Shown: piece after piece, positions 1 through 64,000 of the stretch
How the letters are laid out: every line of letters begins with the position of its first letter
Numbering within the stretch: position 1 is the stretch's first letter
From: Fistulifera solaris
Taxonomy: Eukaryota; Bacillariophyta; Bacillariophyceae; Naviculales; Stauroneidaceae
Length of the DNA: 64,000 nucleotides
Reading direction: 5' to 3'
NCBI GenBank assembly: GCA_030295235.1
Contig: AP026157.1
Span: 62,001 to 126,000, forward strand
Notes under the pieces: model-generated
The model's database searches: none
What the model was told of the DNA's origin: nothing
The model's input: the letters and a program-made list of their open reading frames with translations, nothing else
Program-made: the position numbers and the translations under genes

Positions 1-299
1 GGCGGAGCGACGTACACACGTTATTTGGTGACATATCCCTCGTGACTATAACCTGAGGCTCAATCCCACGAGCTACATTCCGCCGTAATATTTCTTCCTG
101 CATGAATTGTACCTAGACGAAAAGAACTAGCTAAAACTGGGTTCTTGAATTGCGGAGAGTTTGCTCTCCGGAAGAGCAGTAGTCCTTCCATGAAAACAGA
201 TCGTCCCATCAAAGTAGAAAAAGCAAGGCGCTAAAGGTATTTGTTTGTGTCTAAGAGTAATTTGGTTCCTAAAAATAAACCTCGACTTTCGTCTTTCAA
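1..299. other. left edge, no gene seen
   Basis: I see no gene, repeat or RNA here. The reading frame of the degenerate family A copy to the right stays open for a few codons into this stretch but loses similarity after its Lys/Arg-rich tail. Confidence 0.4.
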
Positions 300-809
300 A
301 AAGTCACTCGATGACACCTTTCGTCTGCGTTTCTGACTTCGGTTAATTGGTGACGTCGTGGGATCGTCCCCCACTTCGCAAAAGCCTTCCAGTTGAACTG
401 CCTACAAGAGTGCCGTGCGCTGAAAGTCGTACGAAGCGCTGTTTAATAAGGTAGATGATACCAAGCATGATCGCTACCATTGCGTTGCTACCACCAAACC
501 CTCAGAACCTTGATAGAAGCGGTTGAGCGCCTACAACTGATCAATAAATAGCCCATCCATGTAAATATCACCTCTCTCATTCATCACAGTGACTTTTCGG
601 TTTTTAGATAGCAACTTCCGAAGAAGGGTAAAGGAAGGACCACCGAACACGTAGTGTTCGTCGTCAACACTGATATTTAACGTACGAAGGAATTTGTGAT
701 CTTCAATGCCCTCAAAAAGCATCCAGCAGTGCATGGTCCATCGAAAATTGTCAGGGTCTGTTACCAAATCAAGGACCTGCAGATTTCTATCGGCGAGTGC
801 GGTGCTCAC
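300..809 (-). pseudogene. family A copy 1, 5'-truncated pseudogene
   Basis: Remnant of the C-terminal part of the family A protein. It begins at the segment matching 'LANRNLxVLDL' and has no trace of the first ~340 residues upstream. The conserved order is visible: an LRR-like strand, LLSKNR, then NRFYQGSEGLV. A TAG replaces the Tyr codon expected between 'IDQL' and 'ALNRFYQGS' (near 528-530). The reading then degrades, but 'SYDFQRTALL' and a Lys/Arg tail (SQKRRRKV, near 310-340) are still readable in the minus strand, with the usual 'LANHADVLCELV' segment missing between them. Multiple independent lesions make this a real pseudogene. Confidence 0.75.
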
Positions 810-899
810 AAGCTCATTTTACGTCGGATATTTGCCGTATCTCGCATGTATGTCGTATGTCGTTCTATCTTGTACTTTGCTCAATTCACGAAAATATCT

Positions 900-2441
900 T
901 TAACCCAATGAACGCGTTCGCTTTCGACCTTGTCTCGACGGTTTAAGAGCGTAAGCCCCCAAATCAACATCTGCATCGACAAGCGAATATTGAACGGATT
1001 CACACAGTAAATCGAGGTGATCGGATAACAGCAGAGCGGAGCGCTGCAGATCGTTTCGTGAGTTCTTCAGTAAAGCAGTCGCCACCAACGACAATCGCTC
1101 CGAGGGTGGCTCTGCAACAAGCCCCACCGAGCCCCGATAAAATCGATTAAGGGAATAATGTGCATTGATCATCAATCCATTGGTAAAAATTTGATCGTCG
1201 AAATTCATCACTACGACATTTCGGTTGTGACTTAGGAGCTGCCGAAGACGATCAAAGTTAGGACCGAACGCTAATTCTTTATCCTTCACGTCGAGTTTTA
1301 CTATGCGAAGACCCTTGTGATCTCGTAAGCCTGTCAAGAGTGTCGATATGTGCCAGTCCCAATCTAGACGCCCTTCATCCACACACAAATCCAAAACTTC
1401 TAAGCTTTCATTGGCAAGAACGACGCGGATAAGTTCTTCCACGATTCTTTTAGATAAGTCGACGGTTTCCCAAGTTTTGAAACTGATATGCAACTCTCTC
1501 AAATGCCTCAAATCAGCGAGACGTCGGAGAAACGCGATCACTGGCTCAGCTGCAAATAACTTCGTGTCATGCTGGGCGGGATCAATAATCATTATAAAAA
1601 GCTTTTCGGCTTTAATGTCAATGTCACCAGTTAGAGCAGTATCCAGTGAAGCTGCGCTAAGACAAAAGTCAAGGGAATTTGTTTTAGCAGCCAAAAACTG
1701 ACGAGTAATATCATCTGAGGCTTCCCTGAGAGGTATCTCTAAATGTTCGATGGCGTCAATTTGAAAGAGTCGTTGCAAATTGTTTTCATTGAGAGCATTT
1801 GTAAAGGGAAAATTGAGCGAGCCGAACGATGATTGCCGAGTTTCGAGCACACTCACAAAAGCAGTTCCCTGGTCTGAAAACGTACAATCCTGTAAAACGA
1901 TCGAAGTAGCACGAGGACGAGCGGCTATCACAGCCGACTGCTCGGCACTCAGCGCAATGTCTTGAAAATCGATCGTCGAGGACGATGAACACGCCTCGAA
2001 AAACTGCGAGAAACACTGCGGTCCAGCCGCCGAAAGATCCAACATGTTGCGACGCGAATAGGCAGTTAGAGAGCAGCATTTGTCCGTCGGTTGTACTAAG
2101 CCGAGGAAGAAGGCAGCTGATTCCGCTATTGCTTCGTCTGTTTTTCCAGCATTGTACAACTGAAGACCGATAGTATCAAACTGGAAGACCAGACCTCTCC
2201 CTATGCGACTCGGCCAGGCGTCTACACCGTGAGGTACAACATAAGTCAGCGTCTCATTTTCTCGCCAAATGGCTATTTGGTGATTATATTGGTTGAGTTC
2301 TTGTAGATTCTTAGGAGTACGAAGGAGCGTAAAAGTAAGTTCGTTTCCTGATTGACTCCAGCACGGTTCCTGCTCGCGCTTGCGAAGGAAATTCGGAATT
2401 ACGCCAAATAATAAGCTTGGGTCAGCGCTGCTATCAGTCAT
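900..2441 (-). CDS. family A copy 2, intact leucine-rich protein (513 aa)
   Basis: One of two copies open from start to stop and the reference for the family. I do not recognise a named domain family and assign no function. Visible blocks: SLLFGVIPNFLRKREQ (res 9-24); LLRTPKNLQELN...AIWREN (39-62), which in most paralogues is YKLLRxPxNLQEL...IWREN; an acidic/Ala helix AIAESAAFF (104-112); LSAEQSAV then DQGTAFVSVLETRQSSFGSL (164-209); LRR-like strands LRHLRELHISF and LANESLEVLDL (311-352); GLRDHKGLRIVKLDV (371-385); FGPNFDRLRQLLSHNRN (392-408); NRFYRGSVGLV (432-442); LQRSALLLSDHLDLL (465-479); basic tail. No signal peptide or membrane segment, so probably intracellular. ATG at 2439-2441 aligns with other copies. 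The LRR-like reading suggests a binding or adaptor role, but that is inference. Confidence 0.85.
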   Translation of the reverse strand: MTDSSADPSLLFGVIPNFLRKREQEPCWSQSGNELTFTLLRTPKNLQELNQYNHQIAIWRENETLTYVVPHGVDAWPSRIGRGLVFQFDTIGLQLYNAGKTDEAIAESAAFFLGLVQPTDKCCSLTAYSRRNMLDLSAAGPQCFSQFFEACSSSSTIDFQDIALSAEQSAVIAARPRATSIVLQDCTFSDQGTAFVSVLETRQSSFGSLNFPFTNALNENNLQRLFQIDAIEHLEIPLREASDDITRQFLAAKTNSLDFCLSAASLDTALTGDIDIKAEKLFIMIIDPAQHDTKLFAAEPVIAFLRRLADLRHLRELHISFKTWETVDLSKRIVEELIRVVLANESLEVLDLCVDEGRLDWDWHISTLLTGLRDHKGLRIVKLDVKDKELAFGPNFDRLRQLLSHNRNVVVMNFDDQIFTNGLMINAHYSLNRFYRGSVGLVAEPPSERLSLVATALLKNSRNDLQRSALLLSDHLDLLCESVQYSLVDADVDLGAYALKPSRQGRKRTRSLG

Positions 2442-2900
2442 TGTATCTTTGGGATGAGTTTATTAGAAGACAACCTTGCGAAAAGGATATTGCGATTATA
2501 ACTCGTCGCGTGGCGCTCGCATCGTCATCGTCGTCACATCATACGCGGCGCTCTTTGCGCATTCTCGTCCTTGTCTTTGCGAGCCTCTTGCATTTATTTG
2601 GAGTCGTCGTCGACGCAGGCTCCGGGACTGAAGTTCAATCTTGCCAGTTAATTTTTCGGCTATGTATACAAAAGCGTTTACACTCCCGAGTAGAGTGCAC
2701 CTAATCTGATCATATCTGTCAACAATGCAAACAACAACAACGTTGCGATCTTCAAAAGACCCTTCGGCATGTTTTTGCTCATTTTTCTTTGCTTTAATTT
2801 TCATTTTGATAAAAAAATCAATTGATGACTGATGACTAGTTACCTACTCTAATTCTATTTATTACACATAAAGTACTACTCAAGCCTATGGGACGCAACA
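2442..2900. other. intergenic between family A copies 2 and 3
   Basis: About 460 bp that must hold the promoter of copy 2 and the 3' end of copy 3. It contains a run of CGTCGTC-type trinucleotides near 2520-2540. I see no conserved ORF or RNA. Confidence 0.4.
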
Positions 2901-4524
2901 TCAGAATTCGTAGAGAACATTATCATACTTCATTCTTTTGTGGCTGCGATAAAGAGAAGCCTCCGATGTCGATTCCCCTGCCACATGATGCGAACTAGAA
3001 AAGGTATCAAGATTTTCTTGAAGGATCTCGCAAAGCATATCGGTGTGGGTCACTAGCAATGTTGCAGTACGCTGGTAGTGTTCCGACGCGGTTTCGGTCA
3101 TCGCGGTAGTAACAAGTGAAGTTCGCACGGAAGGAGGCTCTTTTCCCAATTCCGTTGATGTACGATAGAAGCGGTCCCGGTAGATTTTGCCAATCTTTCC
3201 GGTAAAGCATCGTCTTCCGGTTTGATCGTACACGCTGATATTCTGATTGCGGGTCAGCAGCTGCACCAGCGAGACATCCATACTGTCGGACCAGCAGCAT
3301 TTCGTTCGAAAGGACAGCAGCGATTCGTGTCGTTCCATGGCTCGGTATACGTTTACCAGCCATGGAGTCCATTCAAATGATGATCGGGCATTATCGAACA
3401 GACTGAAACGCTTCAATCGAGGGTTCGCATGTATTACTGCGACGAGTGCCAGAACAATACGGTGCAGCATGTCCCGGTAGTAATCCCATGAGGAGCGCTC
3501 GAGAGAAAGATCAAGTCGCTCCAAGTGACTGAACTGAGCCAGTCGATTGAGAAAAGTTATGACATAGCGATGCCAGTCGTCTCCCTTGAGATCATCCAGG
3601 TTGAGTGTAATCGTCAGTTCTCTCGGGACGATCTGCAATGACGCAAGAGAGACGACGCCAAAGTTTTGGCGCCAATCTCATAATGAAGCGCGTTGGTCAT
3701 GGCGAACGGAAGAAGGGCACATTCTTTCTCAGGAATCGGGCCGACACCCAATGTTTCAAATACATGGAGTCTCAAAATGCGTTCCAAGTATTCGGGACGG
3801 ATCGGCATCTCGTCATTGTCGCACGCAAAGCGGTCGTACGTAATGAACAGTGACCCAAAGGAAGATTGTCGTCTCTCTAACGCCTCAACAAAGGCTCTTC
3901 CACCATCTTGAAAAGCAAACATTATTCGGTCCTGGGCAAAGGAAACTTTCTTCGGTTCACGCTGCGTTACAAACTTCAAGTGAATCGAATACGGTCGTGT
4001 CGCTAACGCTTCGGCTTGTCCTGCACTCCAGATGCCCTTGTGTATTTCAAAAGCACGCTGCGGATTGGCATCCAAGATAGCTACCAGTTGTTCCGGTTGC
4101 AGGGCCGTACAGTCGAATAACTGTTCGGGGTTGTAACTGAAAAAGGTACCGACAGCGAGACGTGGATCGCGGTCTCTTGATTGAGACAGCGACCAGAAAA
4201 AGGTTGCTGTTTCGGCAACCGCAGCATCCGTTTTGCCGTAAATGGCGCATTGGAGCGTCTTTTGTATGTCACTACTCCGAATCTCAAAGCAAACATTGCG
4301 TTCCTCGTACAACAAATGAGCCGAAGGCCCTACACTGATGAGCGTCCCGTTCTCACGCCAAATTGTGATATTCTTACGGCGATAGAGTTCCCAGTCAATG
4401 TCGTGCAAGCATCGCGGTTCTTTGAGCATTCGGAAAAGAACAAACTGTCGTGCCTCAGAAACGACATGGGACGAAAGGACGCTTGTTCGGGCGACAGTTC
4501 ATCGAAGGGGATGATTTCGAGCAT
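2901..4524 (-). pseudogene. family A copy 3, two frameshifts
   Basis: Near full-length copy split over three frames. The first piece starts at the ATG at 4522-4524 (MLEIIPFDELSPEQ). It passes out of frame at an AAAA run near 4434-4437, where 'FRMLKEP', the equivalent of the family 'LLRxP' block, continues in the -1 frame. The second break is near 3641-3650: 'IGAKTLASSL' runs into unrelated sequence while the next frame carries 'LQIVPRELTITL' and the rest to a stop at 2901. Both breaks equal loss of one base. Downstream blocks (LLTRNQN, RFYRTS, YQRTATLLVTHTDMLCEIL) are conserved but more divergent than in the neighbours. Pseudogene, or a gene with two assembly indels. Confidence 0.65.
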
Positions 4525-4746
4525 GTTGTTTTCTCTTCCATCGCTCCATTTCGAGTCGTTAGCCGATCAAGTTGCGATTGTTTGAAATGTGAAAGATAAT
4601 AATGAAGGCAATTATACGACAGTGATCAAGAATTGAGAAATTCAATAAGCCATGCTTTGAGGCAGCAAAAATGTCATCGACGGCATTTTTTCTTTTTGTA
4701 CGGAGTATTTTTTACTTTTTACGGATCGAGACAATTCTTCCCATCC
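4525..4746. other. spacer between copy 3 and the 34-bp array
   Basis: Short AT-rich spacer with a TACGGAGTATT motif near 4699. No gene seen. Confidence 0.4.
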
Positions 4747-5780
4747 CCAGATTTTCTGGAAAATTGTTCAACTGTTGGTCCAAATTTTCTGGACAGAGAA
4801 GATTCCTCTTCCCAGATTTTCTGGAAATTTGAATATACTGTTGGTCCAGATTTTCTGGACCAGAGAAGATTCCCCCTTCCCAGATTTTCTGGATTATTGA
4901 AGATACTGTTGGTCCAGATTTTCTGGACCAGAGAAGATTCCCCCTTCCCAGATTTTCTGGATTATTGAAGATACTGTTGGTCCAGATTTTCTGGACCAGA
5001 GAAGATTCCCCCTTCCCAGATTTTCTGGATTATTGAAGATACTGTTGGTCCAGATTTTCTGGACCAGAGAAGAATGCCTTCTCACAGATTTTCTGGAAAA
5101 TTGAAAATACTGTTGGTCCAGATTTTCTGGACCAGAGAAGATTCCCCCTTCCCAGATTTTCTGGATTATTGAAGATACTGTTGGTCCAGATTTTCTGGAC
5201 CAGAGAAGATTCCCCCTTCCCAGATTTTCTGGATTATTGAAAATACTGCTGGTCCAGATTTTCTGGACCAGAGAAGAATGCCTTCTCACAGATTTTCTGG
5301 AAAATTGAAAATACTGCTGGTCCAGATTTTCTGGACAAGAGAAGAGTCCCCCTCTCACAGATTTTCTGGAAACTTGAATATACTGTTGGTCCAGATTTTC
5401 TGGACCAGAGAAGAATGCCTTCTCACAGATTTTCTGGAAATTTGAATATACTGTTGGTCCAGATTTTCTGGACCAGAGAAGAGTCCCCACTCGCAGATTT
5501 TCTGGATTATTGAAGATACTGTTGGTCCAGATTTTCTGGATCAGAAAAGATTCCCGTCACCCAGATTTTCTGGTAGATTGAAGATACTAATGGTCCAGAT
5601 TTTCTGGACCAGAGAAGAATGCCTTCTCACAGATTTTCTGGAAAAATGAAGATACTGTTGGTCCAGATTTTCTGGACCAGATAAGAATGCCTTCTCACAG
5701 ATTTTCTGGAAACGTGAAGATACTGTGGTCCAGATTTTCTGGACCGAAAAAATTCCCATTCTCCAGATTTTCTGGAGCAG
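4747..5780. repeat. 34-bp tandem repeat array with hairpin core (31 units)
   Basis: I count 31 copies of a core close to CCAGATTTTCTGG, spaced almost exactly 34 bp (for example 4846, 4880, 4914, 4948, 4982, 5016, 5050). Two spacer types alternate, 'ttattgaagatactgttggt' and 'ccagagaagattcccccttc', so the higher-order unit is 68 bp. Each core is an inverted repeat around TTT. In every other unit it extends to GGTCCAGATTTTCTGGACC, an 8-bp stem with a 3-nt loop. The first and last units are diverged and the middle is nearly uniform. Because 34 is not a multiple of 3, the minus strand has a long open frame (4894-5490) of repeated peptides; I take this as a by-product rather than a gene. Confidence 0.95.
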
Positions 5781-6017
5781 TGAAAATACTTGCGCTGCCG
5801 AATAATGAAGGATGACGTTCAAGTAGGGACTGGATCTTCGTCTTAATCGACATCCAGAACTAACTTCATTCGATGAAGAATCAGGCAGAAGTGAAGTGAA
5901 GAGTTTTGGATATTATTAACCATAAATAACACAGCCTATTTTAAACACAAAGGACACGTACAGTCTATTCATTTATAATAAAATATAAGCTTTTATTAAC
6001 GCCAAGTTACAGTTCTT

Positions 6018-7500
6018 TCATATCAGTTGCGAGTCATCCCAAGCCGTAACAGCAACAAGCTCACATAATGCATCAGCATGATGTGCTAGCACAAGAGATG
6101 ATCTCTGAAAGTCGCCCGCCGCTCTCTCTATCAAGGCGGCTACCACGAGCGATGATCGCACGGAAGCTTCCTCCGCTCCAAGACGCACAGATCCACAATA
6201 GAACCAGTTCAATTTGAAAAGAGCATCTATACGGGGTCCATCCGAATAGGCATATCCTTCATTATCCTCCATTCCAATGTATCGATTATGATTGAGTAAG
6301 CGAAGAAGATGGACGTAGTCGTGACCGAATGCCTCTTCTGGGTAGTCGACCTTGATCTTCAAAGTCTCTAGTTTTGGGTGGTCTTTGAGACCTTCAAACA
6401 GCGTCACGAAGTGCGAATCCCACGGCATTTCGTCGTCAGTGGTAAATAGGTCGAGATAAAAGAGGTCCTTGTTCGCCAAGACCGTCCGGATCAGTTCGTT
6501 CGCCACACAAGCCGGTATGTCATCATAGTTACGAAGAGGGAAGCTAATTTTCAGCTTTTCAAAATGCCCCAATTCTGCAATGCGTCGGAGAAGAGAAAGC
6601 ACCGGTTCTGTTGGAAATTCTTTTCGCTAGTGTAGATCGCGAGATAGAGATTGGTAGCCTGAATATTCAGTGATTCGAAAGTAGTATCCAAGGAAGATAT
6701 CTCCAAGCAGCAAGTAAGCGAATAGAATTTTGAAGACAACGTCATTAACGTAAGGTCGTCATTATTCAGCCAGGGCACTCGTAAAGCATCTATCACTTCG
6801 AGCTGCAAAAGGCGCTTCAGGTTATACTCATTGAGAGCCAAGGAGCCTGCAAATGCTAACGAGCTGAAGTTGTCGAATTTTCGATGGGCCAGCGTATCGA
6901 CGAATTTTTTACCACTATCTTCGAAAATACAGGACTTGAGCGTCAGAAAAAGGGATGCAGCTTGGTTGCGAGAACCTCCGACTGCTCTATGCTCAACGTC
7001 ATGTTTCGAAAGGTTACATCCCGTCCTGGATTCATTTCAAACAGTCGAGATAAACATTGCGACCCCGCTGTACGAAAATCGAACTTACGTTCTCCATTGA
7101 GGGTGCACACACAAATGGAGGATCCACCGTCGCTCGGTTTCTCTAAACTCATAAAATAGGCGGCCGTTTCTGCCCTGGCTTGTTCCGAATCGCCTACGAT
7201 GTAAAAGATAGGTCCATCGTCATAGAAAGCCACGCACAAATAATCGTTAACATCCGGGCGATTCGGGTTATGCGATGGCGAAACATACGTATGAGTATTA
7301 TTCTCTCTCCAAATCGCCCTTCCGTACGCAAAACTGTTCAGTTCCTGCAGACTCATCGGATCTCGCAGCAGAGTATACGAAGACAAAATTCCCGATTTTT
7401 TCCAGTGGGCGAGCTGGGTCATCCAGTTCGGATTGAGTTGAAGGAGAGCGCCGATGTTCTCATCCTCGTCATAGTAATAGTGCGTCCAACTCAAACAATC
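6018..7500 (-). pseudogene. family A copy 4, full-length type with two frameshifts
   Basis: Reads from 'YYDEDENIGALLQLNPNW' (about 7465) through the IWREN, ETAAYF and LSIEQSEVLAT blocks. It breaks at a five-base homopolymer at 6947-6951, continues in the -1 frame (LKSCIFEDSGKKFVDTL, then LNEYNLKRLLQ), and breaks again at a four-base run at 6621-6624. From there 'EFPTEPVLSLLRR' and the C-terminal half run to a stop at 6018. Both breaks equal loss of one base. No start codon is preserved: the N-terminus is fused out of frame to the truncated copy 4a upstream. It belongs to the subgroup whose N-terminus reads MSFD. Confidence 0.7.
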
Positions 7501-7936
7501 GAGATAAACAATGAGGCCCCGCGGCACGGAAATCGAAGTCACTTTCGTCACTCGAAACACCAACGGAAAAATAATCATCCGTAGGTTTCATTATATTGAT
7601 GAAATACGCCGCCGTTTCCGTTATTGCTGCTTCCGTGTTTCCCGCAATGTACAGAATAGGACCGTGGTTGTAAAATGCCACGCAAAAGAATTCAGGTACA
7701 ATTGAATAATCGCGGTTCTGGGACGGCGAAACATACGTGACAGTCCGATTTTCCCGCCATATCGCTTTTCCGAAAGGAAATTCGTTCAGTTCCTGTACAC
7801 TCAGCGGATCTCGAAGCAATCGATACGTCGGCTCAATTCCCAACCTTTCCCAGCGGGCCGTCTGCCAGTGTATATTCAATTCTTGAAGTAGTGCGCCGCT
7901 GTTTCCTTGCTCGTCCGAGTCGTCATCAAACGACAT
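7469..7936 (-). pseudogene. family A copy 4a, N-terminal fragment (about 155 aa)
   Basis: Starts normally (MSFDDDSDE, ATG at 7934-7936) and carries the first third of the protein: PTYRLLRDP, AIWREN, AITETAAYF and DFRAAGPHCLSRLFEL. It then stops abruptly at 7469, where the sequence switches into the N-terminal region of copy 4 in another frame. The missing two thirds and the direct junction of two N-terminal regions look like unequal recombination between tandem copies. It could still be transcribed and yield a short protein. Confidence 0.75.
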
Positions 7937-8445
7937 GATGCCTGTTTAACTGATTAAGATTCGATGCATAACAAGGCGAAAAACAAAGTCAATAGAGTCG
8001 ATATCATCAACAGAGCAAAACGAGAAAAAATGCGCGAGCATTTTCACTATCATACAAAATGTATTGGTAACATCCCGTGACACAATCGAATGCAGTCCCG
8101 CATAATATTGTTGCGACCATTCGTTGCTGATGCAATCTTGACATCTGGCATCATTTATTGGCTCTCTTTTCTATAGATCTCACAAGCTTCCACGATGCTA
8201 GCGTACTTTTCGATCATTTTGTGGCTTGTGGCCGCATGAGAACGTATTGTTTTGACGCAATGGTTCCGATGCATCGCACTAGTTGCTACTGAAATTGGGG
8301 TCACAACTATATATTATATGAACTAGGGAATATAAAAATCCTTTGAACGACTTCACAAAAACATCATACATTCATTTTAATTACATCGTACAATCTTCTT
8401 TTCCGTTTCAAAAGACAGTGCCCAGAACCATGAAATTATTACTGA
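7937..8445. other. intergenic, no gene seen
   Basis: About 500 bp between the start of copy 4a and the end of copy 5. AT-rich toward 8300-8400. I see no ORF similar to family A, no RNA gene and no repeat. Confidence 0.4.
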
Positions 8446-9956
8446 TCAACGAAGCAAATCATTTCTTCGTCTCTTTCGACTTGCGGTGGGCATTGTTTTA
8501 TCGCCGTCATCCATTTCGACAGCAAACGCAAGAAGTTCACACAACACATCCGCATGATGTGCTAGCGAAAGAGCGGATCGCTGAAAATTGTAAGCGGCAC
8601 TTCTCATTAAGACACTTGCCATCAACGGTGATCGTAGCGAAGGCGGCTCGGTCCCAAGACGCTCTACGCCACAATGAAATCAGTTCAATTTGTAAAGCGC
8701 ATCGATCCGTGGCCCGTCTGTATAGACATATCCATCGGAGTCCTTTACTTCAATGTATTTGTTGTATTGAATTAGCTGCTGGAGACGAAAATAGTTGGGA
8801 CCAAACGCTTCCTCTTCATTGTCAACGGTGATTTTTAACGTATGAAGCTCTTTGTGACCTCTGATTCCTTCAAACAGCTTCCCAACATGCAAATTCCACG
8901 TCAGATCGTCCTCAAGCGTACAAAGATCCAGAACCTTTAATTTTTTATTAGCAAGAGCAGCGCCGACAAGTTCTTCCACAACGCAGTCAGGTATTTCAAT
9001 ACCGTCTTTATGAAATAAAAACTGTAATTTCAATTCCACCAAATGGCCCAATTTTGCCAAACATTGAAACAGGGACAGTGCGGCTTCCGTTGGAAATGCG
9101 TCCAAGTTGCTGGAGATCGAGAGATACAGTTTTTACTGGTAACAATATTCAGAGATTCAAAATCCGAGTCCATGGATGAAATGGACAAGCAACAGTCCAA
9201 TGATTTCACTTTTGCAGAGAAGGAAAGACGAGTGACTTCGTCGCTAAGCAAGGGCAAGTCCAAATGATGAATGACATCAACTTGAAAGAGACGCTTCAGA
9301 TTGTCATCGCTGATATCCATGTAGAAGTTATCTCGAAACTTCAACGAGCCAAACATCGATCTTCGGGTTGAAAGTGCATCAACAAATGCAGTGCCTTGAT
9401 CCTCGAACCCACAATCTTTGAAAGTCAGCTTCAAAGGATATGATTGTGTCGCTAAAACCGCAGATTGCTCCGCACTCAGCGTCAACCCTACTAAAATAAC
9501 GACGCGAGGTGGACTGATCGCAAACAATCGAGACAAGCACTGCGGCCCAGCGGCGCAAAAATCCAATTGACCGACGCCAATATTGTCGATACAGATAAAA
9601 TCATTATCATGATAGCGAGCATCCTTTAGATCCACAAACAATGCGGCTGTTTCGGCAACGGCATCGTCGGATTTACCAACAATGTAAAACGTAGGATCGT
9701 CGTCATGAAACGTCAAACACAGGTATTTAGGAAAGCAATGCGGCATGTCATGATTTCGGCAAGTTGAAATGTATGTGAGAGTCCCATTGTCCCTCCAGAT
9801 GGCAAAAACACGTCCGTAGTGTGCAAACTCTTGTAGATCGCGAGGATCGCGAAGCAGCTTGTACGTCGGAGAAACACCCGTATCCCAGCATGCCAGCTGT
9901 TCGGGTGTGCGAGAACTATACGGAATAAGTTCTAGAAACGAGTCTTCGTTCTGCAT
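8446..9956 (-). pseudogene. family A copy 5, one frameshift and one in-frame stop
   Basis: The start is placed at the ATG at 9954-9956 (MQNEDSFLELIPYSSRTPEQ), which aligns with the family N-terminus; an upstream codon extends the frame without similarity. The N-terminal 280 residues are intact, including PTYKLLRDP, VAETAALF, LSAEQSAVLAT and DQGTAFVDAL. The frame is lost at a five-base homopolymer at 9130-9134 (one base missing) and resumes as 'LYLSISSNLDAFPTEAALSLF'. At 8680-8682 a TGA stands where relatives have Trp in 'KLNWFYCGS'. The same frame then continues with TEPPSLRS, FQRSALSLAHHADVLCEL and a basic tail to a stop at 8446. The Trp-to-stop change supports true inactivation. Confidence 0.75.
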
Positions 9957-10218
9957 GGCGCCTAGTAGACTAAAACGAAAGAGAATATCACTTTGGCGCA
10001 CATCGAAATGAAGTTAAAAATAAATGATGCGACAAAAAATAATGTCCCTGCGCTCGATCTTTATAAACTAAGGTTAACGCTACCTACGCGAGCAAACTAA
10101 AGCTTATATCGACGATAGTAACTTAACTTTGAAGTGTTTATGGCATCTTTATCATTACTAAAAGACTCAGCACCTTCAGAGTTGTCTGTCATTTATCTTC
10201 ATGGTGTCGTGGCTACAG

Positions 10219-11716
10219 CTATCTTCTACGTTTTCGGTCTTGATTCGACGGTAATAGGGAACCGTCATCATCAGGCCCCGAGTCGACAATAGCAAAATGA
10301 ACAAGCTCGCACAACATGTCTGCATGATTCGCTAATAAAATATGCGACAAATGAAAGTCATTCGAAGCTGCTTCCATTAACGTGGTCGCCACTAAGGATG
10401 GGCGTATTGAGGGTGGCTCCATCTCTAGATCAATCGAGTCGCAGAAAAAACAGTTGAGACGATAGAGCCGTTCGATTCGGGGTGTATCGATATAAATTCT
10501 TTCTTTGTCATCCATTACTCCAATGTATCGGTTGTGAATCAATAATCGTTCCAGATGGATACAGTTGGGACCGAATGCCTCGGGTTTTTCTACAGCAAGT
10601 TTTAATCTATACAGTGCAGGGTGATCTTTGAGCCCTTCGAAGAGTCTCGAAAAGTGCGAGTCCCACTTCACATCGTCATCTTCATCCGTATAAAGATCTA
10701 GAACTTGTAAGCTCTTGTTCGCGAAAACAGTTCGAATCAGTTCTTCCGCAATGCAGTCCGGTATTTCATCAAAACTTTCAATAGGGAATCTGACTTTCAA
10801 GTACACAAAATGACCCAACTGAGCAAGGCGTTGCAAGAAAGCAAGGGTGGGTTCAATGGGAAAACCCCCGTACCAGGAGCCGATGTTCACAGAAAGTCGT
10901 TTCGTCCAGACTTCTAACGATTCATAGTTAGAGCCCTCGGGCGACACGTCCAAATGGCAATCGAGAGAGTTCACCTTTGCAGAAAAAGCCTGCAATTGAA
11001 GGACATTATTGTCTAGAGAGGGCAAACTCAGATAGTTAAGCACGTTGAGTTGAAAGAGCCGCTGTAGGTTGTTGTCATCTAGGGAAGCTGGATACTCTAA
11101 TCTTAAAGAGCCGTACGACAATTTGCGCTTTGCAAGTGCATTCACAAACGCGGTGCCCCCATCCTCAAACTTGCAACCCCTGAACATCAAGTCCATAGGA
11201 TCCGGCATCGTGGCTAACACCTACGACTGCTCCACGCTGAGAGTCATGTACTCCAATGAGACTGTCCGTGAAGGGTCTATCTCAAATAAACGCGACAAAC
11301 ATTGAGGCCCAGCGGCTCGGAAATCAAAGTCATCGTCATCACTGCGCAGACACACGGAAGATTTGCCATCGATGGATTGCTCCAAGCTCATAAAATAGGC
11401 CGCCGTCTCTGCCGCAGCGTTCTCGGTAGTACCAACAATGTGCAGCGTCGGGCCATTGTCGTAGTAAGCAACGCGAAAGCAGCGATACTCGCGCGGTTGG
11501 TTGCGATTCTTATGTGCTGCAACATACGTCAGAGTCCCGTTCTCCCGTCAAATGGTGTATCCCGCCACCCGTTTTAATTCTTGCAAATGGAGGGGATCGC
11601 GAAGCAGACCGCACGTCGGCGAAGATCCGTCCGCGAGCCGATGAGTGTACCAGGTACGTTGGAATGATTCTGGGCAACGGATCGACGTCTTCATCGGAAC
11701 CGTAGTCGAAAGACAT
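10219..11716 (-). pseudogene. family A copy 6, two in-frame stops and an N-terminal frameshift
   Basis: Start at ATG 11714-11716 (MSFDYGSDEDVD). The frame shifts within the first 35 codons, before 'SSPTCGLLRDP'. The IWREN motif reads I-stop-REN because TGG has become TGA (11548-11550). A second stop, TAG at 11221-11223, lies in 'LSVEQS-stop-VLAT'. From there to the stop at 10219 the reading is continuous and well conserved (333 codons): EDGGTAFVNAL, GFPIEPTLAFLQRLAQLGHF, GLKDHPALYRLKLAV, LLIHNRYIGVMD and a basic tail. Two independent nonsense changes point to a real pseudogene. Confidence 0.8.
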
Positions 11717-11767
11717 TATTTTGCTATATTCGCGAGCTTAGCAATGTTAAATGACAAATATAAGGAG

Positions 11768-12770
11768 CGCGAAATTCCAAGGTGAAAGCATAATCAGCTT
11801 TGGATCTATTATATTGTAGCGAGACTATAATCACATCCGAAAAAGACAAATAATTCGCGGTAAAGGCTGCATGAATAAACAGGATTGATACAGTCTCATG
11901 ACTCATGAAGGAAAATTAGTCGTAACCAACTGTCTGGATGATAGTAAAAACTTGAAGGTCCGGATTCGAAGACATTGCCGGCTGAAATCGCATTTGCGCG
12001 AAATTCCAAGGTGGAAGCATAATTAGCTTTGGATCTATTATATTGTAGCGAGACTATAATCACATCCGAAAAAGACAAATAATTCGCGGTAAAGGCTGCA
12101 TGAATAAACAGGATTGATACAGTCTCATGACTCATGAAGGAAAATTAGTCGTAACCAACTGTCTGGATGATAGTAAAAACTTGAAGGTCCGGATTCGAAG
12201 ACATTGCCGGCTGAAATCGCATTTGCGCGAAATTCCAAGGTGGAAGCATAATTAATAGCTTTGGATCTATTATTGTAGCGAGACTATACTCACACGCGAA
12301 AAAGACAAAAACTTTTCGCGCTGAAGGCTGCATGTACCATGTACAAAAGGATTGATGGAGTCTCATGACGACATCCAGTCGTGAATTGGTACAAACTACT
12401 GTTTGGAGGATAGTAGAAATATGAAGGCAGGGCTCGAAGACATTGCCGGCGGAAATCGCAATTGCGCAAAATTTCAAGGTAACAGCATAACTAGCGTTCG
12501 ATTTATTACTGTAATGAGACTAGACCTATTCAAACGCGACAAAGACAAACAATTTGGGCTGCAGGCTGCATGTACAAAGGATTGATTCAGTCTCATGACT
12601 GAACTCAAGTCGTGGATTGGTACAACTCACTGTTTGAATCATAGTGGAAACATGAAAGTCATGACTTTTAGACTTTTAGACAATGCCGGCTGAAATCGCA
12701 ATTGCGCGAAATTTCAAGGTGAAAGCATAATTAGCTTTAGATCTATTACTGTAACTAGCCGCCTGCGGCA
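11768..12770. repeat. tandem array, five units of 229-240 bp
   Basis: Landmark 'gcgaaatt(c/t)caagg' recurs near 11770, 12000, 12229, 12468 and 12708. The first intervals are 229 bp and nearly identical in sequence; the last two are about 239-240 bp and diverged by substitutions and small insertions. Each unit contains 'agtctcatgac' and, some bases later, an 'agtcgt(g)' half, forming an imperfect inverted repeat. The minus-strand ORFs starting MSHETVSIL that recur here are by-products of the repetition. Confidence 0.9.
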
Positions 12771-12994
12771 GGTACACAGTCTAGTGTGAAAAGCATTTGG
12801 TTGAATTGACCAATTTTATTATTCTCTAAAAAGTACTCCGTATTATTATCATACACACGACAGGGTTGATTTCCAGTCGCGAAAGCTATCGACCTCTTAT
12901 AGAAAACATAGAGTTAGATCAGACGAAAAGATCAACCGTAAAAAGATTAAGTTCAGCGAATATCTGATTGAGCCACTGCGAATATTGATGTCGA

Positions 12995-14505
12995 CTACCT
13001 GATTCGTTTCTGGTCCTGAACGGATTGTAACAACGCACTGTTGCCGTCAGTTTCATTCACAGATTGCACGAGCTCACACAAAGCATCCGCGTGATGTGCT
13101 AGCAGTAGAGCGGATCGCTGGAAGTCATGCGATGTACATTCAACTAAGGCGGTCACCACGAGCAAAGATCGTATCGATGTTGGCTCCGCTCCAAGTCGCA
13201 CTGAATCACAATAAAACCAGCTCAGCTCGTAAAGCGCATCGATCCGTGGACCATCTGTATAGGCATATCCTTCGTCATCCGTTACGGCAATGTTTCTGTT
13301 GTAAGTAATGAGCTTTCGAAGATGGACATAATCGGGGCCGAAAGCTTCTTCGTGGCTGTCAACCATGATCTTTAGTCGTTCCAGTTTTGGATGGTCTTTG
13401 AGACCATCGAACAGCACCACAAAGTGCGAATCCCATGTCATGTCATCTTCAATCGTAAACAGATCGAGTTCTTTCAAGTCGTGATTCGCCAAAGCAGCTC
13501 GAATAAGCTCTTCGACGACGATGTCGGGTATTTCATCGTAATCGATAAATGTGAATCGGATTTTGAGCGCCACGAAATGTCTCACTGTAGCAAGGCGTCG
13601 GAAAAAAGATATCACAGCTTGCGTCGGAAAGGCGTCCACATCACCATTAATTCGGATAGCCAGCTTGCGCGCCACAATATTCAGCGACTCGAACGAGGAG
13701 TCTGGTGACGATATATACAATAAGCCTTCAAACGAATCCACTGGGGCAGAAAAAGTCCGCAGCTCCAATTCATCATTGCCCAGACCCGGCAATTCCAAGT
13801 GATCCAGTACATTGACTTGTATGATCCTTTCCAAGTTTTCGTCTGTGAATTCTGTACTCAGTTGAAACTTCAAAGAACCGAACGGTGTCGTTCGATGGAC
13901 GAGGGCATCGGTGAACGCGGTACCGCCGTCTTCAATCGAGCAATTGAAGAATGTCAACTCTATCCGATGCGGCCTTGTCGCTAACACGACCGACTGTTCG
14001 GCGGACAACATGACGCCTTCGACCAGTATCTTGCAAGCAGGAGCCTCTTCCAACAGACGTGCCCAGCGCGCCGTGCCCACGGAACAAAAGTCAAAGTCTT
14101 CATTGTTGATACTGATCACACTGAACGGTGATAACTCTTGAGTCGGTTCCACCAAGTCGATAAAGAATGCTGCCGTTTCCGCAATTGCCTCGTCAGAGTC
14201 TCCGGTAATGAACATCGTAGGTCCTCGGTCGTAAAATACCAAACACAAGTAACTGAATACACCGGCCGGTTGATCGTTGCTGTCGCCCGGACAAACGAAC
14301 GTCAGCGTATGATTGTCGCGCCAAAGAATCAGGTGTTGATTGTAGCTTTCGATTTCACGCAGATTGTGGGGTGTTCGAAGAAACTCGTAGGTCGGTGCAT
14401 CTCCCAAATCATCCCAGCTACCGTATTGCTCTCGAGATTTCCGCCAAAAGGAATTTCTCGAAATAAACCGCCTTCCGACGCATCGGACTCGTAGTCGAAT
14501 GACAT
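12995..14505 (-). pseudogene. family A copy 7, one N-terminal frameshift
   Basis: Start at ATG 14503-14505 (MSFDYESDASEGG). At an AAAA run (14446-14449) one base is missing: adding a T on the coding strand restores 'IPFWRKSREQYGSW', which joins directly to 'DDLGDAPTYEFLRTP'. The remaining 470 codons are intact, with IESYNQHLILWRDN, IAETAAFF, LSAEQSVVLAT, EDGGTAFTDAL, ELIRAALANHDLKELDL, FDGLKDHPKLERLKI, LITYNRN, WFYCDSVRLG and FQRSALLLAHHADALCEL. Apart from that one base it is a complete gene, so it may well be functional if the indel is an error. Confidence 0.7.
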
Positions 14506-14807
14506 GAGTTGCTTATTTGCGATTTAGAATCGATAGAAGAAGAGTTCGTTGCAAAAAGCTAACTCGTTGAAAGCAACAATGACAATAAAGTAATCGTCAA
14601 CGCAAATGCGACGCTAAGAAAAAAGCGTCGATTTTGCCGTCACATAATAGAGTGGTAAGCCTTAATAAGGTTAGTGTTCATTGACTAAGTACGGCCGAAA
14701 GAAGCTCCAGTAATTGAACTAGTCTATAGACACATTTTCTCAGCTAATATATTATTTTAATCTACTTTTAAGAGGTCGCATTCTATGATATGTCTTCGAA
14801 GATAACG
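14506..14807. other. intergenic, no gene seen
   Basis: About 300 bp, AT-rich, with the start region of copy 7. Nothing else is recognisable. Confidence 0.35.
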
Positions 14808-16312
14808 CTACACCCGTCTTCTTCGTTTCGAAATAGATTGCGACAAATCATCATCCAGTTCACCATTCAGCGCCTCCAAAGGAACGAGTTCGTGCAGTAC
14901 ATCAGCATGATTCGCAAACAAGAGAGCACAGCGCTGAAAGCTATTGGAAACGCCTTTGATTGAAGCGGTCTTGAGTAATGCCGATCGCATTAAGGGTGAC
15001 TCGCCTACCAGAGACGCCGACCCCTGATAGAATCGATGAAAGGCGTACAGTGCATCAATCTCGGCTCCATCGGTATACACTTCTCCCTGACTGTTCACCA
15101 CTGTAATCTATCGGTTTGCATGATAATAGTCGTCAAAGAAACGTGTAATCAAATCCGAACGCATTCCATTCCTCTTTGACGTTTACTTGGAAAATGCGAA
15201 GCGCTGGGTGTTCATCCAGCTCGAAAAGAAGTCTTATTATGCGACAATCCCACATCTGATATCCCTTGAACGTCAGAAACTCCAGTGTCTTCAAGCGAGT
15301 GTTGGCCTTGATAGCGCGAATGAGAGCCTCCGCGACGCTTTCGGGAACGTTAATGGGGACGAAATATGATTTGAAGCCTATTTTCAACTCTTCCAAATTA
15401 CCAAAATTTTCCAAATGCTGAAAGAGTTTAATGACAGGCTGCACAAGAAACAGATCCATACTATTTTCGATGGTAAGACAGAGCTTTTCCTTGAATCTCG
15501 TACTCGAGAGAATCCGCCTTTGCCGAAAATGGAAGAAGATCCAGTCCCTCATTGATCATCTCAGATGATTTCAAATGCCCAATTTTCGAAATTTGCACGA
15601 GTCGTTTCCAGCTGTCGTCACTGAACGAGGAATATTCGAGACTCAAGGACCCGAATACTGTGGATCGACTTTCGAGAGCATCCATGAAAGCAGTGCCTTC
15701 GTCTTCGAAGGAACAACGATCGAGCGTCAAATGAAGAGGTTGTGGTTGGGTAGCAAGTATTATTGATTGCTCAACGCTCAATGTCATTTCGGTCAGGATG
15801 ACACGATTGGTGGCCTCCAAAATTCGCTGCAAACACTGGGACCGAACCACCGTTGGCTCCAAAGAATATCTGTGTGGATTGCGCGTACTGACTTTGATGC
15901 ACGATTCCTTGCTGTCACACGATAAGAAATAGGCGACCGTGTCCGCCACAGCTTCGTCGGTATTGCCCGTAATGTAGAGGGAAAGACCATCGTCCACGAA
16001 TTTCATCGACAAGGCTCTGCGTGGATCGCACGGGGCGTCGTTGCCTCCGTTCGTCGTAACATAAGTGAGCGTATCATTGTTCCGCCAAATCACGACACCC
16101 TTGCCATGATCATGAAATTCTTTAAGACTGACAGGTTTGCGAAGTAATTGATACGTCGGCGCATCGTCGGAGTCGTCGTTGTAGTCGTCCTCGTTTTCGT
16201 GATCGTCATTGAAGGGGTCGTCCAGCTTCCAACAAGGAATTTGCTGGGGCGTAAGCAGGCGGGAAGGAATCCGACCTAAAAGCAAGCCAGTTTCGTCAAT
16301 ATCACGTGACAT
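14808..16312 (-). pseudogene. family A copy 8, multiple lesions
   Basis: Start at ATG 16310-16312 (MSRDIDETGLLLG); the longer open frame upstream has no family similarity. It contains an extra acidic insertion (about res 30-48, Asp/Glu/Asn-rich) before APTYQLLRKP. The frame is lost at a TTTT run (15485-15488, one base too many) and resumes as 'FKEKLCLTIENS'. A TGA follows 'DYTFL' where relatives have Arg. A second shift and a TAG precede 'ITVVNSQGEVYTDG'. The C-terminus (FHRFYQGSASLV, FQRCALLFANHADVLHEL, basic tail) is intact to the stop at 14808. Two stops and two shifts make inactivation likely. Confidence 0.75.
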
Positions 16313-16816
16313 ACTACTATTAAATAGGAATTGGTTTTCATTTGACGATGGAGCAAGAATGAAACCGTAAAAAAATGCAATCGTCGTCGTGTGGCGCGCC
16401 GGTGCGCGAACATAAAAATGGCGCGAAAATCTCATTCATGACTGAAAGCCAGTCCTGGTGGAATGAACGGAAAGGGAGACACGGGAACGCACCTCTGCTT
16501 GGTACATTTTTTCTACGGGGGGCCTACGTGAGTGTACACTTTTTCCCGAACCTTCAAGACATTTTTGTCGACTACCAATAACAAGTAACGACACACGACA
16601 CGGCGACTTTTTTCGTACAATAAAAGTAGATTGTCTCTACTCAACGTGAAAGAGTAAATGTCTAAAGCGCACGTTTCAATCACGCTGCGCTCGCGCACCG
16701 CTCATCTCGCACCGCTCTCGTCGTCGCATTGCGTTGCATGTTGCCTCGCATGTTGCATCTTTCTTTGATTGCTTAATACTTTTAATTAATAAAGAACAAA
16801 CAATAAACAACACACA
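16313..16816. other. intergenic between copy 8 and the secreted-protein gene
   Basis: About 500 bp with divergent promoters for copy 8 (-) and the small plus-strand gene. Holds 'catgactgaaagccagtc' near 16437, similar to the dispersed palindrome, and CG-rich 'gcgctcgcgcaccgctc' near 16686. No ORF supported. Confidence 0.4.
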
Positions 16817-17339
16817 ATGCAAACATTATATCTATTTATTCTCTCGTCGCTTTTCTCTAAGTTGAAGCCGTGTTTGTGTTTTTCGCCACGGAACGCGCCG
16901 GTCTCATCTTAATAATTGTTGCTATATTGCATCATCGAACAGTCAGCCCGGTCCAGGCCGACGGTCCACTCTTTGCGCGAGAATTAGCGCGGTGTGGTGG
17001 AGGAAGCTCCACGTCCAACCGCTGTCAGCGTCAAGTAGGAACGGGGCATTGTGCGGACGACGAAGGCGATGTCTTTGATTATTGCATGAGTCCGACGGGT
17101 GTCGAATATACGTTTACGAATTGCCAAGCCCTGGCGCATGCTACTTTGCTCGATCCCGGTACCAAATAGGTGTAGGATGGGTGTTGACAACGCAGTGTTC
17201 GCTCTATTTCAATGATGCACAGGGGAACAGCATCACTTGCCCAGCAGGATTCGAGGCGCAGTTTGGTTTTGAGGGTAGTGGATTTGTCGAGGGGGCCGGA
17301 GGTACCTTTGAAGGGTATTGTAATGTCTGTGATCCATAA
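16817..17339 (+). CDS. small Cys-rich, probably secreted protein, frameshifted
   Basis: The only plus-strand gene inside the family A cluster. The best-supported part reads 'LIIVAILHHRTVSPVQADG', a hydrophobic stretch typical of a signal peptide, followed by a Cys-rich region (RCGGGSSTSNRCQRQVGTGHC, VFDYC, FTNC). The frame then stops at 17167 (TAG after LLDPGTK). The next frame continues with GVGWVLTTQC, Gly-rich sequence and YCNVCDP to a stop at 17339. One extra A in the AAA run at 17164-17166 joins the two as 'DPGTKIGVGW'. The 5' end is uncertain: the nearest ATG (16817-16819) is in another frame and would need one base added in the TTTTT run near 16880. No known family recognised. An intron at either point cannot be excluded. 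Confidence 0.5.
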
Positions 17340-17550
17340 GCTTATCGTGTAGTTGTAGTGTTTAATTGTTGGCGTGCTAGGCTGTATTTGAATTTTTTAT
17401 AGCGAAATCGAAAGTGACAGAAACGACGCCGCTTGCCCCGAAAGAGGTATAGAGAGCGTCGATAAAGAAAACATCATTGCTTCTCTACCAAAAAGACAGT
17501 TCAATACTTGTTCTTTGATTCTTATTCGGGCTCGATCGTGGTAAAAGGAA

Positions 17551-18587
17551 TCATCGTTCTCCAGCTAAATGATCAAGCCCAAGCAAAACTTCGACTTGAT
17601 CTGCCAGCAAAAGAGCCGATCGCTGGAAGCTACTGGCAGCACTTTTCATTAGGGCGGTCACTACGAGTGAGGATCGATCCGATGGTGGCTGGACAAGGAG
17701 ACTTGCCGAACCCACATAAAAACGATTGAGTGAATACAGCGCACGGATCCGGCCGTCGTTGTCCTCATACTGATACCTCTCACTATATCCGTTACCGCGA
17801 TGTTTCTCTTATGCGATAAGAAGTCATAAAGGTAAGACATTAAGCTTTGGTCAATTTGGCAAGAAAATGATACATTAATTTTGTCGGACGTGGTCGTAGA
17901 TCAATATGGATCTGTCACACACTTCTAGTTTAAGAAGCCGCAGTTCGCTGTGCTCTTTCAACGCGGTGAAGAGAGTCTTAATGTGAGGGCCCCAGTCAAA
18001 ATCCCTCCTCGAGGTACTCAGATCCAAATAGCGCAAATTGCGATTTGCCATCACAGCGCGGATCAATTCTTCTATAATGCAAGCAGGTATCGATATGGAC
18101 CGTCAAGAGTCGAGCCAAACATTCCGACCCAGCCGCACTGAAATCCAAATGATCACCACCACGATCGGGTCCGATAGTGCAACTTTTACCCACCGCCTCC
18201 ACTAGGTTTAAGAAATACGCCGCCGTTTCGCAGATGGCAACGTCGGAGCTACCGAAGATTTCAAAATCGATGCCTTTGCCACCCAATTGAACTGTCAAGG
18301 AGAGTTCCGAGTCGTACCACTCTTCATCCGCGTAGTCGTCCGTGCCGGGCGGCATAACGTATGTCAGCGTCCCATTATCACGCCAGATTGCTAGGTTATC
18401 TTTATATTCACCTAACTCCTCCAAGTTCATCGGCTCTCGAAGCAGCTTGTAGGTCGGCGTGTTTTCGTAGTAGTCGCCCGCGCTTTGCCAGTGAGCTACT
18501 TGCTCGGGTTCGCGAAGGGAATAAGGAATGATTGCTACCAACAATGATTGCTACCAACAAATTTGTATCCTCGTATTCGTTTGACAT
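17551..18587 (-). pseudogene. family A copy 9, internal deletion and 16-bp duplication
   Basis: Start at ATG 18585-18587 (MSNEYEDTNLLVAII). A direct 16-bp duplication of GATTGCTACCAACAAT (about 18529-18560) shifts the frame at codon ~14. Removing it gives 'VAIIPYSLREPEQVAHW'. The N-terminal third is then intact (PTYKLLREP, AIWRDN, AICETAAYF, DFSAAGSECLARLL). It jumps directly to the region 'SIPACIIEELIRAVMANRNLRYLDL', so about 200 residues of the middle are missing and the junction is out of frame. The 3' part is scattered over frames (LLSHKRNIAVTD; ALYSLNRFYVGSASLLV; FQRSALLLADQVEVLLGL). A clear pseudogene. Confidence 0.85.
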
Positions 18588-18828
18588 GTTTGTAAGATGA
18601 AATGAACGGATAAATGGTTTTGGTTTCAAATGGCAAAAATTCGCATTTTGATGTCGCGTTCAAAATTTCGCTTCGGAAAAAAACGCGCCCTCAAAATGTT
18701 TTTCGGTAGGACGAGAACTCGTTTTATAGTTATTTTCACATAGTTCGGGAATCGATCTTCATCTTAGCATCTACTTTGAGTCCATGAAGCCTTTTGTGGT
18801 CGATGAACTGTAATTTCGGCGCCAGAAG

Positions 18829-20030
18829 GTTACAATCGTTTCTTGGATCCGAAAAGCTTTCGCATCGATCACCGGCAAATTCACTATAGGATCAAAGTGA
18901 TGGTTGAAGCAATCCTTGACTGAACTTGAGTCACGATCAAAATACGAAACTAAATGAAACGGCAACAACGGCAACAATTAAGTCCACAAATGCTAGCATC
19001 AAGTGTATGATCGATTGTATTGGTATTGACGGTGATGCTACGAAATATCATCATCATTCAAAACGCAATGTATCGTTTCTTGGATCCGAAAAGCTTTCGC
19101 ATCGATCACCGGCAAATTCACTATAGGATCAAAGTGATGGTTAAAGCAATCCTTGACTGAACTTGAGTCACGATCAAAATACGAAACTAAATGAAACGGC
19201 AACAATCAAGTCCACAAATGCTAGCATCAAGTGTATGATCAATTGTATTGGTATTGACGTTGATGTTACGAAATATCATCATCATTCAAAACGCAATGTA
19301 TCGTTTCTTGGATCCGAAAAGCTTTCGCATCGATCACCGGCAAATTCACTATAGGATCAAAGTGATGGTTAAAGCAATCCTTGACTGAACTTGAGTCACG
19401 ATCAAAATACGAAACTAAATGAAACGGCAACAATCAAGTCCACAAATGCTAGCATCAAGTGTATGATCAATTGTATTGGTATTGACGGTGATGCTACGAA
19501 ATATCATCATCATTCAAAACGCAATGTATCGTTTCTTGGATCCGAAAAGCTTTCGCATCGATCACCGGCAAATTCACTATAGGATCAAAGTGATGGTTAA
19601 AGCAATCCTTGACTGAACTTGAGTCACGATCAAAATACGAAACTAAATGAAACGGCAACAATCAAGTCCACAAATGCTAGCATTAAGTGTATGATCAATT
19701 GTATTGGTATTGACGTTGATGTTACGAAATATCATCATCATTCAAAACGCAATGTATCGTTCCTTGGATCCGACAAGCTTTCGCATCGATTACCGGCAAA
19801 TGCACTATAGGATCAAAGTGATGGTTTACGCTATCCTTGACTGAACTTGAGTCACGATCGAAAATAAATGAATAATCGGCAACAATGAAGTCCACAAATG
19901 CTAGCATTAAGTGTATGATCGATTGTATTGGTATTGACGGTGATGATACGAAATATCATCATCATTCAAAACGCAATGTATCGTTCCTTGGATCCGAAAA
20001 GCTTTCGCATCGATCACCAGATAATCTGGG
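18829..20030. repeat. tandem array, about five units of 228 bp
   Basis: The block 'cttggatccgaaaagctttcgcatcgatcacc' recurs near 18842, 19079, 19307, 19535, 19763 (diverged) and 19986. The regular interval is 228 bp (237 where an extra 'cggcaacaa' is present). Middle units are almost identical; the outer ones carry substitutions. 228 is a multiple of 3, so the same short plus-strand ORF (SHDQNTKLNETATIKS...) reappears, but it has no ATG at its start and ends at a TAG in each unit, so I do not call a gene. Confidence 0.92.
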
Positions 20031-20425
20031 AGCGCAGTCAGGCGTCAGGCTGCGTGTTTATACTTTATACCCCCATGAATCTCAACCGTTTAGATTCATG
20101 ATACCAGGTATTACACCTTTCGCTTCTCTTATTTGACCGAGCGCAGCTAATATTTCACAAGACTCTTCATTTCTACAATCTACATCAAGACGCGGATATG
20201 TGTCATCGTATTTAAATTATAATGTGAACGTATAGAAACTGAAACTTCATTTCGCGCCAGCGGCGCAGACTCAGAGATTGTATAGATGAAGTTGGGCATA
20301 CAGTTTCGGACACATTCATGAGTCATGAGATATGAAAATCGATAGATCATAAATGGGTGCTTCGAAATATTTTGTAGTTGTTACCTGATACGGTTCTTAT
20401 CACGCCTTCTTTCTACGAAAGCCAA
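20031..20425. other. intergenic, no gene seen
   Basis: About 400 bp between the 228-bp array and the 3' end of copy 10. Contains 'tcatgagtcatgagatatg' near 20318. Nothing coding. Confidence 0.4.
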
Positions 20426-21962
20426 TTACATCTTCCTTCTTCGTTTCTTCTTCCGACTTGCTGGCGACAGATCGTGATCCAGCTGCGCCGACTGGACTAG
20501 TTCATGCAATACTTCGAGATGATCTGCCAGCAACAGCGAAGAGCGCTGAAAGCTTTGAGCAGTACTTTTCAAAAGAGCGGTCGTCACGAGTGAGGATCGA
20601 TGCGGCGTTGGCGGCCCGACGAGACTCGCGGAACCCCAATACAGACGGTTGAGAGAGTAGAGCGCGCAGATCCGGTTATTGTCTGTAATGATACCCCCTT
20701 CACAATTCGTCACTGTTATATCTCTTTTCTGCCAGAGTAGGTTGCGAAGATGGCACATTCCAGGTCCGAAATCTTGCGATTCATCGTCGACTTCCATTCT
20801 CAAAGTCCGGAGCTCTTTGTGATCTTTCAACGAGTTGAAGAGAGTCGCCATATGCGGTCTCCATTCCAAGTCTCTGTTGTATGTAGTCAAGTCGAGAATC
20901 TGCAGATTGCGATTGGCCATTATGGCGCGAGTCATTTCTTCCATAAGGGGAGCGGCGATCGGTATCGGTGTTCTCTCCACGTCACTGCACAAAATGATTG
21001 CGACTTTGAGCTCCACAAAATGGCCCAGCTCCGATACGCGCCGCCAAAAGGCAATCATTAGTTCTGTCGGAAAAGGCTCCTCAATGTCATGATTGATGTA
21101 AAGGGCGAGCTTTTTGGTTTCGATGCGAAGCGTTGAACAATCTTCCACCGACAAAGCTCGAGAAAAAATTCGCAGTTCGAGAGACTCCGAGTGAGCTGAA
21201 AGAGACAACAAAACAACTTCGTCAGCCAAATAAGGCAGTCTCAAATGATCGAATACGTTTTTGAGTTTGAAAATGCGTCTCAAATTCACATGATCAAAAG
21301 CGCAGCACATATCTGTTTTGAGTGACCCAAACGACGATTGTCGCTTCTCGAGCTCATCCACAAAGGCCGTGCCGTTGTCGTCGAACGCACAACTTGATAG
21401 TTCCATTTGCATAGAATTCGGGTGAGAAGCCAAGACCCTAGATTGATCAGCACTCAGTGCAACGTTTTTGACAATAAAGCGACGCACAGAGCCTCTTTTT
21501 AGTAGCCGTGTGAAACAGTAGTATCCACCTTCACCAAAATCGAACGTGCCGCCCCACGGATCATCGACTGCTTCCAGGTAAAAAGACTTCACTTGCCCTA
21601 TCTACTAAATTCATGAAAAAGGCAGCCGTTTCGGAAATTGCATTCTCGGAGTAACCGAAGATTTGCAATGCCGTTCCCCCCAAAAGCATCCATAAAGAAC
21701 TATTAAATGAGGAACTTTTCTTACGATCCCAAACATCGTCCGTACCAGGAGGTGTGACGTAAGTTAGCGTATCATTGTCACGCCAGATGGCTAATCCGTG
21801 CTTACAATCCTCCGTCAGCTCTTCTAAATTCCTCGGCTGGCGAAGAAGCTTGTAGGTCGGCGATTCGCCCGCTTTCTGCCAGTGCACGACTTGATCGGGC
21901 TCACGAAGGGAATAAGGAATCATTCCCAGCAATAGACTTCGATCCTCGTATTCGTTTGACAT
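20426..21962 (-). pseudogene. family A copy 10, one frameshift
   Basis: Start at ATG 21960-21962 (MSNEYEDRSLLLGMIPYSLREPDQ). The first 134 codons are intact, with PTYKLLRQP, AIWRDN and ISETAAFF. At an AAAAA run (21580-21584) one base too many moves the frame, and it resumes as 'SFYLEAVDDPWGGTFDF'. The remaining 388 codons are complete: LSADQSRVLASHP, NGTAFVDELEKRQSSFGSL, PFPTELMIAFWRRVSELGHF, NRNLQILDL, LKDHKELRTLRMEV, NRLYWGSASLV, FQRSSLLLADHLEVLHELV and a strongly basic end. Apart from this one homopolymer indel the gene is complete and closest to copy 9 (same MSNEYED start and VxHWQxAG segment). Confidence 0.7.
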
Positions 21963-22310
21963 GTTTGCAAGAGATAACGGAAAGGAATGCAACTAGTCTA
22001 GGTCTATTACGTTGTCATTGCTTTCAAAAAAAAAAAGCGCGCAAAAAAAAATAAAACGACGATCACGTATTCCGATGAGACATGACATCGTTCTGTGCTA
22101 AATATTTTGAGTCGCGCATGGCCTTTATAGACATAAAGAGTACAATCGTCCGCGGATGAATAAACTTTTCCATTTTTTGAGTCTTTTTGGGTCTTAGGAT
22201 TGTTGACCCCATACTAGCTAAAGCCTAGTCTCAAGGGATCAACGAGTGCGTTCTAGTTGTAATTCAACTGGAATTTTAAAATTTTTGAGTTGTTAGAAAA
22301 CGAGCGGCTA
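21963..22310. other. intergenic, no gene seen
   Basis: About 350 bp including poly-A stretches (22025-22060). Presumed promoter of copy 10 and 3' flank of copy 11. Confidence 0.35.
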
Positions 22311-23803
22311 TTACAATTTTCTTCTTCGCTTGTGATCACTCGTCGAGCTTGTTGAGGACGGCTTTCCTGAGGTGTCCATTATCAATGGATCGAAAGTCGC
22401 ATGTTGAACTAAATCGAACAATACATCGATATGATTGGCTAGCAGTAGAGCCGAGCGCTGAAAGTTGGTTGAAGCACTTTCCTTCAGAGCGGTCATCACC
22501 AATGAAGACCTTTCCGGCGGTGGATTGATCAACAAGCTCTCCGAGCCCCGGTAAAATCGATTGAGCGCGTACAGACGATCGATCACAAACCCATCTGTAT
22601 AGATGTCTCGCGACGTATTCGTTACAACCAGGTGTCTGTTTTGCGAAAGCAGTTGTTGAAGATAGATAAAATTGGGCCCGAAAGCTTCGTCTTCGTCTTG
22701 GATATCTACTTTGAGTTTACGAAGCCCTATGTGGCCTTGGAGGCCCCTAATCAGTGCTGAAGTATGATTTCCCCACTTCAGGTCTCCAGCGTAAGTAAGC
22801 AATTCAAGAACTGCTAAATTGGAATGTGACAAGGCAGCTTTCGCCAACTGGTGCATAACGCAAGCAGGCAAATGGAAAGCATTGCCATAAATTTCGCAAT
22901 TCAGCGTCAGCGTCAAAGGTGTCAAAGTCGGCTAGTCGCCGAAAAAGCAGGATTAGTAATTCGGCCCTAAACATTGCACCAAGATCCAGCGATAAATCAA
23001 GGTTCTTTGCGAAAAAGGTTGATATTCTGCAAATTGTTATAGAGGTGCGGCACCGAGATGCGACAGCTCAATTTCCGCGCTTTTGCAGATAGAAGAAAGG
23101 CCCCGATTTTTCGTTTAGCAAGTGAGGTAGTCTTAAGCTATGGATCACGTCAACCGGTAAGAGACGTTTAGGTTGGCGTCGCTGAAACCAAATTTATGAC
23201 GAATGGACAACGCGCCAAATGTTGATTGCCGGTTCTCGAGTGCAGTGATGAAGGCGGTACCACCATCTTCAAAATCACAGTTTTCGAATTTTAAGCATAA
23301 AGGATTAGGCCTCGTTGTTAGAACAAGCGATTGTTCTGCACGCAGCGTAACGCCCGAAAAGGACACATCATATAGATGCGTGAACCATTGAGGATTCGAA
23401 CGAAAATCATACTTACGCCACCACCCGTTGAACTCTAGACTTGGTTTCTCGTTCTTCTCCAAAGCCATGAAGAATCGAGCGGTTTCTGAAACAGCAGCAC
23501 TTGTGCTGCCGACAATCTGCAAGGAAAATCCATGTCATAATATGCCAATTCCAAAGAAATGGGAGTAGGTGGGTTTACGCTGGTGCCTATTCCCGAGACA
23601 TAGGTAAGTGTGTCATTTTCGCGCCAAATCGCGACGTCGTGACTGTAGTTGTTGAGTTCTTGCAGATCAATAGGGTCTCGAAGAAACCTAAAAGTAGGTA
23701 ATTTTGTTTCTTCGTCCCCATACGCCACCTGCTCGGCCGTAGAAAGGATGGAATCATTGCTAAAGCGCGGTATCATTCTTGGTTTCGGTTGATTCGTCGA
23801 CAT
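22311..23803 (-). pseudogene. family A copy 11, several frameshifts
   Basis: Start at ATG 23801-23803 (MSTNQPKPRMIPRF). The N-terminal block (PTFRFLRDPIDLQELN, VAIWREN) is intact. The frame is lost near 23525 (one base missing before 'LQIVGSTSAAVSETARFF'), runs through LRAEQSLVLTTRP, EDGGTAFITALENRQSTFGAL, and stops at 23145. About 220 bp (22925-23145) is readable only in pieces ('SAKARKLSCRISVPHLYNN', 'LGAMFRAELLILLFRRLAD') with shifts between them. The C-terminal 200 codons (FHLPACVMHQLAKAAL, EAFGPNFIYLQQLLSQNR, NRFYRGSESLL, FQRSALLLANHIDVLFDLV, basic tail) are intact. At least three shifts. Confidence 0.7.
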
Positions 23804-24267
23804 GTAGTAAAGGAGAAGAAAGTCGACGACGAAATTCACAGTACGAAACACTGAGAAGCTGGCCGAGAAAAAGCTATGATAGGATAAGAGCGTTTGTTTT
23901 CTTTTTGCTAACAAGCTACCGTCGTTCCTTTCGCCTGACATTTCCGGACTCGAACAAAGGGATGTGATATGATTTATAAGCTTGCATATCTATTGAAGAA
24001 AAGGATAGTGAAAACCATTTTAACCCCAAAAGATCATCGCAATAAACGCAGCATCGCGTTGCTCGCATCTTGCCACTCATGACTGCGGCATCCAGTCGTG
24101 AAAAATCTTGTCAAAATATTAGTTGCGACTTGCGACGCATAGCTTCGTCATAGCTTCATAGACTATAGTGATGGGAAATAAGATACTATAAGGCTAAAAA
24201 CAATCATAGGAGCAGCAAGTATTTTTCATCTCACATCATGACGTTGTCAAGAAGTCCGCATGCTTGG
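23804..24267. other. intergenic with palindrome motif
   Basis: Upstream region of copy 11 and 3' flank of copy 12. Contains CATGACT (24078-24084) followed by AGTCGTG (24094-24100), an imperfect inverted repeat shared with the 5' flank of copy 12 and with the 229-bp array. No gene. Confidence 0.4.
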
Positions 24268-25588
24268 TTACATCCTTCTTTGTCGTTTCTGCTGCTGGTT
24301 CGATGCTGAAAAACGATCACCGTCAGCCGTCAATAAGTCTAACTGAGCAGATTTGACTAGTTCATTGAGTAAATCAGCATGATTCGACAATAAAAGCGCA
24401 GAGCGTCTAAAGTCGAACCTCGCATGTTTCGTCAAGGCCGCCGGCACAAGGACGGCTCGCTCGGAATGGGTCTCTGTCACGAGACCTGTCACGCCCCGGT
24501 AAAACCGGTTGAATTCGTACATACAATCAATCGCCCACCAAGTATCTTTGTAGATCCTCTTGTCGTGGTCCATAACCGTAAAAGTCCTATTGCGAGATAA
24601 GAACTGCTTCAGAAAACAGAACCCACGACCAAACGCTTTCGTCTCGATCGACAACATCTATGCGGAAGGTTCGAAGTGCTTTGTGGTCTTCAAGGCCTCT
24701 GAGAAGTTTGCGTACATGCGGGTCCCAATTTAATGGTCCACAATAAGGAAAAGTTTGTCAGCAACAATGTTCAAACGATTCAAGTCACTCATCAGTACCG
24801 GTGCAAACACAAAACTACGAAGAGATTCGACTTTTACAGACAAGAGAAGAATACTGTCTTGATCATCAGTAAAAAGGAAAGGCAAACCCAGATGCTCTAG
24901 CGTGTCGACTCGTAAAAGGCGATTGAAATTGTCGTCATCCATATTCACTTGCACTTCAAACGTTAACGACCCAAATGATGATGGTCGGCTCACGAGTGCA
25001 TCGACGAAGGCTGTTCCGCCATCTTGGAAGATGCAATCCACAATATTCACTTGAACTTTCTCTGACATTGTCGCCAGCTCTGTCGATTGATCTGCACTCA
25101 GTAGCAATGACATCAACGAAACACAACGTAGCGGTGCCACCTCGAAGATTCTGCTCAAACAAGGAGTTGGAGCTGCCGTAAAATCGAAATAACTGAAGGG
25201 ACTACCGACTGAAAGTTCACGGTGATCTGTTGTTGGCAATGACTCCAAGTCCAGGAAATAAGAGGCCGTTTCTGTGACTTCCTTGTCCGTCGTGCCTACT
25301 ATATGCAAAGCAGGACCTTTGCTACCGAATTTTATGAACATCGTACGCAGGTGGCGATTCCCAAGATACGGCTCGTCGTTCATCCCTTGCGGAACAACAT
25401 AAGTCAATGTGTGATTCTCACGCCAAATCACTATTCCTTGATTGTATTGCCATATTTATTGTAAACTATGGGGCGTTCGAAGCAACTTGTAAGTCGGCTT
25501 TCTCCCATTGCGCTACTTGCTCGGTTTCGCAAAGTAAGGAGGGCATCATTGCGAATAAAATGCTTTCGTCTTGTTTTTCGTTCGACAT
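24268..25588 (-). pseudogene. family A copy 12, internal deletion and other lesions
   Basis: Start at ATG 25586-25588 (MSNEKQDESILFAMMP). One base is missing before 'PTYKLLRTPHSLQ', then a TAA replaces the expected Glu in 'LQEL'. From 'VIWREN' the reading is open for 230 codons (VTETASYFLDL, LSADQSTELAT, DGGTAFVDALVSRPSSFGSL, LNIVADKLFLIVDH) to a stop at 24730. There it jumps to 'LNWDPHVRKLLRGLEDHKALRTF' in another frame, so roughly 90-100 residues around the FPTE...LGHF...LDL region are deleted. After another shift the end is intact (FLKQFLSRNRTFTVMDHD, NRFYRGVTGLV, FRRSALLLSNHADLLNELV). A clear pseudogene. Confidence 0.8.
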
Positions 25589-25861
25589 TAGAGCACAGTT
25601 CACGTTATGAATGAGTAAATGCAAAGCTTTTGATTAGCAAGAGCAATGAGAATGGAATAAGTCGCACAATGCGCGCAGCATCGCAAAATAAAAAGCACGA
25701 AGACACTCAGGACTAATCCAGTCGTGAATACCGTAGCTGTTGACGTAGAGGTCCAGTCCAATTAACCTAAAGCTGAAATAATATTATGGTACTGCTTGAT
25801 CGACGTGGCTTTTTGGTCGATCTTTCATTGTCAACAAAAGTCGTTCAACTAACGAGTTTAG
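25589..25861. other. intergenic with palindrome motif
   Basis: 5' flank of copy 12. Contains GGACT (25710) and AGTCGTG (25720-25726) in the same arrangement as the 5' flank of copy 11, consistent with duplication of flank and gene together. Confidence 0.4.
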
Positions 25862-27414
25862 CTATAATATTCTTTGTCGTTTCTGATCCTGGTTTAATGA
25901 TGATAAGCTATCATCGTCAGCAATATCGTCCAACTGAGTTGCTTGAACTATTTCATTCAATAAATCAAGATGACTCGACAATAGGAGCGCACAATGTTTA
26001 AACTTTAAGCGTGCACGCTTCGTCAAGGCCTCCGCAACCAGGACGGATCGCTCGGAATGGGGCTGTGAAACGAGACCTGTCACGCCCTGATAAAACCGGT
26101 TAAATTTGTACATTCTGTCAATCATCCAATCATCGGTGTATGCATCTCCGTCATTATTTGTCACCCTGCAAGTTCGGTTGCGACAAAGAAAGTATTGAAG
26201 ATTGCCATAAGCGTAACCAAACGCTTCATCTTCATCTGCAACATCTATTCGAAAGGTTCGGAGCGCTTTGAGGTCTTCCAGATAATACAAAAGACTTCCT
26301 ACGTGTGGATCCCAATCCAAAACTTTGTCAGAAGAACTCAAATCGAGAACCTCTAGGTTGGCGTTGGCTTTGATCGCGTGTACAATTGCCGCAACAACAG
26401 AATTTGGAACAGGCATAAGGCTCCTATTCAATCCATTGTCTTCGTCACCGAACGTGAGTACGACTCTCAACTCTACAAAGTGACCCAGACGTAGCACACG
26501 CTCCCAGAATGCAATCATAAATTTCGTCGGAAAGCTCTCGCCGTCGTGAACAATGCGAAGGGCAAGTTTGTTGGCCACAATGTTTAAAGACTGTATGTCA
26601 GCCACCGAAATATCATCCGTAAAGAGAATGTAGCTCAGAGAATTCACTTTGGCAGAAAAGGGAGAAGAGCACGGTCGTCCTCAAAATAAAAGGGTAAATC
26701 CAAATGATCGAGACAGTCTACCTGCAGCAAACGTTCTACATTGTCGTTGACTAGGGCTGGTGTACCATCCAGCGTTAAGGATCCGAAGGATGATTGGCGC
26801 CCGGCAAGTGCATCGACAAAAGCATCTCCATAATCATCTAAGCTGGATGAAGCGAAGCTCAATCCAATGGGCTGAGTCCTTGTAGCAAGAATCAATGACT
26901 GCTCTACGCTCAAAACTAAATGTTCAAACTTCACATGACGGGCAGGAGATATTTCGAAAAGCCGTTCGATCCACTGTGTTCCAGTGCCACGGAAATCAAA
27001 ACTGTGACAGCTGTGGGCATTGATCTCAAGCCAGTTGTCTGTTTCCTTCGACGGTTGTTCCAATCTCAGGAAGAATAAAGCCGCATCGATGACTGCCTCA
27101 CGGGTTCTCCCTACGACTTGCAACACTATCCCCCCGCCATGGAAAATTAGACACATCGAATTCCTATTATCCTCCGGAAATTTCTCGATATCGAACGACG
27201 CGACGTACGTCAGAACATTCGTATTGTCGTTCCAGACGGCAATGGGCTTCTCACGCGCATATTCGAGTAGCTCTTGCAGATTGTGCGGCTCTCGAAGTCA
27301 CTTGTAAGTATTCGGTGAGTCCCCATCATGCCAGTAAGCCACTTGTTCAGGCGTACGTTCGTACGAATCAATGTACTCTATTAAGTCAATGTCGTTATCG
27401 TTTTCATTCGACAT
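25862..27414 (-). pseudogene. family A copy 13, one stop and one frameshift
   Basis: Start at ATG 27412-27414 (MSNENDNDIDLIEYIDSYER). A TGA replaces the first Leu in the 'YKLLRE' block (near 27299). The same frame then continues uninterrupted through ELLEYAREKPIAVWNDN, VIDAALFFLRLEQ, LSVEQSLILAT and DAFVDALAGRQSSFGSL to an AAAA run at 26656-26659. One missing base there shifts the frame, and it resumes exactly as 'SAKVNSLSYILF'. The last 260 codons are complete: SFPTKFMIAFWERVLRLGHF, NANLEVLDL, NRTCRVTNNDGDAYTD, NRFYQGVTGLV, FKHCALLLSSHLDLLNEIV, basic tail. Closely related to copy 12 (QPHSERSVLV versus THSERAVLV). Confidence 0.75.
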
Positions 27415-27812
27415 GGTCAAAAGAGATGCTATGATAATGAAAAACACAAACGCAAATTCTCGGTAACGCGAGATTATTGAAGCGACGACTTTTCGCAACT
27501 CGTTCGAAACACGGACCGACTAGCTGACGTCATAGCTAAGGTCACCATGATCTTTTGACCCATGAAAACCGTACTAGACTCAGAAAGAAAGATCAACTAT
27601 CATTTAGGCTCACATGAAACACCTTGAAAGTCGCTACTTGTGCAAATAAAAGGTACGGCGATGGCTGCAGTGCTATTATGCCGAACGACCCGATCGCAAA
27701 GACGCCATTGGGGCGCTATAACACTCGCGCTCCCTAAAGTATTTGCGTACAGGCGAAAAAAGCTATAGATATTGTATGTCAGCTGGCAAGGCGCTTAAGC
27801 CATATGAAGCTG
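27415..27812. other. intergenic, no gene seen
   Basis: About 400 bp. Holds TGACGTCA near 27524, a palindrome that matches the CRE/bZIP-type core; whether it is used is unknown. No ORF supported. Confidence 0.4.
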
Positions 27813-29332
27813 TTAATTCGTTCTTTGCCGCTTCTGATCCTGATTCATTGCGAGTAGATCATCGTCATCAACTTCATTGTCCATTCGAGCATATTGTACA
27901 AGTTGATGCAGCACATCTGTATGATTTGCTAGCAAAGAGCCGAGCGCTGAAAGCTATTCAAGGCACCGATCAGAAGGGCGGTCATTACCAGCGATAATCT
28001 CTCCGGTGGTGGATCCGTTACGAAACTCGCCGAGCCACGATAGAAGCCGTTCAGAGCGTACAATCGATCAATCGACGACTTATCCGAATAGATACGACCA
28101 TATTCATCCCTGACAGAAATGTTTCGGTTATGAGAAAGCAACTCGGCAAGAGAGGCAAATGCGGGTTCGACTTCCTTATGTGATGTTGATATCTTGACCG
28201 TACGAAGCCCAGAGTGGTCTTTTAGGCGCTGGAAAAGCTTCGCTAGCTGGGGTTCCGTTAAATCTCCGAGAGATCCACCCAAAGCGAGAGTTTTTAGGTT
28301 AAAATTCGCAACAGCGGCGTCAATGATTGTTTCTAACACTGAGTCGGGTACACCAACCGGTGAATCGAACCTGCAGTACGTGCCTTCAAATTGAATGTTC
28401 AACTCCGTAAAGTGGCCCAGCTCAGCTAACCGTCGGAAGAACAAAATAAAGTGTTCAGTAGGAAAAGCGCCAGAAGAATACTTGATGGTAAGACTGAATT
28501 GATGGGCCACAATGTTCCATTCACAGTGTTTCAGCCACTCATTCGAGCTAATTTCATAGCCGAGAGATTTTACATTTGCGGAAAAGGGTAAATCAGAATT
28601 TGGCGACGAGGAGCAGCAGGTGAGACGCAGATGCTCGATCGTGCCGACTTTTAAAAGGCGCTTCACGTTGTTCTTACTGAAGAGCACGAGCCCTTCCAAC
28701 GTCAAGGAACCGAACGTTGACATTCGACTCTCGAGACTATCGACAAAAGCAGTGCCTTCGTCCTCGAATCTCATTTCCGAAAAGGTTATACGTACAGGAT
28801 GGGGCCTGGTTGCTAAAACGCTCAATTGCTCAGCAGTCAATGTGATTTCGTGGAAACGATACTCGCGTGAAGGAGCTGCGCGAAACAGGCGTTCTAGACA
28901 GTGCGCTTGAACTCGACAAGAGTAATATGAATCCTGGAAAGGAATGTGTGTCGAACTAAATTGAAGGAAGCAGTTTCTTTTTCTCACATCTTCCAGATTC
29001 GAAAAGTACTCAAGTGTTTCGGTAATTGCAACGTCCGTTGGACCGAGAATGTGCAACGTAGGACCCTCGTCACCGAATCTTAGAGTCAAAAAATCACTAA
29101 AAGTGTCGGGAACGTCACCGCTGCCCTCCGGTGTCACATAAGTTGTCGCGCCATTCTGATGCTGAATAGCGAAATGATAGTTGTACTGATTGATTTCTTG
29201 TAAATTCAAGGGCTCACGAAGGAAACTACAGGTAGGCGAAATTCCCCCGTCACGCCAGCGAGCTGTTCGATCGAGCTTCTTTAAGGGAATATTTCCAAAC
29301 AACAAACCGAGATCATTGTTTTCCTTCGACAT
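27813..29332 (-). pseudogene. family A copy 14, one late frameshift
   Basis: Start at ATG 29330-29332 (MSKENNDLGLLFGNIP), chosen over an upstream in-frame ATG because it aligns with the family start. Intact for 467 codons: PTCSFLREPLNLQEINQYN, ITETLEYFSNLE, LTAEQLSVLATRPHP, EDEGTAFVDSLESRMSTFGSL, AFPTEHFILFFRRLAELGHF, LLSHNRNISVRDEYGRIY, NGFYRGSASFV. At the AAA run 27934-27936 one base is missing, so 'FQRSAL' ends in a stop (27929). The next frame supplies the expected end 'LLANHTDVLHQLVQYARM' and a basic tail to a stop at 27813. A single-base correction restores a complete gene. Confidence 0.72.
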
Positions 29333-29630
29333 GACGGACAGCAGTGGACTGCTGAAGTTTAAAAACTTTTGGAAGGACAATAATTAGGATAAGAACGTAA
29401 TGATGAAGGGCGTTGGAATCAACGTTCGATTGAATGAATATAATCAGCATCATCGCATCGCATGTCGCGGTGTGTGCACATCAAGTTTGGGCAGACGGAT
29501 GGACGGTGTCAAGTGTCAACAAAAATCAAAAATAAGCCTTATAGAGCGATCGCTGGCTCTAGTCTAGACTAATTGAGAGCAAACAGCAATACCAGTTAAT
29601 TGAGATCTTTACTTAGCATTACTCTTCCTA
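29333..29630. other. intergenic, no gene seen
   Basis: About 300 bp between copy 14's start and the tail of copy 15. Nothing coding or repeated seen. Confidence 0.35.
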
Positions 29631-31144
29631 GGATAGGCACAGAAATCGTTTTTTCCGTTCCTGCTGCGGATTCAGATGTAGATCCGGCTCGCAGCTTCGT
29701 CAATCCTCATCCATCTCAACAAAAGGAACTAACTCACACAGCACATCAGCATGATTGGCGAGCAACAAAGCAGAGCGTTGATAATTTCGAGAGACCGATT
29801 CGATCAGTGCGGTCGCAACGAGTGACAATCGATCTAAAGATGGCTCAACTGCAAGGCACGCCGAGCCCCGGAAAAATCGATTCAAGGAATAGAGCTGATC
29901 AATCGAGCGTCCGTCCGTGTAAGGGCACCCATATTGATCGATCACCGTGATGTTTCTATTTTCAGTCAGTAATTGACGAAGCAGCGAGAAATTTGGACCG
30001 AAGTCGGACTCGTAAACGTTGATTCCGAATGTGTGGAGACTTTTGTGATGTTTGATGTACTCAAAGAACGTTGTCAAATGCGAAGCCCAGTTGAGGAATC
30101 CAAAAAGGTGCACAAATCCAGAAGCTGCAAATTACAGTTTGCAACCACGGCGCGAAGTATTTCTACAACAACACTGTCGGGAACCTGTATCTTCTCGTGA
30201 AATCTATCTACGACGAAAATCAACCCAACTTTCAATTTTGTCATTTGGTTGTTATGGGCCATGCGTCGCCACCAGGAATGCGTTACTTCAGTTGGAAAGC
30301 TATGACCTATGTGACGTATGGTAAGTGAGAGCTGAGTGGCCGACATGTCGAAAGATCGAGCAATAGCAAAGGGCAGAATTGCCGAAGGAACATCAAACTC
30401 GAGTGATTTGACTTTGGCTGAAAATGCATACAGACAAAGGTGAGGATCCAATGATGGTAAAGTCAGATGGTCTATCATGCCGGACTCGAAAAGGCGACCC
30501 ATATTTCCATCACTGAACCCTTCACACCTTTTCAGCGCAAAGGAATGAAACGGTGAAAGGCGATCTAGAAGCGCGTCAACAAAAGTGGTACCACCGTCTG
30601 GAAAATAACACTCGTCGAAGGTCAAACGTGCAGGATGAGGTCCTTTTGCTAAAGCAACGGCTTGGCTTACACTTAGCGTCGTCGATTGAAACCGTACATG
30701 CAGCGATTGCGCGGCGTCAATGATGCGCATGAGACAGCAAGTTTGGAGACAGCAAACGTTAAAGTAGTAGCCGGTTTCACCAATTTGAACATAATGCTTC
30801 ATCGGATCCAATAAGCTCATGAAAAACTCAACAGTCTTTGAAACCGCATCGTCCGAGTCGCACGAAATGAGCAACCGAGGACCTTTGTCTGAAAACTTCA
30901 AGGGCAAGAATGTATCATTACTTTTCGGAAAGTTGTAGAACTGTGTACCTGGTAAAATGTATGTAATCGCGCCGTTGTCACGCCTATACATCATTTGCTC
31001 GTACCCGTTCAATTCTTCCAAACTGGCAGGTTTTTGAAATAAATGGCGGAATTCCAACAGACGCGAGCCTCGTCCGACCCGCCAGCGAACCCTATGCACT
31101 GAAGCAGCATCAAAGGAGGCGCCGTGATTCTCATTTTCCGCCAT
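29631..31144 (-). pseudogene. family A copy 15, one frameshift and an early stop
   Basis: Start at ATG 31142-31144 (MAENENHGASFDAASVH). The N-terminus is atypical: the usual acidic MSNEYED and IWREN are replaced by a divergent start and MMYRRDNG. The core is recognisable: LSVSQAVALAKGPHPARLTF, DGGTTFVDALLDRLSPF, SFPTEVTHSWWRRMA, VPDSVVVEILRAVVANCNLQLLDLC. The frame breaks at an AAAAA run (30102-30106; one base missing) and resumes 'FGFLNWASHLTTFFEYIKHH', through LLTENRNITVID, NRFFRGSACL and YQRSALLLANHADVLCELV. It ends at a TGA at 29700-29702; the usual basic tail (PQQERKKRF) follows in the same frame, so this stop trims only the last ~20 residues. Confidence 0.7.
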
Positions 31145-31281
31145 GATGACAAGGACAATACATAACATGCGTTGCGATTTTGGGCGAAAGGTTGCAAAGC
31201 GAAACCAGTCCCGGAAACTGTCGACACGTCACGATGATGACGCGCCACCGCGTTTCACAAAACCTGAACTCTTGACGACCC

Positions 31282-32799
31282 TCACATTTCTCTTCTCAGT
31301 TTCGAAGAACGTCTTGATGATGAGCCTAACTGATCATCGGCTTCCTCCACTTCATACAGCAGCGCGACTTGAATTAATTCAAATAACACATCAACATGAT
31401 GAGCTAACAAGAGGGCGGACTTCTGGAAATCATTCGACGCCGCTTCCGCGAGTGCGGTCGGCACGAGCAATACTCGCGACACTGCTGCCTCGACCACGAG
31501 ACCCTCTGAACCGCGAAAAAACCTATTCAGCGAATACAGTGCATCAATAAAACATCCATCAGTGATTATCTCCCCTCCGCCGTCAAACACTGTGATATCT
31601 CTGTTGCAAAAGAGCAATTCTCGAAGATGGATGAAATCGACACCGAACGCAATGTCCTCATCGAAAATTCTCAATTCCAAGGCACGAATCCCTTTGTGAT
31701 GCTTTAAAGCATGAAGCAGTGTCGCAACATGCTCATCCCAGTTCGTGTGCCCATTTAATTCAAGTATCTGTAGGTCAGTATTGAAGACAATGACGTTTGC
31801 AAGTGCATATGCAACGCATGAAGGAATTATTTCTGTATCAAAGTCAGATACCGACATGTCAATTCTGATTTCCTCAAAGTGTTTAAAGGCGGAAAAACGA
31901 CGGAAAAGAGAGAGAATGGGTTCTGCGGGAAATGTTTCGCAATCCTCAACGTCCAGGTCGAGCGTAAGCTTCTTTGCCGTGATGTTCACGGATGCCAAGT
32001 CAATCACCATCGATGGCGTAAAGTAGATGTAGAGAACCAAAGAATTCACTTTTGCTGAAAATACCTGACATGAGATTTCGTTGCCTTCATTATAAGGAAA
32101 ATCTAAACGATCAATTACTTCGACCTCAAAAAGACGCTTCAGATTGTCTTCGTTGAATGGTATGGCACCTTCCATCCTTAACAAACTAAACGCTGATTGT
32201 CGGCTCTCCAGCGCGTCGACAAAGGCAGTACCCTCGTCTTCGAACATACACTGCTCGAGTCGCAATCTCGTCGCATATGTCGCGAGTAGCATCGATTGCT
32301 CGGCACTAAATGTCACCTGCTGAAATTCCAGAACACGCAACGGATCCATTTCCAGCATTCTTTTGAAGCACAGAGCAGATATTGTTGAAAGATTGACCCC
32401 GAAGCTGTCTCCACTCACTTCAAGTGTAGAAGGTTCGTCTGTAAGCGTTTCAAAAGACAGGAAATATTCCGCAGTTTCAGTGACAGCAGCTTCTGTCTCG
32501 CCAACGATATGCAATGTCAGATGCAGAGCATAAAATTCGAGGCTTAAGGACCGTAGCGAATCATCGGACGCATAACTATCGTTGTTGTAAGGCGCAATAA
32601 ACGTGAGGGTGTCATTTTCACGCCAAATGACAACGCCGTGATTGTACTGCTTGAACTCCTCGAGTTCTACTGGATCTCGTTGAAGCTTATACGTCGGCGC
32701 TTCTCCCCCTTCATCCCAGCGAGCCACTTGGCTGGGCGTACGAGCTGACGAAGGAATAACTCCTAATAGCAAAATATCGGTTTGCTTTTCGTTTGACAT
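31282..32799 (-). CDS. family A copy 16, intact leucine-rich protein (505 aa)
   Basis: The second fully open copy. The start is taken at ATG 32797-32799 (MSNEKQTDILLLGVIPSSARTPSQ), which matches the family start. The open frame continues 47 codons upstream without similarity, so that part is probably not translated. All blocks are in order: PTYKLQRDPVELEEFKQYNH, VIWREN, VTETAEYFLSF, FSAEQSMLLAT, EDEGTAFVDALESRQSAFSLL, FSAKVNSLVLYI, FPAEPILSLFRRFSAFKHF, NTDLQILEL, LKHHKGIRALELRI, LRELLFCNRDITVFDGGGEI, NRFFRGSEGLV, FQKSALLLAHHVDVLFELI, and a Ser/Lys/Arg tail ending KLRREM. No signal peptide. The likely active member of the middle of the array; function unknown. Confidence 0.85.
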   Translation of the reverse strand: MSNEKQTDILLLGVIPSSARTPSQVARWDEGGEAPTYKLQRDPVELEEFKQYNHGVVIWRENDTLTFIAPYNNDSYASDDSLRSLSLEFYALHLTLHIVGETEAAVTETAEYFLSFETLTDEPSTLEVSGDSFGVNLSTISALCFKRMLEMDPLRVLEFQQVTFSAEQSMLLATYATRLRLEQCMFEDEGTAFVDALESRQSAFSLLRMEGAIPFNEDNLKRLFEVEVIDRLDFPYNEGNEISCQVFSAKVNSLVLYIYFTPSMVIDLASVNITAKKLTLDLDVEDCETFPAEPILSLFRRFSAFKHFEEIRIDMSVSDFDTEIIPSCVAYALANVIVFNTDLQILELNGHTNWDEHVATLLHALKHHKGIRALELRIFDEDIAFGVDFIHLRELLFCNRDITVFDGGGEIITDGCFIDALYSLNRFFRGSEGLVVEAAVSRVLLVPTALAEAASNDFQKSALLLAHHVDVLFELIQVALLYEVEEADDQLGSSSRRSSKLRREM

Positions 32800-33107
32800 G
32801 CTATTATAACAAGAAAAGATGATGATGATGAATGATGGTGATGATGAAGCATCGATCATCATAGGCTGCGCATTGTCTTGAACGGAGTACCGAATGATGG
32901 TTTTGCACATAGTGTAAAATTCCGTATGCGACAAACTCACGGATTGAAACTATGTACACCTAGATTATGACGTCCTTATGCTCTTTAGCAAGCTGCAAGC
33001 GCATAAAGGAGAAGTAATAAAAAAGTGATACTAGATCTTATATCATTTAAACGCAATGGATCATCTTAACGTTGTCTTTTTCTGGAGTAATTTGGATCAC
33101 TTAGAGC
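32800..33107. other. intergenic, no gene seen
   Basis: About 300 bp upstream of copy 16. Contains a GATGATGAT-rich stretch (32818-32850) and AACGGAGTACC (32880-32890). No gene. Confidence 0.4.
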
Positions 33108-34500
33108 GCGAAAAGCTATTTACGGCAGCTTGCATCAAGGCAGTTGCTACCAGCAACGATCGGTCCGATTGTGGCTCCACGACAAGTCTTGGTGAACCCA
33201 GATAAAAGCGATTGAACGCATACAACTCGTCCACGGATGATCCGTCCGTAAAAGCGCCTATCTAGCACAGTCGCGTCTCGCTTTGCCGAGAGAAATTCTC
33301 GAAGGAGCTGAAAGTTGGAACCGAAGTCAAAATCAAAGACGGAAATTTTCAAGGTACGCAGTCCTTTGTGATCTTTGAGAGCCTGCAAAAGACATTCCAT
33401 GTGCGGTTTCCAGTCCACAAGATCGCAGGAAGTATGCATATCCACATCGAGAACTTGGAGGTGAGGATTGGCGAATACGGCTTTCATCAGTTCCTCCACA
33501 AAGCAATCGGGCACAAAGACCGGTTCACGATCTCCTTCCGACTGAATGATCAAGTAGAGTTTCAGTTCTTTCAAGTGATCCACCTTTGCTACGTGACGCA
33601 TCAACGAATTCATACCGTCGATAGGAAAGCTAAGTCCTTCTTTCTGTATAGTGAGAGAAAGTTTTTTCGCCTTGATGTCAAACGTGTTGGCTTCGGCAAG
33701 TGCGGACGAAGAAATTTCTTAATCCAGCGAGTCCACTTGCGCCGAAAAAGGAAGCTGGACATTTCTCTCCAAGCAAGGCCATTTCAAGTTCTCGAGCACT
33801 TCGACATGTAGCAAAAGCTGTTTCATATCTTCTCGCTCAACTCGATACCCTAGTCCAAGGTCAACGATCCGAAGGAGAAATGACGCTCTTCGAGAGCTCG
33901 AACAAATTGCGTACCGCCATCGTCAAGAAATCCTCTCCCGCCAACGTCAATTGGACGGGATAGGGTCGGGTAGCGAGTATCGTCGACTGTTGCGCATTCA
34001 ACTTCATATTCTTTAAGGTTACGTGGCGTGTCGGTGATAGTTCTAACATCGGCTCCAAGAAATGGGAATGATCTGGACAGTACTTAAAGTAACAGTGAGA
34101 ATTGCAATCGGACTCGACTTTGAGTGCGCCCTCGGAAGCTCCCTGCAAGCTCAGAAAGAACGCCGCGGTTTCCGCAATGTCACAAGTCGTCGGTCCGACA
34201 ATATCCAAGCAAAGATCGATGTCACAAAACTGTAAGAGAAGATAACAACGATGATGCTGCGGAAATGGTCGTTCACCTCGCGGCATAACGTAGGTCAAAG
34301 TGGAGTTACTCTCACGCCAAATCGCTAAACGATTGTGGGCATTCAACTCTGACAAGTTGCGTGGGTTCCGCAGCAGCGTATACGTGGGTGGTGAATCGAG
34401 GGGGTTGTCACGTCCACTCCAGTGAGCCTTTTGCTCGGGCGTACGCAGGTGAGGGAGGAATGAGGGAAAGCAACGGGCCGAACGCTTCGTTTTCGTCCAT
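33108..34500 (-). pseudogene. family A copy 17, degenerate
   Basis: Start at ATG 34498-34500 (MDENEAFGPLLSLIPP). One extra base in a C run shifts the frame before 'HLRTPEQKAHW'. It then reads PTYTLLRNPRNLSELNAHNRLAIWRES, IAETAAFFLSL and NAQQSTILATRPYPVQLTL. One base is missing before 'FLDDGGTQFVRALEERHFSFGSL', a TAG follows 'LTLD', and further shifts scatter the middle. The last third is readable (GMNSLMRHVAKVDHLKELKLYL, LQALKDHKGLRTLKISVFD, FLSAKRDATVLDR), then shifts again (DELYAFNRFYLGSPRLVVEPQSDRS) and ends at 'AAVNSFSRSK', without the ALLLA...ELV segment and tail. A strongly decayed copy. Confidence 0.75.
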
Positions 34501-35277
34501 TCTGCTGGAAACGACTAAAATGACGAGAGTAATAGCTTGGAGAAGAATAAAGAGTGTGCGCGATTGTTAGACTCTAGACTACGAATAAATAATACTCCGT
34601 AATGAAGAACAAAAAACAAAAAATCTTTTTCGACGAATGAAAAAATGAAAAAAATGGCGCGTGCGCGCAAGGTGCACCACGGACAGCTGTTCAGAGTACA
34701 TCCATGTATCACCCGGTTTGTTGTCGCGGTTGCGTTTCCTCTTAAATAAAAACTCGTCCTTAGTCGTTAAGAACATTCAACGGATAAATTTGGAAATTTG
34801 AAACGCGTTGCGCTATAGCACCCATGCGACGCGAGACGCCAAATCTCCCAACATGCCGAGAAACACCTTCTTTCAATGTTACCAAACATTCTGGTCGTAC
34901 AACAAGGCAAGATAAGCGGAACTTGGCTTGCTATTGCAAAGGCCGCCCGTAAAGAAGCGTTTCATGGAACGCGGCAATTGATGTTTCGAACAGCGCTAAT
35001 GGCAAAACGATGATGAATCTTTAAATGGGGTGAGTTTGCGTTTGCTGGAGACTGTGAGTCAAGTCCGACTTCATGGGATTTCGAGAGCCCCAAGAAAGAA
35101 TTGTTCTACTCTTGTATAAAACATTGAAGAACACAACAGCCCAATGCAGTCTAGAGCTACTACGCATAAAGGCCATTGTTACAATGTAGTTAAAGTAGTT
35201 GATTTCGAGGCTCAGTCGTAAAACAAGGCCAGTAACCGTTGCATTCTTTTGTCTCCTTTTGCCGCTACATTGTCCGC
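34501..35277. other. 780-bp intergenic stretch, no gene seen
   Basis: One of the longer gaps in the cluster. It holds AATACTCCGTAAT (34591-34603) and short A/T runs. Short ORFs on both strands have no family A similarity and none is supported as a gene. Confidence 0.4.
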
Positions 35278-35633
35278 TTATTCTAATAGCTGCGAAGATT
35301 GAATGAATTCGTGTAACACGTCGTCGTGACCCGACAACAAAAATGCAGCAAACCAAAACGGAACGAGCTTTTGTTGACCAACACGGTTGCTACCAGCGTG
35401 GACCGCGCCGACGGGGTTCAGCCATTTTTGCGTCCAGTCACAATACATTCGATTGGAGGAGTACAGATGATGTACCACTCTTCCGTCCGTATAAACATCA
35501 CCTTTCTTGTTACGACAGTGATGAGTCTGTTGTGCGAAACCACTTTTCTCATATGCAAGTAAAAAGGACGGAAAGAGCAACCGGAAGCTTCTAGTTTCAA
35601 AATGCGCAGCATAGTGTGATAGTGCAGCAAGAG
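35278..35633 (-). pseudogene. family A copy 18, C-terminal fragment
   Basis: Only the last ~110 residues remain, over two frames. One frame gives 'MLRILKLEASGCSFRPFYLHMRKVVSHNR'. The other gives GDVYTDGRVVHHLYSSNRMY, QQKLVPFWFAAFLLSGHDDVLHEFIQSSQL and a stop at 35278, with no basic tail. It abuts the 3' end of copy 19 (35637), so it looks like a fragment left by recombination rather than a decayed full gene. Confidence 0.65.
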
Positions 35634-35636
35634 AAG

Positions 35637-37186
35637 TTACTCGACTGTGCGTCGCCGTTTCTGATCCTGTAATGATTCTAAAGAAGGATCGCCATGATCC
35701 GTTTCATTCACATGGTGTGCAGCTATTAATTCGTGTAAGACGTCCTCGTGAGTCGACAACAAAAGAGCAAAGCGCTGAAAATCCCTCGAAGAGCTTTCCG
35801 TCAAAGCGGTCGCTACAAGCGTTGATCGGTCAGGTGTTGGTCTCGCCAGTAGTCTCGCCGAACCTGCAAAGGGGCGGTTGAACGAGTAAATCGAATCGAC
35901 CAGTTTCCCGCCCGAATAGATAGGGCCATCGTGGTGCACGACTATCATGCTCCGTTTATGAGAAATAAACTGTCGAAGATGAACAAAGTCGGGACCGAAT
36001 GATTCATCGGGAACATTCAATTTCAACGTTGAAAGAGCCTCGTGATCTCGCAAGCCGTATAAGATTGTCTTTACATGCGGTATCAAATCCAGATCATCAA
36101 CTGTAGTAGTCAAATCTAGGACTTTCAAACCACGATTGGCAAGAGAAGTGAGGATCAGTTCGTACACAATGCAGTCGGGGATTGTCAGACGTCGTCTATT
36201 ACTACTACGTCGGACATCGAAATTGACTTTCAACTAAACAAAATGGCCCACGGTAGCTAGTCGCCGGAGCAAAGCAAGTATGCCTTCAGTAAAGAAATCT
36301 TCATCATCAACGTGAACCAAAGTTAAAGACAACCTGTCGGCTACAATCTCAAGCGTGTCAACAAGATTCGGCTCGAGCACGCGCGCAAAAATCCAACACT
36401 CGAGAAACTTCACTTTTGCCATAAGAACAATAGCGTCAACATCGTCGGCAGCAACGTCTGGCAAAGCCAAATGATCCAGTGCGTTGATGTAAGACACCAA
36501 CCGACATAGATTGTCGTCACTAAGCCCAGTAATTAGATCAAGGTCTTCATCATCTTCAAAGTCTCTGATCTCCTCGAACGTCAACGACCCAAATGATGAA
36601 ATTCGATGCTCGAGCGCCTCTAAGAACGAAGTGCCGCCGTCTTCAAATTTACATTTCCAAAGATTCAACGAAATGGGATGAGATCGCGTTGCCAGCGAAA
36701 TAGACTGCTCTGTGTTTAGCATCAAATGATCTAGATGCACCTTCCGTGACGGGTCTACCTGAAAAATGCGATCCAACAGCTGCGGTGGTGGAGCGTAGCA
36801 ATAAGTAGCAAAAACTCGATGCATATTTCCGATGGTGAAAACGGAACCTTCCTGTGTTAATTCTTCCATTTCCATGAAATACATCGCCGTGTCGTAAATG
36901 GCATCATCTTCTTCACCGGCAATGTAAAGCGAAATTCCGTTGTCACCGAATTCTAAGGAAAGACCTCGCAGCGGCGTCGTAAAATCCGGTAACTTTACAG
37001 GATAATCGTCATTACCCGCCGGCGACACATACGTTACAGTACCATTTCCTCGCAAAATCGCCATACAGTCGTAGTTGTTCAGCTCTTACAGGTTGTTCGG
37101 TTTTCGAAGGAGCTTGTAGGTGAGCGCCTGCGGGTAGACGGAATAAGTCCTAACAGCAAACTGGAGTGCTCGTATTCATCTGACAT
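35637..37186 (-). pseudogene. family A copy 19, two stops and an N-terminal deletion
   Basis: Start at ATG 37184-37186 (MSDEYEHSSLLLGLIPST). About 15 codons (the LRxPEQxxYW segment) are missing and the frame shifts before 'ALTYKLLRKPNNL'. A TAA then replaces Gln in 'LQEL'. From 'MAILRGNG' the frame is open for 276 codons, including VHLDHLMLNTEQSISLATRS, EDGGTSFLEALEHRISSFGSL and ALLRRLATVGHFV. A TAG at 36234-36236 stands where relatives have Glu in 'GHFVELK'. The same frame continues to the end with NRGLKVLDL, LRDHEALSTLKLNV, FISHKRS, FQRFALLLSTHEDVLHEL and the tail KRRRTVE. With three separate lesions in one reading, it is a true pseudogene. Confidence 0.8.
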
Positions 37187-37714
37187 GTTTGATAAAAGAA
37201 GAGATGCAACGGATCATCCAACAAGGAAGATTCAGTCTTCATGGACCCGTGCTCGGTTCTTGCAGCGCAACAAAAAGAAAAAAAGAAAGCGACGATCGCA
37301 TCCTGTCACGTTCCCTCGTGACCGGTACCCAAACTGTTAAGTCTACCTCGTCCATTGTCCGTTGTAGATAGGTGCGCGGTACTTGCATGACGCGTGCCCC
37401 GTGACTGGCGTTTCACAAGTCTGAAGATAGGTTTCTATGGAGAGTAGCCTCTAGAAGGAAGCAGGTTACTGAACAAAGACATTAGGCGAACAATGAACCT
37501 AAATCATGAGACAATGTCGTAATTATGGCAGCTGGGGGGTTGGTCTCGAATCAAGAAAAGACAAGATAAAACATCATGGACAAAAATGATTGGTAAATCT
37601 ATAAATACATTAAGCACCGTACATTGGTCGTGACGATACGATCGGCAAGAAGGGCTTCGTTTGCTCTCCTCGGTGTTAATCTCCAAAAAAATGTTGCGCA
37701 TAGAACTAGACGAG
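37187..37714. other. intergenic, conserved 5' flank
   Basis: Upstream of copy 19. The stretch near 37240-37345 (a 'gcgcaacaaaaag' run, then 'gaccggtacccaaa') resembles the 5' flank of copy 21 (41490-41575), so promoter regions were duplicated with the genes. No ORF supported. Confidence 0.45.
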
Positions 37715-39258
37715 TTACGCTCGTCGGGGACGCTTCGGAACCTGATATGCAGTCGATAAAGCCTCCTCACATTCATCCAACGGAACAGCCTGGATAAGGT
37801 CTAGCAATGCATCGGTATTATCGGATAGCAATAGAGCCGAGCGTTTCAAGCTAAATCGACATTTTTGCAACAAAGCGGTTGCTACGAGCGGGGCGCGTTC
37901 GGACGGCGGCTCAACCACTAGAGCCTTCGAGCCGCAATAGAAACGGTTCAGAGAGTAGATTGCAGGGATGCCATACCTGTCCCCGTGAATACGTTCGTCC
38001 TTGTCCATTACCGTGATGCTTCGGTTGTGCGAAATCAGGTTTCGAATATACGAAAAGTCGCGACCGAACGCGTCATAGGAACCGTTGATTTTCAGCGTAC
38101 GAAGTGCAGAGTGATCTTTCAACCCATCAAGCAGAGTCTCCAAGTGCGCGTCCCATTCCAGATCACCGCGCTTTGCGGTCAAATCAAGAACTTCCAGGTT
38201 ACGATTGGCAAAAACGGTGCGGATCAGTTCTTGTACTATGCTTTCTGGTATCTTCATGACTTCTGGCTTGAAATCAAATCTGAATTTAATTTTCTTGAAA
38301 TGCCCCAGCTTACCAAGATGACGAAAGAAAGCAAGCAGAGTCTTTGTAGGAAAACCTCCTTGGTATTCATTTTCGAAAGAAAGCGCCAGATTTTCGGCCA
38401 CGATGTCGAATCCTTCCAAACCATTGACCAGTAAGTTAGGGTCCAGATAAGTTATGAAAATACCACATTCGACAGATTTCACTTTCGCACAAAGGGCATC
38501 CAGAGCGAGTTCAGCCTCGTGAATCATAGGAGAACCAAAATGTTCTAGCACTTTGACCTGCAGAAGACGCTCCAAGTTGTCACGACTCAACCCAAACTGA
38601 TCCTCATCGTCGTCGCCTTGCCCGTTAAACGTCAACGAGCCGAACGACGATGTTCGCTTCGTAAGCGCATTCACGAAGGCAGTGCCTTCGTCTTCGAATA
38701 CGCAGTCGTCTAGAGTCAGAGAAATCCTATAGGGTTTTGTCGCAGAACAGTCGACTGCGCTGCAGTCAATGACAAATCGGTCAAACGAATCTCGCTCGCG
38801 CTAATTCGTTCAAATAATTGAGCGGAACTCGAAGATCGATCGCCACTAAAGTAAAAGCGATCCTCGATTGTTGAGACGTGGAATATGGAGTCCTTCCAGT
38901 TGTGAAAGCTCATGAAAAATGCTGCAGTGTCGACAATTGCATCTTCTGTTTCTCCGACGATGTACAACGTAGGACTTGCTTTCCCGAGTTCTATAGTCAA
39001 TGATTTTCGATCTTCGCAAGACAAATGCGGAGAATTACCACCAAAAGGCACAACATACGTAAGAGTTTCGTTTTCCCGCCAAACAGCCAACTGCTTGTAC
39101 GGGTTGAATTCCTGCAAGCTCGTCGGTTTTCGCAGGAGCGTGTACGTAGACGATTCTTCTCCTTCGTCGTCCTCCCATTGAGCTTTTTGCTCGGGCTTGC
39201 AAAGAGAAGGTGGAATAAGTCTTAAAAGTAGACCGTGGACTTCAAATTCGTTCGACAT
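37715..39258 (-). pseudogene. family A copy 20, one frameshift
   Basis: Start at ATG 39256-39258 (MSNEFEVHGLLLRLIPPSLCKPEQ). The first 170 codons are intact (YTLLRKPTSLQEFNPYKQLAVWREN, IVDTAAFFMSF, LTAAQSTVL). Near 38744 one base is missing: the expected 'ATKPYRISLTLDDCVFEDEGTAFVNAL' is in the -1 frame. The rest is complete: ALTKRTSSFGSLTF, GGFPTKTLLAFFRHLGKLGHF, NRNLEVLDL, LKDHSALRTLKI, LISHNRSITVMDKDERI, NRFYCGSKALV, LKRSALLLSDNTDALLDLI, tail KRPRRA. It contains the acidic GDDDEDQ insert also seen in copies 19 and 22. One base away from a complete gene. Confidence 0.72.
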
Positions 39259-39930
39259 GTTATTCGCGGGGGAAAGGGAAACGAAAGAAGGAAAATGAAA
39301 GTGTTGTCAAAGAAATGCGGCGGGTGTTCGCGAGGAGTCGTCGCGAGAATACCTGGTAGGTCTTTGCGAAGACGCGAAAACGCGAGAGAGACGAGGCGCG
39401 CAAAAGGCGCGCCAAGATTTTTCACGTAGCACCAGTACCAAAACCTTCGTCCGTAGAGCATCAGTAGCCTTCTCGTACTAAGAATTGAATTTTTGCTCCT
39501 AGCTAAATATCCACCATAAACGAACCCTTTCATGCAGTCGCTTCATGCAGCTTGAACAATTCTAAGCTCAATCTACATCATCTCGTAGAAAAGGACTTTT
39601 CCCGGGACTGTATTCTGATCAAAATTAAGTCTCGTTTCGTTTTCAAATTGCACCTCTTGCATCAGCTGTGATAAGGAACTACGGTAGTTTTTATGAGCCT
39701 TCTATTCGAGACGCGAACGACAGGTGGCGAGGAATGTTGCCTCCATAAGAAGGATTTATCGACAAGTTGAAAAACGTTGGCAATCCCGGCCATGAGCCAT
39801 GTATATTTCTAGTCATGTTTTTTCTCGCATTAGCGACGAGTGTCTTGAGTCGTAATCGTCATAAGTGTGCCTGCTAACAGCGGAAGACCATGTTCAAGAA
39901 AAGGGAAAGCGTTGTCAGTTTTTAATATAA
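39259..39930. other. 670-bp intergenic, no gene seen
   Basis: Between copy 20's start and copy 21's end. CG-rich near 39310-39420, AT-rich afterwards. The ORFs present lack similarity to anything else in the window. Confidence 0.4.
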
Positions 39931-41404
39931 CTAGGATTCGCCAATTTCATCTAACCGAGCTGTCTTGATGAGTTCCAACAGTACATCAGTATGATCGGCC
40001 AACAAAAGAGCAGAGCGCTGCAGGCTTAAGTGGCCGCTTTCCACCAAGGCTGTCGTTACGAGAGAAATTCGCTCGTTCGGTGACTCGAGAACGAGAGCCT
40101 TCGAACCACGATAGCAGCGATTCAACGCGTAGATCTCATTGATCACTCCCTTATCCGTGTGAACGCGTCCGTCGCCGTCCATCACCGCGATGAACCGATT
40201 GTGCGAAAGTAGCTTTCGAAGATAAAGGTAAAAGGGACCTACAGAGTCCTTGGACACACTTACTTTGAACGTACGAAGCGAGGCGTGATCTTTCAAACCT
40301 TTCAGAAGCGTCTCCAAGTGCGGGTCCCAGTTGGCAAAGCCACCGCTCAAATCAAGTACTTCCAAATCACGATTGGCGAGAGCCATACGGATCAGTTGCT
40401 GCACAACTCCTTCGGGATAGCCTCCCGAATTGAAACTGAATCCTAGCTCCTTGAAATGCCCCAACGTTTCGAGGTGACGGAAGAAAACAAGTAGGATATC
40501 CGTCGGAAACGACGTCATCCAATCATGCTCAAAGTATAGCGCGAGATTCTCAGCCACAATGTTACAAGACTGCAAATCACACGTCAATGAAGTAGCGTCC
40601 AAGTCAGGTACGTAGAAACTGCAGGCAAGCGACTTCATTTTTGCGGAAAATACAGTAAGATCGAGTTTAGCATCATCCAAGATAGGTAAGCCCAAATGAT
40701 CTAGCGCTTCGACTTGCAAAAGACGTTCGAAATTGACATGGCTGATCGGGACATTGTTTTCAATCGTCAAGGAGCCGAACGACGACTTTCGCTTCTCGAG
40801 CGCATCCACAAAAGCAGTACCGTCATCTCCGAAGAAACAGTGGGTGACAGTCAAGTCGATCGGGTAGGGTTTTGATGCGAGAATAGTCGACTGCTCTGCC
40901 CTCAAACTCAAATCCTTTAAACTAACACGGCTAGCGTGGGCGAGCTCAAACAGCTGGTTAGAAATCGAGGAGGGAGCGCAGCTAAAGCTGAAATATTCGT
41001 CGAACGTAGATAGTTGAAAAAATGAGTTCTTCTCCGCCGGGTCATGAACGCTCATAAAAAAAGACAGCAGTCTCTACAATCGCATCTTCTGTTTTTCCAA
41101 TAATATGCAAGGAGGGGTTGTTGTCACCGAATTCAATAATCAATCCGTCCGTATCGTCTATTGGGTCTGGAACAAATGTATCACCCGCAGGCACAACATA
41201 TGTCAGAGTTCCATTTTCCCGCCAGATGACCAATCTCCCGTACGGATTGAATTCCTGTAGATTGACAGGTCTTCGCAGAAGCTTGTAGTGGGCAGGCGAT
41301 TTGTCTCCGGTTCCTACAAACCAGAACGGCGATTGCTCGGGCTTGCGGAGAGAAGGCAAAATGAGACCTAATAATAAGCTGGGGTCTTCGAATTCGTTTG
41401 ACAT
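39931..41404 (-). pseudogene. family A copy 21, one frameshift in an A7 run
   Basis: Start at ATG 41402-41404 (MSNEFEDPSLLLGLILPSLRKPEQ). The first 115 codons are intact. At the A7 run 41056-41062 one base too many converts 'ETAVFFMSVHDPAEKN' into 'ETAVFFYERS-stop'. The following 374 codons are complete (LRAEQSTILASKPYPIDLTV, GDDGTAFVDALEKRKSSFGSL, SFPTDILLVFFRHLETLGHF, NRDLEVLDL, LKDHASLRTFKV, LLSHNRFIAVMDGDGRV, NRCYRGSKALV, LQRSALLLADHTDVLLELI). It ends ARLDEIGES without the basic tail of the other copies. Removing one A restores a complete gene; A7 is a classic error-prone and slippage-prone site. Confidence 0.75.
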
Positions 41405-42079
41405 GTTGTGAACAAAGAGATGCGAAGGTCAATCGCAGACATAATGAAGAAAAGCTTTGAACGCTCTCTCGGTTTTATTTCTCTTTCAGCGCAACAAAAT
41501 AGCAACAAAACGGACCCGGTTTATAGATCATTGACATTGATACGTCACGCTGTCACGCTCCTCGACCGGTACCCAAAATCAGTATTTAAGTATGTCTTCA
41601 TTCCGTTGAATCGACGATACGGTACTTGAAATGCATATTGCAAAAGAAGACCGTGACCTTGGTGACATGCACAGCTCAGAAAGTGTGAGCTAAGGTGATC
41701 TGCATAAAACAGGAATTGCTATTGTATCACGTCAGTCAACTATAGTGGTCTCTAAGTTAGTTTCTCAAGAAGTAAGACATCTTGCTACACTGCTCTTTGG
41801 TGTTTCTGACCTTGATTTAAATGGAACAAAGGAAAGGCGTTCCATTTAGTTCCTCGAGCGGTACATTTCTGTCCCTAGCAAATTAGTTAAAAACAGACGT
41901 TATCTTGTTGTAGCTTCTCGTAATTCTCGTCGTCAGCAACTAGTCCAAAAGAAAAAAGGAACATGAATAATGTTAAACTACAACAGCGAAAGAATAACAG
42001 CTAAATCTTATCTCTTTGGCTTTACTGCGTTACATATTGCAACAAAGGCAACAAATCTGTTTCTCAATGAGACAGTTGC
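41405..42079. other. intergenic with 5' flank similarity and a 3' relic
   Basis: Holds the presumed promoter of copy 21 (similar to that of copy 19, including 'cgaccggtacccaaa') and the short family A tail relic. Nothing else seen. Confidence 0.45.
41780..41830 (-). pseudogene. 3' relic of family A
   Basis: Within the gap between copies 21 and 22, the minus strand reads 'NQGQKHQRAV-stop', the counterpart of the family tail NQDQKRxRxM. Only this tail is recognisable, about 300 bp from the true 3' end of copy 22. Confidence 0.5.
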
Positions 42080-43640
42080 TTACATTGTTCTTTGTCGTTT
42101 CGAATCATTGGTCGATCCCAACAAAGAAGTGTTGTCATGCGTCTCGTCCTCAAGATGCGTAGATACGAACTCGTGCAGTATATCATCATGGTTCGATAAC
42201 AGAAGCGCACAACGTACGAAATTTCTCGAAACATTTTCCACCAAAGTGGCTGCTACAAGCAATGATCGGCCGGGCGATGGCTTTGCCACGAGTCCCGTCG
42301 AGCCTGCATAAAAGCGGTTGACGGAATAGAGATCGTCGACCAGACTCCCGTCTGAGTAGATTTGACCGTCGTATCGCATGACAGCGACGTTTCTTTTCTG
42401 AGAAAGAAACTTTCGAAGATGCACGAAGTCGGGCCCAAAATTATGAGAGTCGACAGTTAACTTCAACGTTGAAAGCGCCTTATGATCTTTCAAACCGCTG
42501 AAAAGTGTTTCCACATGCGAGTCCCATCGTAAGTCACCGTAAAAGCTACTACTCAAATCCAGGACATTCAAGCAACGATTTGCAAACGCAGCGAGGATCA
42601 ATTCTTCCACAATCATCTTTGGAATCGCCCCAGAGCGGCCTCTGAAATTGAATCTGACTTTCAGCTCAACAAAATGACCCAACGCAGCTAGGCGGCGGAG
42701 CAACGCAACTACAAAATCGGTTGGAAAGCCGCCAATTTCATCGTGGGTCAAAGTGAGGGAAAATTTAGTGGCCACAATATTCAGTGACGACTCCACGAAA
42801 TTCGGGACTAACAAGGGCACAAAAAGACAGCAGTCGAGAGAACTCACTTCCGAAGAAAGAGCAAGAGTATCCAGATCATCATCTACCAAGTCCGGTAATC
42901 CCAAATGATCTAGCTTGTCGCTTCGTAGCAGGCGCTTTAGGCTGTCGTCATTGAACCCTGTACTCTTCTCAAAGTCTTCGTCATCGAAGTTGTCTTCCTT
43001 GAATTCCACAAACGACAATGAGCCGAACGAGGATTGTCGGTTCTCAAGCGCGTTGACGAACGCAGCGCCTTCGTCTTCAAAAGCACAGTCCAAAAGTGTT
43101 AACACAACGGGATGAGGTTGCGTTGCCAGAGTAATCGACTGTGCTACACCCAATCGCAAGTCCTTCAAACAGACTTGCTTTGAAGGGGTCACCTGAAAAA
43201 TGCGTTCGAAAAATCGCGGATGAGCGAACAAAAATCGATTGATCCAACCCGTGTACCAATCCTAATTAGAGAGCTATCTTCTTTCGATTCTTCAATATCC
43301 ATGAAAAACTCCGCGGTGTCTACAATTGCTCACCGGCAATGTAAAACGAAAGACCGTTGTGACTGAATTCCAAGGACAGAATTCTTGAGTATAGCGTAGA
43401 ACGGCGATCAATATCTGGACGGTCGGTATTTCCAGGTGGTGAAACATAAGTAAGAGTGCCGTTATCCCGCAAAATAACCATGTGACCATATTTGTTGAAC
43501 TCATCCAAATTGACAGGTTTTCGAAGGAGCTTGTAGGTAAGAGACTGCTCGTCTTCCCAGTAAGGCAATTGTTCGCGTCTGAGAAGGCAAGACGGAATGA
43601 GTCCTAACAACAAACTAGAGTCCTCGAATTCGTCTGACAT
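42080..43640 (-). pseudogene. family A copy 22, two or three frameshifts
   Basis: Start at ATG 43638-43640 (MSDEFEDSSLLLGLIPSCLLRREQ). It reads YKLLRKPVNLDEFNKYG and VILRDNG (Trp of IWREN replaced by Leu, as in copy 19). It breaks near 43330, where a few codons before 'AIVDTAEFFMDIEESKEDSS' are lost. One base is missing near 43245, just before 'FAHPRFFERIFQVTPSKQV'. The remaining 380 codons are complete: VAQSITLATQPHP, EDEGAAFVNALENRQSSFGSL, an acidic insert, GFPTDFVVALLRRLAALGHF, NRCLNVLDL, LKDHKALSTLKL, FLSQKRNVAVM, NRFYAGSTGLV, FVRCALLLSNHDDILHEFV, tail KRQRTM. It is the rightmost copy and marks the end of the array. Confidence 0.72.
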
Positions 43641-44087
43641 GTTGATGAAGAAAAGTTGGAAAGCAAAGAATGAAAGATGTCGACGTCCTTCCTCAAAAAT
43701 AGTAGACGCGAAAATCGTCTTGTCCTCCGGTACCGCAAAGTCGCGCGTAGAACCGTTGTAGCTGTTCGATACATGGGGAAGGGAAATCGTCCATTCTCTC
43801 ACTCGCTGCCTACTTGCTTTCTTAGAAAGCAAATAAACATGTGTATCAACTTAGACAATAATTTGAATGGACCTCCTCAAAGTTGTAACCGACAAAGAAT
43901 GATCGCAAAATAAAAGAGAGGCGCGATCATTCTTTACTGTTTTCGTCTCTCTTTAATGCCTAACACGAAGAAGAATGACAGGCGGGCGTTGCTGGTTTTC
44001 GAATGAACACTTGAAAACAATCATACGCGATGGCAAAAACTCGATGACGAACAGTATTGGTGTGTGAAAGGCCATCAAGGACTTCGT
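43641..44087. other. boundary of the family A array
   Basis: About 450 bp between the last family A copy and the glycosyltransferase 3' end. It includes 'ggtaccgcaaag' near 43729, like the flanks of copies 19 and 21. No gene. Confidence 0.4.
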
Positions 44088-45699
44088 TCAATCCGAATCC
44101 CACAAATACTCCTTGATCTCGTTCATCAATTGCACCGACGCCACCGAATCGGACGAAAATTTCCGTGCAAACAGATACCCTCGTTGTCGTGCCAACACCA
44201 GTTCATCCCACAATTCATCCCCCCTGAATGTAATGCGGTTGCTGTGACGTCGTTTGAAAATACGGATCTTCCATTCGATAACAAATACTCTCGTTGCGTT
44301 CCAGGACGGCATTCTTCATGGAACCTTGACACGTCGTTTCACCACCCCACAATTGAAACATATTTCCCGGCACTTGCAAGGCTTGTTCTTGATACCCAAT
44401 CAACGTCAAGGCCGCAATCCAATTCCGTTCTTCCACACAACAACAACACGAGTACTTCGAATACGCCAACAATTCCCTGACTTTCGCGGAATGCAATAAT
44501 TTGTGTATAACATGATGACTGTAGATACCCACATTCCCCGAATGCGTCTTGTGTTGCATGGCTTCTTCAATGAACTCGGGAATTTCCACGTGCGCCGCCC
44601 ACGCCCGCGGCAATCGCACGTGATACGGTGGACTGTTGGACGTCAACAAGACCCGACGTCGTTTCAAAAATCCCGTTTGATCACTTTGCACGGTCTTTCC
44701 TCGATGCGTCATGGCGCCCAACCACACTTGTTGATACGGACTGACGTGTTCGGTGGTAGCCGAAGAAGCATCTTGCGTTGCGGGCCGTTCTAACAAACGC
44801 TCCAACAATTCCGTCGCACTCACGAGTGGCATCGCGGCACCATCCAAGAGTACGACAAAATCGTACGGCAACTCCCATTCGATGGTCATCCATCTTAATA
44901 TCTGTAAATTGATGCGTGTGACGGTATCCGTCTGATACAAGATGGTCCCAAATTGCAAGACGTGCACGTAGGGTGCGTAGGTTTCGGCCAGTTGTTGGAC
45001 TTGTTGTTGAAATTCGGCACTCACATGTCGATCGAGATGAATGATGCAGTAGACGTGTTCGGGTAAATAGAGGGCATCGATTAACTCGGTCAATTGTTGA
45101 ATATCTTGATAAGCCACAATGACGACGGCCAATTGTCCCCGCACTTTTGGTCGTGTCGTCGGTGCCGTTCGTTCGTATTGCATGTTGTAATCACACCACT
45201 TTTGATCCATGGCGTACATTTCCAGTATTTGCCCGACCAACTCTTCTTTTGCCGCTGCCGTAGTCACATTCAAAGAGGACCAACTGTCGAACAGAGGCAC
45301 AAAATAGGCATCTTGAAAATGCGACAATTGAAAGGAAGTAAAATCACAATGCTTCAATTCAATGATATCGCCGGGCCACGGATATGTCGCAGGATTCGTG
45401 CTATTTTCTAAAAATTGCAGTAGTGGATGCACGCTGATTGTTGCTTGAGGAGTTGTCATTGTCGGCAAAATAATAGTCAAGGGACTACTCGATTGCTTGA
45501 ATTGATAACGGACATAAAATAATAAAGGAATGACGGACGATACACTCAGCATTTGCAGCATCAGCCATAGATTGCGTCGTGGCGAAACGATTGTGCGTTC
45601 TTTCGGTTTCAGGGTCGTCGAATAATCAGACGCGTTATCGTAGTGATTTCGCAACGAACGTCGACCTCGCAATCGTTGCGACGACGACGGTTCGTTCAT
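44088..45699 (-). CDS. GT14 core-2/I-branching (xylosyltransferase-like) glycosyltransferase, 3' frameshift
   Basis: Type II membrane protein, probably Golgi. A basic N-terminus (RLRGRRSLRN, PRRN) is followed by one membrane segment (about res 45-65, LMLQMLSVSSVIPLLFYV) and a lumenal catalytic region. The GT14 pattern is visible: AVVIVAYQDIQQLTELIDALY (res ~160-180), IIHLDRHVSAEF, WMTIEWELPYDFVVLLDGAAMPL (in relatives 'LSGxDxPL', so the acidic residue here is shifted or lost), RVLLTSNSPPYHVRLPRAW and the late region WIAALTLIGY. The main frame stops at 44215 after 'HYIQGG'. The G6 run on the coding strand (44219-44224) is one base too long: the next frame gives 'DELWDELVLARQRGYLFARKFSSD' ending at 44088, and LFARKF is the usual GT14 C-terminal motif. 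I therefore extend the gene to 44088. Acceptor and product cannot be told. Confidence 0.75.
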
Positions 45700-46245
45700 A
45701 TTCTTTCTTTCGTTCGTCGACCTTCTTTCTCTCTATCTTTTTAAGAATGCGTGAAGGGAAAGAGAGTGATACAAGCGGAAGTGAAATAGAATGAGAAGAG
45801 CGATAGCGACTCGCTGTTTTTGACGACCATCATCCTCATGGTCGTCGCTCGCGTCGTGCTTTTTGGGTTCACAATGCTCGTACTGTGTGTTCAAGAGTAG
45901 GCGTGTCCATGCCGTCCATGATGATGGACCTAGGGATCATATAATCAACCTAGTAGAAAGTCATTGAGTATCGACGACTGACACAAAAACAACCATTTCA
46001 TGCTTTTCTTGACGCAACAATCGTTAAAAATCCTCCCAATTACTTCAAGCTTGGCATGAAAGTCAACCATTTTCGAGAAGGAATACGGTAAAATGCACTC
46101 ACGACTAAATCCAGTCGGGGTTAAATTCCGCTTACACCGCAGAGTCTGTTTGTAACCCGGAGCTAATAATTGATCGCGACGACAAACATGCGTTGCAAAA
46201 ATAAAACAAAAAGCAGTGCCGTTTGCTATCATCCATCGTGTCCAA
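45700..46245. other. divergent intergenic region (glycosyltransferase / pyridoxal kinase)
   Basis: Shared 5' region of two divergent genes. Contains CACGACT (46100) and AGTCGGG (46113-46119), a variant of the dispersed palindrome. No gene. Confidence 0.45.
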
Positions 46246-47283
46246 ATGAAGCGCGTTTTATCAATTCAATCACACGTCGTGTCGGGATGTAAGTGCGTGG
46301 ATGGCGGCGGCAACTCTTTGCAAAAGCGAAAGAGCCGAAGTTGAATTATTCGTTCGATTGTGATGTTTATGCTTTTGATGTGTGCTCTCATATGCATTCG
46401 AATTGCTGTCAAAAACATCTCACCTTCTCTCTGCAAATAAATAGACGTCGGCAACAAAGCGGCCGTCTTTCCAATGCAATTGCACGGATGGGATGTCGAT
46501 GTTTTGAATTCAGTACAATTCAGTAATCATACCGGATATGCTTCCTTTCAAGGAGAACGATTGTCGGGGTCGCTGCTGTTGCAGTTATTAAAGGGATTGC
46601 AAGACAATGATTTGTTGTCTGCCGACTACTTATTGACGGGCTATGTGGGATCGGAAACGTTTTTATCGTCCATTCTACAAGTGTGGCAACAATTGCTTAT
46701 TCAGAAGCCGCACGCGAAGTATGTCTGCGATCCCGTCTTGGGAGATCAAGGACGATTCTACGTTCCCGAGTCTTTAGTACAAGTGTACAGAGAACAAGTG
46801 ATACCGCAAGCGACCATTGTGACACCAAATGCGTTTGAATTGGAACAATTGACGGGCTGTGAACCGATTTCGACGTTGGAAATGGCGCAACGACAGTGTC
46901 ACGTCTTGCACGATATGGGACCTTCGATCGTCTTTTTGACGAGTTTCCAACCGCTGGGCCAAGATGTCATGATGATCTTGGCGTCGCAGCGCACTGAATC
47001 AAGGACACAATGCTGGAAATTGGAATGCCCCGTCTTGCCGGGTTCGTTTACCGGAACGGGGGATTTGTGTGCGGCATTGATTTTGGTCCATTCCGCGAAT
47101 CATCCGAACGATCTAGCGACCGTCTTGGAAAAAGTCGTCAATACCGTGTATGCCGTGTTGGAAACGACGTTGGAGTATGCCGACAAGGACGACTCGACCG
47201 TGAAAGCGAGAGAATTGCGGTTGATTCAAAGTAAAGATGTCATGGAACATCCTCCAAAGCGATTTCGGGCCGTGCTATTGTGA
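46246..47283 (+). CDS. pdxK: pyridoxal kinase, one intron
   Basis: ATP-dependent phosphorylation of pyridoxal (and pyridoxine/pyridoxamine) in vitamin B6 salvage, cytosolic. Exon 1 is 46246-46288 (MKRVLSIQSHVVSG). The intron is 46289-46444 (GTAAGT...AATAG, 156 bp) and splits a Tyr codon. Exon 2 is 46445-47283. The joined protein is 293 residues, the usual length. Family signatures: the N-terminal SIQSHVVSGYVGNKAAVFP with the substrate-site Ser and Tyr; WDVDVLNSVQFSNHTGY; YVCDPVLGDQGRFYVPESL; the AT-rich loop ATIVTPNAFELEQLTG; and FTGTGDLCAALIL, which carries the catalytic Asp in GTGD. Without the intron the first 24 residues including the substrate-binding segment would be missing, which strongly supports the exon model. 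No targeting peptide. Confidence 0.92.
46289..46444 (+). other. spliceosomal intron of the pyridoxal kinase gene
   Basis: 156 bp, GTAAGT donor and TAG acceptor, phase 1. It contains in-frame stops, and its removal joins VVSG to YVGNKAAVFP, a continuous conserved motif of pyridoxal kinases. Confidence 0.9.
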
Positions 47284-48794
47284 GAAGCGATCGCTAGAGA
47301 AGAAAAGAGAGCGATGGAACGAATAGCAGGTACTCATGCAAACGCAATCTGCACTGGACTTGTCGGAGCGACATGGAGCAAGGAGGAAGACTTGCTAGTC
47401 TAACCTTAGCAACATCTCGCAAAAAGCCAAAGGACCAGCATGAACCGTGAATCACTAAACAATGTCCGTCATGTCATAGAGCAGCTATAGGTTTCGTGTC
47501 GCGTGGCGACGCAAAGACAAGATCCATAGTCGGTGAGTGAGTCGAAAGGATTTATTGCTCACCTTTGAAAGAGATATTTGGAAAAGAGGCATAAAGAAGC
47601 CGAACTAATGTCGGTTCTGGACTTTACTCCGTTTGTTGGTTTCATTAAAGTTTTATTGTTGTACTTCAAAAACAAAGGGTAGAATAGCTTCGCCGCCAAA
47701 GCCCATAGCCACGGATGGGCCGTTATTAAGTGCCCTTAACTTCACAGTTCAATGAGGCTACTGATCAAAAACACAGGCGATCAAAGGTAAGCGGGCGGCC
47801 ATTATCCGGCGTTCGGAATCCTTTCGCTACGGGCTTTTTAGAATTCTTTTTCTTAGGCCGATTTGGTTCCCGAATGACGATTGGTACCTGAATTCGTCGT
47901 CGAGCGTTGTCCTAGTTACATATATACCCAGCGATGCCGTTTTCTTGCCGTTTCTATGCTATTTCCGTACTTTTGATTTTTGATGGCCTTTTGTCTTTTC
48001 CCATCTTGCTAACTTCTCCGTCGTCTTGGTTGGAGCTGTGCCAATAGATCTGAACGATGTTGATTTGTTTCACTGGGAGTTGGACCAATCAAAGGCATAA
48101 AAACGCTTTGGGGAATCGACCAGACTTTTTACCAGTCAGCAGTACTTACGAGTGCCATGACGTGTAATATGGCTTTAACGCATCCTAGCGGATTGAAATA
48201 GCGTTAAGTCCATGAGGTACACATCACTTTGATAGAAACCATTCTAGCTTTCCCTGACAGTAACATACTACGTATAACATACAAAAAGCAGACAGCAAAC
48301 AGCAAGCACGCGCAAAGCTACTACGTAAATGAGCGATGTCCGCGATGGATCGGAATTTCTATTGTTTTTTAGGTATCAGATTACAAAGCAAGAGCGCAAG
48401 GAATATGTTTCTCGTATAGACCATCTGTAAAAAGTGTAACATGGTTGCACTTCAAAACGCTAGTTCCAGCAAGCGTTATGAATGTGTGACTCCCGGCGTC
48501 TTGTTTTATCTACTCTTTTGCACAGTAAATAATATCATCGAAGCCTTTGGGAGCGTTTGATAGGAGCCTCTCTTCGTCAGTGCGGAAGAATTGGTAGAAC
48601 AACGCCGATGCCTCCCTCAGATTTATGGTGCACCAGGCACACCGTTTGCACGGGACGTGTGACCCACAAAAAGTGCGTAATTCGGAAAGGAAGAGGAAAA
48701 GAAAGGATACGCCAATTGTTCGCCCTTGCGCTCACAATACCAGTCACCATCCAATTTTGTGGATTCGATCCGATCCATTCATAGCTAAACAACC
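47284..48794. other. 1.5-kb region without a supported gene
   Basis: The longest gene-poor stretch in the right part. Both strands carry only short ORFs. The small minus-strand ORF near 48577-49110 overlaps the supported plus-strand gene and looks like its shadow. I see no tRNA-like or repeat structure by eye. It could hold a non-coding RNA or long UTRs of the flanking plus-strand genes. Confidence 0.4.
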
Positions 48795-49283
48795 ATGAAC
48801 GTGAGCCCCAATTCAAATGACCCGCTCGCCCCGTGTCTGCGAGTCGCTCCCTTGACGCCCGGCAAAAAGCGACGAGAGTCGCTGACCATCTCGATTCAGC
48901 CAGAACTTGAGGATGAGCCAGAAGATGCACCGGTAAGGATACGCCACATCCTCCGCAAGTCTCACTCGTACGATGGCGCTCCCCAAATACCGTCGCGAAA
49001 CGGCAGTTCTTCACCACAGCGACCCAACACCAACCGCATAAACTCGCTTTGTAGCATGACCGAGTCGCGATGGTCGGATTCCTACCACGTCGTGATGGAT
49101 GAAAGTCCACAACGAAAGTTTACGGTGCTGTCACGTGAAAGCAGCACGCCGGTGACTCCCGGAACCTTCCGAAGATCGTTTACGAAACCGATCCGCCGCC
49201 CGTCCTCGTTGTTACCTGAAGTTGTGCATGTTCCGATGTTGATAAGTGATGAAGATGACTTGTCGGATATTGAACAGCCTTGA
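48795..49283 (+). CDS. hypothetical disordered protein (162 aa)
   Basis: ATG-started frame. The product is rich in Ser, Pro, Arg and Glu with no hydrophobic core, so it is probably disordered. Several basic-directed Ser/Thr-Pro sites (PLTPGKKRRESL, DESPQRKF, TPVTPGTFRRSF) look like kinase targets, and the C-terminus is acidic (ISDEDDLSDIEQP). No known family. A second short ORF follows 75 bp downstream on the same strand. The coherent composition is the main support. Confidence 0.5.
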   Translation: MNVSPNSNDPLAPCLRVAPLTPGKKRRESLTISIQPELEDEPEDAPVRIRHILRKSHSYDGAPQIPSRNGSSSPQRPNTNRINSLCSMTESRWSDSYHVVMDESPQRKFTVLSRESSTPVTPGTFRRSFTKPIRRPSSLLPEVVHVPMLISDEDDLSDIEQP

Positions 49284-49357
49284 TATACGCCATATCAAGA
49301 CCTAGGTGAACGCTTTGTAAATTAACCATATTGTAGCCGATATAATGCACATGATCG

Positions 49358-49708
49358 ATGAGTACTCTAGATATTTTAACAGTTCCAGTCTCGATGCAAG
49401 CCGAGGCATCTAGTGTTACCACTGCTACGCAGCTTCTTCTAGAAACTGTATTGCAGGAGTTGAATGAACGAAATACAAGTGATTTTGTGAGATTGACAGC
49501 TTCGAGAGATGATGAGTTCAGACTTTTACTAAATGCGGAGAAACCTAGACCCCTAGATCGATGCCCTCCCATCTCCCATCACGCGAAACATCAACGTTCC
49601 TCCTCAACGACGACTTTGCGTCGTAGCGTTACCCAAGGACTTAGATTTCGGCCCGAAAATTCGGAGTCGTTCCCTACTTCAGATATAATACTAAACGACG
49701 GAGTATAA
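49358..49708 (+). CDS. hypothetical protein (116 aa)
   Basis: ATG at 49358. The first half could be helical (ATQLLLETVLQELNERNTSDFVRLTASRDDEFRLLL). The second half is Ser/Arg-rich and likely disordered. It follows the 162-aa ORF in the same direction and in a different frame. The two might be parts of one gene joined by an intron or broken by an indel, as both have Ser/Arg-rich regions, but I see no clear splice pair. Low certainty. Confidence 0.35.
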   Translation: MSTLDILTVPVSMQAEASSVTTATQLLLETVLQELNERNTSDFVRLTASRDDEFRLLLNAEKPRPLDRCPPISHHAKHQRSSSTTTLRRSVTQGLRFRPENSESFPTSDIILNDGV

Positions 49709-49900
49709 CCTAACGTGTAGTATCCTTTTGCACACTTCACCACAAAGTTTCCAGTCACTCATCTTTTCGAATTTTTCGAAAAAAACATTCGTCGCTGTTT
49801 GTCGTCTCGTCTCATTCGTACATGGTAAACTTCCTTGAGCGGGTTCGCATCCTCTCCTCTGACTTGATTATTATCAAATAAAATACTCAGCCTCAACAGA

Positions 49901-51085
49901 ATGTACGGCTCCTACGAGGACGAATACCGGAATACGGAAGGGAGAGACTTGGATGTCTCCGTTGACCGCGTTTTGAAGGACGACGACGACGACGAGCCAA
50001 GGAAAGTACGACGGATCGGTGGGCGTTTTCTGGCGATCGGAGCCGTGGTAATCATTTTGATGGCAGCGACAGTCGGAGTGGCGGTTTGGTTGCGTCAAAG
50101 CAATCAAGAAACGATTCCAACAGGCAATGCACCCATCGCTTTATCGACGCTGAATCAACGCAACACCGTCGACGATTGTTGGATCGCGTTTTACGGCAAT
50201 GTCTACGACATGACTCAATACAATCATCCCGGGCCACAAGCTTTGGTCACGGCGTATTGTGGATCTGATGCGACGGCGGAATACGCAGCAGTGCATCCGG
50301 AAGTGTACATGCGCACCATTGAGCATCTGTATATCGGTGTCTATGCGGAGTCGACGAGCAATCGGGGGACCAAAATCAAACTAATGGTGAGTGCATGTGT
50401 GTATATGGCCATTATGCAAGGTCTTGGTCATAGTTTTTGTCTCTTAACCGATTCTTGTTTGTCACTCTAGCGTCCGATGAGAGTGGAGCAGCACCCACTG
50501 TTGCCCCGACGACAGACGCGAATGAAAATCAAATTCCATCCAACAATGCTCCCGCCTTAACGGGTAGCGACAACGTTCCCAGTGAACCATCCAATGGGCC
50601 ATCGACAAATGTAGAAGGCAACGAGAATTTGCCTTCCATCAGTAGTACTGTTGTCGAAGACCCCAAGGTTGATGTTCCTGCCGATACGAATGATGCTGAG
50701 GACCCAGACGATACAGAAAATGATACCAATGCACCTGTCAATAACGGAGGGATTTTTCGGGAACGGTGGCGCGACTCAGGATGAGGCACCAGATAATAAC
50801 AGCGATACTATGAATGGCGACGAGATGGACGACGTGAAAGACAATGATCGCGAGGAGGACGAGGGCGATAACAACGACGACGATGATGATGACGAGGATG
50901 AGGGTGACGACGACGAAGAGGATGATGAGGAAGATGAGGATCGGGAGGAACGAACGTCGAATGTCAGAGGAGAAGATGTGGACAAAAATAAGAATAAGAA
51001 GAAAAATAAGAAAAAGGACAAGGAGAACGATAAGAAGGACAAGAAAAAGAAGAAAAGACGATTGATTAAGCGAATATGGTCCTGA
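49901..51085 (+). CDS. membrane-anchored cytochrome b5-like protein with acidic/basic tail, intron and frameshift
   Basis: Exon 1 (49901-50386): acidic cytosolic N-terminus, one membrane helix (about res 43-66, FLAIGAVVIILMAATVGVAVW), then a b5-like heme domain, NTVDDCWIAFYGNVYDMTQYNHPGP (first heme His in HPGP, where most members have HPGG) and DATAEYAAVHPEVYM (second heme His). Intron about 50387-50481 (GTGAGT donor; acceptor GATGAG keeps frame, whereas the better-looking CTCTAG at 50470 would not). Exon 2: a Pro/Thr/Asn-rich linker. A TTTTT run (50753-50757) one base too long breaks the frame; the next frame continues 'GNGGATQDEAPDNNSD' into a ~70-residue Asp/Glu block and a ~35-residue Lys block ending RRLIKRIWS. 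Membrane topology and electron partner unknown; the double-charge tail is unusual for b5 proteins. Confidence 0.65.
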
Positions 51086-51405
51086 TTTTACGGCTATGAT
51101 GAGCACATGCTTCAGTGGTAATCAGGAGTTGCGGCTCTCATTACAAGACATTGACATGTGGATGAAGCGTCTCAATTGACACGGATTGTCGATCTCAACC
51201 AATTCATGTTTCGACTGACAACAAATCCCAACACAAACGCAAGAAGCCGCGTAAACGGACAGGATTTTCATTATACATTAGATATAAATGTATCATTATC
51301 TTCTCACGGCTCCGACCAATATCAATATGATGTCGTGAGCGAAACTAAGCACCACCCCACTTTCATGTACCAAGCCAAAAGAACGTTTGTGGTCGCCCAT
51401 ATCGT

Positions 51406-52986
51406 TTACGGCTCATCGTTGGCAAGTGAGTAATTCTTCTTCATATGTGGAAACGCATCCGCCTCCGTGGTGATAGTGATTTCCGTCTCTTGAGAATCCG
51501 TCGTCGAAGTCGACATCGCTGTTCTCTTGGACGCCTTCCATTTTCCTTCCATCTCAATGACTTTGTCGTTTTCTGTGTTATCCAAGTCGGCGAGCATGGG
51601 ATTGACGCCTTCCGCCAAAACCTCCTTATAAAAATCGCACACTAGGGCTCGTTGTTGTGCACTCTCTAAAAATTCTCCTCGTAGAAACAGCACTAATGCC
51701 AGAATGAAATGGGCATACGCCAAATGTCGCCCAATGACATTATATGATGTATAAATAATAGCGGTGTATGAGCGAATAGCTTGACGCGTATGTACTTCAG
51801 CCAAGACGAATTCTTTGTTACGCATATACAATAGTCCCAAATCGGCATGTAATCCAGCAACATATTTGTGATCTCCTTCATACGACGATGATGACAAAGC
51901 TGCATCCGCGGAAGCTTCTAGCAATACATTTTCATACTCTTGAATACTTTCGCGTCGCACTTCATCGTCGTCGACATTCACTCCTTGTAGAAGTATGGGT
52001 CGGCTGATTAAGGGCTCCAGTTGACTGCTCATCGAGCGCTTTTGGTAATATTCCATGGTAGTTTGATACGACTCTTTCGCCTTCTCGTATTGCGCCATTT
52101 GTAAATAAAGATCCGCTTGACTGAACAAGGCTTGTGCGAAATGGATCAGTAGGCGGTCGTCTTGAAATCCAGTGCGTTCTTCTTCTTCATAGCATTGTAG
52201 AACGGGCTGTAAGGCTTGTAATGCAACATCAAATTTTCCCAACATGGTGGCCGCTGTAGCCGCATTCAACCAGCCTGCAATGCGTTTTTCTTGTAATTCC
52301 TGCAGGTCCTCGCCAGACAGTGACGGTAAAGCTGGTTCCAAATGCAGAATCAATCCTTCTTGTAACAAATTATATGCTTGCATAGGTTTTGCTACTTCCG
52401 TGTAAAAAGCACCTTGTCGCATGCACACAATGCCGTATCCAATACCAAAAGGAACCACTTGTTTCGACTGCTCCCAAGCCTCCAGCATGCGTTGCTCCCA
52501 CTTCAACGCGCTGAAAATGTCATCATTGCTAAATGCTGATTGCCACAGCAAGTAGTAGACTTCACCCATTTGATAATACAAGGAAGCAACCTGACCTTTG
52601 TCATCCTCATACACACGAATCGCTCGTTGAAGAATGTCAACGGAAGCAAGCAAGTGATTCTCTCGTGGCTGGTGCAACACATTCAATTGTTCTTGTAGTT
52701 GCGCTCGCTCTTCTTTCGATAAGGTAGGCGACTTGAGTTTCAGTTGTATATACTGCAATGCTAAATCATTTAGTTTTCGTTCGTGTTCTTGTTGCGTTGA
52801 GAAGGGTGGTTTGGATCTCAGTTGAAGATACTGCGATTTTAGATCTTGCAGTTGTTGTTCGTGTTTTTTCTTCTCATGGTCGATGCTGCCATGGACCCCC
52901 GTGCTCCTTGCCGGCAGCCAAGGAATGCAGTGATGAATGACTGGCATGCCCACCAAGAGAAAGAATAGAAAGCGAGTTGATATCAT
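51406..52986 (-). CDS. TPR protein 1 with signal peptide (526 aa)
   Basis: Start at ATG 52984-52986 (MISTRFLFFLLVGMPVIHHC, a signal peptide); the longer frame upstream begins with a non-ATG codon. After a coiled-coil-like Gln/Lys-rich region with an internal repeat (QLQDLKSQYLQLRSKPPFS and KLNDLALQYIQLKLKSPTLS), TPR-like helices follow: ASVDILQRAIRVYE...ASLYYQMGEVYYLL, RIAGWLNAATAATMLGKFDVALQALQPVL, YAxQALFSQADLYLQMAQYEKAKESYQTTMEYY, DLGLLYMRNKEFVLAEVHTRQAIRSY, and HFILALVLFLRGEFLESAQQRALVCDFY. TPR domains bind proteins; secretory-pathway TPR proteins of this type have no known role I can name. One of five paralogues in 51.4-60.7 kb. Confidence 0.8.
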   Translation of the reverse strand: MISTRFLFFLLVGMPVIHHCIPWLPARSTGVHGSIDHEKKKHEQQLQDLKSQYLQLRSKPPFSTQQEHERKLNDLALQYIQLKLKSPTLSKEERAQLQEQLNVLHQPRENHLLASVDILQRAIRVYEDDKGQVASLYYQMGEVYYLLWQSAFSNDDIFSALKWEQRMLEAWEQSKQVVPFGIGYGIVCMRQGAFYTEVAKPMQAYNLLQEGLILHLEPALPSLSGEDLQELQEKRIAGWLNAATAATMLGKFDVALQALQPVLQCYEEEERTGFQDDRLLIHFAQALFSQADLYLQMAQYEKAKESYQTTMEYYQKRSMSSQLEPLISRPILLQGVNVDDDEVRRESIQEYENVLLEASADAALSSSSYEGDHKYVAGLHADLGLLYMRNKEFVLAEVHTRQAIRSYTAIIYTSYNVIGRHLAYAHFILALVLFLRGEFLESAQQRALVCDFYKEVLAEGVNPMLADLDNTENDKVIEMEGKWKASKRTAMSTSTTDSQETEITITTEADAFPHMKKNYSLANDEP

Positions 52987-53652
52987 CGTGTCCGGCAAAT
53001 GGTAATACGACGCAATAGAAGGAACAAAGAATGATAACCACACAAGTGCGCCACGTTTTATGCCTCTGGTCAGACTTTTCTGTGAAGGGTTCGCACTTTC
53101 GCGTTCTTACGCTTTTGAGGTATAGCTTACGTGACGTATTACGCGATCAACTATCAGCTAACCTCTCCCATTTGACACGATACGACACAGGGAGAGTGGC
53201 ATCTTTTAGCGGCGATCGAATTTGACCTATAATGCGCTTGAATGCACCGCGGAAGGTACGGCAACGTGCTCGCGGGTTTACGCCGGAAGCTGATGTTGGG
53301 GGTACGCGGGAATGCAAAATACAATGGCAAGTCACCCAACATGACGAATGAAAGTCTCATTTTGCTTGGGATGTGCTTTTGCATTCCGGCTCATCTATCG
53401 TGCGGGTTTAACGCATGAGCTCGCCTACCATAACCTCTACTTCGTGAAACTTGCTGTCGGTATCGGTCGAATGACGGTAAATGTCACTTTGTCGTTTGTC
53501 TTCATATTTTTTAGTTTGCACTGCGCGTTGATTGAAACGAAAGCTGTTCCTGTAGCAAGTCAACGCTATACGAAGGGAAATCGCGAATCTAATTGTTTGC
53601 TCAATAGTTCTTCACCTGTCGTTCTCAAGCTTCAAAGGTTCCCTGCCTCTAG
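52987..53652. other. intergenic between TPR genes 1 and 2
   Basis: About 660 bp. It carries a 110-codon plus-strand ORF (53348-53680) with a hydrophobic stretch but overlapping the end of TPR gene 2 and lacking any similarity, so it is not called. Otherwise nothing. Confidence 0.4.
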
Positions 53653-55059
53653 CTACAATTCATCGTCTGCGTGTGTGTAATTGTTCTTCCGTTGCGAAAG
53701 CTCCTCCGCATCCATCGTGATCACTTTTTCCGTGTCTCTGACATGCGTTTTCACAGTCGTCGCCGTTCTCTGGGACGGCAACCAGCGTGTCTCCATTCGC
53801 ATGGATTCTTCCATAAGCAGCTCCTCGTCTTCGATATCAGCCGTCATGGGATTGACACCTTCTCCGACCGTTTCTTTGTAAAGATCGCACGCCAGGGCTC
53901 GTTGTTCCGCACTTTCGGAATATTCGCCTTGTTGAAATAGCAATTGCGCCAAATTGAAATGGACATCGGCCAAGTATCTCCGATCGTCGGATGTTGTATA
54001 CGAACGAATCGCTTGCCGCAAATGCATTTCGGCCAAAACGAGTTCGTTGGTCGACAAGTAGAGGGATCCCAGGGTCGCATGCAAGTCTCCAACGTATCCA
54101 AGGTCCATTTCGTACGCTGCCGACGATGCCGTGGGATCATCGGATGATTCTGTGAGGAGCTCATTGTATTCGTGCAAGGCATCTTGATACATTTGAATGC
54201 TTTCTCGCCACTCGTCACCAACGACTGGCAAAGCTTGTTGCTGAAGCAGAGCCGCATCCACTAAATCCTGTCGTTGATAAAAGTCCATGGCTTGGTGATA
54301 CGATTGTTTGGCCGAATCGTATTGTCCCAATTGGAGGTACAAATCCGCTTGACTGTAGAGTGCCTGTGCGTAATAATACGACATTTCTTCCTCATCTTTG
54401 CCTTCCGCCTCATAATACGTCAACACGGGCTGCAAGGCTTGTAATGCGACATCAAATTGTCCCAATAATGTCGCGGCCGTTGCCACATTGTGCCACGCCG
54501 TGACACGTTGTTGTTGCACGATCTGATACTCTTCATGCGAGCTTTCTAGTTTCGACAGGGATGGCTCCAAATACTGAACCAATCCTTCGTGTAACAATTC
54601 ATAGCCCTGCAACGGATCCCCTTTCTCGGTCCAATAAACACCTTGTTGAATACACACCATGGCGTAGCCAATCGAGATCCACGGATCATCGTTGTCTTGT
54701 AAAGCCGCCCGGTACAGTTGTTTCGACTGTTCCCACGCCTCGAACATTGCTTGTTCGTACGTTGGCTCACTTCCTTCTTGCTGTTGCAACATCATGTAAT
54801 ACGTTTCTCCCAATTGAAAATACAAAGCCGCAAGACGATCCTCTTGTTCGGTCGACAATTCAATGGCTTTTTGAAAGGCTTGTACGGCTTGCGGCAATGC
54901 AGCTTGCTGTTGATACTGGAGAGCCAATTCGGTGTAATGTTCCGTTTGATCTTGCTTGGATAGCAACGGTGGTTGTTGTGTGTCATCCGCGGAAGAGCCG
55001 TATACGACGAAAGGATGGAGGATTCCTAGCAACAACCCCAGAAACCGTAAAATCTTCAT
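53653..55059 (-). CDS. TPR protein 2 with signal peptide (468 aa)
   Basis: Start at ATG 55057-55059 (MKILRFLGLLLGILHPFVVYG, a signal peptide with likely cleavage after YG). The body is TPR repeats: LALQYQQQAALPQAVQAFQKAIEL, ALYFQLGETYYMML, AMFEAWEQSKQLYRAAL, AWHNVATAATLLGQFDVALQALQPVL, ALYSQADLYLQLGQYDSAKQSYHQAMDFY, LHATLGSLYLSTNELVLAEMHLRQAIRSY, VHFNLAQLLFQQGEYSESAEQRALACDLY. It ends in a charged tail shared with protein 1 (GVNPM, then a threonine/lysine stretch and NNYTHADDEL versus NNYSLANDEP), so genes 1 and 2 are a recent pair. The C-terminal DEL is not a full KDEL/HDEL signal. No plastid ASAF-type motif at the signal end, so ER/secretory rather than plastid. Confidence 0.85.
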   Translation of the reverse strand: MKILRFLGLLLGILHPFVVYGSSADDTQQPPLLSKQDQTEHYTELALQYQQQAALPQAVQAFQKAIELSTEQEDRLAALYFQLGETYYMMLQQQEGSEPTYEQAMFEAWEQSKQLYRAALQDNDDPWISIGYAMVCIQQGVYWTEKGDPLQGYELLHEGLVQYLEPSLSKLESSHEEYQIVQQQRVTAWHNVATAATLLGQFDVALQALQPVLTYYEAEGKDEEEMSYYYAQALYSQADLYLQLGQYDSAKQSYHQAMDFYQRQDLVDAALLQQQALPVVGDEWRESIQMYQDALHEYNELLTESSDDPTASSAAYEMDLGYVGDLHATLGSLYLSTNELVLAEMHLRQAIRSYTTSDDRRYLADVHFNLAQLLFQQGEYSESAEQRALACDLYKETVGEGVNPMTADIEDEELLMEESMRMETRWLPSQRTATTVKTHVRDTEKVITMDAEELSQRKNNYTHADDEL

Positions 55060-55557
55060 TCTCTTCGTCCTGGCTTCTCCCACAAACACGTACACTTCCT
55101 ACGACTATTTTTACATACAGAAAGTAAAGAGAGAAAGCTTCACATAAGGACTCTCCCATTGGATGGAATGCATGCGAAACTGCAAAAAGTAACAACACAA
55201 ACGCGGCGACGATGAATGACTTTTGTGACGGCGATCACGTGACCCAGATCGCCGGCGCGCTCGTTAGAGACACGGTACGACTTATTGGTTGTATCTGTAA
55301 AAATGAAATTTTCCTTACTATAGAGTACAAAGTAGATTACTTTTTTCTACGGTGCAAAGCTATTCTCATTATTTCTCTAAGCCTTAGTTTATAGCGACAC
55401 CACGATAGAGATTCTATTCTTCGCAACGCTCACTGAGCAGAAATATTGTATTTTAAAGGTATAATAGATTCCGTAATTCAATCCCGAGACTCGAAATGTT
55501 GCCGAAGCTAGCAAGACGAACACGATGAACGTGTGGTGTGGTCCATGCCCGTACTCC
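55060..55557. other. intergenic, no gene seen
   Basis: Upstream of TPR gene 2. Contains 'gatcacgtgacccagatcgcc' (CACGTG E-box-like core at about 55235). No gene. Confidence 0.4.
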
Positions 55558-55645
55558 ATCTAGCGTCGTCGTTTTTTCTTCTTGGCTGTTTTACCAAACC
55601 CCAAATTGCGCTTTTTCTGATAAAAATGACACTCCAAGGTCCAAT
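55558..55645 (-). pseudogene. 3' relic of a TPR gene
   Basis: The minus strand reads 'CHFYQKKRNLGFGKTAKKKK' followed by Arg and a stop, almost identical to the C-terminus of TPR protein 4 (57748-58999), and the flanking 'catctagcgtcgtc' also matches. Only about 90 bp is preserved, so this is a partial duplication or the last piece of a deleted copy. Confidence 0.8.
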
Positions 55646-56064
55646 AAACAAGGTTAGACACGCTTAGTGATGCTCCTGAAGTAGTACTCCGCCTTACAAC
55701 AAGAATAGAAGTATTGGGAGGCGGAACTATGCTAAGGTTCCTCTCGACGCTTTAGACGCTTATAAAAAAGAAATGAATAATTCGTAGTAGTTACCTCTTT
55801 ATAGTCCCGTTTAAGGACAGTGGCGAATCAACCATTTTTGGGTCTTCACAAAGCTCTTTAAAAAACAACGTTTAATAATTCATCATCACCAAGTCACCGA
55901 GCAAATGACGTAAAATTCAGACGTCTGTACGAATGAGAAACGTCGTCGAAGCCTTACAAGCCAAGCGAACATAGATATTGGTGAATTTAGGACTCATGTG
56001 GAGCATTGGGCTTGTTATTCTACCTCGTGAATTTTCTTCAGTCTTTCCACAAATACCTCATAAC
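55646..56064. other. intergenic, no gene seen
   Basis: Between the TPR relic and TPR gene 3. No similarity to either gene is visible, so the rest of the relic has been lost or is beyond recognition. Confidence 0.4.
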
Positions 56065-57474
56065 TCATAATTTTTCATCTGTTCTGGATTCATCTTCAGC
56101 GGCAAGTTTAGCAGACAACTGACATGCCAACATCCGATGTTCGGCACTCTCCGGGCATTCGCCTTGCTGATCCAGCGCCATTGACAAATATAAATGCGCA
56201 ACGGCTAATTTGCGTTGACTGTCCTCTGTTGCATCATCCGAGAAGCAACCAACGGCTTGACGCAAATGCTTCTCGGCCAAGGACAATGCCTTGGTAGATA
56301 GATACATCGGACCCAAGGCGGCATGTAAATCGCCGACCGAATAGCCGCGATCATTTTCAAATGAGGCAGAAAACGTAGCTGGATCTTTCGCTTTTTGCAG
56401 TAAATCGTTGTATTCATCCAGCGCTTTTTGATGCTCTTCAATTTCCATGCGCAAATCGCTGGCGACCTCAACGTCTGATTGGAAATCCTCTATCTTTCGT
56501 TGGCGGATGATGGCGGCGACATCCGGCAGTTCCGCAAAAACACGCTGAAACACATCCCTGGCTTGCTGAAAAGACTGGGCGGCCTTGTCATACTGATCAG
56601 ATCTCAAATATAACTCCCCTTGAACCTTCAGACATTGTGCATAATCGTACATCCAAGTGTCTTTCGTTGAAAGTTTGCCCTTGGTATCTTTCTCACGACA
56701 AAACTCCAACTCGCGCTCCACGGCTTGCAAAGCATCCTCTTCTCGTTCCAGCAAAGGGCAACTGTAGCTGCCTGACGCCACGCATCCATTCGATAGTCTT
56801 GAATTTGTTGCAACTCTTCCGTCATGGGACTCGTCGCAAGCAGTTTTTGCATAGCCGGATCTATGTACTGAACCAAACCTTCTTGCAACTTAACCCAAGC
56901 TCTTTCGAGATCGCCTCGTTCCACCTCAAATTTACCTTGCCGAACGCAAAGCATTCCGTACCGGAGCGTATGCCAAGATCGTCGGGCTCTGCTTGCATCG
57001 CCCAGCGAAGTTGTTGCTCTGCTAGTAGCCAAACTCCGTACATTCGATATACCCATTGAACGTCATTCTCGACCTCCGCCATAGAGTAGTAGGTTTCACC
57101 CAACTGATCGTACACGGCGGCGATGCGACCATCGTAATTCACTGCATTCTTGTCCGTTGCTTCAAACAACGTAATCGCTTGTCGAAAGGCTTCGACCGCT
57201 TTGTGTAACGACTTTATGTCTTCTTTCTCGTGTTGATACAACATGGCCACTTCAATATACCGTTCGGCCTTTTCCACATTCGAAAGAGAAGATGGTTGCG
57301 AGATTATGGATTGGAGTTCTTGTTCTTTTGTTGTCGCTGTTGCTGCGCGATCTGTCGCATTATATCACTCCCATTATTCATCGGAAAAGCTTTAATCAAG
57401 GTCAAATGACGCCACGAACGATCTAAGTCCGTTAGCAATACAATAACAACAAGCAAAGGGCCAGAGAACTTCAT
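56065..57474 (-). pseudogene. TPR gene 3, three single-base frameshifts
   Basis: Start at ATG 57472-57474 (MKFSGPLLVVIVLLTDLDRSW, a signal peptide). The frame is lost at an AAAA run near 57323 (one base missing; the next frame gives 'EQELQSIISQPSSLSNVEKAERYIEVAMLY'), again near 56983 ('AEPDD' continues as 'SWHTLRYGMLCVRQGKF'), and again near 56768, where 'AWRQAATVAL' continues as 'LLEREEDALQAVEREL'. All three equal loss of one base and each restores strong similarity to TPR protein 4. The last 230 codons are intact (YDYAQCLKVQGELYLRSDQYDKAAQSFQQA, LGPMYLSTKALSLAEKHLRQA, HLYLSMALDQQGECPESAEHRMLACQL). Either a recent pseudogene or a gene with three assembly deletions. Confidence 0.7.
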
Positions 57475-57747
57475 TTTTTCGTAAAGCGAACATCCGAAAC
57501 TTCGGGATGCTGAGAAAAATGAGAGGAAAGCACGAACTCGACATGATGCGAATCCAAGAAATTCGAATGAAAAGTGACGTCGTTCGCGGCGAAAAGGACG
57601 AGGCAAACGCGTCCGCCATTCGGCATATAATTACATGGCACATCGCAAGCCGACTCGCGCGCAAGGTACATAAGCGCATATAGTTCTTCGACTTTACACT
57701 AGCTAGAAAAGAAAGTTAATGCGGTCCATGTATGCAGTGTAGCCCAT

Positions 57748-58999
57748 CTAGCGTCGTCCTTTTTTCTTCTTGGTTGTTTGACCAAAGCCCAAATTGCGCT
57801 TTTTCTGATAGAAGTGGCAGGCCAAGGCCCGATGTTCCGCACTCTCGGCGTTTTGACCTTGGCGATTCAGCGTGATGGACAAATTCATGTGAACGTCGCC
57901 CAATTCGCGACGACTCTTGTCGTCGATGACTTGGTTCGACAATCTGGGTAGGGCTTGACGCAAATGCGTTTCCGCCAAGTCCAATTCGTTCTTCATCACA
58001 TACATCCAACCCATTGCGGCAAGTATTTTACCAATATTATTGCCAGTCGCACTTTCATAATAGGCTGTCGCCATAACCGAGTCTTTCGTTTTTTGCAGCA
58101 ACTCGTTGTATTTGTCCAATTCCTTCTGATGTAATTCCAATTGTTCTCGCATCAGTTTGGCATTTTCGACGTCCGGTAGTGGTACATGCTCGTATCGTTC
58201 TCGCGCGACATTGACGGCATCCGGCTGTTCCGCAAACAAGCGTTGATAGTACTCCCGGGCTTTCTGAAAGGATATTTGTGCTTCCACAAACTGATCAAAC
58301 TTCATGTACAAATCGCCCTGCGAATACAGAGCCTGTGCGTAGTTGTGCAAGGAATCGTCCTGAGATGATAACTCGTCCTTGGCCTCTTGTTGACGATAAT
58401 ACTGTAACGCGGGTTCCAAAGCTCGCAAGGAATCCTTAAGTCGTCTCAATCTCATGGCAATATCGGAAGCCACTTGCCACGCACCAAATCGCTGTTTTTG
58501 AAATAATTTCAAATCCTCCGTCAAAGGATTTGTCGCTCGCAGTTGCTCCAAGGCCGGATCCACATACTGCGTTAATCCGGTTTCCAGAAAAGTCCAGGCT
58601 TTGGTGAAATCGGATTCATCCATAAAATATTTCCCTTGTCGTACGACAATCCTACCATATCGAAGCCTATGCCATGAATTGTCGGGTTCCGCTTCCATCG
58701 CGATGCGAAAGTGCTGTTTCGATAATTCCCAGGCTTCGTACATCTTGGGTTCCCATCGATCGTCGTCTTGTAAGAACAATTTATGGTATGTTTCCCCCAA
58801 AACACCATAAATACTACCAATCCGACTAACATTTTTGTCGTCCAGAGAAGAATAATGAATCGCTTCTAGCAATGCGTCGACGGCTTGGGGAAAGGAAGCT
58901 TCGTGTTTATACAACATGCCCAAGTTCAACAATAATTCTGCTTTTTCCGGATTCGAACCAGCTTGAGCAAAAAGCCGGAGAAAAGCCGGAGAACTTCAT
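57748..58999 (-). CDS. TPR protein 4, signal-peptide end disrupted
   Basis: The body is open from about 58965 to 57748 with TPR repeats: LLNLGMLYKHEASFPQAVDALLEAI, IGSIYGVLGETYHKLFL, MYEAWELSKQHFRIAMEAEPDNSWHRLRYGRIVVRQGKYF, YAQALYSQGDLYMKFDQFVEAQISFQKAREYY, MGWMYVMKNELDLAETHLRQALP, VHMNLSITLNRQGQNAESAEHRALACHFY, tail TTKKKKGRR. The ATG at 58997-58999 starts MKFSGF, as in TPR gene 3, but an 11-bp direct repeat (aaaagccggag, about 58972-58991) puts it out of frame with the body. Its upstream region resembles that of TPR gene 3 (ccggcatgctgagaa / cgggatgctgagaaa; 'attcgaatgaaaagtga'), so promoter and gene were duplicated together. Without the signal peptide the product could be cytosolic. Confidence 0.7.
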
Positions 59000-59283
59000 T
59001 CTTTCGTAATACAAGCAACCGCAACACCGGCATGCTGAGAAGAATGAGAGGAAAGCACAGAAACCTCATTGTTGCGAACCATCCAGGATATTCGAATGAA
59101 AAGTGAAGTTGTTCGCGAAAATCTTTTGAGCTTTTACAACGTCGCCTTTTACCAATGTCGTATCGTGTCCAGCACATGTTCGTAACATGTCGCGGTTCGC
59201 GAAAAACTTTAGAGAGGGGCAGGTAACATTAAAATGCTCCGACTCATTCAATGAACTTTGACTTGTTGTTGTGATTGAAGAAA

Positions 59284-60697
59284 ATGAAGCTAGTCCATCT
59301 TTTATTCTTTGTGATTGTTCTCCAAACGACTGGGACGCCACAGTGGCGTCGTCGTCCATTCTTCCCTCGTACGAGGGAGTTCTGTGCAGGAAAATGATGA
59401 TTCCTCGCATCAAAGACAAGAAATTGAACACCAGCTTTCGCAATCGTCACTTTCTAACTCAGAACAAGCCGAACTGTACGTAGAGCTGGCAGGCTTACAT
59501 CAAACGGCAGATTCATTTCACGAGGCGATCAAGGCCTTTCAACAAGCGATTCGTTTGTACGATGATGATGACTCTTCGAACGAAGAGCACGTCGCGACTC
59601 TGTATTCTGACTTGGGGGAGACGTATTTAATGTTGTTGCTATCGGGCGTCGAAGATGCATCAAAAGTCACGAATTGGGAAACAGCCATGCACGATGCGTG
59701 GGAACAATCCAAACGACGGTACCGCTCCGCCATGCAACATCAAGAAGATCCGCTACTATCACTCCAATACGCTTCGGTGTGTTTGCTTCAGGGAATGTAT
59801 TGTACCGAGCATGGAGAGCCAATGCGGGGATGGGAATTGATACAAGAAGGACAGGCTCATTGTAGCGATCCGAGCTTGCCGATGTTTCTCTCTGAGGAGG
59901 AAATGCGAAACTTGCAACACAATCGACTCGCGGCGTGGACGTATGCGTCCAAGGCCGCCAATGTGTTGAGAAAGTTCGATGCGGCTTTGCAAGCCCTGCA
60001 GCCCGTGATGGAGTATTATCGCGGAGAACTTGAACATCGCGATACAACCAAGGACGATCCCATGTTTTATCATGACTACGCCGGGCAGTGTCTGGGTCAG
60101 GGGGATTATTATTTGCAACTGGGACAATACAACCAAGCGAAAGAGTCGTATGCACAAGCGATGCAATTGTATCAAAAGCATTGCGTCGAACATCCAAATG
60201 CTCCCAAGTTGCATCATACACTACAACGTGCACTCGATGTCGGCGAAATGGAAGCGATTCAAGAACAAATCCTACTCTTCCAAGGCGCTTTGAAAGAGTA
60301 CGACGAATTGTTGCAAGAAGAAGGGGAACCGGCAAAATTTGATTCTTCGCACGAAAGCGCTCTTGGCTTCACAGTTGGCGACCTATTGCATGGCCGTCTG
60401 GCCTCCTTGTATACGTCCGCGAGTGAACCAGTCTTGGCCGAAGTGCATTGGCGTCAAGCCCTGCTGTTTTTTACAACTATCGCGCCAGACAATAAGATTC
60501 GAAAATACTTGGCGGCCGAATTACATTTCAACTTGTCTCAATCGCTGTGGGAGCAGGGAAAGTACGAAGAGAGTATGAAGCAGCGGATTTTGGCTTGTCA
60601 GCTTTATCAAGAAATACTAGGAGAAGGCGTCAATCCTTTGATGACCAGATTTGACGGAAACGAAATCGTTGTCAGTGCAGAAGACACGATGATGTGA
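59284..60697 (+). CDS. TPR protein 5, plus strand, 5' end uncertain
   Basis: ATG at 59284 opens a signal peptide (MKLVHLLFFVIVLQTTG), but that frame stops near 59400. The body is in the next frame from about 59390: LSQSSLSNSEQAELYVELAGLHQTADSFHEAIKAFQQAIRLY, VATLYSDLGETYLMLLL, AMHDAWEQSKRRYRSAM, RLAAWTYASKAANVLRKFDAALQALQPVM, YAGQCLGQGDYYLQLGQYNQAKESYAQAMQLY, RLASLYTSASEPVLAEVHWRQALLFF, LHFNLSQSLWEQGKYEESMKQRILACQLY, GEGVNPL. The two are joined either by one base too many in the interval or by a very short intron near the palindrome at 59364-59377. It is the only TPR copy on the plus strand; its end (GEGVNPLMTR) is closest to proteins 1 and 2. Confidence 0.75.
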
Positions 60698-61352
60698 TTT
60701 TGCGCGTTTGTTGGAAAAGATTCTTCCTTTGCCGATGTTTTCTCGATGGTCAATTGTCGAATCTTCCATTATCTCGATGACGCAAGTCGCTATACTGAGC
60801 GATCTTGTGATAATTGAGTTTTTATTCACCTCTCTCTATTGTCTCATTTCAATGTAGCAAGTTTTCGAAATAAATTGAGACGATAAGGCTCGAGAAGGAG
60901 AGCTTTTTTTTAAAAATCGGTGACAAAGCTCTCGGTTTTTTCTTTCCTCGTCGTATTCCTCGCTAGCCGGTTCGTCCTCCGCGTGCGCCCTCCTTTGACA
61001 AAAGGGATGCCGCGATTTCTATGAGGAAAAGTAGTTCTGTCGATCGTTTGATGATTCGTTGTTGCTGCTGCAGACGAGAGCGATGCGAGGTGGTATACAC
61101 CTCTCTTATTTTGCTGTTTGACGTCGCTGCGCGTGAGTTTTTCTATAATGCGATAAAGGTGCCGGAACGACGTCGTGTATGATCGCGCGCCGGCTCGCGG
61201 AACAGTCCGTCCGTTGCACGCTTTTGTTCGCCGTGTTGCGTTTCGTGTTTCGTCGTCGTCATTTCGCCGTCATTCTTTATTTATTTGCCGCGTCGTCGTA
61301 TTGTTGGCATTTTTCATTCTCTTCCTTGTCTTGAACGTCATTCATCGAATTG
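60698..61352. other. intergenic, promoter region of the CRAL-TRIO gene
   Basis: About 650 bp, with CG-rich 'gatcgcgcgccggctcgcgg' near 61181 and pyrimidine-rich sequence just before the next start. No gene supported; a 73-codon plus-strand ORF here (61175-61396) is Arg/Phe/Ser-rich and not conserved. Confidence 0.4.
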
Positions 61353-62380
61353 ATGATTGCAACAGCAGTTCCCCTTTCTTCTTTTTTTTACTCTGAAAAC
61401 ATAATGCCGGTGCGCACGACATCATTAATGCGCGGACGCGTCAATGCTGTCACCAATGATGTGTACGCATCGCCGACGAAAACGCGCAAGGCCGTCGTCG
61501 TGAAGGCGAGTAGCGTTCGTACGTTACGGACATTCTCGTCGTCCCTGTCGACATCTCCTGCGCCGTCCATGGAAGAATTCTTGGGATACGAAGCGAATTT
61601 GTTTCCGCCGCAACAAGAATATACAGCCTGTATCGAATTGTGGCATTCACTACAAGAAGAGGAACGAGACCAATTGACCGACCTGCAAATGATGGTCCGG
61701 TTTTATCGCGCCACCAAAGGTCATGCGACATTACAACAATTGCGACTCGCGTTACAATGGCGTCGTGACTTCCAAGTCGACGCCTTGTGTCGAATGCAGG
61801 ATCCCTTTGCGCAAATTTTAAGAAAAGAAAATGCCACGGGCAAGATCTATGTGCGAGGGTATGACAAACAAGGCCGGGCTTTAGTCTACATGCGTCCGGC
61901 GCGCGAAAATACCCAGAATGAACACGATCAAATGCGGCACCTTGTGTACAACTTGGAAAAAGCGATTGCGTGTACGCGCCGCGAATCCGCTCGGAGAGGA
62001 AAGTTACTGGAAAAAATCATACTACTGATTGACTACGAAGGCTGGTCGTTATCGAATGCCCCACCCATGTCGACCACGAAAGCCACCTTGCACATATTGC
62101 AACACATGTATCCGGAACGCATGTACCGGGCCTTTTGTTTGCATCCCCCTTTGATTTTTCGGGCGTTTTGGAATATGGTCCGGCCGTTTATTGATCCGGT
62201 CACCAAGGAAAAAATTGTCTTTGTCACGGCAGGGAAAACACAACAGCAATTGTGGTCCTTAATGACCGATCATCAGCAAGATTTGAAACGGGCGCGGGTG
62301 GGACCTTGTCACCACAGGATTTTGATTCCGCACAGTATTTGCAATTGCCATTGGAGGAAGCCTTTCCGACGCGAAAGTAA
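61353..62380 (+). CDS. CRAL-TRIO (Sec14-like) lipid-binding protein, 3' frameshift
   Basis: Putative phospholipid/lipophile transfer protein. Ser/Thr-rich N-terminal extension (about res 1-70) with possible starts at 61353 and 61404 (MPVRTTSL). A CRAL-TRIO N-terminal helical domain follows (LTDLQMMVRFYRATKGHATLQQLRLALQWRRDF). The lipid-binding domain is YVRGYDKQGRALVYMRP, HLVYNLEKAIACT, ILLIDYEGWSLSNAPPM, ILQHMYPERMYRAFCLHPPLIFRAFWNMVRPFIDP and KIVFV, in standard order. Near 62300 one base is missing in a G run: the expected ending 'GGTLSPQDFDSAQYLQLPLEEAF' to a TAA at 62378-62380 is in the other frame, while the uncorrected frame runs on with unrelated residues to 62411. Ligand unknown. Confidence 0.85.
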
Positions 62381-62418
62381 GTTAGTAGTAAATGTATGTT
62401 ATTATTTGTAATGTTTTT

Positions 62419-63129
62419 TTATAATTGCGCGGCCGCTGCCGCATCGACGATCCACGTGACACTTTGTTGAGGCGTCACGGCACCACAGGGGAACGGAGCC
62501 GGATCTCTCATGGTGACCGTCGCCGTTCGTATACCGCCATCACTGTCGTCCAATTGTACGTTCTGAAAGATTTGTGACAAGACGGGTGCTTTGGCCGAGC
62601 CGGCTCCGACAAAGATGACGTGTTGCGTTGCTTGCAGTGCTTTCAATGTCAAGGTAATGCGGTGCGGTGGGGGTTTGGGGGAATCTACAATGGCATCGAC
62701 TTGTTGCGAAGAATGCAACAAAGCGTGCTGCGGAAATAACGAGCAGGTGTGTCCATCTTCTCCAAATCCCAAGACGGCCAAATCCAAGCCTGCATGTGGA
62801 AGTTGTTGTTGTTCATAATCGCGAGCACACGCGTGGGGATCTTCCAACAAATGTTCATTGATGCCATGAATGCGTTCGGCAGGAATGTGTTGCAAACACG
62901 CCCGCAAAGCCCCGAGATTCGAATCGGGATGCGTCGATGGAACACAGCGTTCATCGGCCAAATAAATATGCCATTGCCATTCCGGACGTAAGCTTAATAA
63001 AGAAGGAAGCGAACCACCCGAGAGAGCGACATGTTCGATGGATCGTTTCTCCAACTCTTGCGTGAGACATGAGGCAATTTCTTGTTTCGTAGGAACAACG
63101 AACAGTGTGGCGGTACGAGGCGATGCCAT
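62419..63129 (-). CDS. PGL: 6-phosphogluconolactonase
   Basis: Hydrolyses 6-phosphogluconolactone to 6-phosphogluconate, the second step of the oxidative pentose phosphate pathway. The start is placed at ATG 63127-63129 (MASPRTATLFVV); the longer open frame upstream begins with a non-ATG codon. The product of 236 residues is the normal size of the free-standing enzyme. Signatures: VALSGGSLPSLL (phosphate-binding loop), WHIYLADERCVPSTHPDSNLGAL (DERxVP motif), DLAVLGFGEDGHTCSLFP (catalytic-site GxxxDGHxxSLFP with its Asp and His), PPHRITLTLKAL, and HVIFVGAGSAK. No targeting peptide from this start, so cytosolic; an upstream hydrophobic segment (SFAVVALLAFFPILSFIEA) would matter only with a further exon. 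It converges with the CRAL-TRIO gene, the stops 40 bp apart. Confidence 0.93.
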   Translation of the reverse strand: MASPRTATLFVVPTKQEIASCLTQELEKRSIEHVALSGGSLPSLLSLRPEWQWHIYLADERCVPSTHPDSNLGALRACLQHIPAERIHGINEHLLEDPHACARDYEQQQLPHAGLDLAVLGFGEDGHTCSLFPQHALLHSSQQVDAIVDSPKPPPHRITLTLKALQATQHVIFVGAGSAKAPVLSQIFQNVQLDDSDGGIRTATVTMRDPAPFPCGAVTPQQSVTWIVDAAAAAQL

Positions 63130-63936
63130 AGTCAATACTGTTGATAAAGCAGCTTCAATGAACGATAGGATAGGAAAGAAAGCAAGTAGAGCAACAACAG
63201 CAAACGATACTCGTATAGACTGCGAAGAGTTTCGATCGAAAAAGACGCGCGAGTTTTTTTTGGAGTGTTGGTTGCATCCCTCATTCGTTCGTGACCACAC
63301 TTCATTCAAGGGTTTGACGTCATCAATAACAGTCACGCAACGGTGGTACACTGTTGTATGGCAATGGACAACGTTCAACGTCCATTTCACACGGATCAAG
63401 TGAACAACAAACAACAAACACGTATTCTCTTCTTGGCAAGAGGCAAGATTTCTGACTTTGTACTCCGCAAAGCCGTAAGTTGAGTCCTACTGGAATTAGA
63501 AGCGATCCAAGATTCCCGGTCGAATGAATCATCTTGCCCTAAATAAGCCCTCTTTAGTGTGATGACGTGTTCATCTCCACAGGATGAAAACTTTATAGAA
63601 ACGTCTATCATTGGCCTTTTCCTACAAGAAATGGAAAATTCAGTCAAATGTCGAAAAAGCATCTGCATTTCAGGAAAATTAGGAATAAATATGATACTAA
63701 ACAAATAATGATACTCCCATTCATTCCATTCAACCGTTACAAACGATACACAGTTCGTCATCACGGCAAGAATGTGTGACAGGAGAAGCTTACGTGAGCG
63801 CAACAAGCAAGAACGAACCAAGATAGAATGATCAAAGCCAACAGATCCAAAATATCCAAAAGATGAGCTCACAAAATCAAATCTTGTGCCAAAATCAAAC
63901 ACACACCAGCATAACAGACACGAACATAACACCGTC
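63130..63936. other. divergent intergenic region
   Basis: About 800 bp between the 6-phosphogluconolactonase start and the edge gene. A 197-codon minus-strand ORF (63396-63989) lies here but runs antisense across the edge gene's signal peptide and has irregular Cys/Ser/Phe-rich composition; I take it as spurious. Confidence 0.45.
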
Positions 63937-64000
63937 ATGACTTTCAACTCCAAGATCTCGTTCTTCGTTGCCTTGGCCATTTTGGCCATGTCGCAGGCCC
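63937..64000 (+). CDS. 5' end of a secreted-protein gene, cut by the window edge
   Basis: ATG at 63937-63939 followed by 'TFNSKISFFVALAILAMSQA', a textbook signal peptide: polar/basic start, hydrophobic core, small residues before the cleavage site. Only 21 codons lie in the window, so nothing can be said about the mature protein. Confidence 0.6.
   Translation, partial: MTFNSKISFFVALAILAMSQA

Follow-up and report, generated by a model that had tools for sequence, protein, structure and literature searches.

The array and its copies

In the genome of the diatom Fistulifera solaris, a stretch of 64,000 nucleotides (the window, i.e. all the DNA analysed here) carries a long series of similar reading frames, which the annotation lists as hypothetical proteins. 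What do these frames encode, how many of them are still intact, and what might such a family do? To our knowledge, the intracellular recognition of viruses and bacteria in unicellular algae is largely an open matter, and a reading of the locus from its sequence alone had suggested recognition or conflict as a possible context.

A tblastn search with the first complete copy and a frame-aware profile scan both delineate a one-strand array of a single homologous family on the minus strand at 315-43640. The matches extend over hundreds of residues with E-values down to 2.7e-98, so that chance similarity does not account for them. The sequence-only reading had counted 23 loci plus a tail relic; the single family and the single strand hold, while the profile scan finds 23 places in the window, namely 20 near-full-length copies (at least 300 profile columns covered) and three fragments. 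Another fragment, the 24th place, is situated some 0.9-1.2 kb to the left of the window. The features, as called by the profile scan, are as follows (C43 is the contig with the homoeologous array):

315-818, minus: relic of a copy's 3' end (profile columns 331-508), three in-frame stops, zero frameshifts
906-2441, minus: copy 1 (P0001), 513 residues, fully open; modelled
3018-4459, minus: copy of a divergent subfamily, one frameshift; homoeolog C43:36114-37655 is open, 70.8% amino acid identity between them
6027-7470, minus: copy, two frameshifts
7478-7918, minus: 5' fragment (profile columns 2-153)
8461-9899, minus: copy, one frameshift and one stop
10222-11628, minus: copy, two stops
12998-14490, minus: copy, one frameshift close to the 5' end
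14811-16312, minus: copy, two frameshifts and two stops
17563-18550, minus: shortened copy, three frameshifts, one stop, large deletions
20429-21962, minus: copy, one frameshift; homoeolog C43:39284-40769, 73.0% amino acid identity
22314-23755, minus: copy, five frameshifts
24271-25588, minus: copy, three frameshifts, one stop, deletion of 69 columns
25871-27414, minus: copy, one frameshift and one stop
27819-29332, minus: copy, one frameshift close to the 3' end
29646-31117, minus: copy, one frameshift and one stop
31285-32799, minus: fully open copy, 505 residues; modelled; decayed homoeolog C43:44301-45684
33103-34497, minus: copy, four frameshifts and one stop
35281-35627, minus: 3' fragment, three frameshifts
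35646-37186, minus: copy, one frameshift and two stops
37718-39258, minus: copy, one frameshift in the window; open in the published FisN_26Hu140 (P0013), 98.3% and 99.7% identity in its two halves
39934-41404, minus: copy, one frameshift
42083-43640, minus: final copy of the array, two frameshifts

The copy at 3018-4459 clusters with a different subfamily from the others. The scan called no intron in the array copies or in the other loci scanned, as had been proposed; it permitted GT-AG introns of 45-450 bases in all phases and was run without an intron-bearing positive control. We therefore do not attribute the frame changes to introns.

The array is thus real, but the soundness of its genes is borne out only in part. 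Just two of the 20 near-full copies (906-2441 and 31285-32799) are open from end to end; the other 18 carry lesions, a single frameshift or stop in six cases and at least two lesions in 12. Across the 24 places, these add up to 34 frameshifts and 15 in-frame stops. Assembly errors may account for some of the frameshifts, because five of the 18 flanking open reading frames with a match also shift frame from one homoeologous contig to the other, and because the copy at 37718-39258 is open in its published version.

Age of the array and loss of copies

Fistulifera solaris is an allodiploid, which allows the age of the duplications to be compared with the divergence of its homoeologous genes. The array copies share a mean identity of 37.6%, and even the most similar pair reaches only 55.0% at the amino acid level. 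For the three closest pairs, dS is 1.14-1.37, with higher values near saturation for further pairs, compared with 0.24-0.71 for nine flanking homoeologous genes. These values lead us to reject a recent local amplification: the duplications are old, and the change that we see is loss and decay. The homoeologous array on C43 is collinear but, compared with 24 places here, has only six, among which one near-full copy is open; since the copies are old, the array has changed by loss. The fast turnover proposed earlier consequently stands as far as it concerns loss, not as far as it concerns new duplications.

We also considered whether the missing homoeologs had moved elsewhere and rejected this, given that two segments of the array used as DNA queries (neither of which includes window positions 20101-23999) found a close copy only at C43. 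The other matches either were dispersed repeats that correspond to three intercopy blocks or were short, at 65-85% identity, some of these short ones lying at known family places. Genome-wide, two merged searches place the family at 144 sites on 29 contigs, with a long open frame at some 66 loci or more.

With at least two lesions in 12 of the 20 copies, the array locus may do little. One could accordingly regard it as the relic of a once useful cluster in near-neutral decay, with little function left here and possibly active members elsewhere. The lesion totals and the shrunken homoeologous site fit this explanation, which we nevertheless find rather doubtful: the array retains two fully open copies, as well as a third whose published annotation is open, single frameshifts may stem from the assembly, and three homoeologous pairs have dN/dS values of 0.31-0.49. 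Neutral dN/dS, which the sequence-only reading had named as evidence against itself, was hence not found.

Fold and family identity

Two predicted structures, fold searches and a deep profile agree on a leucine-rich repeat (LRR) protein, as had been suspected, and make it well supported that the family protein is a solenoid of the ribonuclease-inhibitor (RNI) type. The models, of P0001 (pLDDT 79.7) and of the copy at 31285-32799 (pLDDT 91.4, pTM 0.87), display repeating strand-helix units wound into a solenoid whose strands carry buried hydrophobic residues in alternation. In the predicted layout, a β-rich N-terminal part of about 120 residues is followed by the LRR (approximately residues 120-410) and by C-terminal helices, a module that may resemble the C-termini of other diatom LRR proteins. 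At E ≤ 0.001, Foldseek returned seven matches with the better model and 34 with the first; query-normalised TM-scores are low (0.18-0.41 among the matches listed) and the rmsd is often 5-10.

At the sequence level, the family is as nameless as it had seemed. Four family proteins have no Pfam match above the cut-off: three have none at all, and one has two weak matches (best 13.8 bits). P0001 scores 13.7 bits against LRR_14, below the curated cut-off of 40, and the copy at 31285-32799 is without a match. Larger sets of 21 and 77 members likewise gave no confident match, with best E-values of 0.026 and 0.0049, respectively, the latter to an LRR family; at E up to 0.1, the 77 members match 14 families. 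We thus reject membership in a known non-LRR family, the other outcome that had been named as contrary evidence. A sequence search of the PDB with one copy gave two matches (E 0.12 and 0.35), neither of them to an LRR protein, and viral and prokaryotic relatives were rejected as well, as tblastn confirmed none of 54 and 43 pattern matches. Giant-virus LRR proteins and RanGAP match by fold only. Protein searches based on shared five-residue words named no match from another diatom, many matches being nameless, and we found no paper on the family in the open-licence literature searched.

Variability and selection

The C-terminal helices are the better conserved part. In both subfamilies, variability is highest at the exposed positions of the LRR strands. 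Copies with at least two lesions follow this trend less strongly (p 0.0227; 0.08995 at a stricter threshold), and with the first model and a set of 42 copies, the stricter threshold gives p 0.0591. The idea of possible binding proteins gains support from this pattern, with binding itself a matter of inference, although variation on the exposed strands can also be the outcome of weak constraint. All dN/dS values obtained lie below 1, and those of the LRR do not consistently exceed those of the N-terminal part, so that diversifying selection is not demonstrated.

Possible roles

We favor, with about even confidence, an old tandem cluster that encodes an intracellular recognition repertoire and is decaying at this locus. 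Its products would probably be soluble intracellular proteins, composed of the β-rich N-terminal part, the RNI-type LRR, the conserved helical module and, in some members, a basic tail. The concave strand face of the solenoid may bind a member-specific ligand, whereas the C-terminal helices may dock all members onto one common partner; the ligands could be microbes, viruses or other proteins.

Alternatively, the proteins could be substrate receptors of ubiquitin ligases, with the LRR face selecting the target and the N-terminal part or the C-terminal helices binding a Skp1- or Elongin-like adaptor. A constant module joined to a variable LRR would suit this role, and the fold matches include SKP2, FBXL2, FBXL17, COI1, TIR1, D3 and ZYG11B; in addition, there are very weak profile matches to SKP2 (E 0.6-2.2), and single members of the 77 match LRR_Zer-1 (E 0.025) and GIDE, a family that bears the name E3 ubiquitin ligase (E 0.08). 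We consider it unlikely, however, as such single-member matches are at chance level, the fold alignments mainly cover the solenoid common to many unrelated LRR proteins, and the F-box is absent from the 14 Pfam families, although divergent F-boxes can escape such a search. A structural scaffold or core-process regulator in the manner of RanGAP or axonemal LRR proteins, with copy number serving dosage, is highly improbable: dosage copies would not be expected to differ at about 62% of their residues on average or to be lost so heavily at the homoeologous site, and pennate diatoms lack flagella, which leads us to reject an axonemal role despite many axonemal LRR chains among the fold matches.

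Returning to the recognition repertoire, a broader version of it remains tentative and, in our view, somewhat improbable: a lineage-restricted, NLR-free recognition system inside a single-celled alga, with well over 100 intronless LRR loci whose products would have a variable strand face and one conserved C-terminal helical module, the latter feeding a shared output. At this locus, amplification would have preceded the divergence of the two parental genomes, and the subsequent losses would have differed between them. Two homoeologous arrays in one allodiploid offer a natural comparison of cluster shrinkage, and the LRR family, which is large, unannotated and variable on its presumed binding face, provides concrete recognition candidates in a diatom reported to be amenable to genome editing (PMC13276009).

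Comparison with known systems

Tandem LRR families in diatoms have already been reported (PMC7335047). As described there for Seminavis robusta, LRR proteins are named first among tandem duplicates, the tandem expansions are largely species-specific, and one expanded LRR family is linked to high-temperature acclimatization rather than recognition (PMC7335047). By this description, the two cases are alike in host group, LRR and tandem expansion.

The RNI-type LRR domain is that of ribonuclease inhibitor and of the NLRP/NLRC proteins, to which the family is about 10-20% identical over the fold alignments. Its N- and C-terminal parts are different from theirs. NACHT, PYD and CARD are unmatched in Pfam among the 77 members and lie outside the fold alignments, which are neutral on them. 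Neither NACHT nor NB-ARC, the ATPase domains that accompany the LRR in NLR receptors, occurs among the 14 Pfam families, and the part preceding the LRR is short and β-rich. The F-box LRR proteins (SKP2, FBXL, COI1, TIR1) share a similar solenoid and the combination of a constant module with an LRR, but Pfam gave no F-box match in the 77 members at E up to 0.1, a search that divergent F-boxes may escape.

Brown algae are stramenopiles, as are diatoms. Their candidate immune receptors, encoded by LRR-ROC-COR (LRR-ROCO) genes, owe their variation to the shuffling of LRR exons (PMC11378527), whereas the present family has no called introns and no ROC-COR match in Pfam among the 77 members; both are nonetheless algal LRR repertoires for which a role in recognition is proposed.

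The array and its homoeologous site

A profile-to-DNA alignment tolerating frameshifts, stops and introns places 23 family members in window 315-43640, all 23 on the minus strand, and one further fragment immediately left of the window. Twenty array places cover at least 300 profile columns; of these near-full copies, two carry no lesion, six carry one and twelve carry two to five. Between copies lie three tandem-repetitive blocks (4600-5750, 11650-12900 and 18700-20150). Their self-matches point to a repeat unit of roughly 65-70 bases in the first block and of roughly 230 in the second and third; related sequence is scattered across many contigs. A second small local family sits beside the array at 51406-60697 and consists of several TPR-repeat genes, in both orientations:

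51406-53043, minus strand, TPR-repeat gene (Pfam)
53653-55095, minus strand, TPR-repeat gene (Pfam)
57748-58932, minus strand, TPR-repeat gene (Pfam)
59315-60697, plus strand, TPR-like gene (likeness by eye only)

F. solaris, an oleaginous diatom, is described as carrying two sets of homoeologous chromosomes (PMC5935921; PMC13276009). Contig C43 is the homoeologue of C42, which carries the array (the window is C42:62001-126000), because the array-adjoining gene (window 44215-45699) and its partner at C43:46661-48148 are 89% identical and the flanks align, with 79-86% nucleotide identity. This gene weakly matches Branch glycosyltransferase in Pfam (20.6 bits; cut-off 23.4), and the flanking genes 46474-47283 and 62419-63417 match phosphomethylpyrimidine kinase and glucosamine-6-phosphate isomerase/6-phosphogluconolactonase, respectively (Pfam).

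The 20 near-full copies share on average 37.6% pairwise identity (range 25.2-55.0), and neighbours are only slightly more alike (40.4%). The three closest array pairs have a dS of 1.14-1.37, compared with 0.47-0.72 for three homoeologous array pairs (C42/C43) and 0.24-0.71 for nine flanking homoeologous ORFs, a subset of 18 matched ones chosen for one-frame matches. Since dS within the array exceeds that between homoeologs, the duplications that built the array predate the divergence of the subgenomes. The scan of C43 finds six places (the sixth exactly at the score threshold; tblastn counts five), three of them near full length and one of those open. Given the age of the duplications and the collinearity of the matched stretches (window 3018, ~15139, 20429 and 31285 with C43 36114, 38283, 39284 and 44301), most copies were lost from C43, not gained on C42. 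Such loss would fit the excess of unpaired genes described for one F. solaris subgenome (PMC5935921), to which C42 may belong.

Variability, selection and proposed role

In LRR solenoids of this type, the strands line the concave face. Among exposed (polar) LRR columns, the strands are more variable than the rest, at 2.74 versus 2.26 bits in 42 copies (p 0.0011), 2.14 versus 1.69 in the 12 copies free of lesions (p 0.0005) and 2.93 versus 2.45 in 76 homologues (p 0.0016), as well as in two subfamilies separately (p 0.00045 and 0.00705). Because the rows are related, all p values here are guides only. A stricter polarity threshold gives p 0.0229, 0.0047, 0.004, 0.0025 and 0.0047 for the same five sets in order. 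With the first model, the predicted structure of copy 1 (906-2441), the 42-copy set yields p 0.0028 (stricter threshold: 0.0591). In the 21 copies with at least two lesions the trend is weaker (p 0.0227; stricter: 0.08995), also with the first model (p 0.0472; stricter: 0.1816), and N-terminal strands show the opposite trend to LRR strands. For the 42-copy test, 12 of 54 rows (divergent subfamily and C43 copies) were removed; columns with occupancy below 60% were excluded, and exposure was called from mean hydropathy, not coordinates.

Homoeologous pairs have a dN/dS of 0.39 (copy 20429), 0.31 (3018) and 0.49 (31285, whose C43 partner is broken), against 0.008-0.23 in eight of nine flanking ORFs and 0.49 in one. 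The family evolves more quickly than the surrounding genes, and purifying selection on it is weaker. By region, dN/dS in the three pairs is 0.37, 0.24 and 0.49 for the LRR and 0.43, 0.54 and 0.48 for the N-terminal part; as the LRR value is higher in the third pair alone, and marginally, this weighs against a straightforward case for diversifying selection on the LRR.

Recognition is the likeliest role: the LRR strand face would bind protein ligands that differ among members, and the better conserved C-terminal helices would form a docking module. The proteins are probably cytosolic or nuclear, because few members (4/58) pass a simple threshold for membrane helices, and the last 40 residues hold a basic cluster in 22 of 58, compared with 17 of 670 other 40-residue windows. 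One main rival to ligand recognition is that the family acts as ubiquitin-ligase adaptors.

Lesions and their reliability

The other main rival holds that the array is a decaying relic. The 24 C42 array places, 30.0 kb in sum, contain 34 frameshifts (1.13/kb) and 15 stops (0.50/kb). Lesion rates per kb and clean-copy counts thus rank the array as more decayed than two clusters on contig C30 (445-461 and 610-622 kb) and seven divergent single genes, which were picked among the best-scoring matches and hence are biased to sound copies; it is roughly on a par with the third C30 cluster (634-652 kb) and C7, and less decayed than the C43 site. A divergent-subfamily member at C42:5102-6617, 55 kb left of the array and outside the window, carries one frameshift and one stop.

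Lesions at other family loci (profile-to-DNA scan; frameshifts/kb, stops/kb, clean copies)
C30, 445-461 kb: 0.60, 0, 5/8
C30, 610-622 kb: 0.41, 0.27, 3/5
C30, 634-652 kb: 1.14, 0.38, 0/6
C7, 223-233 kb: 1.38, 0.15, 1/5
C43 site: 3.38, 0.75, 1/6
Seven divergent single genes: 0.20, 0.29, 4/7

For 18 of the 21 flanking ORFs that are open on C42, C43 has a match (opposite C42:22-60 kb and 106-109 kb; three overlap at one place), and five of the 18 change frame on C43, including C42:41541-42449 with 98-100% protein identity. These changes point to residual indel errors in the assembly, or to small introns. Likewise, the sole published protein found for any window copy, P0013 (FisN_26Hu140), is open, whereas copy 37718-39258, 98.3% and 99.7% identical to it over the halves taken separately, is frame-shifted. 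Better reads are therefore needed before any single-frameshift copy is called a pseudogene; in-frame stops are less easily put down to such causes.

Family size and known LRR systems

In the 51.7 Mb genome (61 contigs), two merged searches, with a third left out, give 144 family places on 29 contigs, a few of which may be two halves of one gene (e.g. C17:37165-37839 and 38365-38658); otherwise the family has at least 144, as the candidates scored were 84 of 543 and 83 of 584. A long open frame (at least 1150 bases aligned, no stop, at least 430 codons) is present in 66 of the 144. C42 contributes 15 merged places, versus 25 by local scan. A second array at C17:21-146 kb comprises 26, found mostly with the divergent subfamily as query; C18, which we assume to be the homoeologous contig, has 8 listed at 9-74 kb, and both loci use both strands and hold many long open frames. 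Three protein searches returned 18, 20 and 56 matches, the last comprising 26 named F. solaris and 30 without an organism name; no other organism is named among the matches of the three, which required shared words, such that distant diatom relatives may escape.

Tandem LRR families are already described in the diatom Seminavis robusta (PMC7335047), and LRR repertoires for recognition have been put forward in brown algae (PMC11378527). New, as far as the literature was searched, are the unannotated family itself and how large it is, the variability of its strand face and its unequal loss between subgenomes.
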